Assembly (NCBI RefSeq): GCF_000737065.1
Contig: NZ_AQRC01000018.1
Location: 1-64,000, forward strand
Direction of reading: 5' to 3'
Origin: Thioclava atlantica
GTDB taxonomy: Bacteria > Pseudomonadota > Alphaproteobacteria > Rhodobacterales > Rhodobacteraceae
Length of the DNA: 64,000 bases
Of the stretch, positions 1-64,000 are shown piece after piece. Numbering within the stretch: position 1 is the first letter of the stretch; the number at the start of each line of letters is the position of its first letter. The translations under genes and the position numbers were made by a program. A model generated the notes under the pieces. The model was not told where the DNA came from. It saw nothing but the letters and a program-made list of their open reading frames with translations, and did no database searches.

Positions 1-16
1 TACCAGGAGATGAAGC

Positions 17-637
17 ATGAAGACTGTCGCCCCCGCCGACGTGAAGCCCGATTTCGAGATCGAGGTCGAACGCGCTGTTCGGCATTACGTGTCCGAACAC
101 GACGGACACTTTCCCAGCCGGCGTAATTTGCTCGCAACCCTCGGCGGTTCGATGCGCGACCTCAATCCGGTCGCGAAGCGAGTGATCCAGCGTCTCCGAG
201 AAGAACAGACCGCTCTTGCGGCACTGCCCGAAATGCCGGAGACTGTGAGGGATGCGACCGATCGCCTCGCGCAGGCGGCTTGGAAAGCCGCGTGCGAGAT
301 CGCAAATTCCGAGATTGAGGCACTCCGCACTTTGCAGGGTAAACGCGAAGCGAGCCAGCGCGCGGAACTCGCAGATCTGGAAGACGTAATCGATGATCTT
401 GAGGAAGCGCTTGATATCGAGCGCCACCGTGCCGACGGCGCGGAGAAGCAGATCCGTACTCTCGAGTGTCGGCTCGAGACGGCAGATCGCGAGATCTCCG
501 CGCTCAACGGCCGCCTCGCTGAACGTGCTGCATTGCTCGAAAGCCTGCGTGCAGAGATCACGCAGCCGACCCCGGGTCGGGGCTCAAAGCGCGAGAACAA
601 TTCCGGTTTCGACCGCGACGACACTCCCGAAACTTGA
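17..637 (+). CDS. KfrA-like DNA-binding protein with coiled coil
   Basis: A 206-residue protein. The N-terminal ~65 residues resemble the KfrA N-terminal DNA-binding domain, with the signature 'PSRRNLLATLGGSMRDLNP'. Residues ~95-180 are rich in Glu, Arg, Leu and Ala in heptad-like spacing and should form a coiled coil. KfrA proteins are plasmid-borne DNA-binding proteins that autoregulate and assist partition, so this gene suggests plasmid ancestry for the element. An AGGAG lies about 8 bases before the ATG. It converges on the relaxase gene with a 24 bp gap. The right element carries a partial copy at the window end. The DNA-binding role is family-based; its target is unknown. Confidence 0.72.
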   Translation: MKTVAPADVKPDFEIEVERAVRHYVSEHDGHFPSRRNLLATLGGSMRDLNPVAKRVIQRLREEQTALAALPEMPETVRDATDRLAQAAWKAACEIANSEIEALRTLQGKREASQRAELADLEDVIDDLEEALDIERHRADGAEKQIRTLECRLETADREISALNGRLAERAALLESLRAEITQPTPGRGSKRENNSGFDRDDTPET

Positions 638-661
638 AGATCGCGACGGCCGGTGCGGCAC

Positions 662-2218
662 TCACCGCTCATCGCCGCCCCGGTCCTTGTCGTCCCGCTT
701 TCTTCGCTCGTTTCGTGTTTTCACCCGCGCGACGTTCATGAGCAGTTTTCTGAGTTTGCCGTGTTCGTTTTCACGGCTCGCTGGCGGCACGAAACGCGCG
801 ATCAGTTGCGCCGCAAATTCGGTCACGCGCGCCACGGCGTCGAGGCCATCAGCGAGTTCACGGCGCTCATTTTCGACCAAGGCCTCGGCCTCGGACTGGG
901 CGGTCGTTCTCAAACGGATCAGCGCTGCGCCGAACATCTCTGCCAATCGCGTCGCCGCATGCGGCGCGCGTCTCATACGTGCCAGTTTCGCATGAACGTT
1001 TTGGTTCGCCTGCGTCGGCATGCTCTTTAGCAATTCAGGCACCTGATCTGGTGTGGATTCTCCTTGTCCGAGCAGGTCCGCTGTCGCGAGAACGGCATCC
1101 GCAGATCGATATCTTCGATCCGCGATCTTCTCTTTCTCCGCTATCTCTTTTTTCTGAGCGATCAGATCTTCGCGCGCATCCCGCAGGCTCCGTTCCTGGG
1201 CATCGAGTTCGCGCGCTCGAGCCACATTCGCTTCAGCCTGAGAGGCGTTTTTTCGGCGCAAAATTTCGTCGCGCTCCTTCTCTTCGTTGACTGCGGCGCG
1301 ATCCGCTGCAATCTCCGCGAGCTGTTCATTGCCGAGCTCGAAAAGACCGTCAGCGGCACGTTTGAGACCTTCCGCCGCCTCGCGTGTTTTCCGAGCCTCC
1401 GCAGCCCGGCGCTCATCCATTGCGTTCTGTTCACGAGCCGCCATTCGGCTACGATATTCTGCGCGTGACAACCGCTCGCGCCGGGGGCCGAACCTGAGCA
1501 ATCCTGCATGGCGCGAGACCGCCTCGTAGAGGTCGTCCTGCCACTCTCTCATCGCTTCTTTGTAGAGCTTGTCGCCCGCTTCTTTTGATAACGACCGCTC
1601 GCGCCCGCAGGCGCGTAAATGCCGTCTGCTGTCTTCAAAAGCCGCGCGTCCCGGATGCAAATCAATGACCGATCCTCGCTCCCGATCGAGCGCGAAGAGA
1701 TGAATGTGCATCTGCGCTTCATCAGTGTGAATAACAGCGAGCGCAAACTCTCCTCCAGCCGCCTCGATCCGACCCTTCTCAAAGGCGATAAAGTCGTCGA
1801 AGACGGCGCGGCACTCCTTCATCAAAGCTGGATCGGCGCGCGCTTCCGCGCTCGTGATCGGAAGCGAAAACACGCTCGAATAAAGCGTGTGCGCATCTTT
1901 CCGAAGCTTGCGCTGGCGCGTCGTCTTCACGCCGGTCTTTGGATCTGTGTACGGAAAGCTTTGCCTGACATTCGTGGCTTGCTCATGTGCTGCGCGAAGT
2001 TCGTCGAAAGACCCACACGAGCCGGGAATGATTTGCGGTGTCCGGTCCGGGCGGTGCACATGATCGCAACTTCCCTCGACACGCTCGGCTTCGTCGAGAA
2101 CTTGCTGCGCCCGCCAGGCGCGCTGACCGTTTTTGCGCGCGCGACCGACCTTCCCACCCGACTTCGTCGCTCCCTGTTGCGACCAAGTTTCCACATGCCC
2201 GAATTGATAGCCCCGCAT
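662..2218 (-). CDS. MobV/Pre-type plasmid mobilization relaxase
   Basis: A 518-residue protein. Residues 160-175 read 'AVIHTDEAQMHIHLF', the MobV (Pre/Mob) motif with H164, D166, E167, H171 and H173; this His cluster binds the metal used for strand nicking at oriT. 'RKDAHTLYSSVFSLPI' (~107-121) fits the conserved block before it. From ~260 the protein is Glu/Arg/Ala-rich and probably coiled coil. Relaxases of this group nick the transferred strand and stay bound to its 5' end, using a conjugation machine supplied in trans. The right-hand homologue has exactly the same length. A conserved short inverted repeat ~110 bp upstream is the candidate oriT. Confidence 0.8.
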   Translation of the reverse strand: MRGYQFGHVETWSQQGATKSGGKVGRARKNGQRAWRAQQVLDEAERVEGSCDHVHRPDRTPQIIPGSCGSFDELRAAHEQATNVRQSFPYTDPKTGVKTTRQRKLRKDAHTLYSSVFSLPITSAEARADPALMKECRAVFDDFIAFEKGRIEAAGGEFALAVIHTDEAQMHIHLFALDRERGSVIDLHPGRAAFEDSRRHLRACGRERSLSKEAGDKLYKEAMREWQDDLYEAVSRHAGLLRFGPRRERLSRAEYRSRMAAREQNAMDERRAAEARKTREAAEGLKRAADGLFELGNEQLAEIAADRAAVNEEKERDEILRRKNASQAEANVARARELDAQERSLRDAREDLIAQKKEIAEKEKIADRRYRSADAVLATADLLGQGESTPDQVPELLKSMPTQANQNVHAKLARMRRAPHAATRLAEMFGAALIRLRTTAQSEAEALVENERRELADGLDAVARVTEFAAQLIARFVPPASRENEHGKLRKLLMNVARVKTRNERRKRDDKDRGGDER

Positions 2219-2326
2219 CCAATTTACCTCGCGTCCCGTTTGATGGATGCGGGGGAACTAAGGACAACTGAGAACGATCAAAAAACGCGCGCGCCGCCGC
2301 GTGCCTCGGGCGCTGTAACAACAGGC

Positions 2327-2343
2327 TATAGGGTCCGACTATA
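2327..2343. other. Candidate origin of transfer (oriT) inverted repeat
   Basis: TATAG and CTATA are separated by 7 bases (GGTCCGA), about 110 bp upstream of the relaxase start. The right element has the related TATAGTCGGTCCCTATG at 61982-61998 at the same distance. MobV oriTs, such as that of pMV158, are short inverted repeats upstream of mob, with a TATAGTG...TATA pattern. The assignment rests on position, symmetry and conservation only. Confidence 0.4.
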
Positions 2344-2608
2344 CCTATTCGCCGCTTCGCTTCGAATACGTGTCGGCCAAAGGGGGGCGTAGCCGGCCCC
2401 CTCTGGACACCCCCGGCGCCGCTACGCGCCACATGGGGGAAGCTCCACATCCCCCAAACCCCCTGGCGCTTTCAGCGAGACGATGGGGAAGCCGCGCATC
2501 CCCCTTCGAACCCCCAGCCCAGCCCCACTCGTCGCTCTGTCTGGACCCTCCGGCGCCCCCGGCGGGTCGAGAGGAGGGCCTCTCGACGCTCTCCCTGATG
2601 CGCATCTG

Positions 2609-2632
2609 GATCGCTTGACTGGTCAAGCGATC
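2609..2632. repeat. 11-bp-arm palindrome
   Basis: Arms GATCGCTTGAC and GTCAAGCGATC flank two bases. The right copy (61694-61717) keeps GATCGCTTGA and TCAAGCGATC with a changed central 4 bases, so the arms rather than the centre are conserved. It may bind a dimeric protein, for example the KfrA-like protein or a partition or transfer regulator. Confidence 0.75.
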
Positions 2633-2670
2633 AATCGCGGTCGCGAAGGAAGCATCGAAGCATGTCTTGC

Positions 2671-2698
2671 TTGCGTGCTGCGTCTTTGACGCACGCAA
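2671..2698. repeat. Hairpin TGCGTC-TTT-GACGCA with extended arms
   Basis: GCGTC and GACGC flank TTT, and the outer bases TTGCGTGC and ACGCAA extend pairing with a small bulge. The same hairpin is present in the right element near 61625-61655. It lies ~85 bp before gene C and could be an operator or a transcript structure. Confidence 0.5.
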
Positions 2699-2781
2699 TC
2701 AAGCCACGCTCCGACGCTCCGATATCGGTGAAGTGGTGAGGTGTTGTGCGTCGTTTTCTCTACTCAAAAAACGAGGCTCTC

Positions 2782-3270
2782 ATGCTCCACGACCGATACC
2801 TTCACCTGCTGCCGGGTGGGCAGCTCAAGCCAGGTGATATTTTTCTGATGCGCTTCCCTTACGCCTCTGATCGAAGGCCCGACGGGGAGTTCGATATTCC
2901 GCCCGGCACACGGCCTTGCTTGCTGCTTTCTCGGGGTCGTATCGGCGATGCACCGATGAATATCGTAGCACCAGGGCTGAGCCCCGAAGGGCGGCTGGTG
3001 CGGCCTGATGACATCGTCGTCGAAAATGACGATCAGGCGAAAGCTTGCGGCCTCTATCGCCCGACAATGTTTCGTGCATCGCACCGCCTTTTCATCTCGA
3101 CCGGCTCCAAATTGTTCGAACGCAACGCACGCATTGGTCGACTCGGGCTTGAACAGCGAGCGCAGTTCGAAGCAGTCGATAAGATGCTTGCGAACGTGCG
3201 ACTGGAAATCCGATCGCGGCTCAAGCCGCCGGTCGAAATCTACCGTCCGAAGCGCCTCCTGAAACCGTGA
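2782..3270 (+). CDS. Element gene C: unknown 162-aa protein, weakly PemK/MazF-like
   Basis: Start chosen at 'MLHDRY', which has ACGAGG six bases upstream and matches the start of the right-hand homologue, also 162 aa; an in-frame ATG at 2746 is not shared. The region 'LKPGDIFLMRFPY...GTRPCLLLSRG' resembles the first strands of PemK/MazF-fold toxins, which begin with a GDI strand and have an RP-hydrophobic strand. The C-terminal 'RIGRLGLEQRAQFEAV' recalls the helix ending those proteins. The match is distant and no antitoxin gene is identified. The two copies are roughly three-quarters identical by eye. Genes B and A follow on the same strand, separated by hairpins. Confidence 0.6.
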   Translation: MLHDRYLHLLPGGQLKPGDIFLMRFPYASDRRPDGEFDIPPGTRPCLLLSRGRIGDAPMNIVAPGLSPEGRLVRPDDIVVENDDQAKACGLYRPTMFRASHRLFISTGSKLFERNARIGRLGLEQRAQFEAVDKMLANVRLEIRSRLKPPVEIYRPKRLLKP

Positions 3271-3284
3271 ACCGCGCTCCTCAC

Positions 3285-3338
3285 AGGGCTGCAGTTTCCG
3301 TCCGCCTAACTCGTGAGGCGGACAGATCTTGCAGCTCT
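3285..3338 (+). promoter_or_regulatory. Nested stem-loop between element genes C and B
   Basis: An outer 9-bp stem (AGGGCTGCA with TGCAGCTCT, one G-U pair) encloses a symmetric 6/6 interior loop and an inner perfect 8-bp stem (GTCCGCCT with AGGCGGAC) with an 8-base loop. It ends 35 bases before gene B. The right element keeps the same design at 60988-61039 with changed loop sequences. It could be a terminator/attenuator after gene C, as the downstream bases are TCTGTTTCTCTC, or a leader structure for gene B. Confidence 0.7.
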
Positions 3339-3373
3339 GTTTCTCTCCCATTCTACATTTGAAAGGCCCCGAC

Positions 3374-3814
3374 ATGACCCACGCAAAACACCCGTCCGAA
3401 ATGACGCGCGAGGAACTCCGCGCTGAGCGCGATCTGCTCACGACAATCGTCGCTGCCGCAACCGAGCGCCCGACTCCGCAAGAACTGGCGAACGCGCCCG
3501 TTATCGACGATTGGTCGCTGTTCACCGCCTTCAATGACCTCTCGCTCGTGGGCCGCATCACGGAAGCCAGCGGACGGTCCCGAGTACGAACGACGCGCGC
3601 GATCATCGCACTCGATGATGATCTGAACTGGGTGCGTTTTGAAGACGGATGGATGCGTCTCGGACCGAGGTTCGGCTTCGAGCCGGCTGCTCCCTATGTC
3701 GTCTATCATGCTGCACCGGTGGATCTACGCAAGATCCGCGACCATCTGAAAGGACAGGCCAAGTGGCTTCAGATGGCGCTGGATGCTCTCGGCAGTCCAC
3801 GTTGCGATGCGTGA
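3374..3814 (+). CDS. Element gene B: unknown 146-aa protein
   Basis: Start chosen at 'MTHAKHPSEMT', with GAAAGG upstream and the same N-terminus and 146-aa length in the right copy; an ATG 45 bases earlier is ignored. No family was recognised. The best conserved part is the centre, 'LTEASGR', 'IALDDDL' and 'MRLGPRF' at ~60-100, followed by a helical tail ending 'ALDAL...RCDA'. The two copies are a little over half identical, far less than the recombinases. It is soluble by composition, with no membrane segment or signal. The symmetric structured leader suggests expression control separate from gene C. Confidence 0.6.
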   Translation: MTHAKHPSEMTREELRAERDLLTTIVAAATERPTPQELANAPVIDDWSLFTAFNDLSLVGRITEASGRSRVRTTRAIIALDDDLNWVRFEDGWMRLGPRFGFEPAAPYVVYHAAPVDLRKIRDHLKGQAKWLQMALDALGSPRCDA

Positions 3815-3836
3815 CTCCAGGATCGCCCGATGGGCG

Positions 3837-3893
3837 GCTGAACTACGATCGCTGCGGCCCTGCAAGTGAGGGCCGCAGCGCCCACCGTTCAGC
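3837..3893 (+). promoter_or_regulatory. Nested stem-loop immediately before element gene A
   Basis: The outer 7-bp stem GCTGAAC/GTTCAGC encloses a symmetric 7/7 interior loop, a perfect 11-bp inner stem (GCTGCGGCCCT/AGGGCCGCAGC) and a 7-base loop. It ends 16 bases before the gene A start, just upstream of the GAGAGGA ribosome site. The right copy at 60415-60470 has the same outer stem, 7/7 loop and inner stem. It has the same architecture as the hairpin before gene B. Confidence 0.75.
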
Positions 3894-3909
3894 TTCGAGA
3901 GGATGCCAG

Positions 3910-4245
3910 ATGTTTCATCAAATGAACCCGATTGACGACGTGATCTCGACGGCGCGCGCAGCTCTCGAGGCGCTCGACGTCTTGCCTCCCGTGTGCTTGT
4001 TCGGCACCGAGGAAGATCGCAATTTTTTCCAGGAAATCGTGACACGCGGCGAGGTACTCGGCGAGGATTTTCGTGATTGCGGTGCAAGCCTCTTGCGGCA
4101 CTTGGCACGAGTTGAACCTGACGAAGAATTCGAGCGGAATATCGACACAGCTATCCGTCAGATCCGAGATGCTATTAACGGCTCGTACTGCATTGCAGGA
4201 GGCCTTGCCAACGATTGCGAGCCCGGCATCCTGCGAGCCGCATGA
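3910..4245 (+). CDS. Element gene A: unknown 111-aa helical protein
   Basis: Start at 'MFHQMNPIDD', preceded by GAGAGGA. The right copy starts 'MFQQPNRID' and has the same length. No family recognised. The conserved core is 'GE-V-GEDFR--GA--LRHLAR-E' (~45-70), and predicted structure is mostly helical. The copies are only about half identical, making this the most diverged gene of the element. It is the last of the C-B-A set and precedes the conserved non-coding block and recombinase module. Confidence 0.6.
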   Translation: MFHQMNPIDDVISTARAALEALDVLPPVCLFGTEEDRNFFQEIVTRGEVLGEDFRDCGASLLRHLARVEPDEEFERNIDTAIRQIRDAINGSYCIAGGLANDCEPGILRAA

Positions 4246-4274
4246 CCGAGATACGACGCGAAATTGCGTCAGAT

Positions 4275-4523
4275 ATGGCGGTGTGAACCCGCCCGGGCGC
4301 GCCATAGAAACCTTTCCGCACTTGCTCCACAAACCAAACGGAACCGGCGCGCCCGACTTTCCCTCAATACCAGCTAATTTGAAGCGGAGGCTGGAAGATG
4401 ATTTCATTTGAAATCTGAAAGCCTAATAAAAACAAGGGACTCACAATTTTCTTCGACTTTGATGGAGTCGCTCCAACTGGTCGAACGAATATTGAATCCA
4501 GAATGAATTTTCTGGAGCCAAAA
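4275..4523. promoter_or_regulatory. Highly conserved non-coding block upstream of the recombinase module
   Basis: About 250 bases are almost identical to the reverse complement of 59782-60030: roughly five differences by eye, including one single-base indel. No conserved ORF explains this. It contains a 9-bp inverted repeat, GGGCGCGCC (4295-4303) and GGCGCGCCC (4346-4354), then a smaller dyad ATTTCA/TGAAAT near 4400. Plausible roles are a recombinase promoter with an operator, an internal recombination site, or an RNA leader. Confidence 0.6.
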
Positions 4524-4715
4524 ATGTCCTTTCACCCCCGCGATTTCACCAGCCGTCCCGCCGCGAACGACAACGGCGACACCCCGGCATCCCATGACTT
4601 CTCCCAGATCGTATCGGCGGAGCAATTCGTCCGCTTCCTCGCACGCGTCGAAACGCATCGTCTGCACGCGGCAAATGAGAATGCAGCTCCGGGTCCGGGC
4701 CAAATTCAGGAGTAA
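4524..4715 (+). CDS. Small conserved ORF (63 aa) before the serine recombinase
   Basis: Starts 'MSFHPRDFTSRPAAND', with TGGAG 8 bases upstream. It is nearly identical in the right element, with a Thr/Ala change at one position. It ends 6 bases before the recombinase ATG, so the two are probably co-translated. No family recognised; possibilities are a small recombination accessory or directionality protein, or a regulator. It has no obvious helix-turn-helix, and its Asn/Ala/Pro-rich C-terminus may be disordered. Confidence 0.55.
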   Translation: MSFHPRDFTSRPAANDNGDTPASHDFSQIVSAEQFVRFLARVETHRLHAANENAAPGPGQIQE

Positions 4716-4721
4716 ACGACG

Positions 4722-6446
4722 ATGACTAAACGGGTCGCAGTCTATGCACGCTACAGCTCGAAACTTCAAAAACCGACCTCGATCGACGATCAGTTCGACA
4801 TGGCGGAGCGGTTTGTGCAGACACAGGGCTGGACCGTGACACAGCGCTTTTCGGACTCGGAAATATCCGGGCGCCTCGGCCAACGCCCCGGTCTTCTGGA
4901 ACTGCGCGAGGCGATCCGACGGGGAGCAGTCGATGTCGTCGTCGTCGAAGCAATCGACCGTCTTACACGTAACGTGACCCACGCGCTTCAAGTCTTCGAT
5001 CTGATGAGCTTCGCAAACGTTGAACTGCACTCGCTTGCAGAAGGACCTCAGAATTTCATGTCGGTCATGCTGACGGCCTGGGGTGCGCGTGAATATTCGA
5101 ACAACGTGAGCATCCATACTAAACGTGGCATGCAAGCGGCGTTGAAACGTGGGACGTTCCATATGCGTCCATATGGCTATCGCAAATGCGAAGGCGGCGA
5201 AGGCCGCAACCGGGAGATCGACCCCGATCAAGCGCGGATCGTTCGGCGAATTTTCAAAGCGTTCGCCGACGGTCAGTCCGCGCTCGCTATCGCGCGGAGG
5301 CTGAATGCCGAAGGAGTTCCGGCACCGCGCGGGGGCACGTGGGAGCCAAGGACGATTCGTGGCAACAGCGAGCGCCAAGAGGGTATTCTGCACAACCCAA
5401 TCTATATTGGGCGTGTACTCATGTTCCGTACGACGAAGCGCGTCCATCCGGAAACCGAAGCCTGCATCACGGAAGCGACGCCAGATCGGGTTGAAGAAAT
5501 CGAGATCCCGGCGCTCAGGATCATCCCTGATGATCTCTGGGAAACGGTACAGGCGCGCGCCGCGAAAACCCGACGCAAAGTCACCACTCGCAATAACCCC
5601 GAGGGCGCACGGCGTAAGAAATACCTCCTGAGCGGGCTTCTCAAGTGCGGCTGCTGCGGTCGGAGCTTCGTTATGCGTTCCCGGGACCATTACGGCTGCG
5701 CAGAGAACATCAAAGGGGTGTGCCCAAACCGCTCCTACATCAAGCGCGAAGAGATCGAAGCGCGGGTCTTCGCGGCGCTCCGCGCGCCGCTCGCCTCGGA
5801 AAGCCTTTCAAAGACGTTCGATGCCGCGTTGAGGCAAGAGATTAAGGAGCTTCGCAAGAACCCACCAGATGCGGAACTGCCAGCCAAACGCGCCGCCTTG
5901 GCGCGAACAGAAAGGAAGCTGCGGGCGCTTGTGCAATCCCTCGAAGATGGCGCGCCTTTTGCTCAGATTAAGGGACGCATGAATGAACTTGAGGCACAGC
6001 AGGTGAAATTTAAGGACGAAATCGCTCGCCTCAGTGCTGCAGCGCCAAGTGCGCCCCTCGTCGAGAGCGCGCCTCGAGCTCTCTCTCAGGTGCTGCAGAG
6101 GCTCGAAGAAGTGCTGAATGACCCAGACTGGGTCCATCTCGCAAACGAGCACTTATCAGCGCTGATAGGGAGGGTGACGCTGCTACCCGACCCAGATGAC
6201 GAAGGTCGTATGAACGCCGAGATCATGATCGATCTCGGCGATTTGCTTTCTGCCGCAGGCCAGCCACAAGCGCTCGCAGACGCCTTCCGTGACAAACGAC
6301 AAATAACGGTCAAACTGGGGGCGCTGCCCCCTCTGGCTTCGCCATTCACCCCCGGGATATTTGGGGCATTTGGAAGCCTGCTTCCTCTTGATCCAAATAT
6401 CCCGGGGGAGACCGCGAAGCGGGCGGGGGCAGAGCCCCCGTTTTGA
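4722..6446 (+). CDS. Large serine recombinase (integrase) of the left element
   Basis: 574 residues. The N-terminal resolvase domain (1-~145) has 'VYARYSSKLQ' with catalytic Ser at about residue 12, 'DSEISG', and 'DRLTR' arginines. The recombinase domain follows (~155-270, 'PYGYRK', 'IARRLNAEGVPAPRGG'). A zinc ribbon 'LKCGCCGRSF...YGC...GVCPN' sits near 305-335, then a coiled coil at ~370-440. This is the layout of large serine integrases, which join attP and attB through Ser-DNA links. The C-terminal ~25 residues are translated through the REP-like palindrome and into host sequence, so they differ from the right copy after 'AFGS'. Confidence 0.9.
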   Translation: MTKRVAVYARYSSKLQKPTSIDDQFDMAERFVQTQGWTVTQRFSDSEISGRLGQRPGLLELREAIRRGAVDVVVVEAIDRLTRNVTHALQVFDLMSFANVELHSLAEGPQNFMSVMLTAWGAREYSNNVSIHTKRGMQAALKRGTFHMRPYGYRKCEGGEGRNREIDPDQARIVRRIFKAFADGQSALAIARRLNAEGVPAPRGGTWEPRTIRGNSERQEGILHNPIYIGRVLMFRTTKRVHPETEACITEATPDRVEEIEIPALRIIPDDLWETVQARAAKTRRKVTTRNNPEGARRKKYLLSGLLKCGCCGRSFVMRSRDHYGCAENIKGVCPNRSYIKREEIEARVFAALRAPLASESLSKTFDAALRQEIKELRKNPPDAELPAKRAALARTERKLRALVQSLEDGAPFAQIKGRMNELEAQQVKFKDEIARLSAAAPSAPLVESAPRALSQVLQRLEEVLNDPDWVHLANEHLSALIGRVTLLPDPDDEGRMNAEIMIDLGDLLSAAGQPQALADAFRDKRQITVKLGALPPLASPFTPGIFGAFGSLLPLDPNIPGETAKRAGAEPPF

Positions 6447-6495
6447 CGGTTGAATGTCGCCATCCGTCGAGGGAGGGGGCCGCTCCCCCTCTTGT
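6308..6495. repeat. REP-like intergenic palindrome at the left element/host junction
   Basis: Arms GGGATATTTGG (6354-6364) and CCAAATATCCC (6393-6403) surround GGAAGC/GCTTCC. Outside them lie GGGGGCGCTGCCCCC on the element side and GGGGGCAGAGCCCCC plus GAATGTCGCCATCC on the host side. The host-side half matches the unoccupied repeat at 54248-54357. The recombinase stop codon lies inside it, and typA ends just beyond. It is a likely attachment region and may also terminate typA and recombinase transcripts. Confidence 0.7.
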
Positions 6496-6496
6496 C

Positions 6497-8317
6497 TCAC
6501 CCCTCGGCGCGTGCGGCGCGCTTGCGCTCATGCGGGTCGAGATGGCGCTTGCGCAGGCGGATCGCCTTGGGCGTCACTTCGACCAGTTCGTCATCGTTGA
6601 TATAGGCGATGGCTTCCTCGAGGCTCATCCGGACCGGCGGGGTGAGGCGGACCGCCTCGTCGGTGCCGCTGGCGCGCACGTTGGTCAGCTTCTTGCCCTT
6701 GAGCGGGTTCACCTCGAGATCGTTGTCGCGCGAATGCTCGCCGATGATCATGCCGGTATAGACCTGCTCCTGCGCGCCGATAAAGAGCTTGCCGCGCTCC
6801 TCGAGGTTCCACAGCGCATAGGCCACGGAGACGCCGTTCTCCATCGAGATCAGCACGCCCTGACGACGGCCTTCGATCTGGCCCTTGTAGGGCGCCCAGC
6901 CGTGGAAGATCCGGTTCAGCACGCCGTTGCCGCGCGTGTCGGTCATGAACTCGCCCTGATAGCCGATGAGCCCGCGCGAAGGCACGAGCGCCACGATGCG
7001 GGTCTTGCCGTGGCCGGCGGGGCGCATCTCGGTCATCTCGCCCTTGCGCGCGCCGGTGAGCTTCTCGATCACCACGCCGGAGAATTCGTCATCGACATCG
7101 ACGATGACCTCCTCGATCGGCTCCATGCGCTGGCCGTCCTCCTCGCGGAAGATCACGCGCGGACGCGAGATCGACAGCTCGAAGCCCTCGCGGCGCATGT
7201 TCTCGATCAACACGCCCATCTGCAATTCGCCACGGCCCGAGACCACGAAGGCCTCGCCGCCCGGCGTGTCCTCGACCTTGATCGCGACATTGGTCTCGGC
7301 CTCCTTCATCAGGCGTTCGCGGATCACCCGCGATTGCACCTTGGAGCCGTCCTTGCCGGCGAGGGGCGAGTCGTTGATACCGAAGGTCACCGAGATCGTC
7401 GGCGGGTCGATCGGCTGCGACGGGAGCGCTTCCTCGACCTCGGGGGCGCAGAGCGTGTCGGCCACGGTGGCCTTGGTCATGCCCGCGACGGTGACGATAT
7501 CGCCCGCGACGGCCTCGTCGATCGGCTGCTGGGAGAGGCCGCGGAAGGCGAGGATCTTGGTGCAGCGGAAGCTCTCGATCCGCTCGCCCTTGCGCGAGAG
7601 CGCCTTGAGCTGGTCTCCCACCTTCAGCCGGCCGGCCTCGACGCGGCCGGTGAGGATGCGGCCGATGAACGGGTCGGCCGAAAGGGTGGTGGCGAGCATC
7701 TGGAACGGCTCGTCGGCGCGGAATTCCTGTTTCGGCGGCTCGACATGCTTCAGGATCAGGTCGAAGAGCGCGTCGAGGTTCTCGCGCGGCCCGTCCAGTT
7801 CGGTATCCGCCCAGCCCCCGATGCCGGAAGCATAGAGATGCGGGAAGTCGAGCTGGTCGTCATCGGCGCCGAGATTGGCGAAGAGGTCGAAGACCTCGTC
7901 GAGCGCGCGGTCGGGTTCGGCCGCGGGCTTGTCGACCTTGTTGAGCACGACGATCGGCTTGAGCCCGAGCGCGAGGGCCTTCGAGGTCACGAACTTGGTC
8001 TGCGGCATCGGGCCTTCGGCCGCGTCCACCAGCAGCACCACGCCATCGACCATCGACAGGATGCGTTCGACCTCGCCGCCGAAATCGGCGTGGCCGGGGG
8101 TGTCGACGATGTTGATCCGCGTGCCTTTCCACTCGACCGAGGTGGCCTTGGCGAGAATGGTGATGCCGCGTTCACGTTCGATGTCGTTGCTGTCCATCGC
8201 ACGTTCGGCGACGGCCTGGTTTTCACGAAACGCGCCGGATTGGCGCAGGAGCTGGTCCACGAGCGTCGTCTTGCCGTGGTCCACGTGAGCAATGATCGCA
8301 ATGTTGCGAAGATCCAT
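6497..8317 (-). CDS. typA: Translational GTPase TypA/BipA
   Basis: 606 residues, normal for the family. The GTPase domain shows 'AHVDHGKT' (G1), 'RERGITI' (G2), 'DTPGHADF' (G3) and 'NKVD' (G4). The EF-G-like domains and the TypA-specific C-terminus ('[17 protein letters not shown]', '[10 protein letters not shown]') follow. TypA is a ribosome-binding GTPase that helps assemble the large subunit and supports growth under cold or stress. It stands alone on this strand. Its 3' end adjoins the REP and element junction by about 50 bp and is intact, so insertion did not damage it. Confidence 0.96.
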
Positions 8318-8404
8318 GGGAGGTCCGCCTGTTTTGAAGTTGCCCCGCCCTTAAGGGAAAAAACCGGGCGCGGCTAGCCCCCGGAAACCGATCGCGGTGG
8401 CAGT

Positions 8405-8740
8405 TCATTGGAAATGTGACTTCGAGAAGAGGTTGATGATCACGATCCCGGCCAGGATCAGCGCGATCCCGATCAGGGCAGGCGCGTCGAGGCGCTGGCC
8501 GAAGAGCGCCCAGCCCGCCCCGGCGATCAGCACCATCCCGATGCCCGACCACAGCGCATAGGTGATCCCGAGCGGCAGGACCTTCAGCACCAGCGTGAAG
8601 AAATAGAGCCCGCCGAGGAACCCGGCCGCCACCCCGAGCGAGGGCCACAGGCGCGTGAATTGCTGGCTCGCCTGCAGGCAGGCCGAGCCGAAGGTCTCGA
8701 AGGCGACCGCGATCAGCAGGAAGAGATAGGTCTTGAGCAT
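8405..8740 (-). CDS. Small multidrug resistance (SMR) family transporter
   Basis: 111 residues with four hydrophobic helices, the SMR size. The N-terminus 'LLIAVAFETFG' carries the membrane-embedded Glu (residue 15) that binds drug cation and protons in EmrE. 'GITYALWSGIGMVLI' is the helix-3 signature. It would export small cationic compounds, or guanidinium if of the Gdx subtype; the sequence by eye does not separate these. It lies 18 bp downstream of a YitT-family gene on the same strand. Confidence 0.88.
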   Translation of the reverse strand: MLKTYLFLLIAVAFETFGSACLQASQQFTRLWPSLGVAAGFLGGLYFFTLVLKVLPLGITYALWSGIGMVLIAGAGWALFGQRLDAPALIGIALILAGIVIINLFSKSHFQ

Positions 8741-8758
8741 GGCGTGCAGGGTGCCAGA

Positions 8759-9379
8759 TCAGGTCACCACATACCAGTCGCGTCGATGGTTCATCGCGAT
8801 GACGAAATTGAGCACCATCGCGCCGAGAAGCGACCAGAGCACCTGCGGCGGCGCGAGGACGAGGCTGGCGATCACGAAGAGGATCAGATCGTGGAGGAGC
8901 TGCGTCCAGCCCGCACGGAAGCCGAATTTGTCCTGCAAGATCACCGCGACGATGGAGACGCCGCCGAGCGAGCCGCCATGCCGGAAAAGTCCCAGCAGGC
9001 CCACCCCCGCGGAGATCCCGAAAAGCGTGGCGGCGACGGCCGGGTGGATCTGAGCGACATGCAGGAAGGGTTTGAGCGCCTCGGCCATCAGCGAGACGAG
9101 GCTCACGGTGAAGAGGCTCTTGAGCGCGAAGCTCGTGCCGCGCGCATGATAGGCGAAGGCATAGAAGGGGATGTTGATCGCGAAGAACACGAGGCCGAAA
9201 CTGATCCCCGTCACATAGGAAAGGATCAGCGCGGCCCCCGCCGTGCCGCCCGTCACAAGCCCTGCCGCACGCAGCAGGTGGATGCCGAGCGCCGCCTGCG
9301 CGGAGGCGATGACGAGGCCCTGAAAATCCTCGATCCGGGAGTAGCGCGGGCGCGGCTGCGTATGAAGGTCAATATCCAT
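8759..9379 (-). CDS. YitT-family membrane protein (first)
   Basis: 206 residues with five or six hydrophobic segments. The pattern 'AAGLVTGGTAGAALILSYVTGISFGLVFFAINIPFY' near the N-terminus is characteristic of the YitT/DUF161 family. Function is not established for the family. A paralogue of the same length, with closely similar central motifs ('LFRHGGSLGGVSIVAVILQDKFGFRAG'), lies directly upstream at 9465-10082, so the pair arose by tandem duplication. It lacks the soluble C-terminal domain found in longer Firmicutes homologues. Confidence 0.82.
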   Translation of the reverse strand: MDIDLHTQPRPRYSRIEDFQGLVIASAQAALGIHLLRAAGLVTGGTAGAALILSYVTGISFGLVFFAINIPFYAFAYHARGTSFALKSLFTVSLVSLMAEALKPFLHVAQIHPAVAATLFGISAGVGLLGLFRHGGSLGGVSIVAVILQDKFGFRAGWTQLLHDLILFVIASLVLAPPQVLWSLLGAMVLNFVIAMNHRRDWYVVT

Positions 9380-9464
9380 GACCTAAATATGAGGCAGATT
9401 CGCCGAATTTCAAAACCGCCCCATGCAGGGCGGCTATGAGCGCGCGGAATGGGTCAGGGGGCGT

Positions 9465-10082
9465 TCAGGTCGCGATGTAGCGGTCGCGGCGGTGATTGAT
9501 CAGGATGATCACGTTGAGCACCATCGCGCCCAGAAGCGACCAGAGCACCTTGTCGAGCGGCAGCACGAAAAGCGCGAAGAGAAAGACGCAGCAATCGAAC
9601 AGGATCTGCGTGCGGCCCGCCTTGAAGCCGGTCTTGTCCTGCAGATAGAGCGCGACGATCCCGACGCCGCCCAGGCTCGCCCCGTGCCGGAAGAGCGCCA
9701 GCAGACCCGCGCCCGCGGTCACCCCCGCCAGCACCGCCGAGGCGGCCGGATGGAGCGTCGCGAATTGCAGCAGCTGCGGGAAGATCTCGGTGAAGCCCGA
9801 GAGCAGGGCGACCGAGAGCACCGTCTTGATGGTGAAGCGCATCCCCATCCGCCGGAAGGCCAGCCAGTAGAAGGGCAGGTTCAGGGTGAAGAAGATCGCG
9901 CCGAAGCTCCAGCCGGTGACATAGGAGAGCACCAGCGACAGGCCCGCGATCTGCCCCGTGAACAGCCCCGCGCCATGCAGCAGCAGCACCGAGAGCGTGA
10001 CCAGAAGCGTGCCAGTAAGCAGCCCCTGGCTGTCCTCCACGAGGGAGTGACGGGTCGGATTGGAGTGGCGCGACATGGTCAT
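9465..10082 (-). CDS. YitT-family membrane protein (second, tandem paralogue)
   Basis: About 205 residues from the chosen start 'MTMSRHSNPTRHS'. An open frame extends 46 codons further upstream, but its composition is unlike the family and its start lacks a good ribosome site. Shares 'GLLTG', 'LSYVTGWSFGAIFFTLNLPFYWLAF' and 'LFRHGASLGGVGIVALYLQDKTGFKAG' with the downstream paralogue. Several membrane segments; family function unknown. An 85 bp gap separates the pair, and the adjacent SMR gene may share the transcript. Confidence 0.82.
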   Translation of the reverse strand: MTMSRHSNPTRHSLVEDSQGLLTGTLLVTLSVLLLHGAGLFTGQIAGLSLVLSYVTGWSFGAIFFTLNLPFYWLAFRRMGMRFTIKTVLSVALLSGFTEIFPQLLQFATLHPAASAVLAGVTAGAGLLALFRHGASLGGVGIVALYLQDKTGFKAGRTQILFDCCVFLFALFVLPLDKVLWSLLGAMVLNVIILINHRRDRYIAT

Positions 10083-10529
10083 GGCCGCCAGATGCCATGC
10101 GCCGTGCGCGCGCGCAAGTACTGCGGCGCTTCCGCCACAGGTGCGCCGCAAAGGTCGGGATCGCGGCTTGAAAAGGTTGCGCGCTTTTGTCGCATCGGGC
10201 CAAGTGCCGGCAGTTCGCAACGCCCATGCACGAAAGGAGGGCCTACATGACTTATCGTCGTCTCGCCCTCGCGTCGCGTCGCGGACATTCCGTCAGCACC
10301 CATCGCGTCACCGCAGATCGCATCGGCCTCCAGCGTCGACAGCAATTTTCGCGCCTGACCCGCCGCTGACGTTTTCGGGGCCTGATCGGCTCCATCCCGC
10401 AACCTGATCCGATTCCGCGTCCCGGGCCGTCCCGTGACGTCACAGCCGTGACCGCGGGTTCGGATCGTCTCTTCAAACTGCAAAATGAAAGGCCGGTTGC
10501 GGGGTGGACCCTCGCGCCGGGAGAGATCC
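10083..10529. other. Intergenic region with one probable small ORF
   Basis: Between the YitT gene and the DUF1127-like gene there are ~450 bp. The only support for coding is the 40-aa ORF at 10247-10369, which has a perfect ribosome site. Divergent promoters should lie here; none was convincing. Confidence 0.5.
10247..10369 (+). CDS. Small Arg-rich protein (40 aa), unknown
   Basis: The ATG follows a perfect AAGGAGG by six bases, the strongest ribosome site in this part of the window. The 40-residue product 'MTYRRLALASRRGHS...' holds about ten Arg and no acidic residue run; it has no membrane segment. It precedes the DUF1127-like gene by ~160 bp on the same strand. Small basic proteins of this kind are common in Rhodobacterales, but no function can be given. 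Confidence 0.5.
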   Translation: MTYRRLALASRRGHSVSTHRVTADRIGLQRRQQFSRLTRR

Positions 10530-10751
10530 ATGATCCAGACCATCGACCACAAGGCGGACCCCGTCACCATCGAGGCCGCAATCGCCAAGTTCGGCGCCGC
10601 GAAATTGCTGCGTGCGGCTCTTGTCGCGCTGATCGCCCGGGGGCCCAAGCCCAGCAAGCTCGATGCGGGGCAGCTGAGCGATCACCTGCGGCGCGATATC
10701 GGGCTGGGGCCCGCCGAGCCTCCACCCGAGCCGTGGAGCCTGCTCCGGTAA
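10530..10751 (+). CDS. Small DUF1127-like protein
   Basis: 73 residues from 'MIQTIDHKADP', with GGGAGAG upstream; an earlier ATG at 10485 is less likely. The segment 'LSDHLRRDIGL' at ~48-58 matches the C-terminal motif of DUF1127/YjiS-like proteins, small basic proteins linked in other alphaproteobacteria to RNA turnover and phosphate or nitrogen metabolism. A strong terminator follows directly. The motif is short, so assignment is moderate. Confidence 0.6.
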   Translation: MIQTIDHKADPVTIEAAIAKFGAAKLLRAALVALIARGPKPSKLDAGQLSDHLRRDIGLGPAEPPPEPWSLLR

Positions 10752-10757
10752 GCGAAA

Positions 10758-10798
10758 GGGCCGGGCGTCTCACGCGCCCGGCCCCCATCAGTTTCTTC
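10758..10798 (+). terminator. Terminator between the DUF1127-like gene and icd
   Basis: GGGCCGGGCG (10758-10767) and CGCCCGGCCC (10775-10784) form a perfect 10-bp stem with a 7-base loop. A T/C-rich tail follows. It sits between convergent genes and can serve both. Confidence 0.75.
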
Positions 10799-10817
10799 TC
10801 GCGATTGCGCCTGGCGA

Positions 10818-12032
10818 TCAGACGGTCAGCGCCTTGTTGAGATACTCGTCCACCTTCTCGAGGAAGCCCATCGTGGTGAGCCACTTCTGGTCGGGACCGA
10901 CGAGCAGCGCGAGGTCCTTGGTCATGAAACCGTCCTCGACGCATTGCACGCAGACTTTCTCGAGCGTGGTCGCGAAGGTCATCAGCTGCTCGTTATTGTC
11001 GAGCTTGGCGCGGTGCTTGAGGCCGCCGGTCCAGGCGAAGATCGACGCGATCGAGTTGGTCGAGGTCTCTTTGCCGGCCTGATGCTGGCGGTAGTGACGG
11101 GTCACGGTGCCATGCGCGGCTTCGGCCTCGACGGTCTTGCCATCGGGCGTCATGAGGACCGAGGTCATCAGTCCGAGCGAGCCGAAGCCCTGCGCGACGG
11201 TGTCCGACTGCACGTCGCCGTCGTAGTTCTTGCAGGCCCAGACATAGCCGCCCGACCATTTCAGAGCCGAGGCGACCATGTCGTCGATCAGGCGGTGCTC
11301 ATAGGTGATGCCGGCGGCTTCGAACTTCTCGGCGAACTCTTCCTCGTAGACCTTCTGGAACAGATCCTTGAAGCGGCCGTCATAGGCCTTGAGGATGGTG
11401 TTCTTGGTCGAGAGGTAGACCGGCCAGCCCTTGACGAGACCGTAGTTCATCGAGGCCCGCGCGAAGTCGATGATCGACTCGTCGAGGTTGTACATCGCCA
11501 TGGTCACGCCCGAACCGGGCGCGTCGAACACTTCCTTCTCGATCACCTCGCCGTCGTCGCCGACGAACTTGATCGAGAGCTTGCCCTTGCCGGGGAAGCG
11601 GAAATCGGTGGCGCGGTACTGGTCGCCGAAGGCATGACGGCCGACGACGATCGGCTTGGTCCAGCCCGGCACGAGGCGCGGGACGTTCTTGCAGATGATC
11701 GGCTCGCGGAAGATCACGCCGCCGAGGATGTTGCGGATCGTGCCGTTGGGCGAGCGGTACATGCGCTTGAGGCCGAACTCCTCGACGCGGGCCTCGTCGG
11801 GGGTGATGGTCGCGCATTTCACGCCGACGCCGTATTTCTTGATCGCCTCGGCCGCGTCCACGGTGATCTGGTCGTCGGTGGCGTCGCGGGACTCGATGCC
11901 CAGATCGTAATATTTCAGGTCGATATCGAGATAGGGCAGGATCAGCTTCTTCTTGATGAAGTCCCAGATGATCCGGGTCATCTCGTCGCCGTCGAGCTCG
12001 ACGACGGGGTTCTCTACCTTGATCTTGGTCAT
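10818..12032 (-). CDS. icd: NADP-dependent isocitrate dehydrogenase
   Basis: 404 residues, the length of the eukaryote-like dimeric IDH type common in alphaproteobacteria. Substrate-binding motifs include '[19 protein letters not shown]' (~95-113), '[24 protein letters not shown]' with the metal-binding Asp residues, and '[23 protein letters not shown]', which forms the NADP site. It oxidises isocitrate to 2-oxoglutarate and CO2 in the TCA cycle. It is monocistronic by spacing, with ~110 bp to the upstream HD gene. Confidence 0.96.
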
Positions 12033-12141
12033 GAAGGCCCTCTTGGTTTGGGTGACTCGGGATTGCGCGCGTCATAGCCCATTCCGGGACGCTTGGCTAG
12101 GCGGTATGCGATTGTATGCCGAGGGGTCGCGGGGGCAGGGG

Positions 12142-12738
12142 TCAGACGCGGTCGCGGGCCGCGAACCAGGGTTCGACCTTCGCCTTCACCCAGTCCCAGA
12201 CCCCCGGCAATCCGCGGGCGATCTTCTGGCCCACCCGGCTCTCGAGCTGGCCGAACTGCACGTCATACTCGACCCAGGAGCCGCCGCCCGAGAGATGGTT
12301 GAGCAGCACCGGCTGCACCCGGTCGAGCGACTTGGCGAAGATCGCGTCGGCGCTCTCATTGGCCTCGAATTCGTGCCAGAGATCGAGCAGCGCCGCGCCC
12401 TGTTCCTGGGGCAGCAGGCCGAAGATCCGTTCGGCCGCGCGCGCCTCGGCGGCCGCGATCTCGGGCGCGCCATGCGCCGCGCCGTTCTGGCTGTGGATCG
12501 GCACGTCGCCGACGTCGATCTCGACGAGGTCGTGCAGGAGCAGCATCCGGATCGCGCGGTTCACGTCGACGCCCTCGGGCGCGTGATCGGCGAGCACCAG
12601 CGCGTAGAGCGCGAGGCTCCAGCTGTGCTCGCCGGAATTCTCGGGGCGCGAGGCATCGTGGATCGGCGTCGCGCGGGTGACCGATTTGAGCTTTTCAGCT
12701 TCGGCCAGGAAGGCGAATTGCTGGTCGAGCCGGGTCAC
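12142..12738 (-). CDS. HD-domain hydrolase (YfbR/HDDC2-like)
   Basis: 198 residues. Metal-binding motifs are His in 'ENSGEHSWSLAL' (~35-46), the HD pair in 'LLLHDLVEIDVGD' and a later Asp in 'ANESADAIFAKSLDRVQP'. This pattern fits YfbR/HDDC2-type 5'-deoxynucleotidases, although substrate cannot be decided. Its ATG overlaps the stop of the upstream 83-aa gene by 4 bp (ATGA), so it is translationally coupled to a three-gene operon with an alpha/beta hydrolase. Confidence 0.8.
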   Translation of the reverse strand: MTRLDQQFAFLAEAEKLKSVTRATPIHDASRPENSGEHSWSLALYALVLADHAPEGVDVNRAIRMLLLHDLVEIDVGDVPIHSQNGAAHGAPEIAAAEARAAERIFGLLPQEQGAALLDLWHEFEANESADAIFAKSLDRVQPVLLNHLSGGGSWVEYDVQFGQLESRVGQKIARGLPGVWDWVKAKVEPWFAARDRV

Positions 12739-12986
12739 GCCGGGTCCTTGTCGTCGGATTTGCCGGCGCGGGCCTCGAGCGCCGCGATCTTCTGTTCGAA
12801 GAACGTCCGACCGCGCCGTTCGGCCAGATGCAGGCGGCAGGCCGTCAGATAGGCTTCCTGCAGCGAGGGCGACGAGGTGCCGATATGGTTGCCGATCTCC
12901 AGAAACAGGCGATCGTCTCCATATTTGGTCATCGCCTCCATCGTGTCGGCGGCGAGTTTCTCGGCAAGCTCGTCGATCAGCGCCAT
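12735..12986 (-). CDS. Small conserved-type protein, unknown (83 aa)
   Basis: 83 mainly helical residues, 'MALIDELAEKLAAD...', with 'MTKYGDDRLFLEIGNHIGTSSPSLQEAYLTACRLHLAE' as its most structured part and a charged tail. No family recognised. Its start overlaps the hydrolase stop (TGATG) and its stop overlaps the HD gene start (ATGA), so it is certainly a translated member of this operon. It could be an adaptor for either neighbour, but nothing in the sequence shows that. Confidence 0.75.
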   Translation of the reverse strand: MALIDELAEKLAADTMEAMTKYGDDRLFLEIGNHIGTSSPSLQEAYLTACRLHLAERRGRTFFEQKIAALEARAGKSDDKDPA

Positions 12987-13663
12987 CAGCGCGTGCCCTC
13001 CGTCAGCCTCCGGCGCACATAGGCCTGGACCGTTTCGATCATCGGCTTCATATGCGCCTCTTCGTTCTTGAAGAAGTGATCCGCGCCTTCGACCACCTCA
13101 TGGGTGATCGTGATGCCCTTCTGCTCCTGCAGCTTGGAAACCAGTTGCTCGGTCTCTTTCGGCTGGGCGATCCGGTCATTGCTGCCGTTGATGATCAGGC
13201 CCGAGGAGGGGCAGGGCGCAAGGAAGCTGTAATCGTAGTTGCCGGGGCCGGGCGAGGAGGGGCCGGGCGGGGCCACCGAGATGAAGCCGGTGATCTCGGG
13301 GCGGCGCATCAGGAGCTGCATGCCGATCCAGGCGCCGAAGGAATGGCCCGCGACCCAGCAATGTTTCGAATTCGGGTTCATCGCCTGCAGATAGTCGAGA
13401 GCGGAGGCCGCATCCGACAATTCGCCCACGCCCTGATCGTATTCCCCTTGGCTCCGGCCGACGCCGCGGAAATTGAAACGCAGCACGGTGAAGCCGAGCT
13501 TGTGGAAGGCGTAATGCAGGTTGTAGACGACGCGATTGTTCATCGTGCCGCCGAATTGCGGGTCGGGATGCAGAATGATCGCGATCGGCGCGTCGGGGGC
13601 GGCTTGCGGATGATAGCGCCCCTCGAGGCGACCTTCGGGACCGGGGAAAATGACTTCGGGCAT
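12986..13663 (-). CDS. Alpha/beta hydrolase (COG2945-like)
   Basis: 225 residues. 'LHPDPQFGGTMNN' gives the oxyanion-hole HP motif, 'AGHSFGAWIG' (~100) the GxSxG nucleophile elbow, 'GSNDRIAQPKETE' the acid and 'EGADHFF' the catalytic His. This set matches the small cytosolic alpha/beta hydrolases of COG2945, of uncertain substrate. First gene of the three-gene overlapping operon. The promoter must lie in the ~230 bp gap shared with divergent iscR. Confidence 0.85.
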   Translation of the reverse strand: MPEVIFPGPEGRLEGRYHPQAAPDAPIAIILHPDPQFGGTMNNRVVYNLHYAFHKLGFTVLRFNFRGVGRSQGEYDQGVGELSDAASALDYLQAMNPNSKHCWVAGHSFGAWIGMQLLMRRPEITGFISVAPPGPSSPGPGNYDYSFLAPCPSSGLIINGSNDRIAQPKETEQLVSKLQEQKGITITHEVVEGADHFFKNEEAHMKPMIETVQAYVRRRLTEGTR

Positions 13664-13897
13664 CGTCTCTCGTTTTTATTCGCCAGCTTTCCTGAGGGAG
13701 GGGTCGCGACCGCCACCGCATTTCTTGACGGGTCGGCGCGGCTGCCCTAGGAGGAAGCCACCCCCGGCGCCATGCCGGGAGATCGGGTATTGGTGGAGGT
13801 AATCGGCCCGCGCGCTTGCGTCAATGCTTTGAGCGGGATTTGCATGCTTTGGCGGAGGTTTTCCCCGCCGGATCACCGGGAAACGGGAGAGGGTCGC
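13664..13897. promoter_or_regulatory. Divergent control region between the hydrolase operon and iscR
   Basis: A 234 bp gap with a possible rightward promoter, TTGACG at 13725-13730, then 17 bases and TAGGAG. The -10 is poor. IscR autoregulation in R. sphaeroides makes an IscR-binding site likely here, but I could not place one. The GGGAGAGG before the iscR ATG is a good ribosome site. Confidence 0.35.
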
Positions 13898-14356
13898 ATG
13901 AAACTTTCGACGAAAGGGCGCTACGCGATGGTGGCGCTGGTCGATCTGGCGCTGGCAGGCGAGGGGCAACGCACCTCGCTCTCGGCGCTTTCCGAGCGTC
14001 AGGATATCTCGCTGCCCTATCTCGAACAGCTCTTCGTGCGGCTGCGCCGGGCGGGGCTGGTGACCTCGGTACGCGGACCGGGCGGCGGCTACCGGCTTGC
14101 GCGCGAGCCTGCCGAGATCCGGATTTCCGATATCTTCGAGGCCGTCGACGAGACCGTCTCGGCGATGCATGTCGGGGCAGGCGCCTCGGGCGGCATTTCC
14201 GGCTCGCGCGCGCAATCGCTGAGCAACCGGCTGTGGGAGAGCCTCTCGGCGCAGGTCTTCGTCTTCCTGCATCAGACCACGCTTCAGGACGTGGTGAAGA
14301 ACCAGCTCAAACCCTGTCCGGCAGTGCCGCATCTCTTCTCGGTGGTGGACGAATAA
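13898..14356 (+). CDS. iscR: Rrf2-family regulator IscR (single-cysteine type)
   Basis: 152 residues. 'MKLSTKGRYAMVALVDLA', 'ISLPYLEQLFVRLRRAGLVTSVRGPGGGYRLA' and 'ISDIFEAVDET' are the winged-helix and dimer motifs of IscR/Rrf2. Classical IscR binds a [2Fe-2S] cluster with three Cys and a His near residues 90-110. Here that loop is 'VGAGASGGISG' and holds no Cys; the only Cys is in 'LKPCPAVPHLF' near the C-terminus. A single-Cys IscR that still senses iron is known from Rhodobacter sphaeroides. It heads the SUF operon and probably represses it. Confidence 0.9.
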   Translation: MKLSTKGRYAMVALVDLALAGEGQRTSLSALSERQDISLPYLEQLFVRLRRAGLVTSVRGPGGGYRLAREPAEIRISDIFEAVDETVSAMHVGAGASGGISGSRAQSLSNRLWESLSAQVFVFLHQTTLQDVVKNQLKPCPAVPHLFSVVDE

Positions 14357-14486
14357 CACCCGCGCACCATCTCGAGCGGTCGTGACGGGTATTTTCATCT
14401 AGGTGAAGGGGAGCGCAGGGCGCCGTTTCCTCTCGTCGGAATTCTCTCCGCCGCAGACTTTCTTTCTTTATCCCGGGCGATCCGCG

Positions 14487-15533
14487 ATGGCTGACAGAAC
14501 CTATCTCGACTGGAATGCGACGACACCGCTGCGCGCGGAAGTGCGCGCGGCGATGATCGCGGCGATGGATGTCGTGGGCAATCCCTCCTCGGTCCATAGC
14601 GAGGGACGCGCGGCCAAGGCGCTGATCGAGCGCGCGCGCGCCCAGGTGGCGGCCGCGCTCGGGGCCGAGGGGCAGGATGTGGTCTTCACCTCCGGCGCGA
14701 CCGAGGCGGCGGCGCTGGCACTGGCGGGGCGCGAGATCCATTGCGCCGGGGTCGAACATGACGCGGTGCGCAGCTGGTGCATCGAGGATCTGCCGGTTTC
14801 GGCCTCCGGGCGGATCACGGTGGCCGATCCCGCGCATTCGGCGGTGCAGCTTGCCAATTCCGAGACCGGCGTGGTGCAGGAGCTGCCCGAGGGGCTCTGG
14901 TTCTCCGATCTCACGCAGGGTTTCGGCAAGATCCCCTTCGCCTTCAACTGGCTCGGCTGCACCGCGGGCGCGATCTCGGCGCACAAGCTGGGCGGCCCGA
15001 AAGGGGTGGGGGCGCTGGTCGTGCGCCGCGGCACCGAGATCGCCGCGCAGCTCAAGGGCGGCGGGCAGGAAATGGGCCGGCGCGCGGGCACCGAGAACAT
15101 CATCGGCATCGCCGCTTTCGGCGCCGCGGCCCAGGCGGCCGCGCACGATCTCGAGGCCGGGATCTGGGGCCGGGTGGAAAAACTTAGAAACATTCTAGAG
15201 AACGCCATTGCGGATCGGGCAAAAGAAACTATTTTTGTCGGGAAAGAGTCGCACAGGCTTCCGAACACCTCCTGCTTCCTCACGCCCGGATGGAAGGGCG
15301 AGACGCAGGTGATGCAGATGGATCTGGGCGGCTTTGCGGTTTCGGCGGGCTCCGCCTGTTCGAGCGGCAAGGTCAGATCGAGCGCGGCGTTGCGCGCGAT
15401 GGGCTTTGACGAGGAGCAAGCCGGCTGCGCGATCCGGGTTTCGCTGGGGCCCGATACGCGCGAAGAGGATGTGATGCGTTTCGCCGAACACTGGCTGAAA
15501 TGCGAAGGGAAACACCGCGCACGGCGCGGATGA
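14487..15533 (+). CDS. Cysteine desulfurase (IscS/NifS-like, class V aminotransferase)
   Basis: 348 residues from '[15 protein letters not shown]'. PLP-binding motif '[14 protein letters not shown]' with the Schiff-base Lys, and catalytic loop '[14 protein letters not shown]' with the active Cys. The long Cys loop makes it group I, unlike SufS at the operon end. It releases sulfur from cysteine as a persulfide for Fe-S assembly. The 3' part includes a 90 bp AT-rich patch (15177-15270, around '[23 protein letters not shown]') unlike the rest of the gene. It is followed by sufB after 19 bp. Confidence 0.92.
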
Positions 15534-15552
15534 GCGACAGGAGAGGCCGGAT

Positions 15553-17073
<1,521 letters not shown>

Positions 17074-17175
17074 TCCTCTCCGCCTTACAGACGGAAATTT
17101 CCCCGGCCTCGCCCAAATTCGGGCGTAATTGCTGGCCATTTCTCGACCTGTCTAAAGAGACAGGTGAGGTGAGCC

Positions 17176-17709
17176 ATGACGATTGCCAGATCCAATTTCA
17201 GCGACCGCATCGCGCGGATCGAACGGGACCGGATCACGACGCAGGGCAAGGTGCGGCTGCATGTCGGCGATCGCGAGATGCAGGTGCGCGCGGACTCGGC
17301 GATGCTGCGCCAGGCGCTCCACGCCAAAGCGCGGACGCGCGGTCATTGGCTGAGCGTGGTTCCGGCGCTTCTGACGGGGCTCGCGGGCGTCGTCGTGGTC
17401 ACCGCGTTGCGGGTACGCTTCCTGCCGCCGGAGATCGAGCTGAGGCTGGCCGCCCATTCGGAGCTTGCGGGCTTCGGCATGGCGCTGGCCGTGGCGGTGC
17501 TGTTCGGCGTCCTGCTGAACTTCTTCTCGGCGCGTCTGCTGGTCTGGCAGGCGATCGGGGTCGTGTTCGCGCTCGCCAGCCTGCACAATGCCGCCTTCTG
17601 GCAGCCCGCGCTTTCGGATGCGGTGTTCACGCCCGGCTGGGTGCAGACCCAGCAGGACCTGCACGCACCGCGCACGCTGGCCCTGGGCGGGATCGCGATC
17701 GGCTTCTGA
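17176..17709 (+). CDS. Predicted membrane protein, unknown, within the suf operon
   Basis: 177 residues. The basic N-terminal ~55 residues ('[25 protein letters not shown]') are followed by three hydrophobic segments at ~60-78, ~95-115 and ~120-140. No family recognised. Similar membrane proteins interrupt suf operons in related Rhodobacterales, which suggests co-regulation rather than a direct scaffold role. GAGGTGAG precedes the start. Confidence 0.75.
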
Positions 17710-17755
17710 TCGCCGGATGTGCAGGCCTCCCGGAGGGCAAATCCGGAGGCCGCGC

Positions 17756-18070
17756 ATGATCGTCACCACCACTCCGAGCGTCGAGGGACGCCCGATCACC
17801 GCCTATCACGGCATCGTCGTGGGCGAGGCGATCATGGGCGCGAATATCGTGCGCGATCTCTTCGCGCAGGTCACCGATATCGTCGGGGGCCGCTCGGGCG
17901 CCTACGAATCCAAGTTGCAAGATGCCCGGGCCACCGCGCTCCGCGAGCTTGAGGATCGCGCCCGCGAACTGGGCGCGAATGCCGTCGTCGGCGTCGATCT
18001 CGATTACGAGATCGTCGGCCAATCCATGCTGATGGTGTCGGCTTCCGGCACCGCCGTAACCGTTTCCTGA
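17756..18070 (+). CDS. YbjQ/UPF0145-family protein
   Basis: 104 residues from '[14 protein letters not shown]', with CCGGAGGC upstream; the frame is open further 5' but out of context. '[21 protein letters not shown]', '[29 protein letters not shown]' and '[11 protein letters not shown]' are family signatures. The fold is a small homo-oligomer with suspected heavy-metal binding; function unproven. It ends 12 bp before sufC and shares the suf transcript. Confidence 0.85.
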
Positions 18071-18082
18071 AGGACCGAGAAC

Positions 18083-18855
<773 letters not shown>

Positions 18856-18856
<1 letters not shown>

Positions 18857-20133
18857 TGTCGGCAGTCGAGAAGATGACCCCCGCCGAGACGCGGCTGGCG
18901 CGTCTCACGCTTCCCGAAGGGTTCGCCCCTGCGCGCCGCGCGGCGCTCGAACGCCTGACTGCGATGGGCCTGCCGGGCCGCCGCGACGAATACTGGCGCT
19001 GGTCCAACCCGACCGATTTCATCGCGCCCGAGCCGCCCGCGGCCGCGCCCTTCCAGGATGACGAGCCCGATCTCTTCGCCGAGATCGACCGGCTGAATAT
19101 CGTCTTCCGCGATGGCGTCTTCGATGCGCAGGCCTCGGACGATCTGAGCATGTCGGGCGTCGAGATCCTGCGTCTGGCCGAAGCGGGCGACGTGAACTGG
19201 GCGAGCAGCCTTTACGGCACGCTCGAGGCCGATGGTCAGACCCCGGTCAAGCGTCCCTTCGCCGCGCTCAACACCGCGACCGCCACCGATGGCGTGCTGA
19301 TCCGGGTGACCGGCGCGGCCGAGAAACCGGTGAGCCTGGTCTACCTGCACGAGGACGAGAGCTCCGACCCGGTGCTGCACCATCTGGTGAAGCTGGAAGA
19401 GGGCGCCGAGATCACGATCCTCGAGAACGGGCCCGCGGGCGCGCGTTTCAACATGCTGATGGAAGTCGATGTCGCCAAGGATGCGCGCTTCCACCATATC
19501 CGCGTGCAGGGCCGCGACCACGAGCGCCGCGCCGTGACCGGGATCTTCACCCGGGTCGCGGAAGGGGCGCTGTTCAAGAGCTTCACGCTGACCTCGAACG
19601 GTATTCTGACGCGCAATGAATGCGTGATCGACATCGTGGGCGACGACGCCAACGCGCATGTCGCGGGCGCGGCGCTTGGCGATGGCAAGACCGGCGCGTT
19701 CCACCATGACGACACGGTCTTCATCACCCATGACGCCGAGCGTTGCGAGAGCCGTCAGGTCTTCAAGAAGGTGCTCAAGAACGGCGCCCAGGGCGTGTTC
19801 CAGGGCAAGATCCTCGTGAAATCGGGCGCGCAGAAGACCGATGGCTACCAGATCAGCCAGTCGCTGCTGCTCGACGAGGACAGCCAGTTCCTCGCCAAGC
19901 CCGAGCTCGAGATCTACGCCGATGACGTGCAATGCTCGCACGGCTCGACCACCGGCGCGATCGACGAGACGGCGCTCTTCTACCTGCGCTCGCGCGGCGT
20001 GCCGTATGAAGAGGCCACGGCGCTTCTCGTCCTGAGCTTCCTCGCCGATGCGATCGAGGAGATCGAGGAAGAGCGGTTCCGCGACGCGATCCTGACCCGT
20101 CTCGAAGGCTGGCTGTCGCGCCATCGCGGCTGA
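18856..20133 (+). CDS. sufD: Fe-S assembly protein SufD
   Basis: 425 residues. The N-terminal 'GLPGRRDEYWRWSNPTDF' block and C-terminal 'QGKILVKSGAQKTDGYQISQSLLLDE', 'EIYADDVQCSHGSTTGAIDETALFYLRSRG' are SufD signatures. It is a SufB paralogue that completes the SufBC2D complex and aids iron entry. Directly coupled to sufC; followed after 6 bp by the first Yip1-like gene. Confidence 0.97.
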
Positions 20134-20139
20134 GCGCAA

Positions 20140-20631
20140 ATGGCGGCGACGGACGATATCCTGCGGAGCTACCGGCGTCCGCGCGCGGTGATGCGCGAGC
20201 ATCTTTCCCGCGCGCGGTCCGAGCCGCGCGCGCTGGTCTTCCTGCTCGCCGCGCTCACGGTGATCTTCATCGGCCAATGGCCGCGCCTGTCGCGGCTGGC
20301 CCATGAGACCCCCGATCAGCCAATGGTCGGCCTGATGATGGGCACGGCGCTTGCGCTTCTCGCGACGGTGCCCATCTTCTACCTGCTCGCGGCGCTCGGC
20401 CATGTCGTCATGAAACTGTTCGGCGGCCGGGGTAGCTGGTATGGGGCACGGGTGGCGCTGTTCTGGGCGCTGCTCGCCGTGTCGCCCCTGATGTTGCTTC
20501 AGGGGCTGGTCGCGGGTTTCATCGGGGAGGGGGCGCAACTGTCGCTCGTCTCGGTGGTGGTGACGGCGGTCTTCGCGATCTTCTGGATCGCCGGGCTCCG
20601 GGTGGCGGAATTCGAAGAGGTTTCGAGCTGA
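20140..20631 (+). CDS. Yip1-family membrane protein (first)
   Basis: 163 residues with about four hydrophobic segments beginning near residues 28, 55, 100 and 130. The pattern, including 'GGRGSWYGARVALFWALLAVSPLMLL', resembles bacterial YIP1-domain proteins of unknown function. Its last base overlaps the ATG of the next gene, which has the same topology and a related 'GGKGSFSDALILLTW' stretch. The two probably act together. Placement between sufD and sufS makes them part of the SUF transcript. Confidence 0.72.
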   Translation: MAATDDILRSYRRPRAVMREHLSRARSEPRALVFLLAALTVIFIGQWPRLSRLAHETPDQPMVGLMMGTALALLATVPIFYLLAALGHVVMKLFGGRGSWYGARVALFWALLAVSPLMLLQGLVAGFIGEGAQLSLVSVVVTAVFAIFWIAGLRVAEFEEVSS

Positions 20632-21224
20632 TGCAGATCGACCTGAAGGACTTGCTGACGCGCAGCTTTTCCGACCCGCGCGGTGTCGCACGCGACCTGA
20701 TGGCGTTGCCGCTGTCGAACGCGACCCGCTTTCTCGCGATGATGCTCGTGGTCATCATGACCGCGATCCTCGGCACGCTGGCGCAGATGGTCTTCGGGGT
20801 GATCACCGGGGTGGAGATGGGCGCGCTGACGCCGCCGCTCGCCGTGGTCGGGCTGCAGGCGACGCTCCTGGTCTACGGCGCCTTCGCGATGAGTTTCGTC
20901 GGCCAGCGCTTCGGCGGGAAGGGCAGCTTCTCGGATGCGCTGATCCTGCTCACCTGGATCGAGTTCGTGCTGATGATCGGCCAGGTGATCCAGGTCCTGC
21001 TGATGGTCTTCTTCCCGATCTCGGCCACGCTGATGTCGATCCTGCTGATCGGTCTGATGTTCTTCCTGCTGGTGCAGTTCACGATCGAACTGCACGGCTT
21101 CGAGAACCCTTTCGCCGTCGCGGTCGGCGTGCTTTTGACATTCATCGGCTCGGCGCTCGTCGCGGGCATCGTCCTGGTCTCGACCGGGCTCGTGCAGATG
21201 CCCGCGCCGCCGATGCCGCAGTAA
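20631..21224 (+). CDS. Yip1-family membrane protein (second)
   Basis: 197 residues with about five hydrophobic segments. The N-terminus 'MQIDLKDLLTRSFSDPRGVARDLMAL' is amphipathic and cytosolic. The 'FGGKGSFSDALILLTWIEFVL' stretch parallels the upstream partner. The role is unknown; such pairs sit at this place in suf operons of related Rhodobacterales. It ends 9 bp before sufS. Confidence 0.72.
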   Translation: MQIDLKDLLTRSFSDPRGVARDLMALPLSNATRFLAMMLVVIMTAILGTLAQMVFGVITGVEMGALTPPLAVVGLQATLLVYGAFAMSFVGQRFGGKGSFSDALILLTWIEFVLMIGQVIQVLLMVFFPISATLMSILLIGLMFFLLVQFTIELHGFENPFAVAVGVLLTFIGSALVAGIVLVSTGLVQMPAPPMPQ

Positions 21225-21233
21225 GGACAGGCC

Positions 21234-22454
21234 ATGTACGATATTCAGAAGATCCGCGCGGATTTCCCGATCCTGTCGCGTGAAGTGAACGGCAAGCCGC
21301 TGGTCTATCTCGACAACGGCGCATCGGCGCAAAAGCCGCGCGTCGTGATCGACGCGATGACCCGGATGTACGAGGAGGATTATTCCAACGTCCATCGCGG
21401 GCTGCATACGCTGTCGAATATCGCGACCGAGAAATACGAGGGCGTGCGCGGGATCGTGGCGCGGTTCCTCGGCGTGAAGGACGCGGAGGAAATCGTCTTC
21501 ACCACCGGATCGACCGAGGGGATCAACCTCGTGAGCTATGCCTGGGCCGCGCCGCGGTTGCAGGCGGGCGACGAGATCGTGCTCTCGGTGCTCGAGCATC
21601 ACGCCAATATCGTGCCGTGGCATTTCCTGCGCGAACGCCAGGGCGTGAAACTGGTCTGGGTGGAGCCGGAGGCGGATGGCTCGCTGCCGGCCGAGAAGGT
21701 TCTCGAGGCGGTGACCGACCGCACCAGGCTGATCGCGATCACCCATATGTCGAATGTTCTGGGAACGAAGGTCGATGTGAAGGCCATCGCCCATGCCGCG
21801 CGCGAGAAGGGGATCGCGACGCTGGTCGACGGATCGCAGGGCGCGGTGCACGGCCCGGTCGATCTCGACGATATCGGCGCGGATTTCTACGCGATCACCG
21901 GCCACAAGCTCTACGGGCCGAGCGGGTCGGGCGCGATCCATATCCGCCGCGAGCGGATGGAGGAGATGCGCCCCTTCCTCGGCGGCGGCGACATGATCGA
22001 CACCGTCACCCGCGACAGCGTCACCTACAACAAGCCGCCGATGAAATTCGAGGCCGGGACCCCCGGCATCGTCCAGCAGGTGGGGATGGGCGTCGCGCTC
22101 GACTACCTGATGCAAGTGGGCATGGAGAATATCGCCGCGCATGAGCGCGATCTGCGCGACTATGCGCAGCAGAAGCTCTCGGGGCTGAACTGGCTCAACC
22201 TGCAGGGCAGCGCGCCGGACAAGGGGGCGATCTTCTCGCTCACCCTCAACGGCCCGGCCCATCCGCATGACATCTCGACGATCCTCGACAAGCGCGGCGT
22301 GGCGGTGCGTGCGGGCAGCCATTGCGCGATGCCGCTGATGGACTGGCTCGGCGTTTCGGCCACCGCGCGGGCGTCCTTCGGGATGTACAATACCCGCGAG
22401 GAGGTCGATGCGCTCGTCTCGGCGCTCGAGCTTTGCCACGAATTGCTGGGGTGA
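21234..22454 (+). CDS. sufS: Cysteine desulfurase SufS
   Basis: 406 residues. 'YLDNGASAQKP', 'ITHMSNVLGT', PLP Lys in 'ITGHKLYGPSGSGAI' and catalytic Cys in 'VRAGSHCAMPLM' define a group II desulfurase. It mobilises sulfur for SufBC2D, normally via SufE or SufU; neither is present in the window. SufA and SufT are also absent here, as the next gene is on the other strand. It closes the operon that begins at iscR. Confidence 0.96.
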   Translation: MYDIQKIRADFPILSREVNGKPLVYLDNGASAQKPRVVIDAMTRMYEEDYSNVHRGLHTLSNIATEKYEGVRGIVARFLGVKDAEEIVFTTGSTEGINLVSYAWAAPRLQAGDEIVLSVLEHHANIVPWHFLRERQGVKLVWVEPEADGSLPAEKVLEAVTDRTRLIAITHMSNVLGTKVDVKAIAHAAREKGIATLVDGSQGAVHGPVDLDDIGADFYAITGHKLYGPSGSGAIHIRRERMEEMRPFLGGGDMIDTVTRDSVTYNKPPMKFEAGTPGIVQQVGMGVALDYLMQVGMENIAAHERDLRDYAQQKLSGLNWLNLQGSAPDKGAIFSLTLNGPAHPHDISTILDKRGVAVRAGSHCAMPLMDWLGVSATARASFGMYNTREEVDALVSALELCHELLG

Positions 22455-22473
22455 ACCGCGTCAGGCCTTGGTC

Positions 22474-23169
22474 TCAGGCCTTGGTCGCGGCTAGCTTCGC
22501 CTTGGTCTTCTTCGCCTCTTTCGGCTGCGGATAGACGAGGCCGGCCGAGATGATCAGCTTGGCCGCATCCTCGACCGACATGTCAAGATAGCTCACCTGA
22601 GATTGCGGCACGAAGAGCAGAAAGCCCGAGGTCGGGTTCGGCGTGGTCGGCAGGAAGACCGACACCAGAGGATCATCCTCCTCCGCCGTGGCCGCGATCT
22701 CGCCCTTCGCGCTCGAGGAGACGAAGGCGATGGCCTTGAGCCCCTCGCGCGGATATTCGATCAGGCAGGCGCGGTCGAACTTGGCCTCCGACTGGCTCAG
22801 CACCGTCTCGGCGATCTGCTTGAGCCCGTTATAGACGGTGCGCACCAGCGGCAGCCGGTCGACGATGCTCTCGCCGAAACGGATCATCGTACGCCCGAAC
22901 AGCCCCTTGGCGAGCCAGCCCACGATCACCGTGAAGAACAGGAAGATGATGACGCCGATGCCGCGGACATTGATCCCGATATAATGCTCGGGGCGCATCT
23001 CCTGCGGCACGAGCGGCAGCACCCAGCCATCGACCCAGCCCGCCATCGTCCACATGATCCAGATCGTCAGCCCCACCGGAGCGACCACGATCAGCCCCGT
23101 GAAGAAAGAGGTGCGCAGCGCGGCAAAGCGCGAGCGGCGACGCGCGGGGTGCTCTTCTGGATCGGTCAT
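22474..23169 (-). CDS. DUF502-family membrane protein
   Basis: 231 residues with two membrane segments, 'SFFTGLIVVAPVGLTIWIMW' and 'GVIIFLFFTVIVGWLAKGL', then a soluble domain with 'IPLVRTVYNGLKQ'-like and 'EYPREGLKAIAFVSS' motifs. DUF502 proteins are widespread and unassigned. It converges with sufS (19 bp gap). A promoter fits at TTGCCC, 17 bases and TAGATA upstream on its strand (~23203-23231). Confidence 0.85.
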   Translation of the reverse strand: MTDPEEHPARRRSRFAALRTSFFTGLIVVAPVGLTIWIMWTMAGWVDGWVLPLVPQEMRPEHYIGINVRGIGVIIFLFFTVIVGWLAKGLFGRTMIRFGESIVDRLPLVRTVYNGLKQIAETVLSQSEAKFDRACLIEYPREGLKAIAFVSSSAKGEIAATAEEDDPLVSVFLPTTPNPTSGFLLFVPQSQVSYLDMSVEDAAKLIISAGLVYPQPKEAKKTKAKLAATKA

Positions 23170-23236
23170 GGGGCTCTCGGCGGTGAATGTGTCTTCTATC
23201 TAGGCAGAGCCGCAGACCGGGGCAATGGGCATTGCA

Positions 23237-24160
23237 TCACCCTCGCGTGGCCGAGGCGATTTCGCCCGCGATTGCGGCGGCGAGCCGGGCATTGTTCAAA
23301 ACGAGGGCAATATTGGCCTGAAGCGAGCGGCCCGAGGTCAGCTCGAAGATCCGCTGCAGCAGGAAGGGCGTGACCGCCTTGGCCGCGATGCCCTGCGCCT
23401 CGGCCTCCGAAAGCGCGGCCTCGATCACCGGAACGATCTCCTCGCGGGGGATTTCGGCCTCGGTCGGGATCGGGTTCGCGACGAGCTGCCCGCCCGGCAG
23501 CCCGAGCCGCGCCCGCATCAGCTGCGCCTGTGCGATCTCGGCGGCGCTGTCGGCGCGCAGCGGGGCAGGGAGGCCCGATCCGCGCGACCAGAAGGCGGGA
23601 AACTCGTCCTGCCCATAGGCGATGACCGGGACGCCGTGGGTCTCGAGAACCTCGAGCGTCTTCGGCAGATCGAGGATGGCCTTCGCGCCGGCCGCGACCA
23701 CGGTGACCGGGGTCTGGGCCAGTTCGAGCAGGTCGGCCGAGATGTCGAAGCTTTCCTCCGCGCCCCGATGCACCCCGCCGATCCCGCCCGTGGCGAAGAC
23801 CGCGATCCCGGCGAGATGCGCACAGATCATCGTCGCCGCGACCGTCGTGGCCCCGGTCGCGCCTTTGGCAAGGCAGACCGCCAGATCGGCGCGGCTCACC
23901 TTCATCGCATCGGGTGTCTGGGCGAGCCGGTCGAGCGTCTCGGGTTCGAGCCCGATATGGATATTACCATCCATCAGCGCGATCGTCGCGGGCACGGCAC
24001 CCGCGCGGCGTATCTCGGCCTCGACCGCGCGCGCGGTCTCGAGGTTCTGCGGATAGGGCATCCCGTGGGTGATGATCGTCGATTCCAGCGCCACGATCGG
24101 GGCGCCTTGCGCGCGCGCATCGGCCACCTCGGCCGAGAAGATCAGGGGGGCTTCGGTCAT
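23237..24160 (-). CDS. psuG: Pseudouridine-5'-phosphate glycosidase
   Basis: 307 residues from 'MTEAPLIFSAEVADA'. 'VALESTIITHGMPYPQN' at ~24-40 and 'FATGGIGGVHRG' are PsuG signatures. The enzyme splits pseudouridine 5'-phosphate to uracil and ribose 5-phosphate. Its start overlaps the stop of the PfkB kinase by 4 bp; kinase and glycosidase together form the pseudouridine salvage route. An open frame continues 97 codons upstream, but it lies inside the kinase gene and is not used. Confidence 0.93.
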   Translation of the reverse strand: MTEAPLIFSAEVADARAQGAPIVALESTIITHGMPYPQNLETARAVEAEIRRAGAVPATIALMDGNIHIGLEPETLDRLAQTPDAMKVSRADLAVCLAKGATGATTVAATMICAHLAGIAVFATGGIGGVHRGAEESFDISADLLELAQTPVTVVAAGAKAILDLPKTLEVLETHGVPVIAYGQDEFPAFWSRGSGLPAPLRADSAAEIAQAQLMRARLGLPGGQLVANPIPTEAEIPREEIVPVIEAALSEAEAQGIAAKAVTPFLLQRIFELTSGRSLQANIALVLNNARLAAAIAGEIASATRG

Positions 24161-25056
24161 GTCGCGAGTTCTCCGGAAACGTAGCGCGCGGCGGCACGAA
24201 GCGCACGGTCGAGCGCCTCCTCGCGGGTCGCGTCGCGCTGTTCGGCCACCAGATGCGCGGCCATGAAAGTGTCGCCCGCGCCGGTCACACGGGTCACGAG
24301 AACGGCGGGCGGCGCGGCCGAGATGACCCCGCCGGACGCTGCGCATCCATCGGCCGCGGCCTTGCCCCCATCGGTCACGAGCACGCGCCGGGCGCCGCGT
24401 TCGAGCAGGTCCGAGGCCGCCTCCGCCGCGCTCTCGAAATTGCGTTGGCACAGGATGCCCGCCTCTTCGAGATTGAGATAGAGCGTCGCCTTTCCGTCGC
24501 CCAGAAGCGGCATCAGGCGCTCGGCCTTGCCGGGGCTTGCCGGCGCCACGCGCAGATCCGATTTCGCGAAGAGCGGCGAGCGGGCGATCTGCGACAGCAG
24601 CGCCTCGGTCAGATTGCCGTCGAGCGCGATCGGCCCCGCCCAGGGCGCGCTCTCCGAACCGAGCCGCCCGTCGGAAAGCGGGGTCAGGATCTTGTCGCCC
24701 GCCGCCTCGAGACTATGGGCGTCGGCAATGGCCGCGATCAGACCGTTCGCGCCCTCGATCGCCATGTAACGGTCGGTCGGCAGGTCGTCGGAGCGGTAGA
24801 GATAGCTGCAATCGATCCCGAGCACTTCCGCCGCCCGGATCAGATCGCTGCCCTGGCTGTCGCGCCCGAGCGCGGTGAGGATCGCCGGCCGCAGGCCGAA
24901 CCGGCGCAGCGTCATCGCGATATTCATCGCCACCCCGCCGGGCAGCCGCTCGATCCGACCGGGCATGTCGGCGCCCGCGCGCATATGCACGCTGGCGCGG
25001 CCGATGATGTCCCAAAGGGCCGATCCGATACACAGAATGTCAGGTCGTTGTGTCAT
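24157..25056 (-). CDS. psuK: PfkB-family carbohydrate kinase, probable pseudouridine kinase
   Basis: 299 residues from 'MTQRPDILCIGSALWDIIGR'. The N-terminal 'LPGGVAMNIAMTLRRFG' and C-terminal 'VTGAGDTFMAAHL', with catalytic Asp, are PfkB signatures. Coupling to psuG makes pseudouridine the probable substrate, giving the 5'-phosphate for PsuG. Substrate is inferred from context. It is divergent from rpsB, with a ~245 bp gap. Confidence 0.88.
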   Translation of the reverse strand: MTQRPDILCIGSALWDIIGRASVHMRAGADMPGRIERLPGGVAMNIAMTLRRFGLRPAILTALGRDSQGSDLIRAAEVLGIDCSYLYRSDDLPTDRYMAIEGANGLIAAIADAHSLEAAGDKILTPLSDGRLGSESAPWAGPIALDGNLTEALLSQIARSPLFAKSDLRVAPASPGKAERLMPLLGDGKATLYLNLEEAGILCQRNFESAAEAASDLLERGARRVLVTDGGKAAADGCAASGGVISAAPPAVLVTRVTGAGDTFMAAHLVAEQRDATREEALDRALRAAARYVSGELAT

Positions 25057-25157
25057 GGGCTCCGATTGCACCGTCGCGCGCTGCGGTGCAAGAGGAGAGT
25101 GTCGGGCCCGCGCGCAGCGCCCCGAACGCGCCCGATGCGCACAGGCGCGCCTGGGGC

Positions 25158-25186
25158 TTGCCATCGCCGCACGCAGCGTCTATATG
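25158..25186 (+). promoter_or_regulatory. Predicted sigma-70-type promoter for rpsB-tsf
   Basis: TTGCCA (25158-25163), a 17-base spacer and TATATG (25181-25186). It lies ~115 bp before the rpsB start, leaving a leader that could be used for autoregulation by S2. This is the best -35/-10 pair in the psuK-rpsB gap. Confidence 0.5.
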
Positions 25187-25302
25187 GCGCGCACTTCACA
25201 GGCGGAGGCGGGCCGACGGGAGAGACATCCCCGAAGGTCCACCGGTTGGGGCATATGCCCTGAGATCCTCCGCTCAGGCGCAAACCGGAAAAGGAAATGG
25301 AC

Positions 25303-26079
25303 ATGGCGCTTCCCGATTTCTCCCTGCGTCAGCTTCTCGAAGCTGGCGTTCACTTTGGTCACCAGACGCAGCGCTGGAACCCCCGCATGGGTCAGTACAT
25401 CTACGGCGAGCGGAACGGGATTCACATCCTCGACCTCACCCAGACCGTGCCGATGCTCGACCAGGCTCTGCAAGTCGTGCGTGACACCGTCGCCAAGGGC
25501 GGCCGCGTGCTCTTCGTCGGCACCAAGCGTCAGGCCGCCAAGCCGATCGCGGATGCCGCGGAACGCTGCGCGCAATACTACATGAACCACCGTTGGCTGG
25601 GCGGTACGCTCACCAACTGGAAGACCGTTTCGCAGTCGATCAAGCGTCTCAACGAGATCGACGAGAAGCTCGAGCAGGGCGCGGAAGGTCTGACCAAGAA
25701 AGAGCGTCTCGGCCTCGAGCGCGATCAGGCGAAACTGCAGGCCTCGCTCGGCGGGATCCGCGAAATGGGCGGTCTGCCGGACCTGCTGTTCGTGATCGAC
25801 GTGAACAAGGAAGACCTCGCCATCGCCGAAGCCAAGAAGCTCGGCATCCCGGTCGTGGCCGTGGTCGACACCAACTGCCCGCCGGATGGTGTGGATTACG
25901 TCATCCCGGGCAACGATGACGCCGCGCGCGCCATCGGGCTCTATTGCGATCTCGCCTCGCGCGCCGCTCTCGACGGCATGAGCGCCCAGATGGGTGCCGC
26001 GGGCGTCGACGTCGGCGCGCTGACCGAGACCCCGGTCGAGGAAGCGCTCGCCGAGGCCGGGATCGAGTCCGAGGCCTGA
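25303..26079 (+). CDS. rpsB: 30S ribosomal protein S2
   Basis: 258 residues from '[21 protein letters not shown]'; this ATG has AAGGAA at proper spacing, whereas the ATG at 25297 is too close. Typical blocks are '[14 protein letters not shown]', '[37 protein letters not shown]' and 'AIGLYC'. S2 is an essential late-binding 30S protein. It is followed by tsf, as in most bacteria. A 9-bp hairpin sits between the two. Confidence 0.97.
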
Positions 26080-26104
26080 TCCCAGACCGTCACCCAGTTG
26101 ACAT

Positions 26105-26126
26105 GAGGGCGGGCTATCCCGCCCTC
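26105..26126 (+). promoter_or_regulatory. Hairpin between rpsB and tsf
   Basis: GAGGGCGGG and CCCGCCCTC form a perfect 9-bp stem with a 4-base loop, 26 bp before the tsf start. No T run follows, so an attenuator or RNA processing element is likelier than a full terminator. It could adjust tsf output relative to rpsB. Confidence 0.65.
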
Positions 26127-26152
26127 GCAGACTTCTTGAAGGAGATCCGACC

Positions 26153-27034
26153 ATGGCGATTACGGCTGCAATGGTGAAGGAACTGCGCGAATCGACCGGC
26201 GCAGGCATGATGGACGCGAAAAAAGCGCTGACCGAAACCGATGGCGACATGGAAGCCGCGGTTGACTGGCTGCGCACCAAGGGCCTCGCGAAGGCCGCCA
26301 AGAAATCCGGCCGCGTGGCCGCCGAAGGGCTCGTGGCGCTCGCCGTGACCGACGGCAAGGGCGTCGCGATCGAGATGAACTCGGAAACCGACTTCGTCGC
26401 GAAGAACGCCGACTTCCAGAAACTCGTCTCCGACATCGCCGAAGTGGCGCTGGAGACCGGTGAGAATGTCGAGGTCGTCAAGGCCGCGCATCTGAACGGC
26501 AAGAAGGTCGAAGACGTGATCACCGACGCCATCGCGCGCATCGGCGAGAACATGACCCTGCGCCGGATGCACCTGCTGAGCGGCGACACGCTCGTGCATT
26601 ACGTGCACAACGCCGCGGCCGAAGGCATGGGCAAGATCGGTGTGCTCGTCGCGCTCAAGGGTGCTGACAACGGCATCGGCAAGCAGGTTGCGATGCATAT
26701 CGCCGCGACCAACCCGGCCGCGCTCTCGGAAGCCGATCTCGACCCGGCGATCGTCGAGAAGGAACGTCAGGTCCAGATCGACATCGCGCGTGAATCGGGC
26801 AAGCCCGAGCAGGTGATCGAGAAGATGATCGAAGGCCGCATGAAGAAATTCGTGGCCGAGGTGACGCTGCTCAACCAGCAATTCGTGATCAACCCTGACG
26901 TCACCGTCGCTCAGGCGGCGAAGGATGCGGGCGTCGAGATCACCGGCTTCGTGCGCATGGAAGTGGGCGAAGGCATCGAGAAGAAGGAAGAGGATTTCGC
27001 CGCGGAAGTGGCGAAGACCGCCGCGGGCAACTGA
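26153..27034 (+). CDS. tsf: Translation elongation factor Ts
   Basis: 293 residues. '[21 protein letters not shown]' and '[25 protein letters not shown]' are diagnostic, including the TDFV motif that contacts EF-Tu. It exchanges GDP for GTP on EF-Tu. It has GAAGGAG before the ATG and a textbook terminator after the stop. Co-transcribed with rpsB. Confidence 0.97.
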
Positions 27035-27060
27035 GCCCCGCATCTTCGATGACATGATGG

Positions 27061-27089
27061 GCGCCGCTCCCCCGGGAGCGGCGCTTTTT
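27061..27089 (+). terminator. Rho-independent terminator of rpsB-tsf
   Basis: GCGCCGCTCCC and GGGAGCGGCGC form an 11-bp stem with a 2-base centre, followed by TTTTT. It is symmetric enough to serve the convergent LuxR gene as well, whose stop lies at 27094. Confidence 0.92.
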
Positions 27090-27093
27090 CATG

Positions 27094-27855
27094 TCAGGCA
27101 CGCACCGGCGCGGCGTTGAGGAAGATCTGCTTTTGCAGCGAGGCCTTGAGCACCGCCTGCGCGGTCGTATCGACGTCGAGCGCCTCGCGCGCAAGCCGCA
27201 GGTGCTTCTCGACGGTGGAGTTCGTCAGCCCCATGATCACCGCGATATCGGCGATCGTCTTGCCCTCGGCGACCCATTCGAGCACCTCGCGCTGCCGGTC
27301 GGTGAGCGCGCGCCGGGCCGTCGAATAGGGCATGGTCGAGATCCGCAGGTGGACGAGCGAATTCATCGCCATGAGGACGCGTGCATTCTCGGCCCAGATC
27401 CGGTCGACCGCGTCCTGCGGCAGGCCTGGGCGGGCGCAGAGCCCGATCGCGCCGCGGGCACGGCTCGCCGGGTCGCCGAACCCGATGGAATAGCCTGCGG
27501 TGACGTTGAACTTGTGATTGAACTCGATCACCTCCTGCTCGGCTTCGGTCAATTCGCCCCGCGCGAAGCGTTCCGCCACGATCCGCCACGAACAGGGACC
27601 GTCATGGTTCGCGGCCCAGGTCACCATCGGGGCATTGCGGTACAGCCCTTCGCCCACGAACACGTCGAGATACTCCCGAACGTGGTTCGACAGGATGAGC
27701 ATGTCGTCGATATCGCCGTAATTCGTGCCCTGCCGGAAGCTGGTGAAGCCGTAGATCAGACGGTTGAATCCGAATTTAGCCATCTCGCGGCAGTGAAGAT
27801 CCCAGATCTCCTTGATGCCGTTAGATTTAAGAACAGCTTCAACAAATTCCAGCAT
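27094..27855 (-). CDS. Solo LuxR-type transcription regulator
   Basis: 253 residues from 'MLEFVEAVLKSNGIKEIW'. The N-terminal autoinducer-binding domain shows the Trp/Tyr/Asp pattern ('YGFTSFRQ', 'YRNAPMVTWAANHDGPCSW'). The C-terminal GerE-type helix-turn-helix is 'LTDRQREVLEWVAEGKTIADIAVIMGLTNSTVEKHLRLA'. No luxI gene is in the window, so it is a solo or responds to a distant synthase. The 5' end is less GC-rich than its surroundings. The ribosome site lies in a perfect hairpin. Confidence 0.9.
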   Translation of the reverse strand: MLEFVEAVLKSNGIKEIWDLHCREMAKFGFNRLIYGFTSFRQGTNYGDIDDMLILSNHVREYLDVFVGEGLYRNAPMVTWAANHDGPCSWRIVAERFARGELTEAEQEVIEFNHKFNVTAGYSIGFGDPASRARGAIGLCARPGLPQDAVDRIWAENARVLMAMNSLVHLRISTMPYSTARRALTDRQREVLEWVAEGKTIADIAVIMGLTNSTVEKHLRLAREALDVDTTAQAVLKASLQKQIFLNAAPVRA

Positions 27856-27861
27856 GCCCAC

Positions 27862-27882
27862 ACCTCTTCCTATAGAAGAGGT
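27862..27882 (-). promoter_or_regulatory. Hairpin covering the LuxR-gene ribosome binding site
   Basis: ACCTCTTC and GAAGAGGT are perfect 8-bp arms around 5 bases. On the coding strand the second arm contains GAAGAGG, the probable Shine-Dalgarno, 6-7 bases before the ATG. It may sequester the site in mRNA or act as a DNA operator. Confidence 0.65.
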
Positions 27883-27980
27883 CCCCCTTCGACGACCGTC
27901 CTCTTGCATTGCGCAAATGAAACCGACCGATCAAGTCGATCACAAGGTTAACAGTTTTTGAACCCCGGTGGAACGCGTGT

Positions 27981-29732
27981 TTAGCGATGCGTCTCGCAGC
28001 GAGATTGCTCGAGCGTGTCCCGGGTCATCTTGGGCGCGAGAGTCGCCAGGGCGTCGTAATGGGTGAGGTAGATCTGGCCGGTCAGCTGGGTGAGAAGATC
28101 GGAGCGGGTGAGGCGGTCCATCACCGGTCCCTTCACCTCCGAGAGGTGCATCCGGACCCCCGCGTCACGCAGCTGGGCATTGACCTCCTCGAGCGCCTCG
28201 AGCGCGGAGGCGTCGATATGGTTGATCGCGGGGCAGTTCAGCACGACATGCTTGATCGAGGTGTCCTCGGCGATCCGGTCGTAGATCAGCTCCTCGATAT
28301 AGCGCGCATTGGGAAACCACAGGCTCTCGTCGATCCTGAGCGACAGGATGCCCGGCGCGGTCTCGACGCGGTGGCGCAGGATGTTGCGGAAATGCTCGGT
28401 GCCCGGGACCTGCCCGAGCTCGGCCACATGCGGGCGCGAGCTGCGCCAGAGCTGCAGCCCGATCGAGAGCAGCACGCCGGCCGCGATCCCGTCGGTCACG
28501 CCGTAGATCAGCGTGATCGCCATGGTCGCGATCATCGCCAGCCCTTCGGATTTCGAATAGGTGAAGACGCTGCGGATCGCGCCGAGATCGACCAGCGTCA
28601 GGACCGAGACGAAGATCGTCGCGGCAAGGGTCGCCTGCGGCAGGAAATAGAGCGCGGGGGTGATGGTGAAGGTCGCGAGCGCCACGCCGACCGCGGTATA
28701 GGCGCCCGCGGCGGGGGTGGCCGCGCCCGCCTCGAAATTCACCACCGAGCGCGCGAAGCCGCCGGTGATCGGGAAGGCGCCCGAGACGGCGGCGGCGATG
28801 TTCGAGCCGCCGAGCGCGATCAGTTCCTGATCCGGGTCGATGCGCTGACGCTTCTTCGCGGCCAGCGTCTGGGCGACCGAGATCGTCTCGACATAGCCGA
28901 TGATCGAGATCAGCAGCGCCGGCATGAAGAGCTGCTTCCAGAGCCCCGGATCGAACGGGGGCAGGGTGGGCGCGGGCATCCCGCGCGGGATCGTCCCCAC
29001 GACCGCGACGCCGTGCTTGTCGAGCCGCAGCGCCCAGGCAAGGATCACCGTCACCGCGACCGCGACCACGGGGGCCGCGCGCACGAGAATATCGGCAAGC
29101 CTCGGCGCCAGTCCGCGATGGATCAGCACCGGTTTCAGCCCGCGCCGTGCCCAGTAGAGGAACGCCACCGCGAGGATCGAGATCACCACGCTTGCGGCGT
29201 TGGTCTGGCCGATATTGCGCCAGAGCCCGTCCGCGATCTCGGGCAGCGTGTCGCTCGGGGCTTTCACGCCGAGGAAATGCTTGATCTGCCCGCCCGCGAT
29301 CAGGAGGCCCGTGGCCGAGATCACCCCCGAGATGACCGGATGGCTGAGAAACGAGGTGATGAAGCCAAGGCGCAGCACCCCCATCACCAGCAGCATCACC
29401 CCCGACAGGAAGGCCAGCGCGATCGCCGCGGTCGTGTATTGCGGCGTGCCGCGAAGCGCCAGATCCCCGATCGCCGTCGCCGTCATCAGCGAGATCACCG
29501 CGACCGGCCCCATCGCGAGCGGCCGCGAGGTGCCGAGCACCGCGTAGATCAGGAGCGGGATCACCGAGGCGTAGAGGCCCAGTTCAGGCGGCAGCCCGGC
29601 CAGTTGCGAATAGGCCAGCGATTGCGGGATCAGCATGATCGTGACGATGACCGCCGCGATCATGTCCGCCTCGAAGGTGGCGCGCGTATAGTCGCGCGCC
29701 CAGCCAAGGATCGGGAAATAGCGTTTGAGCAT
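27981..29732 (-). CDS. SulP-family anion transporter with STAS domain
   Basis: 583 residues. About 11-12 hydrophobic segments span ~20-420, including the family signatures 'IPQSLAYSQLAGLPPELGLYASV' and 'GSNIAAAVSGAFPITGGFARSVVN'. A C-terminal STAS domain (~440-560) contains 'NHIDASALEALE' with the regulatory Ser. SulP proteins move sulfate, sulfite, bicarbonate or dicarboxylates. Being 10 bp downstream of sulfurtransferase-like and persulfide-dioxygenase-like genes, sulfite or sulfate export is likely; bicarbonate uptake for the nearby cbb genes is the alternative. Confidence 0.9.
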   Translation of the reverse strand: MLKRYFPILGWARDYTRATFEADMIAAVIVTIMLIPQSLAYSQLAGLPPELGLYASVIPLLIYAVLGTSRPLAMGPVAVISLMTATAIGDLALRGTPQYTTAAIALAFLSGVMLLVMGVLRLGFITSFLSHPVISGVISATGLLIAGGQIKHFLGVKAPSDTLPEIADGLWRNIGQTNAASVVISILAVAFLYWARRGLKPVLIHRGLAPRLADILVRAAPVVAVAVTVILAWALRLDKHGVAVVGTIPRGMPAPTLPPFDPGLWKQLFMPALLISIIGYVETISVAQTLAAKKRQRIDPDQELIALGGSNIAAAVSGAFPITGGFARSVVNFEAGAATPAAGAYTAVGVALATFTITPALYFLPQATLAATIFVSVLTLVDLGAIRSVFTYSKSEGLAMIATMAITLIYGVTDGIAAGVLLSIGLQLWRSSRPHVAELGQVPGTEHFRNILRHRVETAPGILSLRIDESLWFPNARYIEELIYDRIAEDTSIKHVVLNCPAINHIDASALEALEEVNAQLRDAGVRMHLSEVKGPVMDRLTRSDLLTQLTGQIYLTHYDALATLAPKMTRDTLEQSRCETHR

Positions 29733-29741
29733 AGAAGGTTA

Positions 29742-30182
29742 TCAGAGGATCTTGCCGCGACGCGTGGCGTAGAATTTCAGGACCGGCATCAGCGAGGAAT
29801 GATCGTAGCCCGCATGGGCCGCGGTCTCGATGATCTTGTCGAGCTCCATCTTGCCTGCCTGGCTCATGCCCCACAGATGCGACGAGCGCGTGCCGGAGCG
29901 ACAATATCCGAAGGCCGGTTTCGGGGCCGATTTCATCACCGCCTCGAAATCGGCGACCAGATCGAAGGTCATCTCGCCCGGGTAATAGGGCAGGTAGTGG
30001 TAGTTCATCCCCGCCTTCGCGGCGGCCTCGGCCATCGCCTTGCTCGAATGCGCCTCGTCCACCTCCTCGTCGGGGCGGTTGGTGATCAGCGTGCGAAAGC
30101 CCATCTCGGCGAGCTTGGCCACGTCTTCGGGCTCGATCTGCGGCGCGACCGAGAAATCATCGGAGAGTTTGCGCGGTTCCAT
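29742..30182 (-). CDS. TIGR01244/DUF442-type sulfurtransferase-like protein (Blh N-domain type)
   Basis: 146 residues from 'MEPRKLSDDFSVAPQIEPEDV'. The active-site loop 'GYCRSGTRSSHLW' contains Cys with the rhodanese-like CX4R spacing on a phosphatase-like fold. In other bacteria this domain is fused to a persulfide dioxygenase (Blh). Here it lies 70 bp downstream of a separate dioxygenase-like gene. It may pass sulfane sulfur to the dioxygenase. Function is inferred from family and context. Confidence 0.85.
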   Translation of the reverse strand: MEPRKLSDDFSVAPQIEPEDVAKLAEMGFRTLITNRPDEEVDEAHSSKAMAEAAAKAGMNYHYLPYYPGEMTFDLVADFEAVMKSAPKPAFGYCRSGTRSSHLWGMSQAGKMELDKIIETAAHAGYDHSSLMPVLKFYATRRGKIL

Positions 30183-30253
30183 GTGGTTTCCTGTACGTCC
30201 TGCCTGTCGTGGTGGAAAGGGGCGGGTGTTCGCGTCCCGCCCCCTCTTTCTGC

Positions 30254-31120
30254 TCAGAGCCCGTTCACGGGCACCTTGAGATAGGTCTTGCCGTCCTCGT
30301 CGGCGGGCGGCATCTGCCCGGCGCGCATGTTCACCTGCAGCGAGGGGATGATCAGCTTGGGCATCGCGAGGGTCGCGTCGCGCTCGGTCCGCATGCGCAC
30401 GAATTCCTCGGCCGATTTTCCGCCGCCGATATGGATGTTGCGCGCCTTCTCCTCGGCCACGCTGGTCTCCCAGGCATATTCGTCGCGCCCCGGCGCCTTG
30501 TAGTCGTGGCCGACAAAGATGCGGGTCTCGTCGGGCAGCGCGAGGATCTTCTGGATCGAGGCATAGAGCGTTTCCGCCGAGCCCCCGGGAAAGTCGCAGC
30601 GCGCGGTGCCGAAATCGGGCATGAACAGCGTGTCGCCCACGAAGGCGGCATCGCCGATCACGTAAGTCAGACAGGCAGGCGTGTGGCCCGGCGTGTGCAG
30701 GACCCGGCCTTCCAGCGCGCCGACGGTGAACGTGTCGCCCTCGACGAAGAGCTTGTCGAATTGCGATCCGTCGCGCTGGAACTCGGTGCCTTCGTTGAAG
30801 ATCTTGCCGAATGTGTCCTGCACGACCTTGATCCGGTCGCCGATGCCGATCTTGCCGCCGACCTGCTGCTGGATATAGGGCGCGGCGGAGAGGTGGTCGG
30901 CATGGACATGGGTTTCGAGGATCCACGCCACCTCGAGCCCGTGCGCCTTCACATGGGCGATGACCTCATCGGCGGATTTGGTATCCGTGCGCCCGGAGGA
31001 ATAGTCGAAATCGAGAACGCTATCGACGATCGCGCAGGCAGTGCTGCCCGGGTCTTTCACCACATAGGAGACGGTGAAGGTGGCGGCGTCGAAAAACGCT
31101 TTAACGTCGGGTTTGATCAT
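30254..31120 (-). CDS. MBL-fold persulfide dioxygenase-like protein (ETHE1/Blh type)
   Basis: 288 residues. Metal motif 'ETHVHADHLSAAPY' (HxHxDH) at ~65, 'TPGHTPACLTYV', 'GDTLFMPDFGTARCDFPGGSAE' and 'FVGHDYKAPGRDE' match the ETHE1/Blh group, with the mononuclear iron ligands His, His and Asp. Such enzymes oxidise glutathione persulfide to sulfite. The DUF442 and SulP genes follow on the same strand, giving a sulfide-detoxification operon. A pair of ATCTAGGT direct repeats precedes the gene. Confidence 0.87.
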   Translation of the reverse strand: MIKPDVKAFFDAATFTVSYVVKDPGSTACAIVDSVLDFDYSSGRTDTKSADEVIAHVKAHGLEVAWILETHVHADHLSAAPYIQQQVGGKIGIGDRIKVVQDTFGKIFNEGTEFQRDGSQFDKLFVEGDTFTVGALEGRVLHTPGHTPACLTYVIGDAAFVGDTLFMPDFGTARCDFPGGSAETLYASIQKILALPDETRIFVGHDYKAPGRDEYAWETSVAEEKARNIHIGGGKSAEEFVRMRTERDATLAMPKLIIPSLQVNMRAGQMPPADEDGKTYLKVPVNGL

Positions 31121-31148
31121 CGTGGCCTCCGTGATCTGCGCGGACCTT

Positions 31149-31172
31149 ATCTAGGTCACTCCCAATCTAGGT
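31149..31172. promoter_or_regulatory. Direct repeats upstream of the persulfide dioxygenase-like gene
   Basis: ATCTAGGT occurs at 31149-31156 and 31165-31172, a 16-base period, 30 bp before the start. The second copy overlaps the cbbY stop codon. The reverse-strand TAGATA/TAGATT elements could serve as -10 boxes, or the pair may bind a sulfur-responsive repressor. Confidence 0.4.
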
Positions 31173-31868
31173 GATTGCGTCACTCTGTCCCAGCCCCCGC
31201 GTGATCTCAACCGGTAAGGGATGGGAGAGGTCGGGCAGCAGCCAGTCCGCACTGCCGAACTCTCCGTCCTCGGTATAAGCCGAGGGCGTCAGCACCACGC
31301 GCAGACCGGCCGCTTGCGCCGATTTCAGCCCCATTTCGCTATCCTCGAAGGCGATGCAGGCCTCGGGCGGCAGCGACAGGCGGTTCAGCGCAAGCTCGAA
31401 CACGTCGGGGGCGGGTTTCTTCGCGCGGACCTCGTCACCGGCGGCGATCGCGTCGAACAGGTGATCGGGATCGGCGCCCAGCGTCGCGCGGATCAGCGCA
31501 TCGACATTGGGCCGGTTCGTGGTGGTCGCGATGGCGAGCCGGATCCCGGCATCGCGCGCATTGGCGATGAGGCGCGCCACCCCGGGGCGCAGCGGTACCT
31601 CTCCGCTGGCGATGATCTCGACATAGCGGGCGGTCTTGAGCTTGTGGAGCTCCGCGATCTCCGCGTCCGAGGGCCCATGGCCCAGCTCGTCGCGATGGCG
31701 CGCCATGCGCTCCTTGCCGCCGGTGGTCTTGAGAAGTTCGCGGTAATCCTCCGGCGACCACGCCCAGTCGATCCCCTGGGCGGCGAAGGTTTCGTTGAAG
31801 GCGCGGCGATGGGCCTCTTCGGTCTCGGCGAGCGTTCCGTCGACGTCGAAGATCAGCGCGCTCACCAT
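31167..31868 (-). CDS. cbbY: CbbY-type sugar-bisphosphate phosphatase (HAD)
   Basis: 233 residues. HAD motif I 'FDVDGTLAETEEAHRRAFNETFA', cap 'LLKTTGGKERM', motif II 'ATTTNRPNVDAL' and motif IV 'FEDSEMGLKSAQAAG'. The TGGKER cap matches CbbY, which hydrolyses xylulose 1,5-bisphosphate, a misfire inhibitor released from RuBisCO. Its start overlaps the cbbZ stop by 7 bp. It is the last gene of the cbb cluster. Confidence 0.9.
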   Translation of the reverse strand: MVSALIFDVDGTLAETEEAHRRAFNETFAAQGIDWAWSPEDYRELLKTTGGKERMARHRDELGHGPSDAEIAELHKLKTARYVEIIASGEVPLRPGVARLIANARDAGIRLAIATTTNRPNVDALIRATLGADPDHLFDAIAAGDEVRAKKPAPDVFELALNRLSLPPEACIAFEDSEMGLKSAQAAGLRVVLTPSAYTEDGEFGSADWLLPDLSHPLPVEITRGLGQSDAIT

Positions 31869-32530
31869 TTCCAGCCCTCCACCAGACCGGGGAGCATCGC
31901 CCAGTCCGAGAAGGCCACGTCATGGGGCACCTCATGCAGCGGTGCCTTGCGATACCCCTCGGAATAGATCGCGAAGGGGGCCTTGGCATTCACCGCCGTT
32001 TCGGCGTCGACCTCGCTATCGCCCACATAGATCATCCGCCCGCCGCCCAGGGCCTCGTGGCAGTGATGCAGCATCGCGGGTTCGGGCTTTCGGGTGGGCA
32101 GGGAATCCCCGCCCAGCGTCATCTCGAAATACTCCCACAGGCCGACATGGCGCAGCGCCGCCTCGGCCGGACCGAAGGGTTTGTTGGTGCAGACCGCCAT
32201 CCGGCAGCCCATCGCGGCGAGCGTATCGAGCGCGGAGACCACGCCCGGATAGGGCACGTTGCCCTCCACATCGGTCTCGTAGCGCGCGATCAGGGCATGT
32301 TCGACGCGGGGGAAGAGCGGCCCGTCGGGATCCTCGCCGGAGGTGATCAGCAATTGCCGCACGAGGTTGGGAACGCCCTTGCCGACGAAGCTGCGGATCG
32401 TCGGCAGCGAGAGGGGCTCGAACCCCAGTTCGGTCAGCACCGCGTTCGAGACCGAATGGATTGCGGGCACGGAATCGATCAGCGTGCCGTCGAGATCGAA
32501 GATGACGGCGGGGGAGGAACCGGCGCTCAT
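31862..32530 (-). CDS. cbbZ: Phosphoglycolate phosphatase CbbZ (Gph)
   Basis: 222 residues from 'MSAGSSPAVIFDLDGTLIDSV'. HAD motifs 'FDLDGTLIDS', 'VCTNKP' and 'VGDSEVDAETA', and the 'FVGKGVPNLVRQLL' cap are those of Gph. It removes 2-phosphoglycolate made by RuBisCO oxygenation. Its start overlaps the redoxin stop by 4 bp, and cbbY follows. The pairing of two RuBisCO by-product phosphatases supports the reading of both. Confidence 0.9.
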   Translation of the reverse strand: MSAGSSPAVIFDLDGTLIDSVPAIHSVSNAVLTELGFEPLSLPTIRSFVGKGVPNLVRQLLITSGEDPDGPLFPRVEHALIARYETDVEGNVPYPGVVSALDTLAAMGCRMAVCTNKPFGPAEAALRHVGLWEYFEMTLGGDSLPTRKPEPAMLHHCHEALGGGRMIYVGDSEVDAETAVNAKAPFAIYSEGYRKAPLHEVPHDVAFSDWAMLPGLVEGWKW

Positions 32531-33081
32531 GCGGCTTTCCACTTGATCGAGCAGCCCATCGAGGGGATCTGATCCTTCGGGCCGACGCCGGTCTCGGCCA
32601 CCATCATCATCCCTTCGAACAGCTCGCGGCGCGCGTCGGCCGGACCCGCCTGCTTGGTCGACGCATCCAGTCGGCCGCGATATTGCAGCCCGTCCTCGGC
32701 GTCGAAACCGAAGAAATCGGGGGTGCAGGCCGCGCCATAGGCTTTCGCGACCTCCTGGCTCTCGTCATGGAGATAGGGGAAGGTGAAGCCCTTCTCCTGC
32801 GCGAGCTTCGCCATGTTCTCGAAACTGTCCTGCGGGTATTCCGTCGCGTCATTGGCCGAGATCGCGACAACCCCGATCCCCGCCGCCTGCAACCCGGCCG
32901 CATCGCGCAGGATGCGATCGAGGATCGACCGGACATAGGGGCAGTGATTGCAGATGAACATCACCAGCGTGCCCTTGGGGCCGCGGATGTCCTCGAAGCT
33001 GTAATCCTTGCCGTCGGTGCCGGGCAGGGTGAAGCCCGGAGCCTTCCAGCCGAAGTCGCAGACGGGGGGTGTGACGGCCAT
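32527..33081 (-). CDS. Thioredoxin-like redoxin (AhpC/TSA superfamily)
   Basis: 184 residues from 'MAVTPPVCDFGWKAPGF'. 'LPGTDGKDYSFEDIRGPKGTLVMFICNHCPYVRSI' is the redoxin fold start with a CNHC active site (~45-50). 'SANDATEYPQDSFENMAKLAQEKGFTFPYLHD' is typical of thioredoxin-family proteins of unknown target. No signal peptide, so cytosolic. It overlaps cbbZ and lies 8 bp downstream of an exported MBL-fold gene. It might redox-control Calvin enzymes, but this is context only. Confidence 0.8.
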   Translation of the reverse strand: MAVTPPVCDFGWKAPGFTLPGTDGKDYSFEDIRGPKGTLVMFICNHCPYVRSILDRILRDAAGLQAAGIGVVAISANDATEYPQDSFENMAKLAQEKGFTFPYLHDESQEVAKAYGAACTPDFFGFDAEDGLQYRGRLDASTKQAGPADARRELFEGMMMVAETGVGPKDQIPSMGCSIKWKAA

Positions 33082-33089
33082 GATCTCTC

Positions 33090-34046
33090 CTATTCGAATT
33101 CCATTTCCTCGTAGACGACGCCGGCATTCTTCGTCGCCAGTTCCTCGAACGTGTCGAGAGTCTCGTAGGGCGACTGGTCGACGTAATAGGCCTGCGCCAG
33201 GTCGCCGCCAGTCTCGATATGCTCGCCGATCTTGCCGCGCAGGTATTTCAGATAGCCCGTCGTGCCCCGAGTCACCTTCTCGAGATTGGTCGGATGGCCA
33301 TGACCCGGGATCACGAAACTCGGGTCGAGCGGGACGAGCTTGGTCTCGAAGGTCTCGATCCAGCACGAGGTGCAGGTGCCCGAGAAGATCGGCGGCATGC
33401 GCTCTGAAAAAGCGATATCGCCCGCGATCAGGAACCCCTGCTCGGGCAGCCAGACCTGGGTGTCACCGGGGCTGTGGGCGGGGCCGAGATGCATCACGTG
33501 GATCTCGAAATCGCCCATAGTGATGATCTTTTCCTCCTCGAAGGTCTCGGTCGGCCCCATCGGGTCGGTGCCTTCGGCGTTTTCCTTCGCGTAGGATTTC
33601 AGCGCGGTCCAGGCGCCGGCCATGTCATGTTCGAACTCGGCCGCCGCATCGACATGGGCGAGCACCGGCACGCCCTGTTCGATCCAGTAATTGTTGCCCA
33701 GCATCGCATGGCCCTGGCCGTTCTCGTTGATCACCAGCTTCACGGGCTGATCGGTGACCGCCTTGATCTCGGAATGCAGCGCCTCGGCCAGCTTGTAGGA
33801 CGCGCCCGAATTGACCACGACCACCCCGTCACCGGTGACGATGAAGGTGAGGTTGTTGTTATGGCCCGCATTCTCGTAGGTCGGCGGCGCGGTGGCCCCG
33901 ATCGAGGACCAGATGCCGGGGATCACCTCATAGGGTTTCGAATAGAGGACCGACTGCGGATACTGGTCGGGGATGTCCTCGGAGGCGACAGCGGCGCCGA
34001 CCTGCAACATCCCCGACAGGAGACACGTTACCAACAAGGCTTTCAC
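33090..34046 (-). CDS. Exported MBL-fold protein with degenerate metal site
   Basis: 318 residues if started at the GTG ('VKALLVTCLLSG'), which has GGAGG at good spacing; an ATG 18 bases earlier is possible. A Sec signal ends near 'GAAVASED'. The MBL fold is clear ('THNNLTFIVTGDGVVVVNSGASYKLAE'-like strand order, 'HLGPAHSPGDTQVWLPEQGFLIAGDIAF', 'VIPGHGHP'). In place of HxHxDH it has 'NENGQGHAMLG', so three or four metal ligands are changed. SoxH-like homologues are possible relatives. Follows the Tat-exported MBL gene by 1 bp. Confidence 0.82.
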   Translation of the reverse strand: MKALLVTCLLSGMLQVGAAVASEDIPDQYPQSVLYSKPYEVIPGIWSSIGATAPPTYENAGHNNNLTFIVTGDGVVVVNSGASYKLAEALHSEIKAVTDQPVKLVINENGQGHAMLGNNYWIEQGVPVLAHVDAAAEFEHDMAGAWTALKSYAKENAEGTDPMGPTETFEEEKIITMGDFEIHVMHLGPAHSPGDTQVWLPEQGFLIAGDIAFSERMPPIFSGTCTSCWIETFETKLVPLDPSFVIPGHGHPTNLEKVTRGTTGYLKYLRGKIGEHIETGGDLAQAYYVDQSPYETLDTFEELATKNAGVVYEEMEFE

Positions 34047-34047
34047 G

Positions 34048-34956
34048 TCAGGCCTCCGGCACATAGCGGTAGGCATCGTCCTTGCGCTCGACATGGCCGA
34101 CCCCGCCCTCGGGCAGGTGGAAGCCGATGATCGGCATCTTCTCCGAGGCGAGCTGATCGAGCAGCGCGACGCGGGTCTTCGCCCCCAGATCGGGATCCTG
34201 ATCCGAGCCCGAGGCCATCGCGGGAGCCGCGAAGGCGAGGTAGTGATTGACGATCGCATCGCCGGTGACGAAGGCCGAGCTGTTGCCGTTGCGGATCTCG
34301 AAGGACATGTGGCCCGGCGTGTGGCCGGGCGTCATCCGCGCCGCGATACCGGGCAGGATTTCCTCGCCATCCCCGAAGGTTGCGATCTGATCTTCAAGCG
34401 TCTCGAGCCGGCGCAGGGCGCCCGCGGCGAAGGTCTTGCGCCCGTCATCGATCGTGTTGACCGTATCCGGGTCGCGCCAATAGTCGAACTCGTCCTTGCC
34501 CATCATATGCGCGGCGTTGAAGAATATCGGCTCGTCGAAATCGTCGAGCACGCCCCACAGATGGTCGGGATGGCCATGGGTGAAGACGACGTGGGTGACG
34601 TCCTCGGGGGCCACCTCGAGCGCATCCATCGCTTCCATGATCTTGCCCGCGGTGGGCATGAAATCGGGGCCTGCGCCGACATCGAACAGCACCGTGTTGG
34701 TGCCGTCGCGATAAAGCGTCACGTTGCAGGGCGGCTCGACCTGGGGGCCGGTGATCCCGTATTCCTCGAGGATCGGCTTGGCGGCCGGATCGCTGCTCAC
34801 GAAGCCCATCGGCAGGATGAGATTGCCATCCGAGAGCGTGTCGATCCGGGCCGCGCCGAGCTCGAGCGTGTTGGCGGCGAAGGTCATCCGGGGCAGGGCG
34901 GTCATCGCACCAGCCGCCATCGCCCCGCGCAGAATCGTGCGTCGCGTGAATTTCAT
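34048..34956 (-). CDS. Tat-exported MBL-fold hydrolase
   Basis: 302 residues. The N-terminus 'FTRRTILRGAMAAGA' is a twin-arginine signal, cut near 'TFAAN'. The MBL motif is intact: 'THGHPDHLWG' (HxHxDH), 'TPGHTPGHMSFEI' and 'FVTGDAI'. It is a periplasmic, probably metal-loaded hydrolase of unknown substrate. It is coupled with the degenerate MBL gene; the pair may form a heteromer in which only this subunit is catalytic. Lies 110 bp downstream of rpe. Confidence 0.87.
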   Translation of the reverse strand: MKFTRRTILRGAMAAGAMTALPRMTFAANTLELGAARIDTLSDGNLILPMGFVSSDPAAKPILEEYGITGPQVEPPCNVTLYRDGTNTVLFDVGAGPDFMPTAGKIMEAMDALEVAPEDVTHVVFTHGHPDHLWGVLDDFDEPIFFNAAHMMGKDEFDYWRDPDTVNTIDDGRKTFAAGALRRLETLEDQIATFGDGEEILPGIAARMTPGHTPGHMSFEIRNGNSSAFVTGDAIVNHYLAFAAPAMASGSDQDPDLGAKTRVALLDQLASEKMPIIGFHLPEGGVGHVERKDDAYRYVPEA

Positions 34957-35066
34957 GCCTGTTCCTCCCTCGACAGGTATTCAATCCTGCGAATATGACC
35001 GACCCGACGTCGCGGGGCAAGCGCTCAGATCACGCATCCGCGATGGCGGTTTGATCGCCGCTGCCC

Positions 35067-35768
35067 TTACTGCGCCGCCTTCAGCGCCCCTTCGGCGGCC
35101 GCGCGGATCGCGGCGATGTTCTGGCCATAGACCTCCGGCTTGTCGACCGAGCCGCCCTTGAACACGGCCGAGCCCGCGACGAAACAATCCGCGCCCGCCT
35201 CGACGAGCGAGCCGACGGTGGAGGGATCGACGCCGCCATCGACCTGGATATGGATTTCGCGGTCGCCGATCATCTCGCGCACCTGACGCACCTTGTTGAT
35301 GCTCGAGGGGATGAATTTCTGCCCGCCGAAACCGGGGTTCACGCTCATTACCAGCACCATGTCGACAAGGTCGAGCAATTCCGAGATCACGCTTGCGGGC
35401 GTGCCGGGGTTGAGCGAGATGCCGCATTTCACGCCCTGCGCCTTGATCGCCTGAAGCGTGCGGTGCGGGTGGGGGCCTGCCTCCCAATGCGCCACGATCA
35501 TGTCGGCGCCCGCCTCGGCATAGGCCTCGATATAGGGGTCGACCGGCGCGATCATCAGATGCACGTCCATGAAGGTCTTCACATGCGGGCGGAACGCCTT
35601 CACGGCCGGAGGACCGAAGGTCAGGTTCGGCACGAAATGCCCGTCCATGACATCGACATGGACCCAGTCGGCGCCCTGCGCCTCGATGGCGCGGATCTCG
35701 GCGCCGAAATTGGCGAAATCGGCCGAAAGGATCGAGGGCGCGATCTTGATGGAACGGTCAAAGCTCAT
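35067..35768 (-). CDS. cbbE: Ribulose-phosphate 3-epimerase
   Basis: 233 residues from '[22 protein letters not shown]'. '[19 protein letters not shown]', '[19 protein letters not shown]' and '[13 protein letters not shown]' with catalytic Asp residues are diagnostic of Rpe. It interconverts xylulose 5-phosphate and ribulose 5-phosphate, supplying the PRK substrate. The gene begins 18 bp after cbbO and is the usual cbbE of the cluster. Confidence 0.95.
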
Positions 35769-35785
35769 GGGGTCCTCCGTGGGGC

Positions 35786-38113
35786 CTATTTCGTCAGTTG
35801 CGCGAACAGGGTCGGCAGTTTCTCGGGCAGGCGCTCGACCTGATCGATGATCGTGTAGTTGTTGGTCCCGAAGATCCGCGACACGTAGCGGTCTGCCTCG
35901 GGGTCCAGGGTCAGGCAATAGCTGTTCACCGCCATCTGCTGCAACTCGGAAACCGCCTTCTTGGCGTCCATGCGCAGATATTGCGGATCGCGCTCGTCGA
36001 TATCGGCGGGTTCGCCATCGGTGACGATCAGCAGAAGCTTGTGCGCCTCGGGACGCGCGGCAAGGTGATGGGCGGCATGGCGCATCGCGGCCCCCATCCG
36101 GGTCGAGAGCCCGCCCTTCATTCCCGCCATCCGGGATTTCGCTTCTTCGTCAAGACGTTCCTCGAAGTCCTTGAAGCGGAAATACCGAACGTCATGGCGC
36201 CCGTCCGAGGCAAAACCATGGATCGCGAAAGGATCGCCGATCCCCGAGATCGCCGAAGCCACCAGCGCCGATGCCTCGCGCGTCAGATCCAGCACGGTCT
36301 TGTCCGATCCGCGCACGGTTTCATTGGTGCTTTCCGACAGATCGAGCAGGATCACCACCGCCAGATCGCGCCGGTTGATGACGTTGCGCATGGTGATGCG
36401 CATGTCGGGCTGCATGCCGATGCGTTGCATCACCATCGCATCCACGGCCGCGTTGATGTCGAGCTCGTCTCCATCCTCCAGCCGGCGCTGGCGCGACACC
36501 CCTTGCGGGCGCAGCCGGTCCACGATCTGCTTGATCCGGTGGCGGATGCCGCGATGCTCGCTCAGCACCCGGTCGATGATCTTCGGATCGCCCTTGCCCG
36601 CACGGCGCTCGTAGACGGTGGCCCAGCTCGGGCGCATCAGCTGCACCTTGTAATCCCATTCGCCGTAATGGAACGGGTCCGAGACCGGCTCCTTGCCCTC
36701 CATCTCGTTATAGGAGACGCCCTCGTCCTCGTAGGGGAAAAGCTCCGAGGACAGCACCCAGACCTCTTGCGCATCGTCGCCCGCGGTCTCGACATCGACC
36801 TCGTTGACGAATTCCATCAGGCCCACATGCTTGCGCACCTGTCCCTGGTCGGGCTGGTAGGCGGACATGTTGTCCCAATCGTACTCCTCGAGCGCCCAGA
36901 TGAAGCGGTTGTCGTCGCGATAGGGGATGTTGAGCGATTCAAGGATGCGCAGGGAGGGCACGGCCCGACGCTGCGCGAGGATATTGTAAAGCTCCACCCC
37001 GAGCGACCATGAGAACATCGTCTCGCGCTCATTGCCCGCGATCTCGGAATGGAAGGTCTCGACGAGATTGTCGATCTCGAGATCGCCGGTGCGCAGCCCG
37101 GGCACGTTCAGCGCCTTGGCGACCTTCTCTAGCAGATACATCGTTTCGTGCTCGTAGGCCTTCGGCCCGGTCTCGGGCATCAGTGAGGCAAAGAGCGCCT
37201 TCAGGCCCGGGAAGGCCTGCGTGGCGCAATATTCAACGCGCGCATCCTCGATCATCCCGATCAGGAAAATCTGTGCGGGATTGAGCGCCTGCTGGCCCAG
37301 ACCGCGATCGGAATAGACGATATGGGCGGCCATATGCGCGCACATCGCGCGATAGAGATCGAGCCCGGTCCGGCCCCCGATCCCGTCCACGGCGTCGGGC
37401 AGGTGCAGCGCGCCATCCTCGATGAACGGGCGGAAGCCCGCGAAATCCGCAGCCGAGGGGCGCAGGAAGAAATCGCGCCCCCAGAAGGCGCGCAGGTAGA
37501 AATTGAGCCGCCGCTGGCTGTCGATGAAGAGCGTTCCACGGCGTTCCTGTTTCAGAACGGCCCGGCTGTCTTCGGAGACCAGCCCGAAATAATCCGCCTG
37601 TTTCGGCAGGTCGCGGCGATAGGCCTCGGCGCCGAAATCGACCCAGCGACGCAGGCCGGACAGCGTGAGTTTGCCCAGCAATTCCTCCAGCACGCCGAAC
37701 ATCGGCCGAAGGCCGCGCGGCGCGATCGCCGCGAGCCGGTGCAAAAGGCCGAGATAGCCGCGCAGAAGTTCCGGATCGCCGAAACGCCGGGCCGCGCCGG
37801 GCAGGGTGGAGATCATCAGCGTGAGCACTTCGCCCGACACCATCGAGGCGAGTTTCAGCACCGCGCCGACCACGTCGCGGATCACGTCCTCGCCGCATTC
37901 CTTGGCCACCTGCGGCATCTCGTCGAGATAGCTCACCAGCAGCCGCGGCCCCTTGCCGAGAGAAGTCATCGCCCGCGCGCCATCCATGTAGTCCTTCAGC
38001 CCCGCCGGAGACATCAGCCGCGCGGCCTCGTGGAACAGCCCTTCGAGACTGTCCTCAAGCTCAGAAGCCGCCTTGACCAGCTCCTCGCGGTACTCCTCGA
38101 GATCGACCTTCAT
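35786..38113 (-). CDS. cbbO: CbbO, von Willebrand A-domain adaptor of the RuBisCO activase
   Basis: 775 residues. The C-terminal VWA domain (~580-775) has the MIDAS '[16 protein letters not shown]' (DxSxS). The long N-terminal helical region and acidic middle section ('[25 protein letters not shown]') are normal. CbbO binds the CbbQ AAA+ hexamer and inhibited RuBisCO and links ATP use to removal of sugar-phosphate inhibitors. The ATG lies 7 bp from cbbQ. Confidence 0.93.
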
Positions 38114-38120
38114 CCCTGCC

Positions 38121-38957
38121 TCACGCGACCTTGGAGCTGTCGGTGATCTCGGGGAAGAAGGTCTGGACGGCGGCCTGCAGCGTGTCGCGCATGTCCGGAT
38201 CGTCGGTCAGCGGCTCCACCAGCGCCATCTGGCAGGCGGCGGGCGCGGGGATGTCCTGCGAGATCAGCTGGCCGGCATAGACCAGAAGGCGCGTCGACAT
38301 TCCCTCATCGAGCCCGTGGCCCTTGAGGTTGCGCGAACGCTCGGCGACCTGCACGAGCCGCTCGGCGGTCTTCAGGTCGATCCCGGCCTCGTGGCTGACG
38401 ATCTCGGCCTCGGTCGCGGCCTGCGGATAGTCGAAGCTCATCGCGCCGAAGCGCTGCTTGGTCGATTGCTTGAGATCCTTCATCATCGACTGGTAGCCGG
38501 GGTTGTAGGAAATCACGACCTGGAAATCGGGATGGGCGTTGACCACCTCGCCCTTCTTCTCCAGCGGCAGCTGGCGGCGGTGGTCGGTCAGCGGGTGGAT
38601 CACAACGGTGGTGTCCTGACGGGCCTCGACGACCTCGTCGAGATAGCAGATCGCGCCGATCCGCGCGGCGATGGTCAGCGGGCCGTCCTGCCACTTGGTG
38701 CCGTTGATATCGAGAAGGAAGCGCCCGATCAGGTCGGAGGCGGTCATGTCCTCGTTGCAGGCGACCGTGATCAGCGGACGCTGGAGCTTCCACGCCATGT
38801 ATTCGACGAAGCGGGATTTGCCGCAGCCCGTGGGCCCCTTGAGCATCACCGGCATCCGCACGTCATAGGCGGCGGCGAATTGCTCCACCTCGTTCCCGAC
38901 GGGTTTGTAATAGGGTTCGTTCTCGATGCGAAACTGGCTGGTGTCGATCTCGCTCAT
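38121..38957 (-). CDS. cbbQ: CbbQ, AAA+ MoxR-type RuBisCO activase ATPase
   Basis: 278 residues. Walker A 'LKGPTGCGKSRFVEYM' (~40), Walker B 'ICYLDEVVEARQDT' and sensor 'VVISYNPGYQSMMKDL'. N-terminal 'RIENEPYYKPVGNEVEQF' is typical of CbbQ/NorQ. It remodels inhibited RuBisCO together with CbbO. Position directly after cbbS identifies it as CbbQ rather than NorQ. Confidence 0.95.
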   Translation of the reverse strand: MSEIDTSQFRIENEPYYKPVGNEVEQFAAAYDVRMPVMLKGPTGCGKSRFVEYMAWKLQRPLITVACNEDMTASDLIGRFLLDINGTKWQDGPLTIAARIGAICYLDEVVEARQDTTVVIHPLTDHRRQLPLEKKGEVVNAHPDFQVVISYNPGYQSMMKDLKQSTKQRFGAMSFDYPQAATEAEIVSHEAGIDLKTAERLVQVAERSRNLKGHGLDEGMSTRLLVYAGQLISQDIPAPAACQMALVEPLTDDPDMRDTLQAAVQTFFPEITDSSKVA

Positions 38958-39003
38958 GGGATGGCCTTCTCGTTCGCGCTAGGGAATTCCGTGAAACGGG
39001 GCA

Positions 39004-39035
39004 GGGCGGGCCACCGCAGACCGGCAGCCCGTCCC
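39004..39035 (-). terminator. Hairpin between cbbS and cbbQ
   Basis: GGGCGGGC and GCCCGTCCC pair with one bulged base across a 15-base loop, between the cbbS stop and cbbQ. No strong T run follows on the coding strand. It may reduce read-through, or protect the cbbLS message so RuBisCO is made in excess of its activase. Confidence 0.5.
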
Positions 39036-39045
39036 GAAAGCCTTG

Positions 39046-39405
39046 TCAGGCCTTCATTTCGGCGCGGTGCACCACCATCGAGGTGCCCTGCGACTGCTTG
39101 AAGTTGTCGTAGCCCACAAGACGCACGTGATTGCCCGGGTTCGCCTTCTTGCACATCTCGATCTCGTTGAAGATCGCGTCGACATCGGTCTCGCCGAACA
39201 TCGGCAGTTTCCACATGTACCAGAAGTTCGAGCGCATGTTCTCGGGCTCGGTATGTTCGATGGCCGGGTTCCAGCCCTTCGAGACGATATACTCCACCTG
39301 CTTGCGCAGCTCGTCATCCGTCAGTTGGGGCAGATAGGAAAAGGTGCCCATCTTGCGGCTGTTCGGATCCGAGATCCGCGAGCCGTAATCCTGCATTCCG
39401 CTCAT
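39046..39405 (-). CDS. cbbS: RuBisCO small subunit, form I
   Basis: 119 residues. '[36 protein letters not shown]' and '[12 protein letters not shown]' are standard. The length fits form IA/IAq; form IC small subunits are longer at the C-terminus. It caps the CbbL octamer in the L8S8 holoenzyme. It follows cbbL by 39 bp. Confidence 0.96.
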
Positions 39406-39444
39406 GATTTCAATCCTTTCTCAGGCGTTCGTGAGGGGCGCACC

Positions 39445-40878
39445 TTAGCGGTGCGCCACGTCCAGCTTGTCCACGGTGTCGAACTCGAACTTGATCTCTT
39501 TCCACGTCTCCATGGCGATCTTCAGCTCCGGGCTGTGCTTGGCAGCCTCGGTCATGATGTCCTTGCTCTCCTTTTCCAGCTCGCGGCCCTCGTTGCGCGC
39601 CTTGACGCAGGCCTCGACCGCCACACGGTTCGCGGCCGCACCCGCGGCGTTGCCCCAGGGGTGGCCCAGCGTGCCGCCGCCGAACTGAAGGCAGCTGTCA
39701 TCGCCGAAGATGTTGACGAGCGCGGGCATGTGCCAGACATGGATCCCGCCCGAGGCCACGGGCAGAACCCCCGGCATCTGGCCCCAGTCCTGATCGAAGA
39801 AGATGCCGCGCGAGCGGTCTTCCTTGACGTGCTTCTCGCGCATCAGGTCGATCCAGCCCAGCGTCGCCTCGCGGTCGCCCTCGAGCTTGCCGACGACGGT
39901 GCCCGAATGCAGGTGGTCGCCGCCAAGAAGGCGCAGCATCTTCGCGAGAACGCGGAAGTTGATGCCGTGCTTGGGGTGACGGTCGATCACACCGTGCATC
40001 GCGCGGTGCACATGCAGCAGCATGCCGTTGTCGCGGCACCAGCGGCTCAGCGAGGCCTGCGCGGCCCAGCCCATCGTCAGATAGTCCGACATGATGATCG
40101 GCGAGCCGATCTCCTTGGCGAACTCGGCGCGCTTGTACATCTCCTCGATGTTGGGCGCGGTCACGTTGAGGTAGTGGCCCTTGCGCTCGCCGGTTTCCTT
40201 CTCGGCCTTCTCGATCGCTTCCTGGCAGAATTCGAAACGGTCGCGCCAGCGCATGAAGGGCTGCGAGTTGATGTTCTCGTCATCCTTGGTGAAGTCGAGA
40301 CCGCCCCGCAGCGCCTCGTAGACCGCCCGGCCGTAGTTCTTGGCCGAGAGGCCCAGCTTCGGCTTGATCGTGCAGCCGAGGAAGGGACGGCCGTATTTGT
40401 CGAGCTTGTCGCGCTCGACCTGGATGCCGTGGGGAGGGCCGTCGCAGGTGGTCACGAACCACAGCGGGAAGCGCACGTCTTCGAGACGCAGCGCACGCAC
40501 GGCCTTGAAGCCGAACACGTTGCCCACCAGCGAGGTGAAGACGTTGACCACCGAGCCCTCTTCGAAGAGGCCCATCGGGTAGGCGATGAAAGCATAATAG
40601 CTCTCGTCGTCGCCCGGCACGTCCTCGATCGCATAGGCGCGGCCCTTGTAGTAATCGAGATCGGTCAGCAGGTCGGTCCAGACCGTGGTCCAGGTGCCGG
40701 TCGAGCTTTCCGCGGCGACGGCGGCGGCCGCCTCTTCGCGCGGCACGCCGGGCTGCGGGGTGATCTTGAAACAGGCCAGGACGTCGCTGTCCTTGGGCGT
40801 GTAGTTCGGTTCCCAGTAGGTTTCGCGGTATTCCTTGACGCCGGCGGAATACTTGCCGGGATTCGTTTGCTGGTTCAT
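39445..40878 (-). CDS. cbbL: RuBisCO large subunit, form I (probably IA)
   Basis: 477 residues from '[17 protein letters not shown]'. '[20 protein letters not shown]' holds the catalytic Lys, '[20 protein letters not shown]' the carbamylated Lys and Mg ligands, and '[18 protein letters not shown]' loop 6 with its Lys. It fixes CO2 on ribulose 1,5-bisphosphate. Short cbbS and CbbQ/CbbO neighbours indicate form IA, and there is no cbbX in the window. Form IA in Rhodobacterales is often regarded as acquired from sulfur-oxidising proteobacteria. Confidence 0.97.
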
Positions 40879-40942
40879 CTGAGGGTCTCCTTGTCTCCCT
40901 GAATCTCCGATGCGTCCCGGCAGCGCCCCGCCGGAAAGCGGG

Positions 40943-42022
40943 TTATGCGGCCTGCGCCTTCGCGACGGACGGGTCGAGTGCGCCGCTCGCATAGCGCTTG
41001 GCCATCTCGTCCATGTCGATCACGCCGATCTTCGAGGCGTTGCCGGCGGTGCCGAAGCGTTCGAACCGGTCGAGACAGAGCTTCTCCATCTCCTCCATCG
41101 CCGGGATCATGAATTTGCGCGGGTCGAACTCGGTCTTCTTGCTCATCGCGACCTTGCGGAACTGCCCGGTGATCGCCATGCGGTTGTCGGTGTCGATATT
41201 CACCTTGCGCACGCCAGACTTGATGCCGCGCTCGATCTCCTCGACGGGCACGCCATAGGTCTGGGGCATCTCGCCGCCGGATTCGTTGATCAGATCCTGC
41301 AGGTATTGCGGGACGCTCGACGAGCCGTGCATCACCAGATGCACGTTCGGGATGCGGGCGTGGATCTTCTCGATCTGGCTGATCGCGAGGATGTCGCCGG
41401 TGGGCTTGCGCGAGAACTTGTAGGCGCCATGCGAGGTCCCGCAGGCGATGGCGAGCGCGTCCACCCTGGTCAGCTTGACGAATTCGGCCGCCTCGTCGGG
41501 ATCGGTCAGAAGCTGATCATGGCTGAGCTTGCCGACCGCGCCCGAGCCATCCTCTTCGGCGGCCTCGCCGGTCTCGAGATTGCCGAGCACACCCAGCTCG
41601 CCCTCGACCGAGGCGCCGACCCAATGAGCCATGTCGGCGACGCGCTTGGTGATGCCCACGTTGTAATCCCAGTCGGCGGGCGTCTTCATGTCTTCCTTCA
41701 GCGAGCCGTCCATCATCACCGAGGTGAAGCCGTGGCGGATCGCGGTGAGGCAGGTGGCCTCGTTATTGCCGTGGTCCTGATGCATGCAGAGCGGGATGTG
41801 GGGATACATCTCCGAGAGCGCCTGGATCATGTGGCGCAGCATGATGTCGCCCGCGTAAGACCGCGCCCCGCGGCTGGCCTGCATGATCACCGGCGCGTCG
41901 CATTTCGCGGCCGCGTTCATGATCGCCAGGCCCTGTTCCATGTTGTTGATGTTGAAAGCGGGCACGCCATAGCCGTATTCGGCCGCGTGATCGAGCAACT
42001 GTCTGAGCGTTATCAATGCCAT
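40943..42022 (-). CDS. cbbA: Class II fructose-1,6-bisphosphate aldolase
   Basis: 359 residues. '[12 protein letters not shown]' holds the zinc His, '[11 protein letters not shown]' follows, and 'GSSSVPQ' and '[11 protein letters not shown]' are class II motifs. It forms fructose and sedoheptulose bisphosphates in CO2 fixation. 64 bp separate it from cbbL. The gap upstream holds a REP-like repeat. Confidence 0.95.
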
Positions 42023-42059
42023 GTCAGGTTCTCCTCATCTCCGTGGTCTTCCTCTTGAC

Positions 42060-42100
42060 CGAAATATCCCGGGGGTCCGGGGGCGGCGCCCCCGGCCTTG
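42060..42100. repeat. REP-like intergenic repeat between gap and cbbA
   Basis: AAATATCCCGGGGG followed by GGGGGCGGCGCCCCC. It is one of four relatives in the window and is unoccupied. Its place inside the cbb operon means it does not act as an absolute terminator. Confidence 0.7.
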
Positions 42101-42105
42101 CCCGC

Positions 42106-43107
42106 TCAGATCAGCTTGCCCATCGCGACGGCCGTGTCGGCCATGCGGTTCGAGAAGCCCCATTCGTTGTCGTACCAGCTCAGGATCCGGACCATCCTGC
42201 CGTCCATCACCTTGGTCTGGTCCATATGGAAGACCGAGGAATGAGGATCGTGGTTGAAGTCGCTGGAAACATTGGGTTTGTCGGTATAGCCGAGGATCCC
42301 CTTCATCGGGCCGTCGGCGGCCTTGCGGATCGCGGCATTGACCTCTTCGACCGTGGTGTCCTTCGCCGCCTCGAAGACGAGATCGACCACCGAGACATTC
42401 GGCGTGGGCACGCGGATCGCGACGCCGTCGAGGCGACCGTTGAGTTCGGGCAGAACCAGCCCCACCGCCTTCGCAGCCCCGGTCGAGGTCGGGATCATGC
42501 TGAGCGCCGCGGCGCGGGCGCGATAGAGATCCGAATGCATCGTGTCGAGCGTCGGCTGATCGCCCGTGTAGGAGTGGATCGTGGTCATGAAGCCTTTCGA
42601 GATCCCGATCGCGTCATTGAGCGCCTTGGCCACCGGCGACAGGCAGTTCGTGGTGCAGGACGCGTTCGAAACCACCAGGTCGTCCTTCGTCAGCGCACCG
42701 TCATTCACGCCGAAGACGATGGTCTTGTCGGCACCCGAGGCCGGGGCCGAGACGAGCACGCGCTTCGAGCCGTTCTCGAGATGGAAGGCCGCCTTGTCGC
42801 GCGCGGTGAAGATGCCCGTGCATTCCATCGCGACATCGACATCGCCCCAGGGCAGGTCCTTCGGGTCGCGGATCGCGGTCACCTTGATCCGGCCGCGGCC
42901 CGCGTCGATCCAGTCCTCGCCGGTCGTGACCGTGTTGGGAAAGCGCCCGTGGACGCTGTCGAATTGCAGCAGATGGGCGTTCGTCTCGACCGGGCCGAGA
43001 TCGTTGATCGCGACCACCTCGATATCGGTGCGGCCGGATTCGATGATTCCGCGCAGCACGTTGCGACCGATGCGCCCGAACCCGTTGATGGCAACTTTAA
43101 CCGTCAT
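42106..43107 (-). CDS. gap: Glyceraldehyde-3-phosphate dehydrogenase, type I
   Basis: 333 residues. 'AINGFGRIGRNVLRG' is the NAD(P) fold, 'SNASCTTNCLSPVAKAL' the catalytic Cys, and 'HSYTGDQPTLD', 'RVPTPNVSVVDL' the substrate site. The reductive direction consumes 1,3-bisphosphoglycerate in the Calvin cycle. It lies between tkt and cbbA in the operon, where it is often named cbbG. Confidence 0.96.
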   Translation of the reverse strand: MTVKVAINGFGRIGRNVLRGIIESGRTDIEVVAINDLGPVETNAHLLQFDSVHGRFPNTVTTGEDWIDAGRGRIKVTAIRDPKDLPWGDVDVAMECTGIFTARDKAAFHLENGSKRVLVSAPASGADKTIVFGVNDGALTKDDLVVSNASCTTNCLSPVAKALNDAIGISKGFMTTIHSYTGDQPTLDTMHSDLYRARAAALSMIPTSTGAAKAVGLVLPELNGRLDGVAIRVPTPNVSVVDLVFEAAKDTTVEEVNAAIRKAADGPMKGILGYTDKPNVSSDFNHDPHSSVFHMDQTKVMDGRMVRILSWYDNEWGFSNRMADTAVAMGKLI

Positions 43108-43121
43108 TCTCTCTTCGTCCC

Positions 43122-45095
43122 TCAGATCATATTTTTCGCTTCCGAGACAATTGCCTCGGGGGTGATGTTGAAGTGTTTGTAGAGCGCGGGGGCCGGGGCC
43201 GAGGCACCGAAGCCCGTCATTCCGACGAAGGCATCCTCGGGGCGCAGGAAGAGATCCCAGCCCTGACGGATCGCCGCCTCGCAGCCCACGCGCGGGGCCT
43301 CGCCCAGAACGGAGGCGCGATAGGCCGCGTCCTGCTGCGCGAAGAGTTCGAAACAGGGAGCGGAGACGACGGCGGCTTTGAGGCCCTGCTCGGCCAGCGC
43401 GTCGGCGGCGGCCATCGCGATCTCGACCTCGGAGCCCGTCGCGATCAGCGTCACGTCGCGCGTGCCCGGATCGCGCAGCAGATAGGCGCCGCGCGCAGTG
43501 AGGTTCTCGGGCTGATGCTCGGTGCGCTGCGTCGGCAAGTTTTGCCGCGAGGCCACGATCATCGTCGGCGTCGCTTGCGAGGTCATCGCGATTTCCCAGG
43601 CCTCGGCGGTCTCCACCGCATCAGCCGGCCGGAGGACGAGCAGGTTCGGGATCGCACGGAGCGAGGCCAGCTGCTCAACCGGCTGATGGGTGGGACCGTC
43701 CTCGCCGAGGCCGATCGAGTCATGGGTCATCACGTAGCAGACCGGCACACCCATCAGCGCCGAGAGGCGGATCGCCGGGCGGCAGTAATCGGCGAAGGCC
43801 ATGAAGGTGCCGCCATAGGGCTTGAACCCGCCATGCAGCGCGATGCCGTTCATCGCCGCGGCCATCCCGTGTTCGCGGATGCCGTAATGAAGGTAGTCAC
43901 CGTAGAAGTCATTCGGCGTGATCGAGGTCATCCCCGAGGATTTCGTGAGGTTCGAGCCCGTCAGGTCCGCCGAGCCGCCCACGGTGAAGGGCAGGGTCGC
44001 ATTGACCACCTCGAGCGCCATCTGGCTCGCCTTGCGGCTGGCGACCTTGGGCTTGTCCTCGGCCAGCTTGCGCTTGTAGGCGTCGATCGCGGCGGGCAGG
44101 GCGCTCACGTCGCCCTCTTGCGCGGCGAGGAAATCGGCGCGGGCGGTCGCGGTGTTCAGCCGCGTTTCCCACTCCGCCCGCGCCGTTGCGCCTCGCGACG
44201 CAATCCGGCCCCATTCGTCATAGATCGCCTGGGGAATTTCGAAGGGCGCATGGTCCCAGTTGAGCCGCTTGCGCGCCGCCGCGATCTCGTCGTCGCCGAG
44301 CGGTGCGCCATGCACGTCGTGCCCGCCCTGCTTGTTGGGTGCGCCGAAGCCGATGATCGTGCGGCAGGCGATCATCGAGGGACGATCATCCTTGCGCGCG
44401 GCCTCGATCGCATCGGCAATCTCGGTCGGCGCGTGGCCGTCGCATTCGAGAACATGCCAACCGGCCGCCGCGAAGCGCGCCTTCTGGTCCATCGAGGTCG
44501 AGAGATCCGTGTCGCCGTCGATGGTGATCGCGTTGTCGTCCCACATCACGATCAGCTTGCCGAGCCTGAGATGCCCCGCGAGGTCGATCGCCTCGTGGCT
44601 GATCCCTTCCATCAGGCAGCCATCGCCCGCGATGACATAGGTGAAATGTTCCACCAGATCATCGCCGTATCGTGCGTTGTTCATCTTCTCGGCGATCGCC
44701 ATTCCGACCGCGGTCGCGATCCCCTGGCCGAGCGGGCCGGTGGTGACCTCGATTCCGTCGGCATGGCCGTATTCGGGATGGCCGGCGGTGCGCGAGCCCA
44801 GCTGACGGAACGCCTTGATCTGGTCCATGTCCATATCGGCGTAGCCCAGCAGATGGTTGATCGCGTAGATCAGCATCGAGCCATGACCGGCCGACAGCAC
44901 GAAACGGTCCCGGTCGGGCCATTTCGGCGCGGAAGGGTCGATCTTCATGAAGCGGTTGAACAGGACGGTTGCCACATCGGCCATGCCCATCGGCATGCCG
45001 GGATGGCCCGAATCGGCCTTTTGCACCGCATCCATCGCGAGCGCGCGGATTGCGTTCGCCATGCGGGTTTCCTGAGTGATATGAATATCTTTCAT
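43122..45095 (-). CDS. cbbT: Transketolase
   Basis: 657 residues from '[23 protein letters not shown]'. The ATG 12 bases earlier abuts the ribosome site and is less likely. '[15 protein letters not shown]' and '[19 protein letters not shown]...[11 protein letters not shown]' are thiamine diphosphate motifs. It transfers two-carbon units to regenerate ribulose 5-phosphate. Between prk and gap with short gaps. Confidence 0.95.
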
Positions 45096-45112
45096 CGCTC
45101 TGTTCATCCTTC

Positions 45113-45985
45113 TCAGGCCCGCTGTGCCTCGCGCACGAGGCGCTCGATCAGGGGCGTCAGGATCAGCTGCATCGCCAGATCCTGCTTGTTTCCGGGAATG
45201 ACGATCGAGTTGGCGCGGCTCATCCAGGAGCCCGCGATCATCGAGGTGAGATAGGGGAAGTCGATCCCGCGCGGGTTCTTGAAGCGGATCACCACGAGGC
45301 TCTCGTCGGCGGTCGGGATCCAGCGCGCGATGAACGGGTTCGAGGTATCGACCACCGGCACGCGCTGGAAATTAATGTCGGTCTCGGTGAATTGCGGGCA
45401 GATGCAGTGCACGTAGGCGTGCATCCGGCGCAGGATCACGTCGGTCACCGCCTCGGTCGTGTAGCCCCGGCTGGCGCGGTCGCGATGGATCTTCTGGATC
45501 CATTCGAGGTTGATCACCGGCACCACGCCGATCTTGAGATCGGCCAGGGCCGAGAGGTTCACCTCGTCATTGACGACGCAGCCATGCAGGCCCTCGTAGA
45601 AGAGCAGGTCGGATTGCGAATCGAACTCGCTCCAGTCGGTGAAATGACCCGGCGGCGTGCCGTATTTCTCGGCCTCGGCATCATCGTGAACGTAATGGCG
45701 GGTCTTGCCCTTGCCGGTCTCGCCATATTCGCGAAAGACCCGCTCCAACTCCTTGAGTTCATTCGCTTCGTAGGAGAAATGCGAGAAGCCCTGATCGCCG
45801 GATTCATAGCGGTTCTGAAGCTCTTCCTTCATGTCCGCGCGGTTGAACCGGTGGAAGGCATCGCCCTCGATCGAGACCGCCTTGATCCCTTCGCGGCGGA
45901 AGATCTGATCGAAGGTGGACTTGACCGTCGAGGTGCCAGCTCCCGAAGACCCGACGACGGAAATGATGGGGTGTTTCTTGGACAT
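45113..45985 (-). CDS. cbbP: Phosphoribulokinase
   Basis: 290 residues, the bacterial (not plant-like) type. P-loop '[16 protein letters not shown]' at ~10, '[13 protein letters not shown]' catalytic region and 'HVIVDDEVNLSA'-type '[23 protein letters not shown]'. It makes ribulose 1,5-bisphosphate from ribulose 5-phosphate. Lies 2 bp after fbp, a fixed pairing in cbb operons. The bacterial type is allosterically activated by NADH. Confidence 0.96.
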
Positions 45986-45987
45986 TC

Positions 45988-46983
45988 TCAGCTCCGGAAC
46001 AGGCCGCGTTTGTTGAAGAGCGCGTTGGTCTCGTCCTGCGGCAAATCATGATAGGCGGCGACGCGCGCGACCTTGGAGGCCGAGCCGAACACGAAGGGCG
46101 TGCGCGCGTGCAGCCGGTCGGGCAGGGCGGTCAGGATCGGGTCGGCCCCGTCGGTCGCCCCGCCGCCAAGCTGGGTGACGAGCATCGCGATGGGCGCGCA
46201 TTCGTAGACATGGCGCAGACGGCCGCGCTCATAGCCCTCGCGATCGTCGCCCGGATAGAGGAAGACGCCGCCCCGCGTGATGATCCGATGGGTCTCGGCC
46301 ACGAGCGACGCGATCCAGCGCATGTTGAAATTGCGCCCGCGCGGCCCCTCGGCCCCCGCCACCATGTCATCGACGAAGGCGCGGATCGGCTGCGGCCAGT
46401 GACGGTAGTTCGAGGCGTTGATCGCGTATTCCGAGGTCTCGGTCGGCAGGGGTTTCGGATCGGCGACACGGGTCCAGATCTCGGTGCCCGGCTCGAGTAC
46501 CCATTGCTGCACGCCATTGCCGAAGGTCACCACGAGCGCGGTCTGCGGCCCGAAGATGATGTAGCCGCCCGCGATCTGCTCGGTGCCGGGGCGCAGGAAG
46601 CTGGCCTCCGGCGTCTCGGCCGCGGGGAAGATCGAGAAGATCGTCCCGATCGAGACGTTCACGTCGATATTGGACGAACCGTCCAGCGGGTCGATCGCAA
46701 GCGCCAGCGTGCCGGCGCCGAAATCGACCACCTCGTCCTGTTCTTCGGAGGCATAGTGGCACACCGCGCCATCGCGCAGCGCATCCATGAACATGTCATC
46801 GGCGATGAGATCGAGCGCCTTCTGGCCGTCGCCGCCCGCATTGGTGCCCGCGGCCTCGGCCAGATTGCCATCGAGACCATTGCGCGCGATGATGCGGGCG
46901 AGACGGGCACCGACCCCTGTCAGACGGGTCATAGTGTCGGCAAGATCGGCCGACAGGCCGAGGCCGTCGAAATTCACTGACAT
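45988..46983 (-). CDS. cbbF: Fructose-1,6-bisphosphatase class 1
   Basis: 331 residues from '[18 protein letters not shown]'. '[25 protein letters not shown]' is the metal and phosphate site, and '[27 protein letters not shown]' is also diagnostic. First gene of the leftward cbb operon, 107 bp from divergent cbbR. It hydrolyses fructose (and probably sedoheptulose) bisphosphate. Confidence 0.96.
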
Positions 46984-47090
46984 CGCTTTCTCCTCCCAGA
47001 CGATATGCTCGTCGAGGGGAAGCATTGCGGAATTTGAATTTATATGAAATTTAAATAATAGGAATGTGTGTTAAAGGGAATCTAATATCC
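46984..47090. promoter_or_regulatory. cbbR-cbbF divergent promoter/CbbR operator region
   Basis: An AT-rich island in GC-rich DNA. TTTGAATTT (47033-47041) and AAATTTAAA (47047-47055) are 9-bp arms with one mismatch around 5 bases. TTA-N8-TTA fits the TNA-N7/8-TNA pattern reported for CbbR sites. LysR regulators typically bind such dyads between themselves and the target. Confidence 0.65.
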
Positions 47091-48020
47091 ATGCGGATGA
47101 ATGCCTTGACCCTGAAACAGTTGCGCGCGCTCGATGCGGTGGCGCGGGGCGGCTCATTGACGGCGGCCGGAGAGGCCCTCGGGCTGACGACGCCCGCAAT
47201 CCACACCCAGATCAAGGGGTTGGAAGAAGCGATCGGGATGAAACTGATCCAGCGCGCAGCCGATGGCGCGGGCTCGGAGCTGACCGAGGCGGGCAAGACC
47301 CTGCGCGAGACGGTGCTGCGAATCGAAGACAACTTGTCGCAGGCCGAAGCCAATTTGCGCGCGATCGCACGGGGCGAGGTCGGGCGCGTCACCCTCGGGG
47401 TGGTCTCGACCGGCAAGTATTTCGCGCCGCGCCTGGTGAAGATGCTGCAAGATGCACATCCCGATATCGAGTTCGCGCTGCGCGTCGGGAACCGCTCGAC
47501 GATCATCGAAGGGGTCGAGCGCGGCACGTTCGACATCGCCATCATGGGCCGTCCGCCGCGCCATCCGCCGGTGATCGCGGCGCCGATCGGCGCGCATCCG
47601 CACGGGTTGGTCGCGCCGCCGGATCATCCGCTGATCGGGCAGGGGGCCTCGGTCGATCTTCTCTTCGAGGAGACCTTCCTCGCGCGTGAACAGGGTTCGG
47701 GAACGCGGATCCTGATGACGCGCTGGCTCGACAGGATCGGCGACGGGCGGCTTTACGACACGCTCGAGATGGAGAGCAACGAGACGATCAAGCAGGCGGT
47801 GATGGCAGGGCTCGGCATCGCGTTCCTGAGCCTGCACACCGTCACCGACGAGCTCGAGACCAGACGGCTGGCGCTGGTGGATGCACCGGGGCTGCCGCTG
47901 ATGCGGCACTGGTTCATGGTGCGACGCGAGAACGACCGGCCGCGCGAGCTGGCACTGCGGATCTGGGACGAGATCGTGGAGCTCGACGGCTGCTTTCTGC
48001 CGCATCCGCTTGCCGATTGA
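47091..48020 (+). CDS. cbbR: LysR-type regulator CbbR
   Basis: 309 residues from the ATG at 47091 (frame extends to 47064). N-terminal HTH 'LTLKQLRALDAVARGGSLTAAGEALGLTTPAIHTQIKGLEEAIG'. The effector domain has 'GRVTLGVVSTGKYFAPRLVKMLQ' and 'MAGLGIAFLSLHTV', standard in CbbR. It activates cbb transcription in response to Calvin intermediates. Divergent position from cbbF decides the identity. Confidence 0.93.
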   Translation: MRMNALTLKQLRALDAVARGGSLTAAGEALGLTTPAIHTQIKGLEEAIGMKLIQRAADGAGSELTEAGKTLRETVLRIEDNLSQAEANLRAIARGEVGRVTLGVVSTGKYFAPRLVKMLQDAHPDIEFALRVGNRSTIIEGVERGTFDIAIMGRPPRHPPVIAAPIGAHPHGLVAPPDHPLIGQGASVDLLFEETFLAREQGSGTRILMTRWLDRIGDGRLYDTLEMESNETIKQAVMAGLGIAFLSLHTVTDELETRRLALVDAPGLPLMRHWFMVRRENDRPRELALRIWDEIVELDGCFLPHPLAD

Positions 48021-48067
48021 CCTTGCCCTTGCGGAGCGCCACTCTGGCGCCGAACAGGGAGGTGCGC

Positions 48068-49039
48068 ATGGCATATGCAATGGCAATCAAGGCGCCCGGC
48101 GGGCGCGACCAATTCCACCGGATCGAGATCGATATCCCGCAGCCGGGACCGGGTGAGGTCACTTTAAGACATACCGCTATCGGATTGAATTTCATCGACG
48201 TTTACTTCCGAACCGGTGCCTATCCCTGGCCGGTGGAACGCGATCTGGTGACCGGGGGTGAAGCCGCCGGGGTGATCGAGGCCGTGGGCGAAGGCGTCGG
48301 TCTTCGGGTCGGGCAGCGCGTGGCCTATACGATGCCCAACGGCGCCTATGCGAGCCATCGTGTCGTCAAGGCCGACCAGCTCGTCATGGTGCCGGACGCC
48401 ATTTCCCACGAGGTGGCGGCAGCGGTGATGCTCAAGGGCCTGACCGTGCATTACCTGATCCATCACTCTTATCCGGTAAGCTCCGGGGAAACCGTTCTTT
48501 TCCACGCCGCAGCCGGTGGCGTCGGCCTGATCGCCGGGCAATGGCTCGCCGCCAAGGGCGTGCGCGCGATCGGCACCGCTGGCGGGCCCGAGAAATGCGC
48601 GCTGGCGAAGGCGCATGGTTATGACGCGGTGATCGATTACCGGGCGCAGGATTTTCTCGCCGAGGTGAAGGCGCTGACCGATGATGCCGGCGTCGAGGCG
48701 GTCTATGACTCGGTGGGCGCCGATACGCTGATGAAGTCGCTCGATTGCCTCAAGCGCTTCGGCACGCTCGTGGCCTTCGGTCAAAGCTCCGGTCCGCCGA
48801 GCGAGTTCAAGATCGGCGATCTCGCGCGCGGCTCGCTGCGGCTCACGCGCCCGACGCTGTTTCATCACACGGTGCGCCCGGGATGGCTGCAACAGGCCTC
48901 GGGGGAACTCTTCGAGATGATCGCCTCGGGCAAGATCAAGATCGAGATCGCGCAACGCTTCGATCTTTCCGATGTGGCGCAGGCGCATGAGGCGCTTGAA
49001 GGCCGCAAGACGGTGGGGAGCACGGTTCTGATCCCGTGA
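48068..49039 (+). CDS. NADPH:quinone oxidoreductase (zeta-crystallin-like MDR)
   Basis: 323 residues from 'MAYAMAIKAPGGRDQF'. 'GLNFIDVYFRTGAYPWP' and 'TGGEAAGVIEAVGEGV' are quinone-reductase MDR motifs, 'HAAAGGVGLIAGQWLAAKG' the nucleotide fold. No structural zinc Cys. It reduces quinones by one electron. 47 bp downstream of cbbR, possibly co-transcribed, though no functional link is evident. Confidence 0.92.
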   Translation: MAYAMAIKAPGGRDQFHRIEIDIPQPGPGEVTLRHTAIGLNFIDVYFRTGAYPWPVERDLVTGGEAAGVIEAVGEGVGLRVGQRVAYTMPNGAYASHRVVKADQLVMVPDAISHEVAAAVMLKGLTVHYLIHHSYPVSSGETVLFHAAAGGVGLIAGQWLAAKGVRAIGTAGGPEKCALAKAHGYDAVIDYRAQDFLAEVKALTDDAGVEAVYDSVGADTLMKSLDCLKRFGTLVAFGQSSGPPSEFKIGDLARGSLRLTRPTLFHHTVRPGWLQQASGELFEMIASGKIKIEIAQRFDLSDVAQAHEALEGRKTVGSTVLIP

Positions 49040-49185
49040 TCTGGCCGGAAACAGCCCCATAAGTTACATAATACCGATTATCGGGTTATTGTATGCACGC
49101 CGTGGTAGAAATTCCGCGGCGCCCTTTTTTCAAGAACGCTGCGGAAGCCTTTGATTCCGCGCGGTAAAAACAACGCGTTTTCAGC
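49040..49185. other. Intergenic region with palindrome and T-tract
   Basis: AT-rich relative to neighbours. A near-palindrome at 49067-49095 has CATA/TATG ends and CCGAT/ATCGG around one base. A CCGCGGCGCC run followed by TTTTTT at ~49115-49131 may end the quinone reductase transcript. Convergent with pgm. Confidence 0.5.
49067..49095. repeat. Near-palindrome downstream of the quinone reductase gene
   Basis: CATA and TATG frame CCGAT-T-ATCGG with AT-rich spacers. Its role is unknown; a protein site or a bidirectional terminator stem are options. Confidence 0.5.
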
Positions 49186-52822
<3,637 letters not shown>

Positions 52823-52835
<13 letters not shown>

Positions 52836-54244
52836 AGGGCGTCATATAGCGCGGCGTAGCGCTGCGCCGAGCGGGCCCAGCTAAAGTCGCTCTTCATCGC
52901 GCGACGCATCATCTGGCCCCAGAGCTTGCGATCGGCATGCAGGCTCACGAGCCGCATCAGCGCCTGTCGCAGCGCCAGATCGTCGACCGGGTGAAAGGCG
53001 ACCCCCGTGGCCGCCTCCGCCGCGAGCGTCGCCGGGCTCGCGCCGATCACCGTATCGGCGAGCCCCCCGACCGCCGCGACGACCGGCAGGCAGCCATAGC
53101 GCAACCCGTAGAGCTGGGTCAGGCCGCAGGGCTCGAAGCGCGAGGGCACCAGAACCGCGTCGCCGCCCGCGAACATCCGGTGGCTGAGCGCCTCGTCATA
53201 GCCGATCCTCACACCGACCCTGCCCGGATGGCGCGCGGCCAGATCGCTCAACGCGCTTTCCGCCCAGCCATCCCCCGAGCCGAGCACCGCGAGCCCGCCC
53301 CCCGCGGCGAGGAAGGGCTCGATCGCCGGGGCGATCAGGTCGATGCCCTTCTGGTCGGTGAGCCGCGAGACCACGATCGCAAGCGGTCCGGGCACCTCGA
53401 GACCGAACTCGGCCTCGAGCGCCGCGCGGTTCTTCGCCTTCCCGCCTGGCCGCGCCGCGCTGAAGGGGCTGCATTCCGGGTCGGTCCCGGGGTTCCAGGC
53501 TTCGGTATCGATCCCGTTGAGGATCCCGTGCAGTTCCCCTGCCCGCGCCTGGATCACGCCTTCGAGCCCCATCCCGAACTCGCGCCGCATCAGCTCCTCG
53601 GCATAGCGCGGGCTGACCGTGGTGATCGCATCGGCCGCCATCAGCCCCGCCTTCAGCGTCGAGACATCGCCCCAGAATTCCACCCCGTCGCGGTGGAAAT
53701 CCTCCGCGGCAAGGCCCAATACGGGAAGGGTCTCGCGCCCGAACCGGCCCTGGAAGGCGATATTGTGGATCGTCATCACCGTCGGAATGCCGCTGTCGCG
53801 CAGATACCAGGGCACGAGGCCGGTCTGCCAGTCATGACAATGCACCAGATCGGGCGTCCATCCCGCGATCCCCTCGCGCGCGACGAGGGCCGCGACCTGG
53901 CTCAGCGCGGCGAAGCGCGCGGCATTGTCGGGATAATCGCGCCCGTCTTGCGCATAAGGGCCGCCGTCGCGGTCATAGAGATGGTCGGCCTCGAGGACGA
54001 GCACCTCCATCGCGCCCGCCTTCCCCCGCACCAATCGCGCAGGCCCGCCGTGAAGATCCGGGCTTTCCCATACCGGTTTCGGCGATTTCAGCTTTTTCAG
54101 AATTCCCCGATAGGCGGGGATCATCACCCGCATCTCGCAGCCCAAAGGCGCCAGGGCCCCCGGCAGCGCGCCCACCACATCGGCCAATCCGCCGGTCTTG
54201 ACCAGCGGAACCGCTTCCGAAGCGACCGAAAGAACCCGTTTCAT
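52823..54244 (-). CDS. glgA: Glycogen synthase GlgA
   Basis: 473 residues, GT5 type. 'VKTGGLADVVGALPGAL' is the ADP-glucose KxGGL motif; 'VHCHDWQTGLVPWYL', 'NIAFQGRF' and 'SRFEPCGLTQLYGLRYG' follow. It extends glycogen from ADP-glucose. glgC and glgB are not in the window; they would lie upstream in many relatives, but here the neighbour is a REP and an unrelated dehydrogenase. Confidence 0.95.
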
Positions 54245-54247
54245 GAC

Positions 54248-54357
54248 CTTCCAAATGCTCCAAATATCCCGGGGGGCGCGTCAGTGCGGGGGCAGAGCCC
54301 CCTCTTGGACTGTGAATTGTCGCCATCCGGCGACGGATGGGGCAGCGCCCCCTGCCC
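54248..54357. repeat. Unoccupied full REP-like repeat
   Basis: CCAAATGCTCCAAATATCCC leads, then GGGGGCAGAGCCCCC, GAATTGTCGCCATCC and GGGGCAGCGCCCCC. The same modules in the same order form the host side of the left element junction (~6393-6490), so this copy shows what an empty site may look like. Confidence 0.75.
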
Positions 54358-54371
54358 TCAAACTCCTTCCC

Positions 54372-55244
54372 TCAGCCCAGCTTACGCAGGCGCGCGATCA
54401 GCGAGGACGTGTCCCAGCGATTGCCGCCCATCGCCTGGACCTCCTTGTAGAACTGGTCGACCAGCGCGGTCACCGGCAGCGAGGCGCCGATCTCGTCGCC
54501 GGTCTTGAGACAGATCCCAAGATCCTTGCGCATCCAGTCCACCGCGAAGCCGAACTCGAATTCGTTCTTCGCCATCGTCTCGTAGCGATTGGCCATCTGC
54601 CACGATCCGGCCGCGCCCTGGGAGATCACCTCGACGACCGAGGCGCTGTCGAGCCCGGCCTTCTCGGCGAAGTTGAGGCTCTCGGCGAGCCCCTGCACGA
54701 GCCCGGCGATCGCGATCTGGTTGCACATCTTCGTCACCTGACCCGCGCCGCTCTCGCCCAGGCGGCGGCAGATCTTGGCATAGGCCGCGATCACCGGCTC
54801 GGCCTTGTCATAGGCGGACTGATCGCCGCCGCACATCACCGAGAGCTGGCCGTTCTCGGCGCCCGCCTGGCCGCCCGAGATCGGCGCGTCGACGAAGGCC
54901 ACGCCGTGACCTGCGGCCTCCCCGGCGAGCTCGCGGGTGACGGCGGCCGAGACGGTGGTGTGATCGACGAAGACCGCGCCGGTCTTCATCCCCTTGAACG
55001 CGCCGTCCTTGCCGAGACAGACCTCACGCAGATCGTCGTCATTGCCAACGCAGGACATCACGAAATCGGCCCCCTGCGCGGCCTCGCGCGGCGTGGGCGC
55101 GGCGGCGCCGCCATGTTCGGCGACCCATTTCTCGGCCTTGGCCGGGGTCCGGTTATAGACGGTCACCTCGTGCCCGGCCGCCTTGAGATGGCCCGCCATC
55201 GGGTAGCCCATCACCCCGAGCCCCAGAAATGCCAGTTTCGCCAT
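54372..55244 (-). CDS. 3-hydroxyisobutyrate dehydrogenase-family protein
   Basis: 290 residues from 'MAKLAFLGLGVMGYPMAGHL'. GxGxMG nucleotide motif at the N-terminus, 'FVDAPISGGQAGAENGQLSVMCGG' the substrate signature, and catalytic Lys in 'GAGQVTKMCNQIAIAG'. It oxidises a short beta-hydroxy acid; 3-hydroxyisobutyrate, tartronate semialdehyde and gamma-hydroxybutyrate enzymes share these motifs. The open frame continues 897 codons upstream antisense to the acylase and is not real. Confidence 0.88.
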   Translation of the reverse strand: MAKLAFLGLGVMGYPMAGHLKAAGHEVTVYNRTPAKAEKWVAEHGGAAAPTPREAAQGADFVMSCVGNDDDLREVCLGKDGAFKGMKTGAVFVDHTTVSAAVTRELAGEAAGHGVAFVDAPISGGQAGAENGQLSVMCGGDQSAYDKAEPVIAAYAKICRRLGESGAGQVTKMCNQIAIAGLVQGLAESLNFAEKAGLDSASVVEVISQGAAGSWQMANRYETMAKNEFEFGFAVDWMRKDLGICLKTGDEIGASLPVTALVDQFYKEVQAMGGNRWDTSSLIARLRKLG

Positions 55245-55382
55245 GAACCTCTCCCTTGCGTGATGCTCCGTGCCCGCATTCAATGGCGCAGGCGCGTTGA
55301 TTGTGGCTTTGCGCTCAACTACTAACGCCACAACCGGGCGCGTCAACCTGCGCGTCCCGAGGGACAGGTTCAGAGGAACTGG

Positions 55383-57863
55383 ATGTACAAGGCATTTCGC
55401 TGGGGCGTGCGGCTCATCATGGCCGCGATTTTCGTGCTCGTTCTCGTCGGTGCGGGCGTATGGTATTTCGCCTCGCGCTCGCTGCCCGATTACAATGCCA
55501 CCTACAGGGTCGACGGGCTCACCGCCCCGGTCGAGATCGTGCGCTCGACCGAGGACGTCCCCCATATCTTCGGCAAGAGCGATCCGGACGTGTTCTTCGC
55601 CCTCGGCCTCGCCCATGCGCAGGACAGGCTCTGGCAGATGACGCTGCTGCGGCGCACCGTGCAGGGTCGGCTCTCCGAGATCTTCGGCGCCGAGACGCTC
55701 AAGACCGACGAATTGATGCGCCGGCTCGGGCTCTATGACGCGGCGCTCGCCTCGGTCCCGGCGCAGGACGACTACACGAAGAAGGCGCTCGAGGCCTATG
55801 CGCGCGGGGTCAACCAGTGGATCGAGATCGTCAACAAGGGGGCGATGGGGCGCGGCGCGCCGGAATTCTTCCTCTTCGACAACAAGATCTCCTATTGGAC
55901 GCCCGCGGATTCGATCGCGATCATGAAGCTGATGGCGGTCGAGCTCTCGTCGCAGCTGCAAGACGAGGTGCTGCGCGCGCGGGTCTCGCTCGCGGGGGAC
56001 GGGTTGTTGCGCGACATCATGCCCGACGATCCGCAACAGGCCGTCGCCGCCCTGCCCGCCTATGCGCAGCTCTTCCCCACCATGCCGCGCGGGATCGCGG
56101 TGGCGAAGAATGACGGCGAAGGCGCGCTCTCGCCCTTTCCGAGCCGCGACCTCGCGGGCGCCTCGAATGCCTGGGCGGCCGCGCCCGACCGCTCGGCCGC
56201 GGGGGGCTCGCTTCTGGCCAATGACCCGCATCTCGGTCTCATCGCGCCCTCGATCTGGTATCTCGCGCGGCTCCAGCTGCAATCGGGCGGCGTCATCGGC
56301 GGCACGATCCCCGGGATGCCGCTGATCCTGTCGGGGCGCAACAGGGATCTCGGCTGGGGGCTGACCACGGCCTATGTCGACGATCAGGATCTCCATATCG
56401 AGGAGCTCGACCACGACGATCCGACGAAATACCGCACGCCGGACGGGTTCAAGCCGTTCGAGACGAAACGGGTCATCGTCAACGTCAAGGACGCCAAGCC
56501 CGTGACGCTGACCCTGCGCTGGACCGAGAACGGCCCGGTGCTCCCCGGCAGCCATTTCGACCTCGCCACGATCACGCCCCCCAATTCGGTCGTCTCGCTG
56601 AGCTGGACCGCCTTCGACCGCCACGACACGACGCTGAGCGGTGCGATGGAGCTGATGCGGGCGCGCTCGATCCCGCAGGCGCTCGACGCGGTCAAGCAGG
56701 TCGTGGTGCCCGCGCAGAACATCACGCTCGCCGATCAGGAAGGGGTGGCGCTGGTGACCGCGGGGAAGATCCCGCTGCGCGATCCGGCAAACGACACGCA
56801 GGGCCGGATGCCCAATGCCGGCTGGAAGCCGGAAAACCGCTGGCAGGGCTATCTCCCGTTCAAGGACAATCCGCAATTCGTCGACCCCAAGGGCGGGATC
56901 GTCGTCAACACGAACAACAAGACGGTGGACCGCCCCTTCCCCTACAATGTGAGCTTCCGCTGGGGCGACACGCAGCGCATCCAGCGGCTCAAGAAGCTGA
57001 TGGGCGAGCGCGAGGTCCATTCGCGCGACAGTTTCATCTCGGCCCAGCTCGACACGGTGAGCCCCGCCGCGCGCGGATTGCTGCCGCTGGTGGGGCGCAA
57101 CCTGTGGTTCACCGGAGACCCCGCCCCCGCCGGCACGCCCGAGCGGATGCGCCAGCGCGCGCTCGAGATGCTGGCGAGCTGGGATGGCGAGATGTCCGAG
57201 CACCTGCCCGAGCCGCTGATCTACGCCGCCTGGATGCGCGAATTGCAAAACCGCCTGATCCGCGACGAGCTGGGGCCGCTGGCCAGGAAATTCGACCATC
57301 TCGAGCCGGTCTTCATCGAACGCGTCTTCCGCGACACCGAGGGCGCGAGCCATTGGTGCGACATCGTCCAATCCGCCCCCAAGGAGACCTGCACCGATAT
57401 CGCGCGCCAATCGCTCGACGCGGCGCTTCTCGACCTGTCCAAGCAATACGGCCCCAATATCGAGAGCTGGCGGTGGGGCGATGCGCATATGGCCGAGCAG
57501 GACAACCCGGTCCTGGGCAAGATCCCCGGCCTGAAATGGTTCGTGAATATCCGGCAATCCACCTCGGGGGGCGATTTCACCCTGATGCGCGGCCAGACCC
57601 GCGGCGGCGACGGACCGGACGGTTTCGCCAATGTCCACGCGGCGGGCTATCGAGAAGTGCTCGATTTCGCCGATCCCGACAGTTCGGTCTTCATCATCTC
57701 GACCGGGCAATCGGGCCACCCGCTCTCGAGCCATTACGACGATCTCTCCGAGCTCTGGCGCTCGGGTGAATATATCCCGATGTCGCTCGATCCGGGCCTC
57801 GCGCGCGCCGCCGCCGCCGGGATCACCCATCTTGTGCCGCGCGCGAAACCTCCCGGCACCTGA
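55383..57863 (+). CDS. Penicillin acylase-family N-terminal-nucleophile hydrolase
   Basis: 826 residues. One membrane-spanning signal segment (~8-30, 'LIMAAIFVLVLVGAGVWYF') places it in the periplasm or envelope. 'DVPHIFGKSDPDVFFALGLAHAQDRLWQM' is the family start. The self-cleavage and catalytic Ser is residue ~261 in 'LAGASNAWAAAP', followed by 'LANDPHLGL'. Ntn amidases of this type cleave penicillins or N-acyl homoserine lactones; the substrate is not decided. The last 41 bp overlap the right recombinase on the other strand. Confidence 0.9.
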   Translation: MYKAFRWGVRLIMAAIFVLVLVGAGVWYFASRSLPDYNATYRVDGLTAPVEIVRSTEDVPHIFGKSDPDVFFALGLAHAQDRLWQMTLLRRTVQGRLSEIFGAETLKTDELMRRLGLYDAALASVPAQDDYTKKALEAYARGVNQWIEIVNKGAMGRGAPEFFLFDNKISYWTPADSIAIMKLMAVELSSQLQDEVLRARVSLAGDGLLRDIMPDDPQQAVAALPAYAQLFPTMPRGIAVAKNDGEGALSPFPSRDLAGASNAWAAAPDRSAAGGSLLANDPHLGLIAPSIWYLARLQLQSGGVIGGTIPGMPLILSGRNRDLGWGLTTAYVDDQDLHIEELDHDDPTKYRTPDGFKPFETKRVIVNVKDAKPVTLTLRWTENGPVLPGSHFDLATITPPNSVVSLSWTAFDRHDTTLSGAMELMRARSIPQALDAVKQVVVPAQNITLADQEGVALVTAGKIPLRDPANDTQGRMPNAGWKPENRWQGYLPFKDNPQFVDPKGGIVVNTNNKTVDRPFPYNVSFRWGDTQRIQRLKKLMGEREVHSRDSFISAQLDTVSPAARGLLPLVGRNLWFTGDPAPAGTPERMRQRALEMLASWDGEMSEHLPEPLIYAAWMRELQNRLIRDELGPLARKFDHLEPVFIERVFRDTEGASHWCDIVQSAPKETCTDIARQSLDAALLDLSKQYGPNIESWRWGDAHMAEQDNPVLGKIPGLKWFVNIRQSTSGGDFTLMRGQTRGGDGPDGFANVHAAGYREVLDFADPDSSVFIISTGQSGHPLSSHYDDLSELWRSGEYIPMSLDPGLARAAAAGITHLVPRAKPPGT

Positions 57864-59583
57864 GCCAACGATCCCCGCGGGCGCCTCCGGCGGGGATATT
57901 TGAGGCATTTGGAAGCGGGCGCCACTTGCTTCCAAATGCCCGAAATATCCCGGGGGTGAATGCCGAAGCCAGAGGGGGCAGCGCCCCCAGTTTGACCGTT
58001 ATTTGCTGCCTGCCGCGGAATACGTCGGTGAGCACTTTCGGCTGGTCTGCGGCGGAAAGCAAATCGCCGAGATCTATCGAGATCTCGGCGTCCATATGTC
58101 CTTCCTTTTTTTGGTTTGGTAGCAGCGTCACCCTCTCGATCAGAGCCGACAAATGCTCGTTTGCGAGATGCACCCAGTTAGGATCGCTCAGCGTCTCTTC
58201 GAGTCCACAGAGAACCTGCTCAAGGGCCCGAGGGGCGCTCTCGACGAGAGGTGCCGTCGGCTTTCCGGTGCTGAGGCGAGAGATTTCTTCGGTCAATTTC
58301 AGCTGCTGTGCCTCGAGTTCGTTCATACGCGCCTTTAGTTGGGCAAACGGTGCTCCTTCCTCCAACGAGCGGACGAGTGTGCGCAAGCCCTTCTCTGTTC
58401 GCGCCAGTGCAGCACGTTTAGCGGTTAGCTCCGCATCTGGCGGGTTTTTACGAAGCTCCTGAATCTCTTGCTTCAATGCGGCGTCGAACGCCTTGGAAAG
58501 GCTTTTCGAAGCGAGCGGTGCCCGGAGCGCCGCAAAGACGCGCGCTTCGATCTCTTCGCGCTTGATGTACGATCGGTTCCGGCAGGCTCCCTTGATGTTC
58601 TCAGCGCAGCCGTACGCCTCTTTCGACCGCATGACGAAACTCCGCCCACAGCAGCCGCATTTGAGAAGCCCGCTCAGGAGGTATTTCTTACGCCGTGCAC
58701 CCTCCGGATTATTGCGAGTGGTGACTTTGCGTCGGGTTTTCGCGGCGCGCGCCTGTACTGTTTCCCAGAGATCATCAGGGATGATCCTGAGCGCCGGGAT
58801 CTCGATCTCTTCGACTCGATCAGGCGTCGCTTCGGTGATGCAGGCTTCGGTTTCCGGGTGGACCCGCTTCGTCGTCCGAAACATGAGTACACGCCCAACA
58901 TAGATCGGATTGTGGAGGATGCCCTCCTGTCGCTCGATGTTGCCACGAATTGTCCTTGGTTCCCACGTACCGCCACGCGGCGCGGGAACACCCTCGGCGT
59001 TCAGCCTCCGCGCGATCGCGAGGGCGGACTGCCCGTCGGCGAACGCCTGAAAAATCCGACACACTATCGCAGCCTGCTCGGGATCGACCTCTCGGTTGTG
59101 ATCGCCAGAACCCTCGGATTTGCGGTAGCCGTAAGGGCGCATATGGAACGTGCCACGTTTCAGCGCCGCTTGCATACCGCGTTTAGTATGGATGCTCACG
59201 TTGTTCGAATATTCACGCGCCCCCCACGCCGTGAGCATGACCGACATGAAGTTCTGGGGCCCCTCGGCCAACGAGTGCAGTTCAACGTTTGCGAAGCTCA
59301 TCAGATCGAAGACCTGGAGCGCGTGCGTCACGTTTCTCGTCAGTCGATCAACAGCTTCGACGAGAACAACATCGACTGCGTTCCGCCGGATTGCCTCGCG
59401 CAACTCAAGGAGACCCGGTCGCTGACCGAGGCGCCCCGAGATTTCGGAATCGGAGAAGTGTTGCGTCACTGTCCATCCCTTTGCCTTTGCAAACCGCTCT
59501 GCCATTTCGAACTGATCGTCGATCGAAGTCGGTTTTTGAAGCTTCGAGCTGTAGCGCGCGTAGACAGCGACACGTTTCGTCAT
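57823..59583 (-). CDS. Large serine recombinase (integrase) of the right element
   Basis: 586 residues. It has the same domains as the left homologue: 'VYARYSSKLQ' with catalytic Ser ~12, 'DRLTR', 'PYGYRK', zinc ribbon 'LKCGCCGRSF...YGC...GACRN', coiled coil. One zinc-region difference is Pro to Arg in the last Cys motif. It matches the left copy closely through 'AFGS', then ends with ~35 unrelated residues translated from host DNA, stopping inside the antisense acylase gene. Either tail is probably dispensable. Confidence 0.9.
   Translation of the reverse strand: MTKRVAVYARYSSKLQKPTSIDDQFEMAERFAKAKGWTVTQHFSDSEISGRLGQRPGLLELREAIRRNAVDVVLVEAVDRLTRNVTHALQVFDLMSFANVELHSLAEGPQNFMSVMLTAWGAREYSNNVSIHTKRGMQAALKRGTFHMRPYGYRKSEGSGDHNREVDPEQAAIVCRIFQAFADGQSALAIARRLNAEGVPAPRGGTWEPRTIRGNIERQEGILHNPIYVGRVLMFRTTKRVHPETEACITEATPDRVEEIEIPALRIIPDDLWETVQARAAKTRRKVTTRNNPEGARRKKYLLSGLLKCGCCGRSFVMRSKEAYGCAENIKGACRNRSYIKREEIEARVFAALRAPLASKSLSKAFDAALKQEIQELRKNPPDAELTAKRAALARTEKGLRTLVRSLEEGAPFAQLKARMNELEAQQLKLTEEISRLSTGKPTAPLVESAPRALEQVLCGLEETLSDPNWVHLANEHLSALIERVTLLPNQKKEGHMDAEISIDLGDLLSAADQPKVLTDVFRGRQQITVKLGALPPLASAFTPGIFRAFGSKWRPLPNASNIPAGGARGDRWLRCREVSRAAQDG
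57880..57998. repeat. REP-like palindrome at the right element/host junction
   Basis: Arms of about 24 bp at 57893-57916 (ending CATTTGGAAGC) and 57928-57951 (starting GCTTCCAAATG) surround 11 bases. Element-side modules GGGGGCAGCGCCCCC and AGTTTGAC follow, matching the left junction. The right recombinase gene reads through it and stops in the acylase 3' end. Confidence 0.7.
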
Positions 59584-59589
59584 CTTGGT

Positions 59590-59781
59590 TTACTCCTGAA
59601 TTTGGCCCGGACCCGGAGCTGCATTCTCATTTGCCGCGTGCAGACGATGCGCTTCGACGCGTGCGAGGAAGCGGACGAATTGCTCCGCCGATACGATCTG
59701 GGAGAAGTCATGGGATGCCGGGGTGTCGCCGTTGTCGTTCGCGGCGGGACGGCTGGTGAAATCGCGGGGGTGAAAGGACAT
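59590..59781 (-). CDS. Small conserved ORF (63 aa) before the right recombinase
   Basis: Starts 'MSFHPRDFTSRPAAND' with TGGAG upstream and ends 6 bp before the recombinase, as in the left copy. A longer in-frame start exists 39 codons upstream only here, created by one base insertion and an ATG in the conserved block; the left copy has a stop there. The short form is therefore preferred. Function unknown. Confidence 0.55.
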   Translation of the reverse strand: MSFHPRDFTSRPAANDNGDTPASHDFSQIVSAEQFVRFLARVEAHRLHAANENAAPGPGQIQE

Positions 59782-60030
59782 TTTTGGCTCCAGAAAATTC
59801 ATTCTGGATTCAATATTCGTTCGACCAGTTGGAGCGACTCCATCAAAGTCGAAGAAAATTGTGAGTCCCTTGTTTTTATTAGGCTTTTCAGATTTCATAT
59901 GAAATCATCTTCCAGCCTCCGCTTCAGATTGGCTGGTATTGAGGGAAAGTCGGGCGCGCCGGTTCCGTTTGGTTTGTGGAGCAAGTGCGGAAAGGTTTCT
60001 GTGGCGCGCCCGGGCGGGTTCACACCGCCA
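59782..60030. promoter_or_regulatory. Highly conserved non-coding block (right copy)
   Basis: Nearly identical to the reverse complement of 4275-4523, with the 9-bp GGGCGCGCC/GGCGCGCCC inverted repeat preserved. Conservation stops abruptly near 60030, where the diverged 3' end of gene A begins. Between 60031 and 60062 nothing is recognised. Confidence 0.6.
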
Positions 60031-60062
60031 TTGAGTAGACGCCGCTCGGCGTCATACTTTGA

Positions 60063-60398
60063 TCATGCTGCTCGCTCGATACTGGTCGCGCATGCGGCGC
60101 CGAGATCCACAGAAACGCGATAAGAGCTATTGATTACGTCCCGAAGTTGACGCATCGCGTTGTCGAGTTCGCGCGCAAATCTTTCCTCGGCCTCGATCCG
60201 CGCGAGATGACGCAGGATCGCCGCGCCTGCCGCCCGGAAATCCTCTCCGATCACCTCGCCGTTGATCACAAGTCGCTCGCAAAAATCGCAATCGCGCTCT
60301 GCGCCCCGAAGAGCGTCAGCCGGCAGCGCATGGAGAGCGTCGATTGCCACGCGTGCCATCGCTTTCACATTGTCGATCCGGTTCGGTTGTTGAAACAT
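60063..60398 (-). CDS. Element gene A (right copy), unknown 111-aa protein
   Basis: Starts 'MFQQPNRIDNV' with AAAGGAT upstream; same length as the left copy but only about half identical. Shares the 'GEVIGEDFR--GAAILRHLARIE' core. Cys at ~37-40 (the 'RDCDFCE' stretch) are not conserved on the left, so they are not a shared metal site. Preceded by the nested hairpin. Confidence 0.6.
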   Translation of the reverse strand: MFQQPNRIDNVKAMARVAIDALHALPADALRGAERDCDFCERLVINGEVIGEDFRAAGAAILRHLARIEAEERFARELDNAMRQLRDVINSSYRVSVDLGAACATSIERAA

Positions 60399-60414
60399 CG
60401 GACATCCTTTCAAA

Positions 60415-60470
60415 GCTGAACTGCGGGCGCTGCGGCCCTCATCGAGGGGCCGCGGCGGTTGCGGTTCAGC
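60415..60470 (-). promoter_or_regulatory. Nested stem-loop before gene A (right copy)
   Basis: Outer GCTGAAC/GTTCAGC stem is unchanged from the left copy. It encloses a 7/7 interior loop with different bases and a 10-bp inner stem GCTGCGGCCC/GGGCCGCGGC, which carries one A-C mismatch on the transcribed strand. The shape is retained where loop sequences have changed. Confidence 0.7.
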
Positions 60471-60505
60471 CGATCCCGTCAGGATCATTTCTCGCAAATT
60501 CGCGA

Positions 60506-60946
60506 TCACGCATCGCAGCGCATCTCGCCGAGCGCATCGAGCGCCTTCTGCGCCCAAAATGCTTGTCCCTCGAGTTGCGTGCGGATCCCTCTCAGATCTG
60601 TCGCGACGGCTCGCATCGCGAGATGCGGCGGGGACTCTTCGACGGAGAACCGCGGTCCGAGGCGCATGTATCCGTCTTCGAGATAGACCCACTCGAGATC
60701 GTCATCGAGCGCGATGAGAGCTCGCGTGATCAGCTTTCGGGTCCGACCGCTGGCTTCCGTCAGGCGGCCAAAGAGCGAGATGTCTTCGAAGCCAGTGAAA
60801 AGCATCCAGTCTTCGAGAAACGGCGCGTTCTCGAGATCCTTTTGGGACGGCTTCGCGGTCGCTCCGTGAACGACGTTTGCGAGCACATTGCGCTCTTTGC
60901 GGAGTTCTTCGGCGGTGAGTTCCGAGGGATGTTTATCGTGGGTCAT
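60506..60946 (-). CDS. Element gene B (right copy), unknown 146-aa protein
   Basis: Starts 'MTHDKHPSELTAEELRKERN', same length as the left copy. Conserved centre 'LTEASGR', 'ALIALDDDLEWV', 'GYMRLGPRF' and C-terminal 'KALDAL...RCDA'. No family recognised. Somewhat over half identical to the left protein. Confidence 0.6.
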   Translation of the reverse strand: MTHDKHPSELTAEELRKERNVLANVVHGATAKPSQKDLENAPFLEDWMLFTGFEDISLFGRLTEASGRTRKLITRALIALDDDLEWVYLEDGYMRLGPRFSVEESPPHLAMRAVATDLRGIRTQLEGQAFWAQKALDALGEMRCDA

Positions 60947-60987
60947 GGTTAATCTTTCGAAAATTTTGGGGTTCAGAAGACGAAGCA

Positions 60988-61039
60988 GGGCTGCAAGATC
61001 CGTCCGCCTCGGCAAGACGGCGGACGGACGCTGCAGCCC
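60988..61039 (-). promoter_or_regulatory. Nested stem-loop between genes C and B (right copy)
   Basis: Outer GGGCTGCA/TGCAGCCC (8 bp), symmetric 5/5 interior loop, inner CGTCCGCC/GGCGGACG (8 bp), 10-base loop. Same layout as 3285-3338, with both stems shifted slightly but still paired. Confidence 0.7.
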
Positions 61040-61055
61040 CGATCGGCGGCGCGGT

Positions 61056-61544
61056 TTACGGTTGGATGAGTGGTTTCGGGCGGTAGATCGCGACACGCGG
61101 CCTCAACCGGGACCGGACTTCACGCGGTGCGGTTGCGAGCAGCTTTTCGACTGCCTCGAATTGTTCGCGCTGCGCGGGTCCGAGGCGCCCGATGCGGGCA
61201 TTGCGCTCGAACAGGTCAGATCCGGTTGCGATGAAGAGCCGATGCGACGCGCGGAACATCGTTGGACGATAGAGGCCACAGGCGGACGCCTGGTCTTCAT
61301 CGGAAATGACGATGTCATCCTCTCGTAGCAGCCGCCCCTCGGGGCTCACGCCTGGAGCGACAATGTTCATGGGGGTGTCGCCGATTAGACCGCGAGAGAG
61401 CAGTAAGCACGGACGTGTGCCTGGCGGAATTTCGAACTCGCCGTCGCGACGGCGGTCGGAACCATACGGGAAGCGCATCAGAAAGATATCGCCAGGTTTG
61501 AGTTGGCCGCCCGGGAGCAGTCGGAGGTATCGATCGTGGAGCAT
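61056..61544 (-). CDS. Element gene C (right copy), weakly PemK/MazF-like
   Basis: 162 residues from 'MLHDRYLRLLPGGQLKPGD', equal in length to the left copy and about three-quarters identical. Shares 'GDIFLMRFPY', 'IPPGTRPCLLLSRG', 'MNIVAPG-SPEGRL' and 'CGLYRPTMFRASHRLFI'. The resemblance to PemK/MazF fold is distant and no toxin activity is shown. Confidence 0.6.
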   Translation of the reverse strand: MLHDRYLRLLPGGQLKPGDIFLMRFPYGSDRRRDGEFEIPPGTRPCLLLSRGLIGDTPMNIVAPGVSPEGRLLREDDIVISDEDQASACGLYRPTMFRASHRLFIATGSDLFERNARIGRLGPAQREQFEAVEKLLATAPREVRSRLRPRVAIYRPKPLIQP

Positions 61545-61693
61545 GAGAGCCTCGTTTTTTGAGTAGAGAAAACGACGCGCAATACCTCACCACTTCACCG
61601 ATATCGGAGTATCGGAGCGTGGCTTGATTGCGTGCGTCAAAGACGCTGCACGCAAGCAAGACATGCTTCGAGGCTTCCTTCGCGACCGCGATT

Positions 61694-61717
61694 GATCGCT
61701 TGAACAGTCAAGCGATC
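61694..61717. repeat. 10-bp-arm palindrome (right copy)
   Basis: GATCGCTTGA and TCAAGCGATC around ACAG. The left copy keeps both arms with centre CTGG. Confidence 0.75.
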
Positions 61718-61981
61718 CCGATGCGTATCAGGGAGAGCGTCGAGAGGTCCTTCTCTCGACCCGCCGGGAGCGCCGGAAGGTCCAGGAAGAGCGGCGAGCG
61801 GCCCATGGGCTGGGGGTCCGAAGGGGGATGCGCGGCTTCCCCATCGTCTCGCTGAAAGCGCCAGGGGGTTTGGGGGATGTGGAGCTTCCCCCAATGTGCC
61901 GCGAAGCGGTGCGGGGGGGTGTCCAGAGGGGGGCTATGCCTCACTTTGGCCGACACGTATTCGAAGCCCTGCGAGAATACG

Positions 61982-61998
61982 TATAGTCGGTCCCTATG
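61982..61998. other. Candidate oriT (right copy)
   Basis: TATAGTCGGTCCCTATG, an imperfect dyad with ATAG/CTAT arms, ~110 bp upstream of the relaxase start. It matches the left candidate with about two changes. Confidence 0.4.
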
Positions 61999-62106
61999 GC
62001 CTGTTGTCACAGCGCCCGAAGAACGCGGCGGCGCGCGCATTTTTTGATCGTTCTCAGTTGTCCTTAGTTCCCCCGCATCCATTAAACGGGACGCGAGGCA
62101 AATTGG

Positions 62107-63663
62107 ATGCGGGGCTATCAATTCGGGCATGTGGAAACTTGGTCGCAGCAGGGAGCTACGAGGTCGAGTGGCAAGGTCGGACGCGTGCGCAAAAACGGTC
62201 AGCGCGCCTGGCGTGCAGAGCAGGTTCTCGACGAAGCTGAGCGTGTCGAGGGGAGTTGCGATCATGTGAGCCGCCCCAATCCGGCGCCCCAGATCATTGC
62301 GGGCACGTGTGGGTCTTTCACTGAACTGCGCGCCGCGTATGAGCAGACTGCGAATGTCACTCAAAGCTTTCCATACACAGATCCGAAGACCGGCACGAAG
62401 ACGACGCGCAAGCGCAAGCTTCGGAAAGATGCGCATACGCTTTATTCAAGCGTGTTCTCGCTTCCGATCACGAGCGCCGACGCGCGCGCCGATCCAGCTT
62501 TGATGAAGGAGTGCCGCGCCGTCTTCGACGACTTTGTCGCCTTTGAGAAGGATCGGATCGCGGCGGCTGGGGGAGAGTTTGCGCTCGCTGTTATTCACAC
62601 TGATGAAGCGCAGATGCACGTCCATCTCTTCGCGCTCGATCGCGAGCGAGGGTCGGTGATCGATTTGCATCCAGGTCGCGCCGCTTTTGAAGACCGCAGA
62701 AGGCATCTGCGAGCCTGCGGGCGCGAGCGGTCGTTATCGAAAGAAGCGTGCGATAAGCTCTACAAAGATGCGATGAGGGAGTGGCAGGACGACCTCTACG
62801 AGGCGGTCTCGCGCCATGCAGGATTGCTGAGGTTCGGTCCCCGGCGCGAGCGGTTGTCACGCGGAGAGTATCGTAGCCGAATGGCGGCTCGTGAACAGCA
62901 CGCAATGGATGAGCGCCGGGCTGCGGAGGCTCGGAAAACACGCGAGGCGGCGGAGGGCCTCAAGCGAGTTGCTGACGGTCTTTTCGAGCTCGGCAATGAA
63001 CAACTCGCGGAGATTGCAGCGGAGCGAGCCGCACTTAACGAAGAGAAGGAGCGCGACGAAACTTTGCGTCGAGAAAACGCGCATCAGGCTGAAGCGAATG
63101 TGGCGCGCGCGCGCCAACTCGATGCCCAGGAACGGAGCCTGCGGGATGCGCGCGAAGATCTGGTCGCTCAGAAAAAAGAGATAGCGGAGAAAGAGAAGAT
63201 CGCGGATCGAAGATATCGATCTGCGGATGCCGTTCTCGCGACAGTGGACCTGCTCGAAAAAGGAGGACCCACGCCAGATCAGGTAGCGGAATTACTGAAG
63301 GCCGCGCCGGTGCAGGCGAACGAAAACGTTCGTGCAAAACTGGCACGTATGAGACGCGCACCACATGCGGCGGTGCGCATGGCGGAGATGTTCGGGGCAG
63401 TGCTGACGCGTCTGCGAGCGACCGCCCAGGACGAGGCCGAGACCTTGGTCGAAAATGAGCGTCGTGAACTCGCTGAAGGTCTCGACGCCGTAGCGCGCGT
63501 GACCAACTTCGCGGCGGAACTGATCGCGCGCTTCGTGCCGCCAGCGAGCCGGGAAAACGAACATGGCAAGCTCAGAAAACTGCTCATGAACGTCGCGCGG
63601 GTAAAGACACGAAACGAACGAAGAAAGCGGGACGACAAGAGCCGGGGCGGCGATGAACGGTGA
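62107..63663 (+). CDS. MobV/Pre-type relaxase (right element)
   Basis: 518 residues, equal in length to the left copy. The metal motif 'AVIHTDEAQMHVHLF' is intact (H164, H171, H173). The C-terminal coiled-coil region is present and the ending is the same type ('NERRKRDDKSRGGDER'). Both elements therefore keep an apparently functional relaxase. Convergent with the KfrA-like gene. Confidence 0.8.
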   Translation: MRGYQFGHVETWSQQGATRSSGKVGRVRKNGQRAWRAEQVLDEAERVEGSCDHVSRPNPAPQIIAGTCGSFTELRAAYEQTANVTQSFPYTDPKTGTKTTRKRKLRKDAHTLYSSVFSLPITSADARADPALMKECRAVFDDFVAFEKDRIAAAGGEFALAVIHTDEAQMHVHLFALDRERGSVIDLHPGRAAFEDRRRHLRACGRERSLSKEACDKLYKDAMREWQDDLYEAVSRHAGLLRFGPRRERLSRGEYRSRMAAREQHAMDERRAAEARKTREAAEGLKRVADGLFELGNEQLAEIAAERAALNEEKERDETLRRENAHQAEANVARARQLDAQERSLRDAREDLVAQKKEIAEKEKIADRRYRSADAVLATVDLLEKGGPTPDQVAELLKAAPVQANENVRAKLARMRRAPHAAVRMAEMFGAVLTRLRATAQDEAETLVENERRELAEGLDAVARVTNFAAELIARFVPPASRENEHGKLRKLLMNVARVKTRNERRKRDDKSRGGDER

Positions 63664-63690
63664 GTGCCGCACCGGCCGTCGCGCTCGTCG

Positions 63691-64000
63691 TCACGTGTCG
63701 GGAGAGTCGTGGCGGTCAGATCCGGAATTATTCTCGCGCATTGAGCCGCGCGCGGGGTCCGGCTGCGTGATCTCTGTGCGCAGGCTTTCGAGCAATTCGG
63801 CACGTTCCGCGAGACGGCCATTGAGCGCGGAGATCTCGCGATCTGCCTTTTCGAGCCGACACTCGAGAGTGCGGATCTGCTTCTCCGCACCATCGGCGCG
63901 GAGGCGTTCGGCGTCACGGGCTTCCTCAAGATCGTCGATTACGTCCTCAAGATCCGCGAGTTCCGCACGCTGGGTCGCATCGCGTTTACCCTGCAAAGTG
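63691..64000 (-). CDS. KfrA-like protein (right element, C-terminal part only)
   Basis: The window ends inside this gene. The visible ~103 residues align with residues ~105-206 of the left KfrA-like protein ('LADLEDVIDDLEEARD...', 'LNGRLAERAELLESLR'). They are coiled coil and a charged tail; the DNA-binding domain lies beyond 64000. Confidence 0.7.
   Translation of the reverse strand, partial: TLQGKRDATQRAELADLEDVIDDLEEARDAERLRADGAEKQIRTLECRLEKADREISALNGRLAERAELLESLRTEITQPDPARGSMRENNSGSDRHDSPDT

Follow-up and report, generated by a model that had tools for sequence, protein, structure and literature searches.

Probable right-hand ends of two integrative and mobilizable elements of a Thioclava family that appears to target a multi-copy hairpin repeat

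Based on comparisons within the draft genome of Thioclava atlantica and across its genus, each of the two inverted copies that flank 51 kb of core chromosome is very probably the right-hand end of an integrative and mobilizable element. The two elements would belong to one Thioclava family, whose recombinase targets a multi-copy hairpin repeat, and would have inserted separately; no inversion of the intervening DNA is required. The DNA analysed (the window) comprises bases 1-64000 of contig C18 in an assembly of 3.93 Mb and 46 contigs (G000); C18 measures 64,327 bp, and the window is thus nearly the entire contig. The initial annotation had described two diverged copies of one mobilizable element in opposite orientation. 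These copies, hereafter A and B, are real: positions 328-6377 align with 64000-57928, inverted, at 83.4% identity over 6,096 columns, with local values down to 59-65%, a longest common exact run of 235 bp and further exact runs of 64-81 bp. The picture was nonetheless incomplete, the window holding only the right-hand (recombinase-side) ends, with the outer flanks lying outside it. Such similarity over 6 kb is more than chance, whereas the 51 kb spacing is unremarkable; by our own arithmetic, the chance of some element pair falling within 51 kb is about 0.16 for four elements in 3.93 Mb, one of the four being inferred from two half contigs. The inverted orientation was likewise rejected as significant, as it has a probability of 1/2 for any pair.

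The portion of A in the window (1..6322, plus strand) runs off the contig at base 1, and that of B (57983..64000, minus strand) goes on to the contig end at 64327. Both end regions encode a KfrA_N protein, a Mob_Pre/MobV-like relaxase, a weak PemK-like protein, a DUF6634 protein and a large serine recombinase. The KfrA_N DNA-binding protein of A (17..637, plus) matches Pfam PF11740 at 32.1 bits (cut-off 26.1). The relaxases were correctly read as equal in length, with 518 residues each and 89% identity by sequence comparison (A, 662..2218, minus; B, 62107..63663, plus); that of A scores 15.9 bits against Mob_Pre and 14.2 against MobV, below the respective cut-offs of 25.5 and 100. PemK/MazF-like proteins (A, 2746..3270, plus; B, 61056..61544, minus) match PF02452 weakly, at 17.0 and 16.3 bits, below the cut-off of 23.1. 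The DUF6634 protein of A (3329..3814, plus) just exceeds the PF20339 cut-off of 27 with 27.1 bits, and its counterpart in B (60506..61096, minus) stays below it with 19.5 bits. The equal lengths given for the 162- and 146-residue pairs also agree with the list of open reading frames. Both recombinases (A, 4722..6446, plus; B, 57823..59583, minus) score over the cut-offs for Resolvase, Recombinase and Zn_ribbon_recom and are 86% identical to each other. With a serine recombinase and a Mob_Pre/MobV-like relaxase in both copies, the label 'mobilizable element' is reasonable, the relaxase matches lying below curated cut-offs. A tblastn search with the relaxase returned 68 plasmid records, all under 60% identity and some annotated as mobilization or plasmid recombination proteins; the closest relaxase is carried by Thioclava sp. 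JE_KL1 (G013). A PDB sequence search with the relaxase alignment gave no match, and an Rfam search of the window returned no family.

The first 63 bases of C18, when reverse-complemented, are identical to its last 63, so that both elements leave the contig at one homologous base; we infer that the contig breaks inside both elements as short-read assemblies do at repeats. A first left-end pattern matched only the elements on contigs C1 and C10, and a second one, taken from G013, was therefore used for the type of A and B. Allowing up to 3 mismatches, this second pattern matches the genome exactly twice, at C23:4314 and C9:139730. From these left ends inward, C23 runs for 14.1 kb and C9 for 31.7 kb, and both stop in one identical 63-mer; adding the 6.3 kb on C18 gives the elements minimum sizes of about 20 and 38 kb. 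The left ends on C23 and C9 would pair with B and A, respectively, the joins being absent from the assembly. Left and right ends carry a direct GGGGGC core, and for A and B these ends sit on separate contigs. Two further contigs of 4.4 kb each, C32 and C33, encode two type I restriction-modification loci (HSDR_N in both, a type I methylase in C32), which are about 93-95% identical in their aligned parts, with much of the presumed specificity region left without alignment. They probably lie in the gap between C9/C23 and C18; this placement is indirect because none of their terminal 63-mers matched C18, C9 or C23 in any direction. In BLAST comparisons with the relaxase loci of uncultured Thioclava and Paracoccus, C32, C33, C9 and C23 gave no match, and tblastx yielded scattered low-quality pieces.

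The shared terminal 63-mers, at which the contig stops on both sides at the same homologous base, could also arise if a single element had been mis-joined as two inverted contig ends, but we consider such an assembly artefact next to impossible and reject it: copies with 83% identity, two left ends and two restriction-modification contigs that are 94% identical in one genome are incompatible with one element. A and B probably belong to larger mobilizable elements with defence and stress-tolerance cargo.

Within one element, C9:146617-161320 carries a stress set in an alphaproteobacterial host (Hsp20, FtsH, ClpK-like, bacterioferritin-like, Trx and KefB-like). Compared with the set of the transmissible locus of stress tolerance (sHsp20, ClpK/ClpG, FtsH, Trx, KefB), FtsH and Trx score over the cut-off, ClpK reaches 1611 bits (cut-off 1900), and Hsp20 and KefB remain below theirs. 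The stretches C9:140278-143492 and 167264-168289 contain the defence genes NsnA/NsnB/NsnC, which we take to be Menshen, and a DS11 CBS anti-phage protein over its cut-off. Two more elements of a sister type occur in the same genome, at C1:371472-377622 and at C10:2928 with C26:8409-8428; C10 and C26 appear to be halves of one element, and the Mob_Pre relaxase on C10 exceeds the cut-off (26.5 versus 25.5).

Fifteen elements or remnants, from G000 (A, B, C1, C26), G013 (2), G003, G015 (2), G007 (2), G010, G001, G002 and G009, share one kind of right end, which is thereby present in 8 of the 15 Thioclava relatives; 12 left ends were mapped. The sequence (G/T)CTGCCCCC comes next in all 15, and the exact GGGGGC core is found in 13. 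The insertion site of the family is written as GGGGGC followed by (G/T)CTGCCCCC, with GGGGGC as core and an attP bearing inverted arms ACTATCGGTC/GACCGATAGT. Empty and occupied sites could be compared in one clean pair at typA, involving the element of G003 (neither A nor B): the empty site of G001 reads ...GAGAGGGGGC joined to GCTGCCCCCTCTTTTCC..., and the occupied site of G003 reads ...GAGGGGGC joined to CTAGCCCGACCGATAGT on the left and ACTATCGGTCAGACA joined to GGGGGCGCTGCCCCCTCTTTTCC on the right, with the downstream DNA of G001 resuming past the element at 86% identity. In the window, the attR of A (6298..6331, plus) consists of CGACAAATAACGGTCAAACT, the core (6317-6322) and GCTGCCCCC; the attR of B (57974..58008, minus) has its core on the minus strand at 57983-57988. 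When recombinase homologues above 35% identity were examined for ends, one from outside the genus (G022, 43%) had no such end in the fetched stretches.

The target itself is an intergenic repeat. At the 3' end of typA (6317..6439) it consists of two GGGGGCNNNGCCCCC hairpins (6317-6331 and 6425-6439) with a CCCGGGATATTT centre between them, and a second copy lies at the 3' end of the acylase gene (57893..57988). The GGGGGCNNNGCCCCC hairpin occurs at 86 sites in the genome, compared with 2 for a reversed control pattern, and many of these sites are paired in inverted orientation, at a distance of about 110-125 bp and with a CCCGGGATATTT centre between the two. A loop reading (G/T)CT on one strand was counted by hand in 37 of the 50 sites listed out of 86, and an RNA fold of the repeat at A (6310-6450) gives -99.9 kcal/mol. 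The whole repeat pattern was found 19 times, and its control not once, in the 600 kb of Thioclava sequence that were fetched; of 16 cases there, 9 have the repeat centre on the 3' side of the (G/T)CT hairpin and none on its 5' side. Insertions are thus directional, the recombinase end facing the repeat centre. In the mechanism that we propose, the large serine recombinase would join attP, with its inverted arms round GGGGGC, to the GGGGGC(G/T)CTGCCCCC hairpin of this palindromic intergenic repeat, and the hairpin loop would set the choice of strand and so turn the recombinase end towards the repeat centre; the junctions are seen and the biochemistry is presumed. Judging from sequence, the recombinase behaves like a multi-targeting large serine recombinase: the enzymes of A, B and JE_KL1 (85-89% identical to A) sit at three sites, typA/AcoR-like, SDR/acylase and hisE.

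The elements resemble known integrative and mobilizable elements (IMEs) with serine recombinases in combining a site-specific recombinase with a putative relaxase, cargo between them, and attL/attR with a short direct core. They differ in that their target is an intergenic hairpin repeat with roughly 86 sites instead of one conserved gene, and in that their cargo includes defence and stress genes. Some insertion sequences target REP/BIME repeats with DDE or DEDD transposases. These share insertion into palindromic extragenic repeats, but are not known to use a large serine recombinase with attP arms. Multi-targeting large serine recombinases, of which one family uses many attB sites, have been described by Durrant et al. 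(2022, PMC10083194), where DUF4368 is reported as a hallmark found in 63% of the multi-targeting clade. The targets of that clade are AT-rich with a TT core, whereas the Thioclava target is long and GC-rich; DUF4368, which is not a strict requirement, was absent from the Pfam matches of the Thioclava recombinases at E 0.1. In the part of the freely accessible literature that was covered, titles and abstract openings mention no large serine recombinase with a repeat of this kind as its target.

Between the copies, the genes for TypA, NADP-Icd, SufB, SufD, SufS, EF-Ts, the aldolase CbbA and transketolase were confirmed. The core gene adjoining A is typA (6497..8317, minus; TIGR01394, 935.6 bits), and the one adjoining B encodes a penicillin-amidase-family acylase (55383..57863, plus; PF01804, 700.7 bits). 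The claim that such a pair is unusual around essential genes is not supported, because the target repeat is intergenic and lies at gene 3' ends; the repeats inspected, a subset of the 86, all sit there. The many copies of the repeat would instead let two relatives settle 51 kb apart, behind essential genes and without harm.

The idea that the 51 kb segment inverts gains no support from its flanks, which are colinear with those of relatives provided that both elements are taken as simple insertions; an inversion is thus neither needed nor shown. Contig C23 ends in an SDR gene (this label, like AcoR-like, gyrA, ccdA-like and hisE, was assigned by eye and not by a family search), and the same gene adjoins the acylase about 90 bp away in G007 and lies 14.6 kb beyond it in G015 and G010; the target repeat is absent from the SDR-acylase gap of G007. 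Contig C9 ends in an AcoR-like gene, which faces the typA 3' end at a distance of 46-81 kb in G015, G013, G006, G007, G010 and G014; this interval of the six relatives is missing from the inferred A junction. In G015, whose genome is complete, the block 6508-54287 in its entirety and the block with the acylase lie in one orientation. These sequences are most simply read as SDR-[B]-acylase...typA-[A]-AcoR, which is colinear with G015: element B would have split SDR from acylase, and element A would lie between typA and the AcoR-like gene. BLAST rows under 150-300 bp were left out of these comparisons. The order of typA and the acylase is the same in G015 but varies in the genus. Eleven relatives have the two genes on one contig, and in 8 of these their 3' ends point outward, as in T. 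atlantica; in 3 of 15 relatives the genes are on the same strand, and in 4 of 15 on different contigs. In the relatives closest by TypA (G003, 96%; G001, 95%), the acylase is elsewhere. The DNA past the typA 3' end differs between the G015-like genomes, G001, G003, G009 and G014, which marks a recurrent breakpoint.

The copies would constitute an active inversion pair if homologous recombination between them flipped the 51 kb of core genes. Their inverted arrangement and their exact runs of 235 and 64-81 bp would favour this, as would traces of exchange between A-like and B-like copies in the element of JE_KL1. That element is 99-100% identical to A in eight successive windows of 200 columns, from A position 3351 to about 4925, a stretch in which the identity of B to A is just 60-70% up to 4327; from 5126 onward, JE_KL1 is nearer B in four of six windows (94, 92, 98 and 90%, against 80, 84, 84 and 78% for A). 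Read from these alignments, the JE_KL1 element is a mosaic of A-like and B-like sequence, and copies of this lineage appear to exchange sequence. Exchange within an inverted pair could plausibly flip the segment, and nothing shows a past flip. The suggested Hfr-like carriage of core genes by the relaxase would be a generic possibility. Considering the overall identity of 83% with stretches of 59-65%, the colinear flanks and the outward gene orientation kept in 8 of 11 relatives, we regard an active inversion pair as improbable. The same windows bear on a duplication of one element inside the T. atlantica genome into an inverted copy, for which the shared gene order and the common lineage of the ends would speak. 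The copies however diverge by 17%, the cargo differs between C9 and C23, and each copy is in parts nearer to JE_KL1 than to the other, on which ground a recent duplication was rejected; a duplication is accordingly very unlikely.

Two separate insertions remain our preferred explanation, and their junctions show a recombinase gene that lacks a stop codon of its own. That of A is encoded by the element up to the core, and its codons past 6322 are target-repeat DNA; the tail of B is supplied by the target repeat and the acylase end. The frame is open through the core in A, B, the hisE element of G013, C1 of G000, G003, G015 (2) and G007 (2), and adds 5 to 189 target-encoded residues, starting with LPP, in the integrated form. 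Read instead into the left end of the same element, as in a circle, it stops immediately (...GA, then stop) in all nine elements computed, presumed partner left ends, both CTAG, having been used for A and B. The predicted circular junction reads ...GTCAAACT-GGGGGC-CTAG.... The frame is likewise open at a tenth right end, that of G013 C2, for which the left end lies outside the fetched contig. Ten of the 12 left ends overall carry the stop, as TAG in 6 and TAA in 4 (CTAG/CTAA). The left ends of G010 and G001 have none, and their recombinases stop 1,021 and 233 bp before the core, respectively; that of G002 stops 233 bp before it, and G009 has no intact frame. The right ends of G010, G001, G002 and G009 (no match) and of C26 (unframed) were left out of the stop analysis. 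Given the earlier stops in G010, G002 and G001, the feature belongs to two of three subfamilies and not to the whole family; moreover, the nine elements share ancestry and do not represent nine independent events.

On the sequence, the recombinase frame of the element ends at the core, the stop of the circle (CTAG/CTAA) coming from the other end and being replaced by target DNA after insertion; any effect of this is conjectural. A structure model of recombinase A has low confidence (mean pLDDT 61, pTM 0.31); its last strand (residues 527-534) ends exactly at the circular-form stop (residue 534), and the target-encoded tail (538-574) falls below pLDDT 50, which suggests that the tail is disordered. 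The missing stop is more likely a plain by-product of an attP placed at a gene 3' end than a switch, and recombination itself may require the CTA. A self-switching recombinase seems to us doubtful: the circle stop would yield a compact integrating enzyme, and insertion would fuse a disordered tail that changes activity or stability, so that the element stays put or turns excision-competent without a classical directionality factor. As the target is a repeat, most insertions would then give the same first tail residues (LPP). In part of the openly available literature, covered by titles and abstract openings, no recombinase was described whose stop codon comes from the opposite end of its element.

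ICEKp1 has an integrase that we assume to belong to the tyrosine family. In ICEKp1, the integrase promoter is reported to switch with the state of the element, and the joined circle ends to alter integrase expression (PMC13023037); there the promoter changes, whereas in the Thioclava elements it is the protein end. In the integration-dependent immunity of mycobacteriophage BPs (PMC4557955), the attachment site lies in the 3' part of a gene, and integration alters the C-terminus of the protein and shortens the repressor; in Thioclava, by contrast, the recombinase itself is lengthened by target-encoded residues.

The inversion reading is ordinary and unsupported, and the interest lies in a family of repeat-targeting serine-recombinase islands with an integration-dependent recombinase end. 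If correct, intergenic hairpin repeats of the Rhodobacterales type would offer mobilizable islands with defence and stress genes landing sites throughout the genome. This would explain how several related islands can lie close to essential genes and do no damage, and would provide scattered homology on which later rearrangements could draw. The missing stop would mean that integration changes the recombinase itself, which would make it relevant to the development of serine-integrase tools.

A third repeat stretch in the window (54248..54353, hairpin 54288-54302) is unoccupied, and at this point (54248-54371) T. atlantica lacks about 13 kb that G015, G010 and G007 have. Closer to typA, a direct repeat (8747-9064 and 9455-9770; 71% identical over 322 columns) probably corresponds to paralogous membrane-protein genes.
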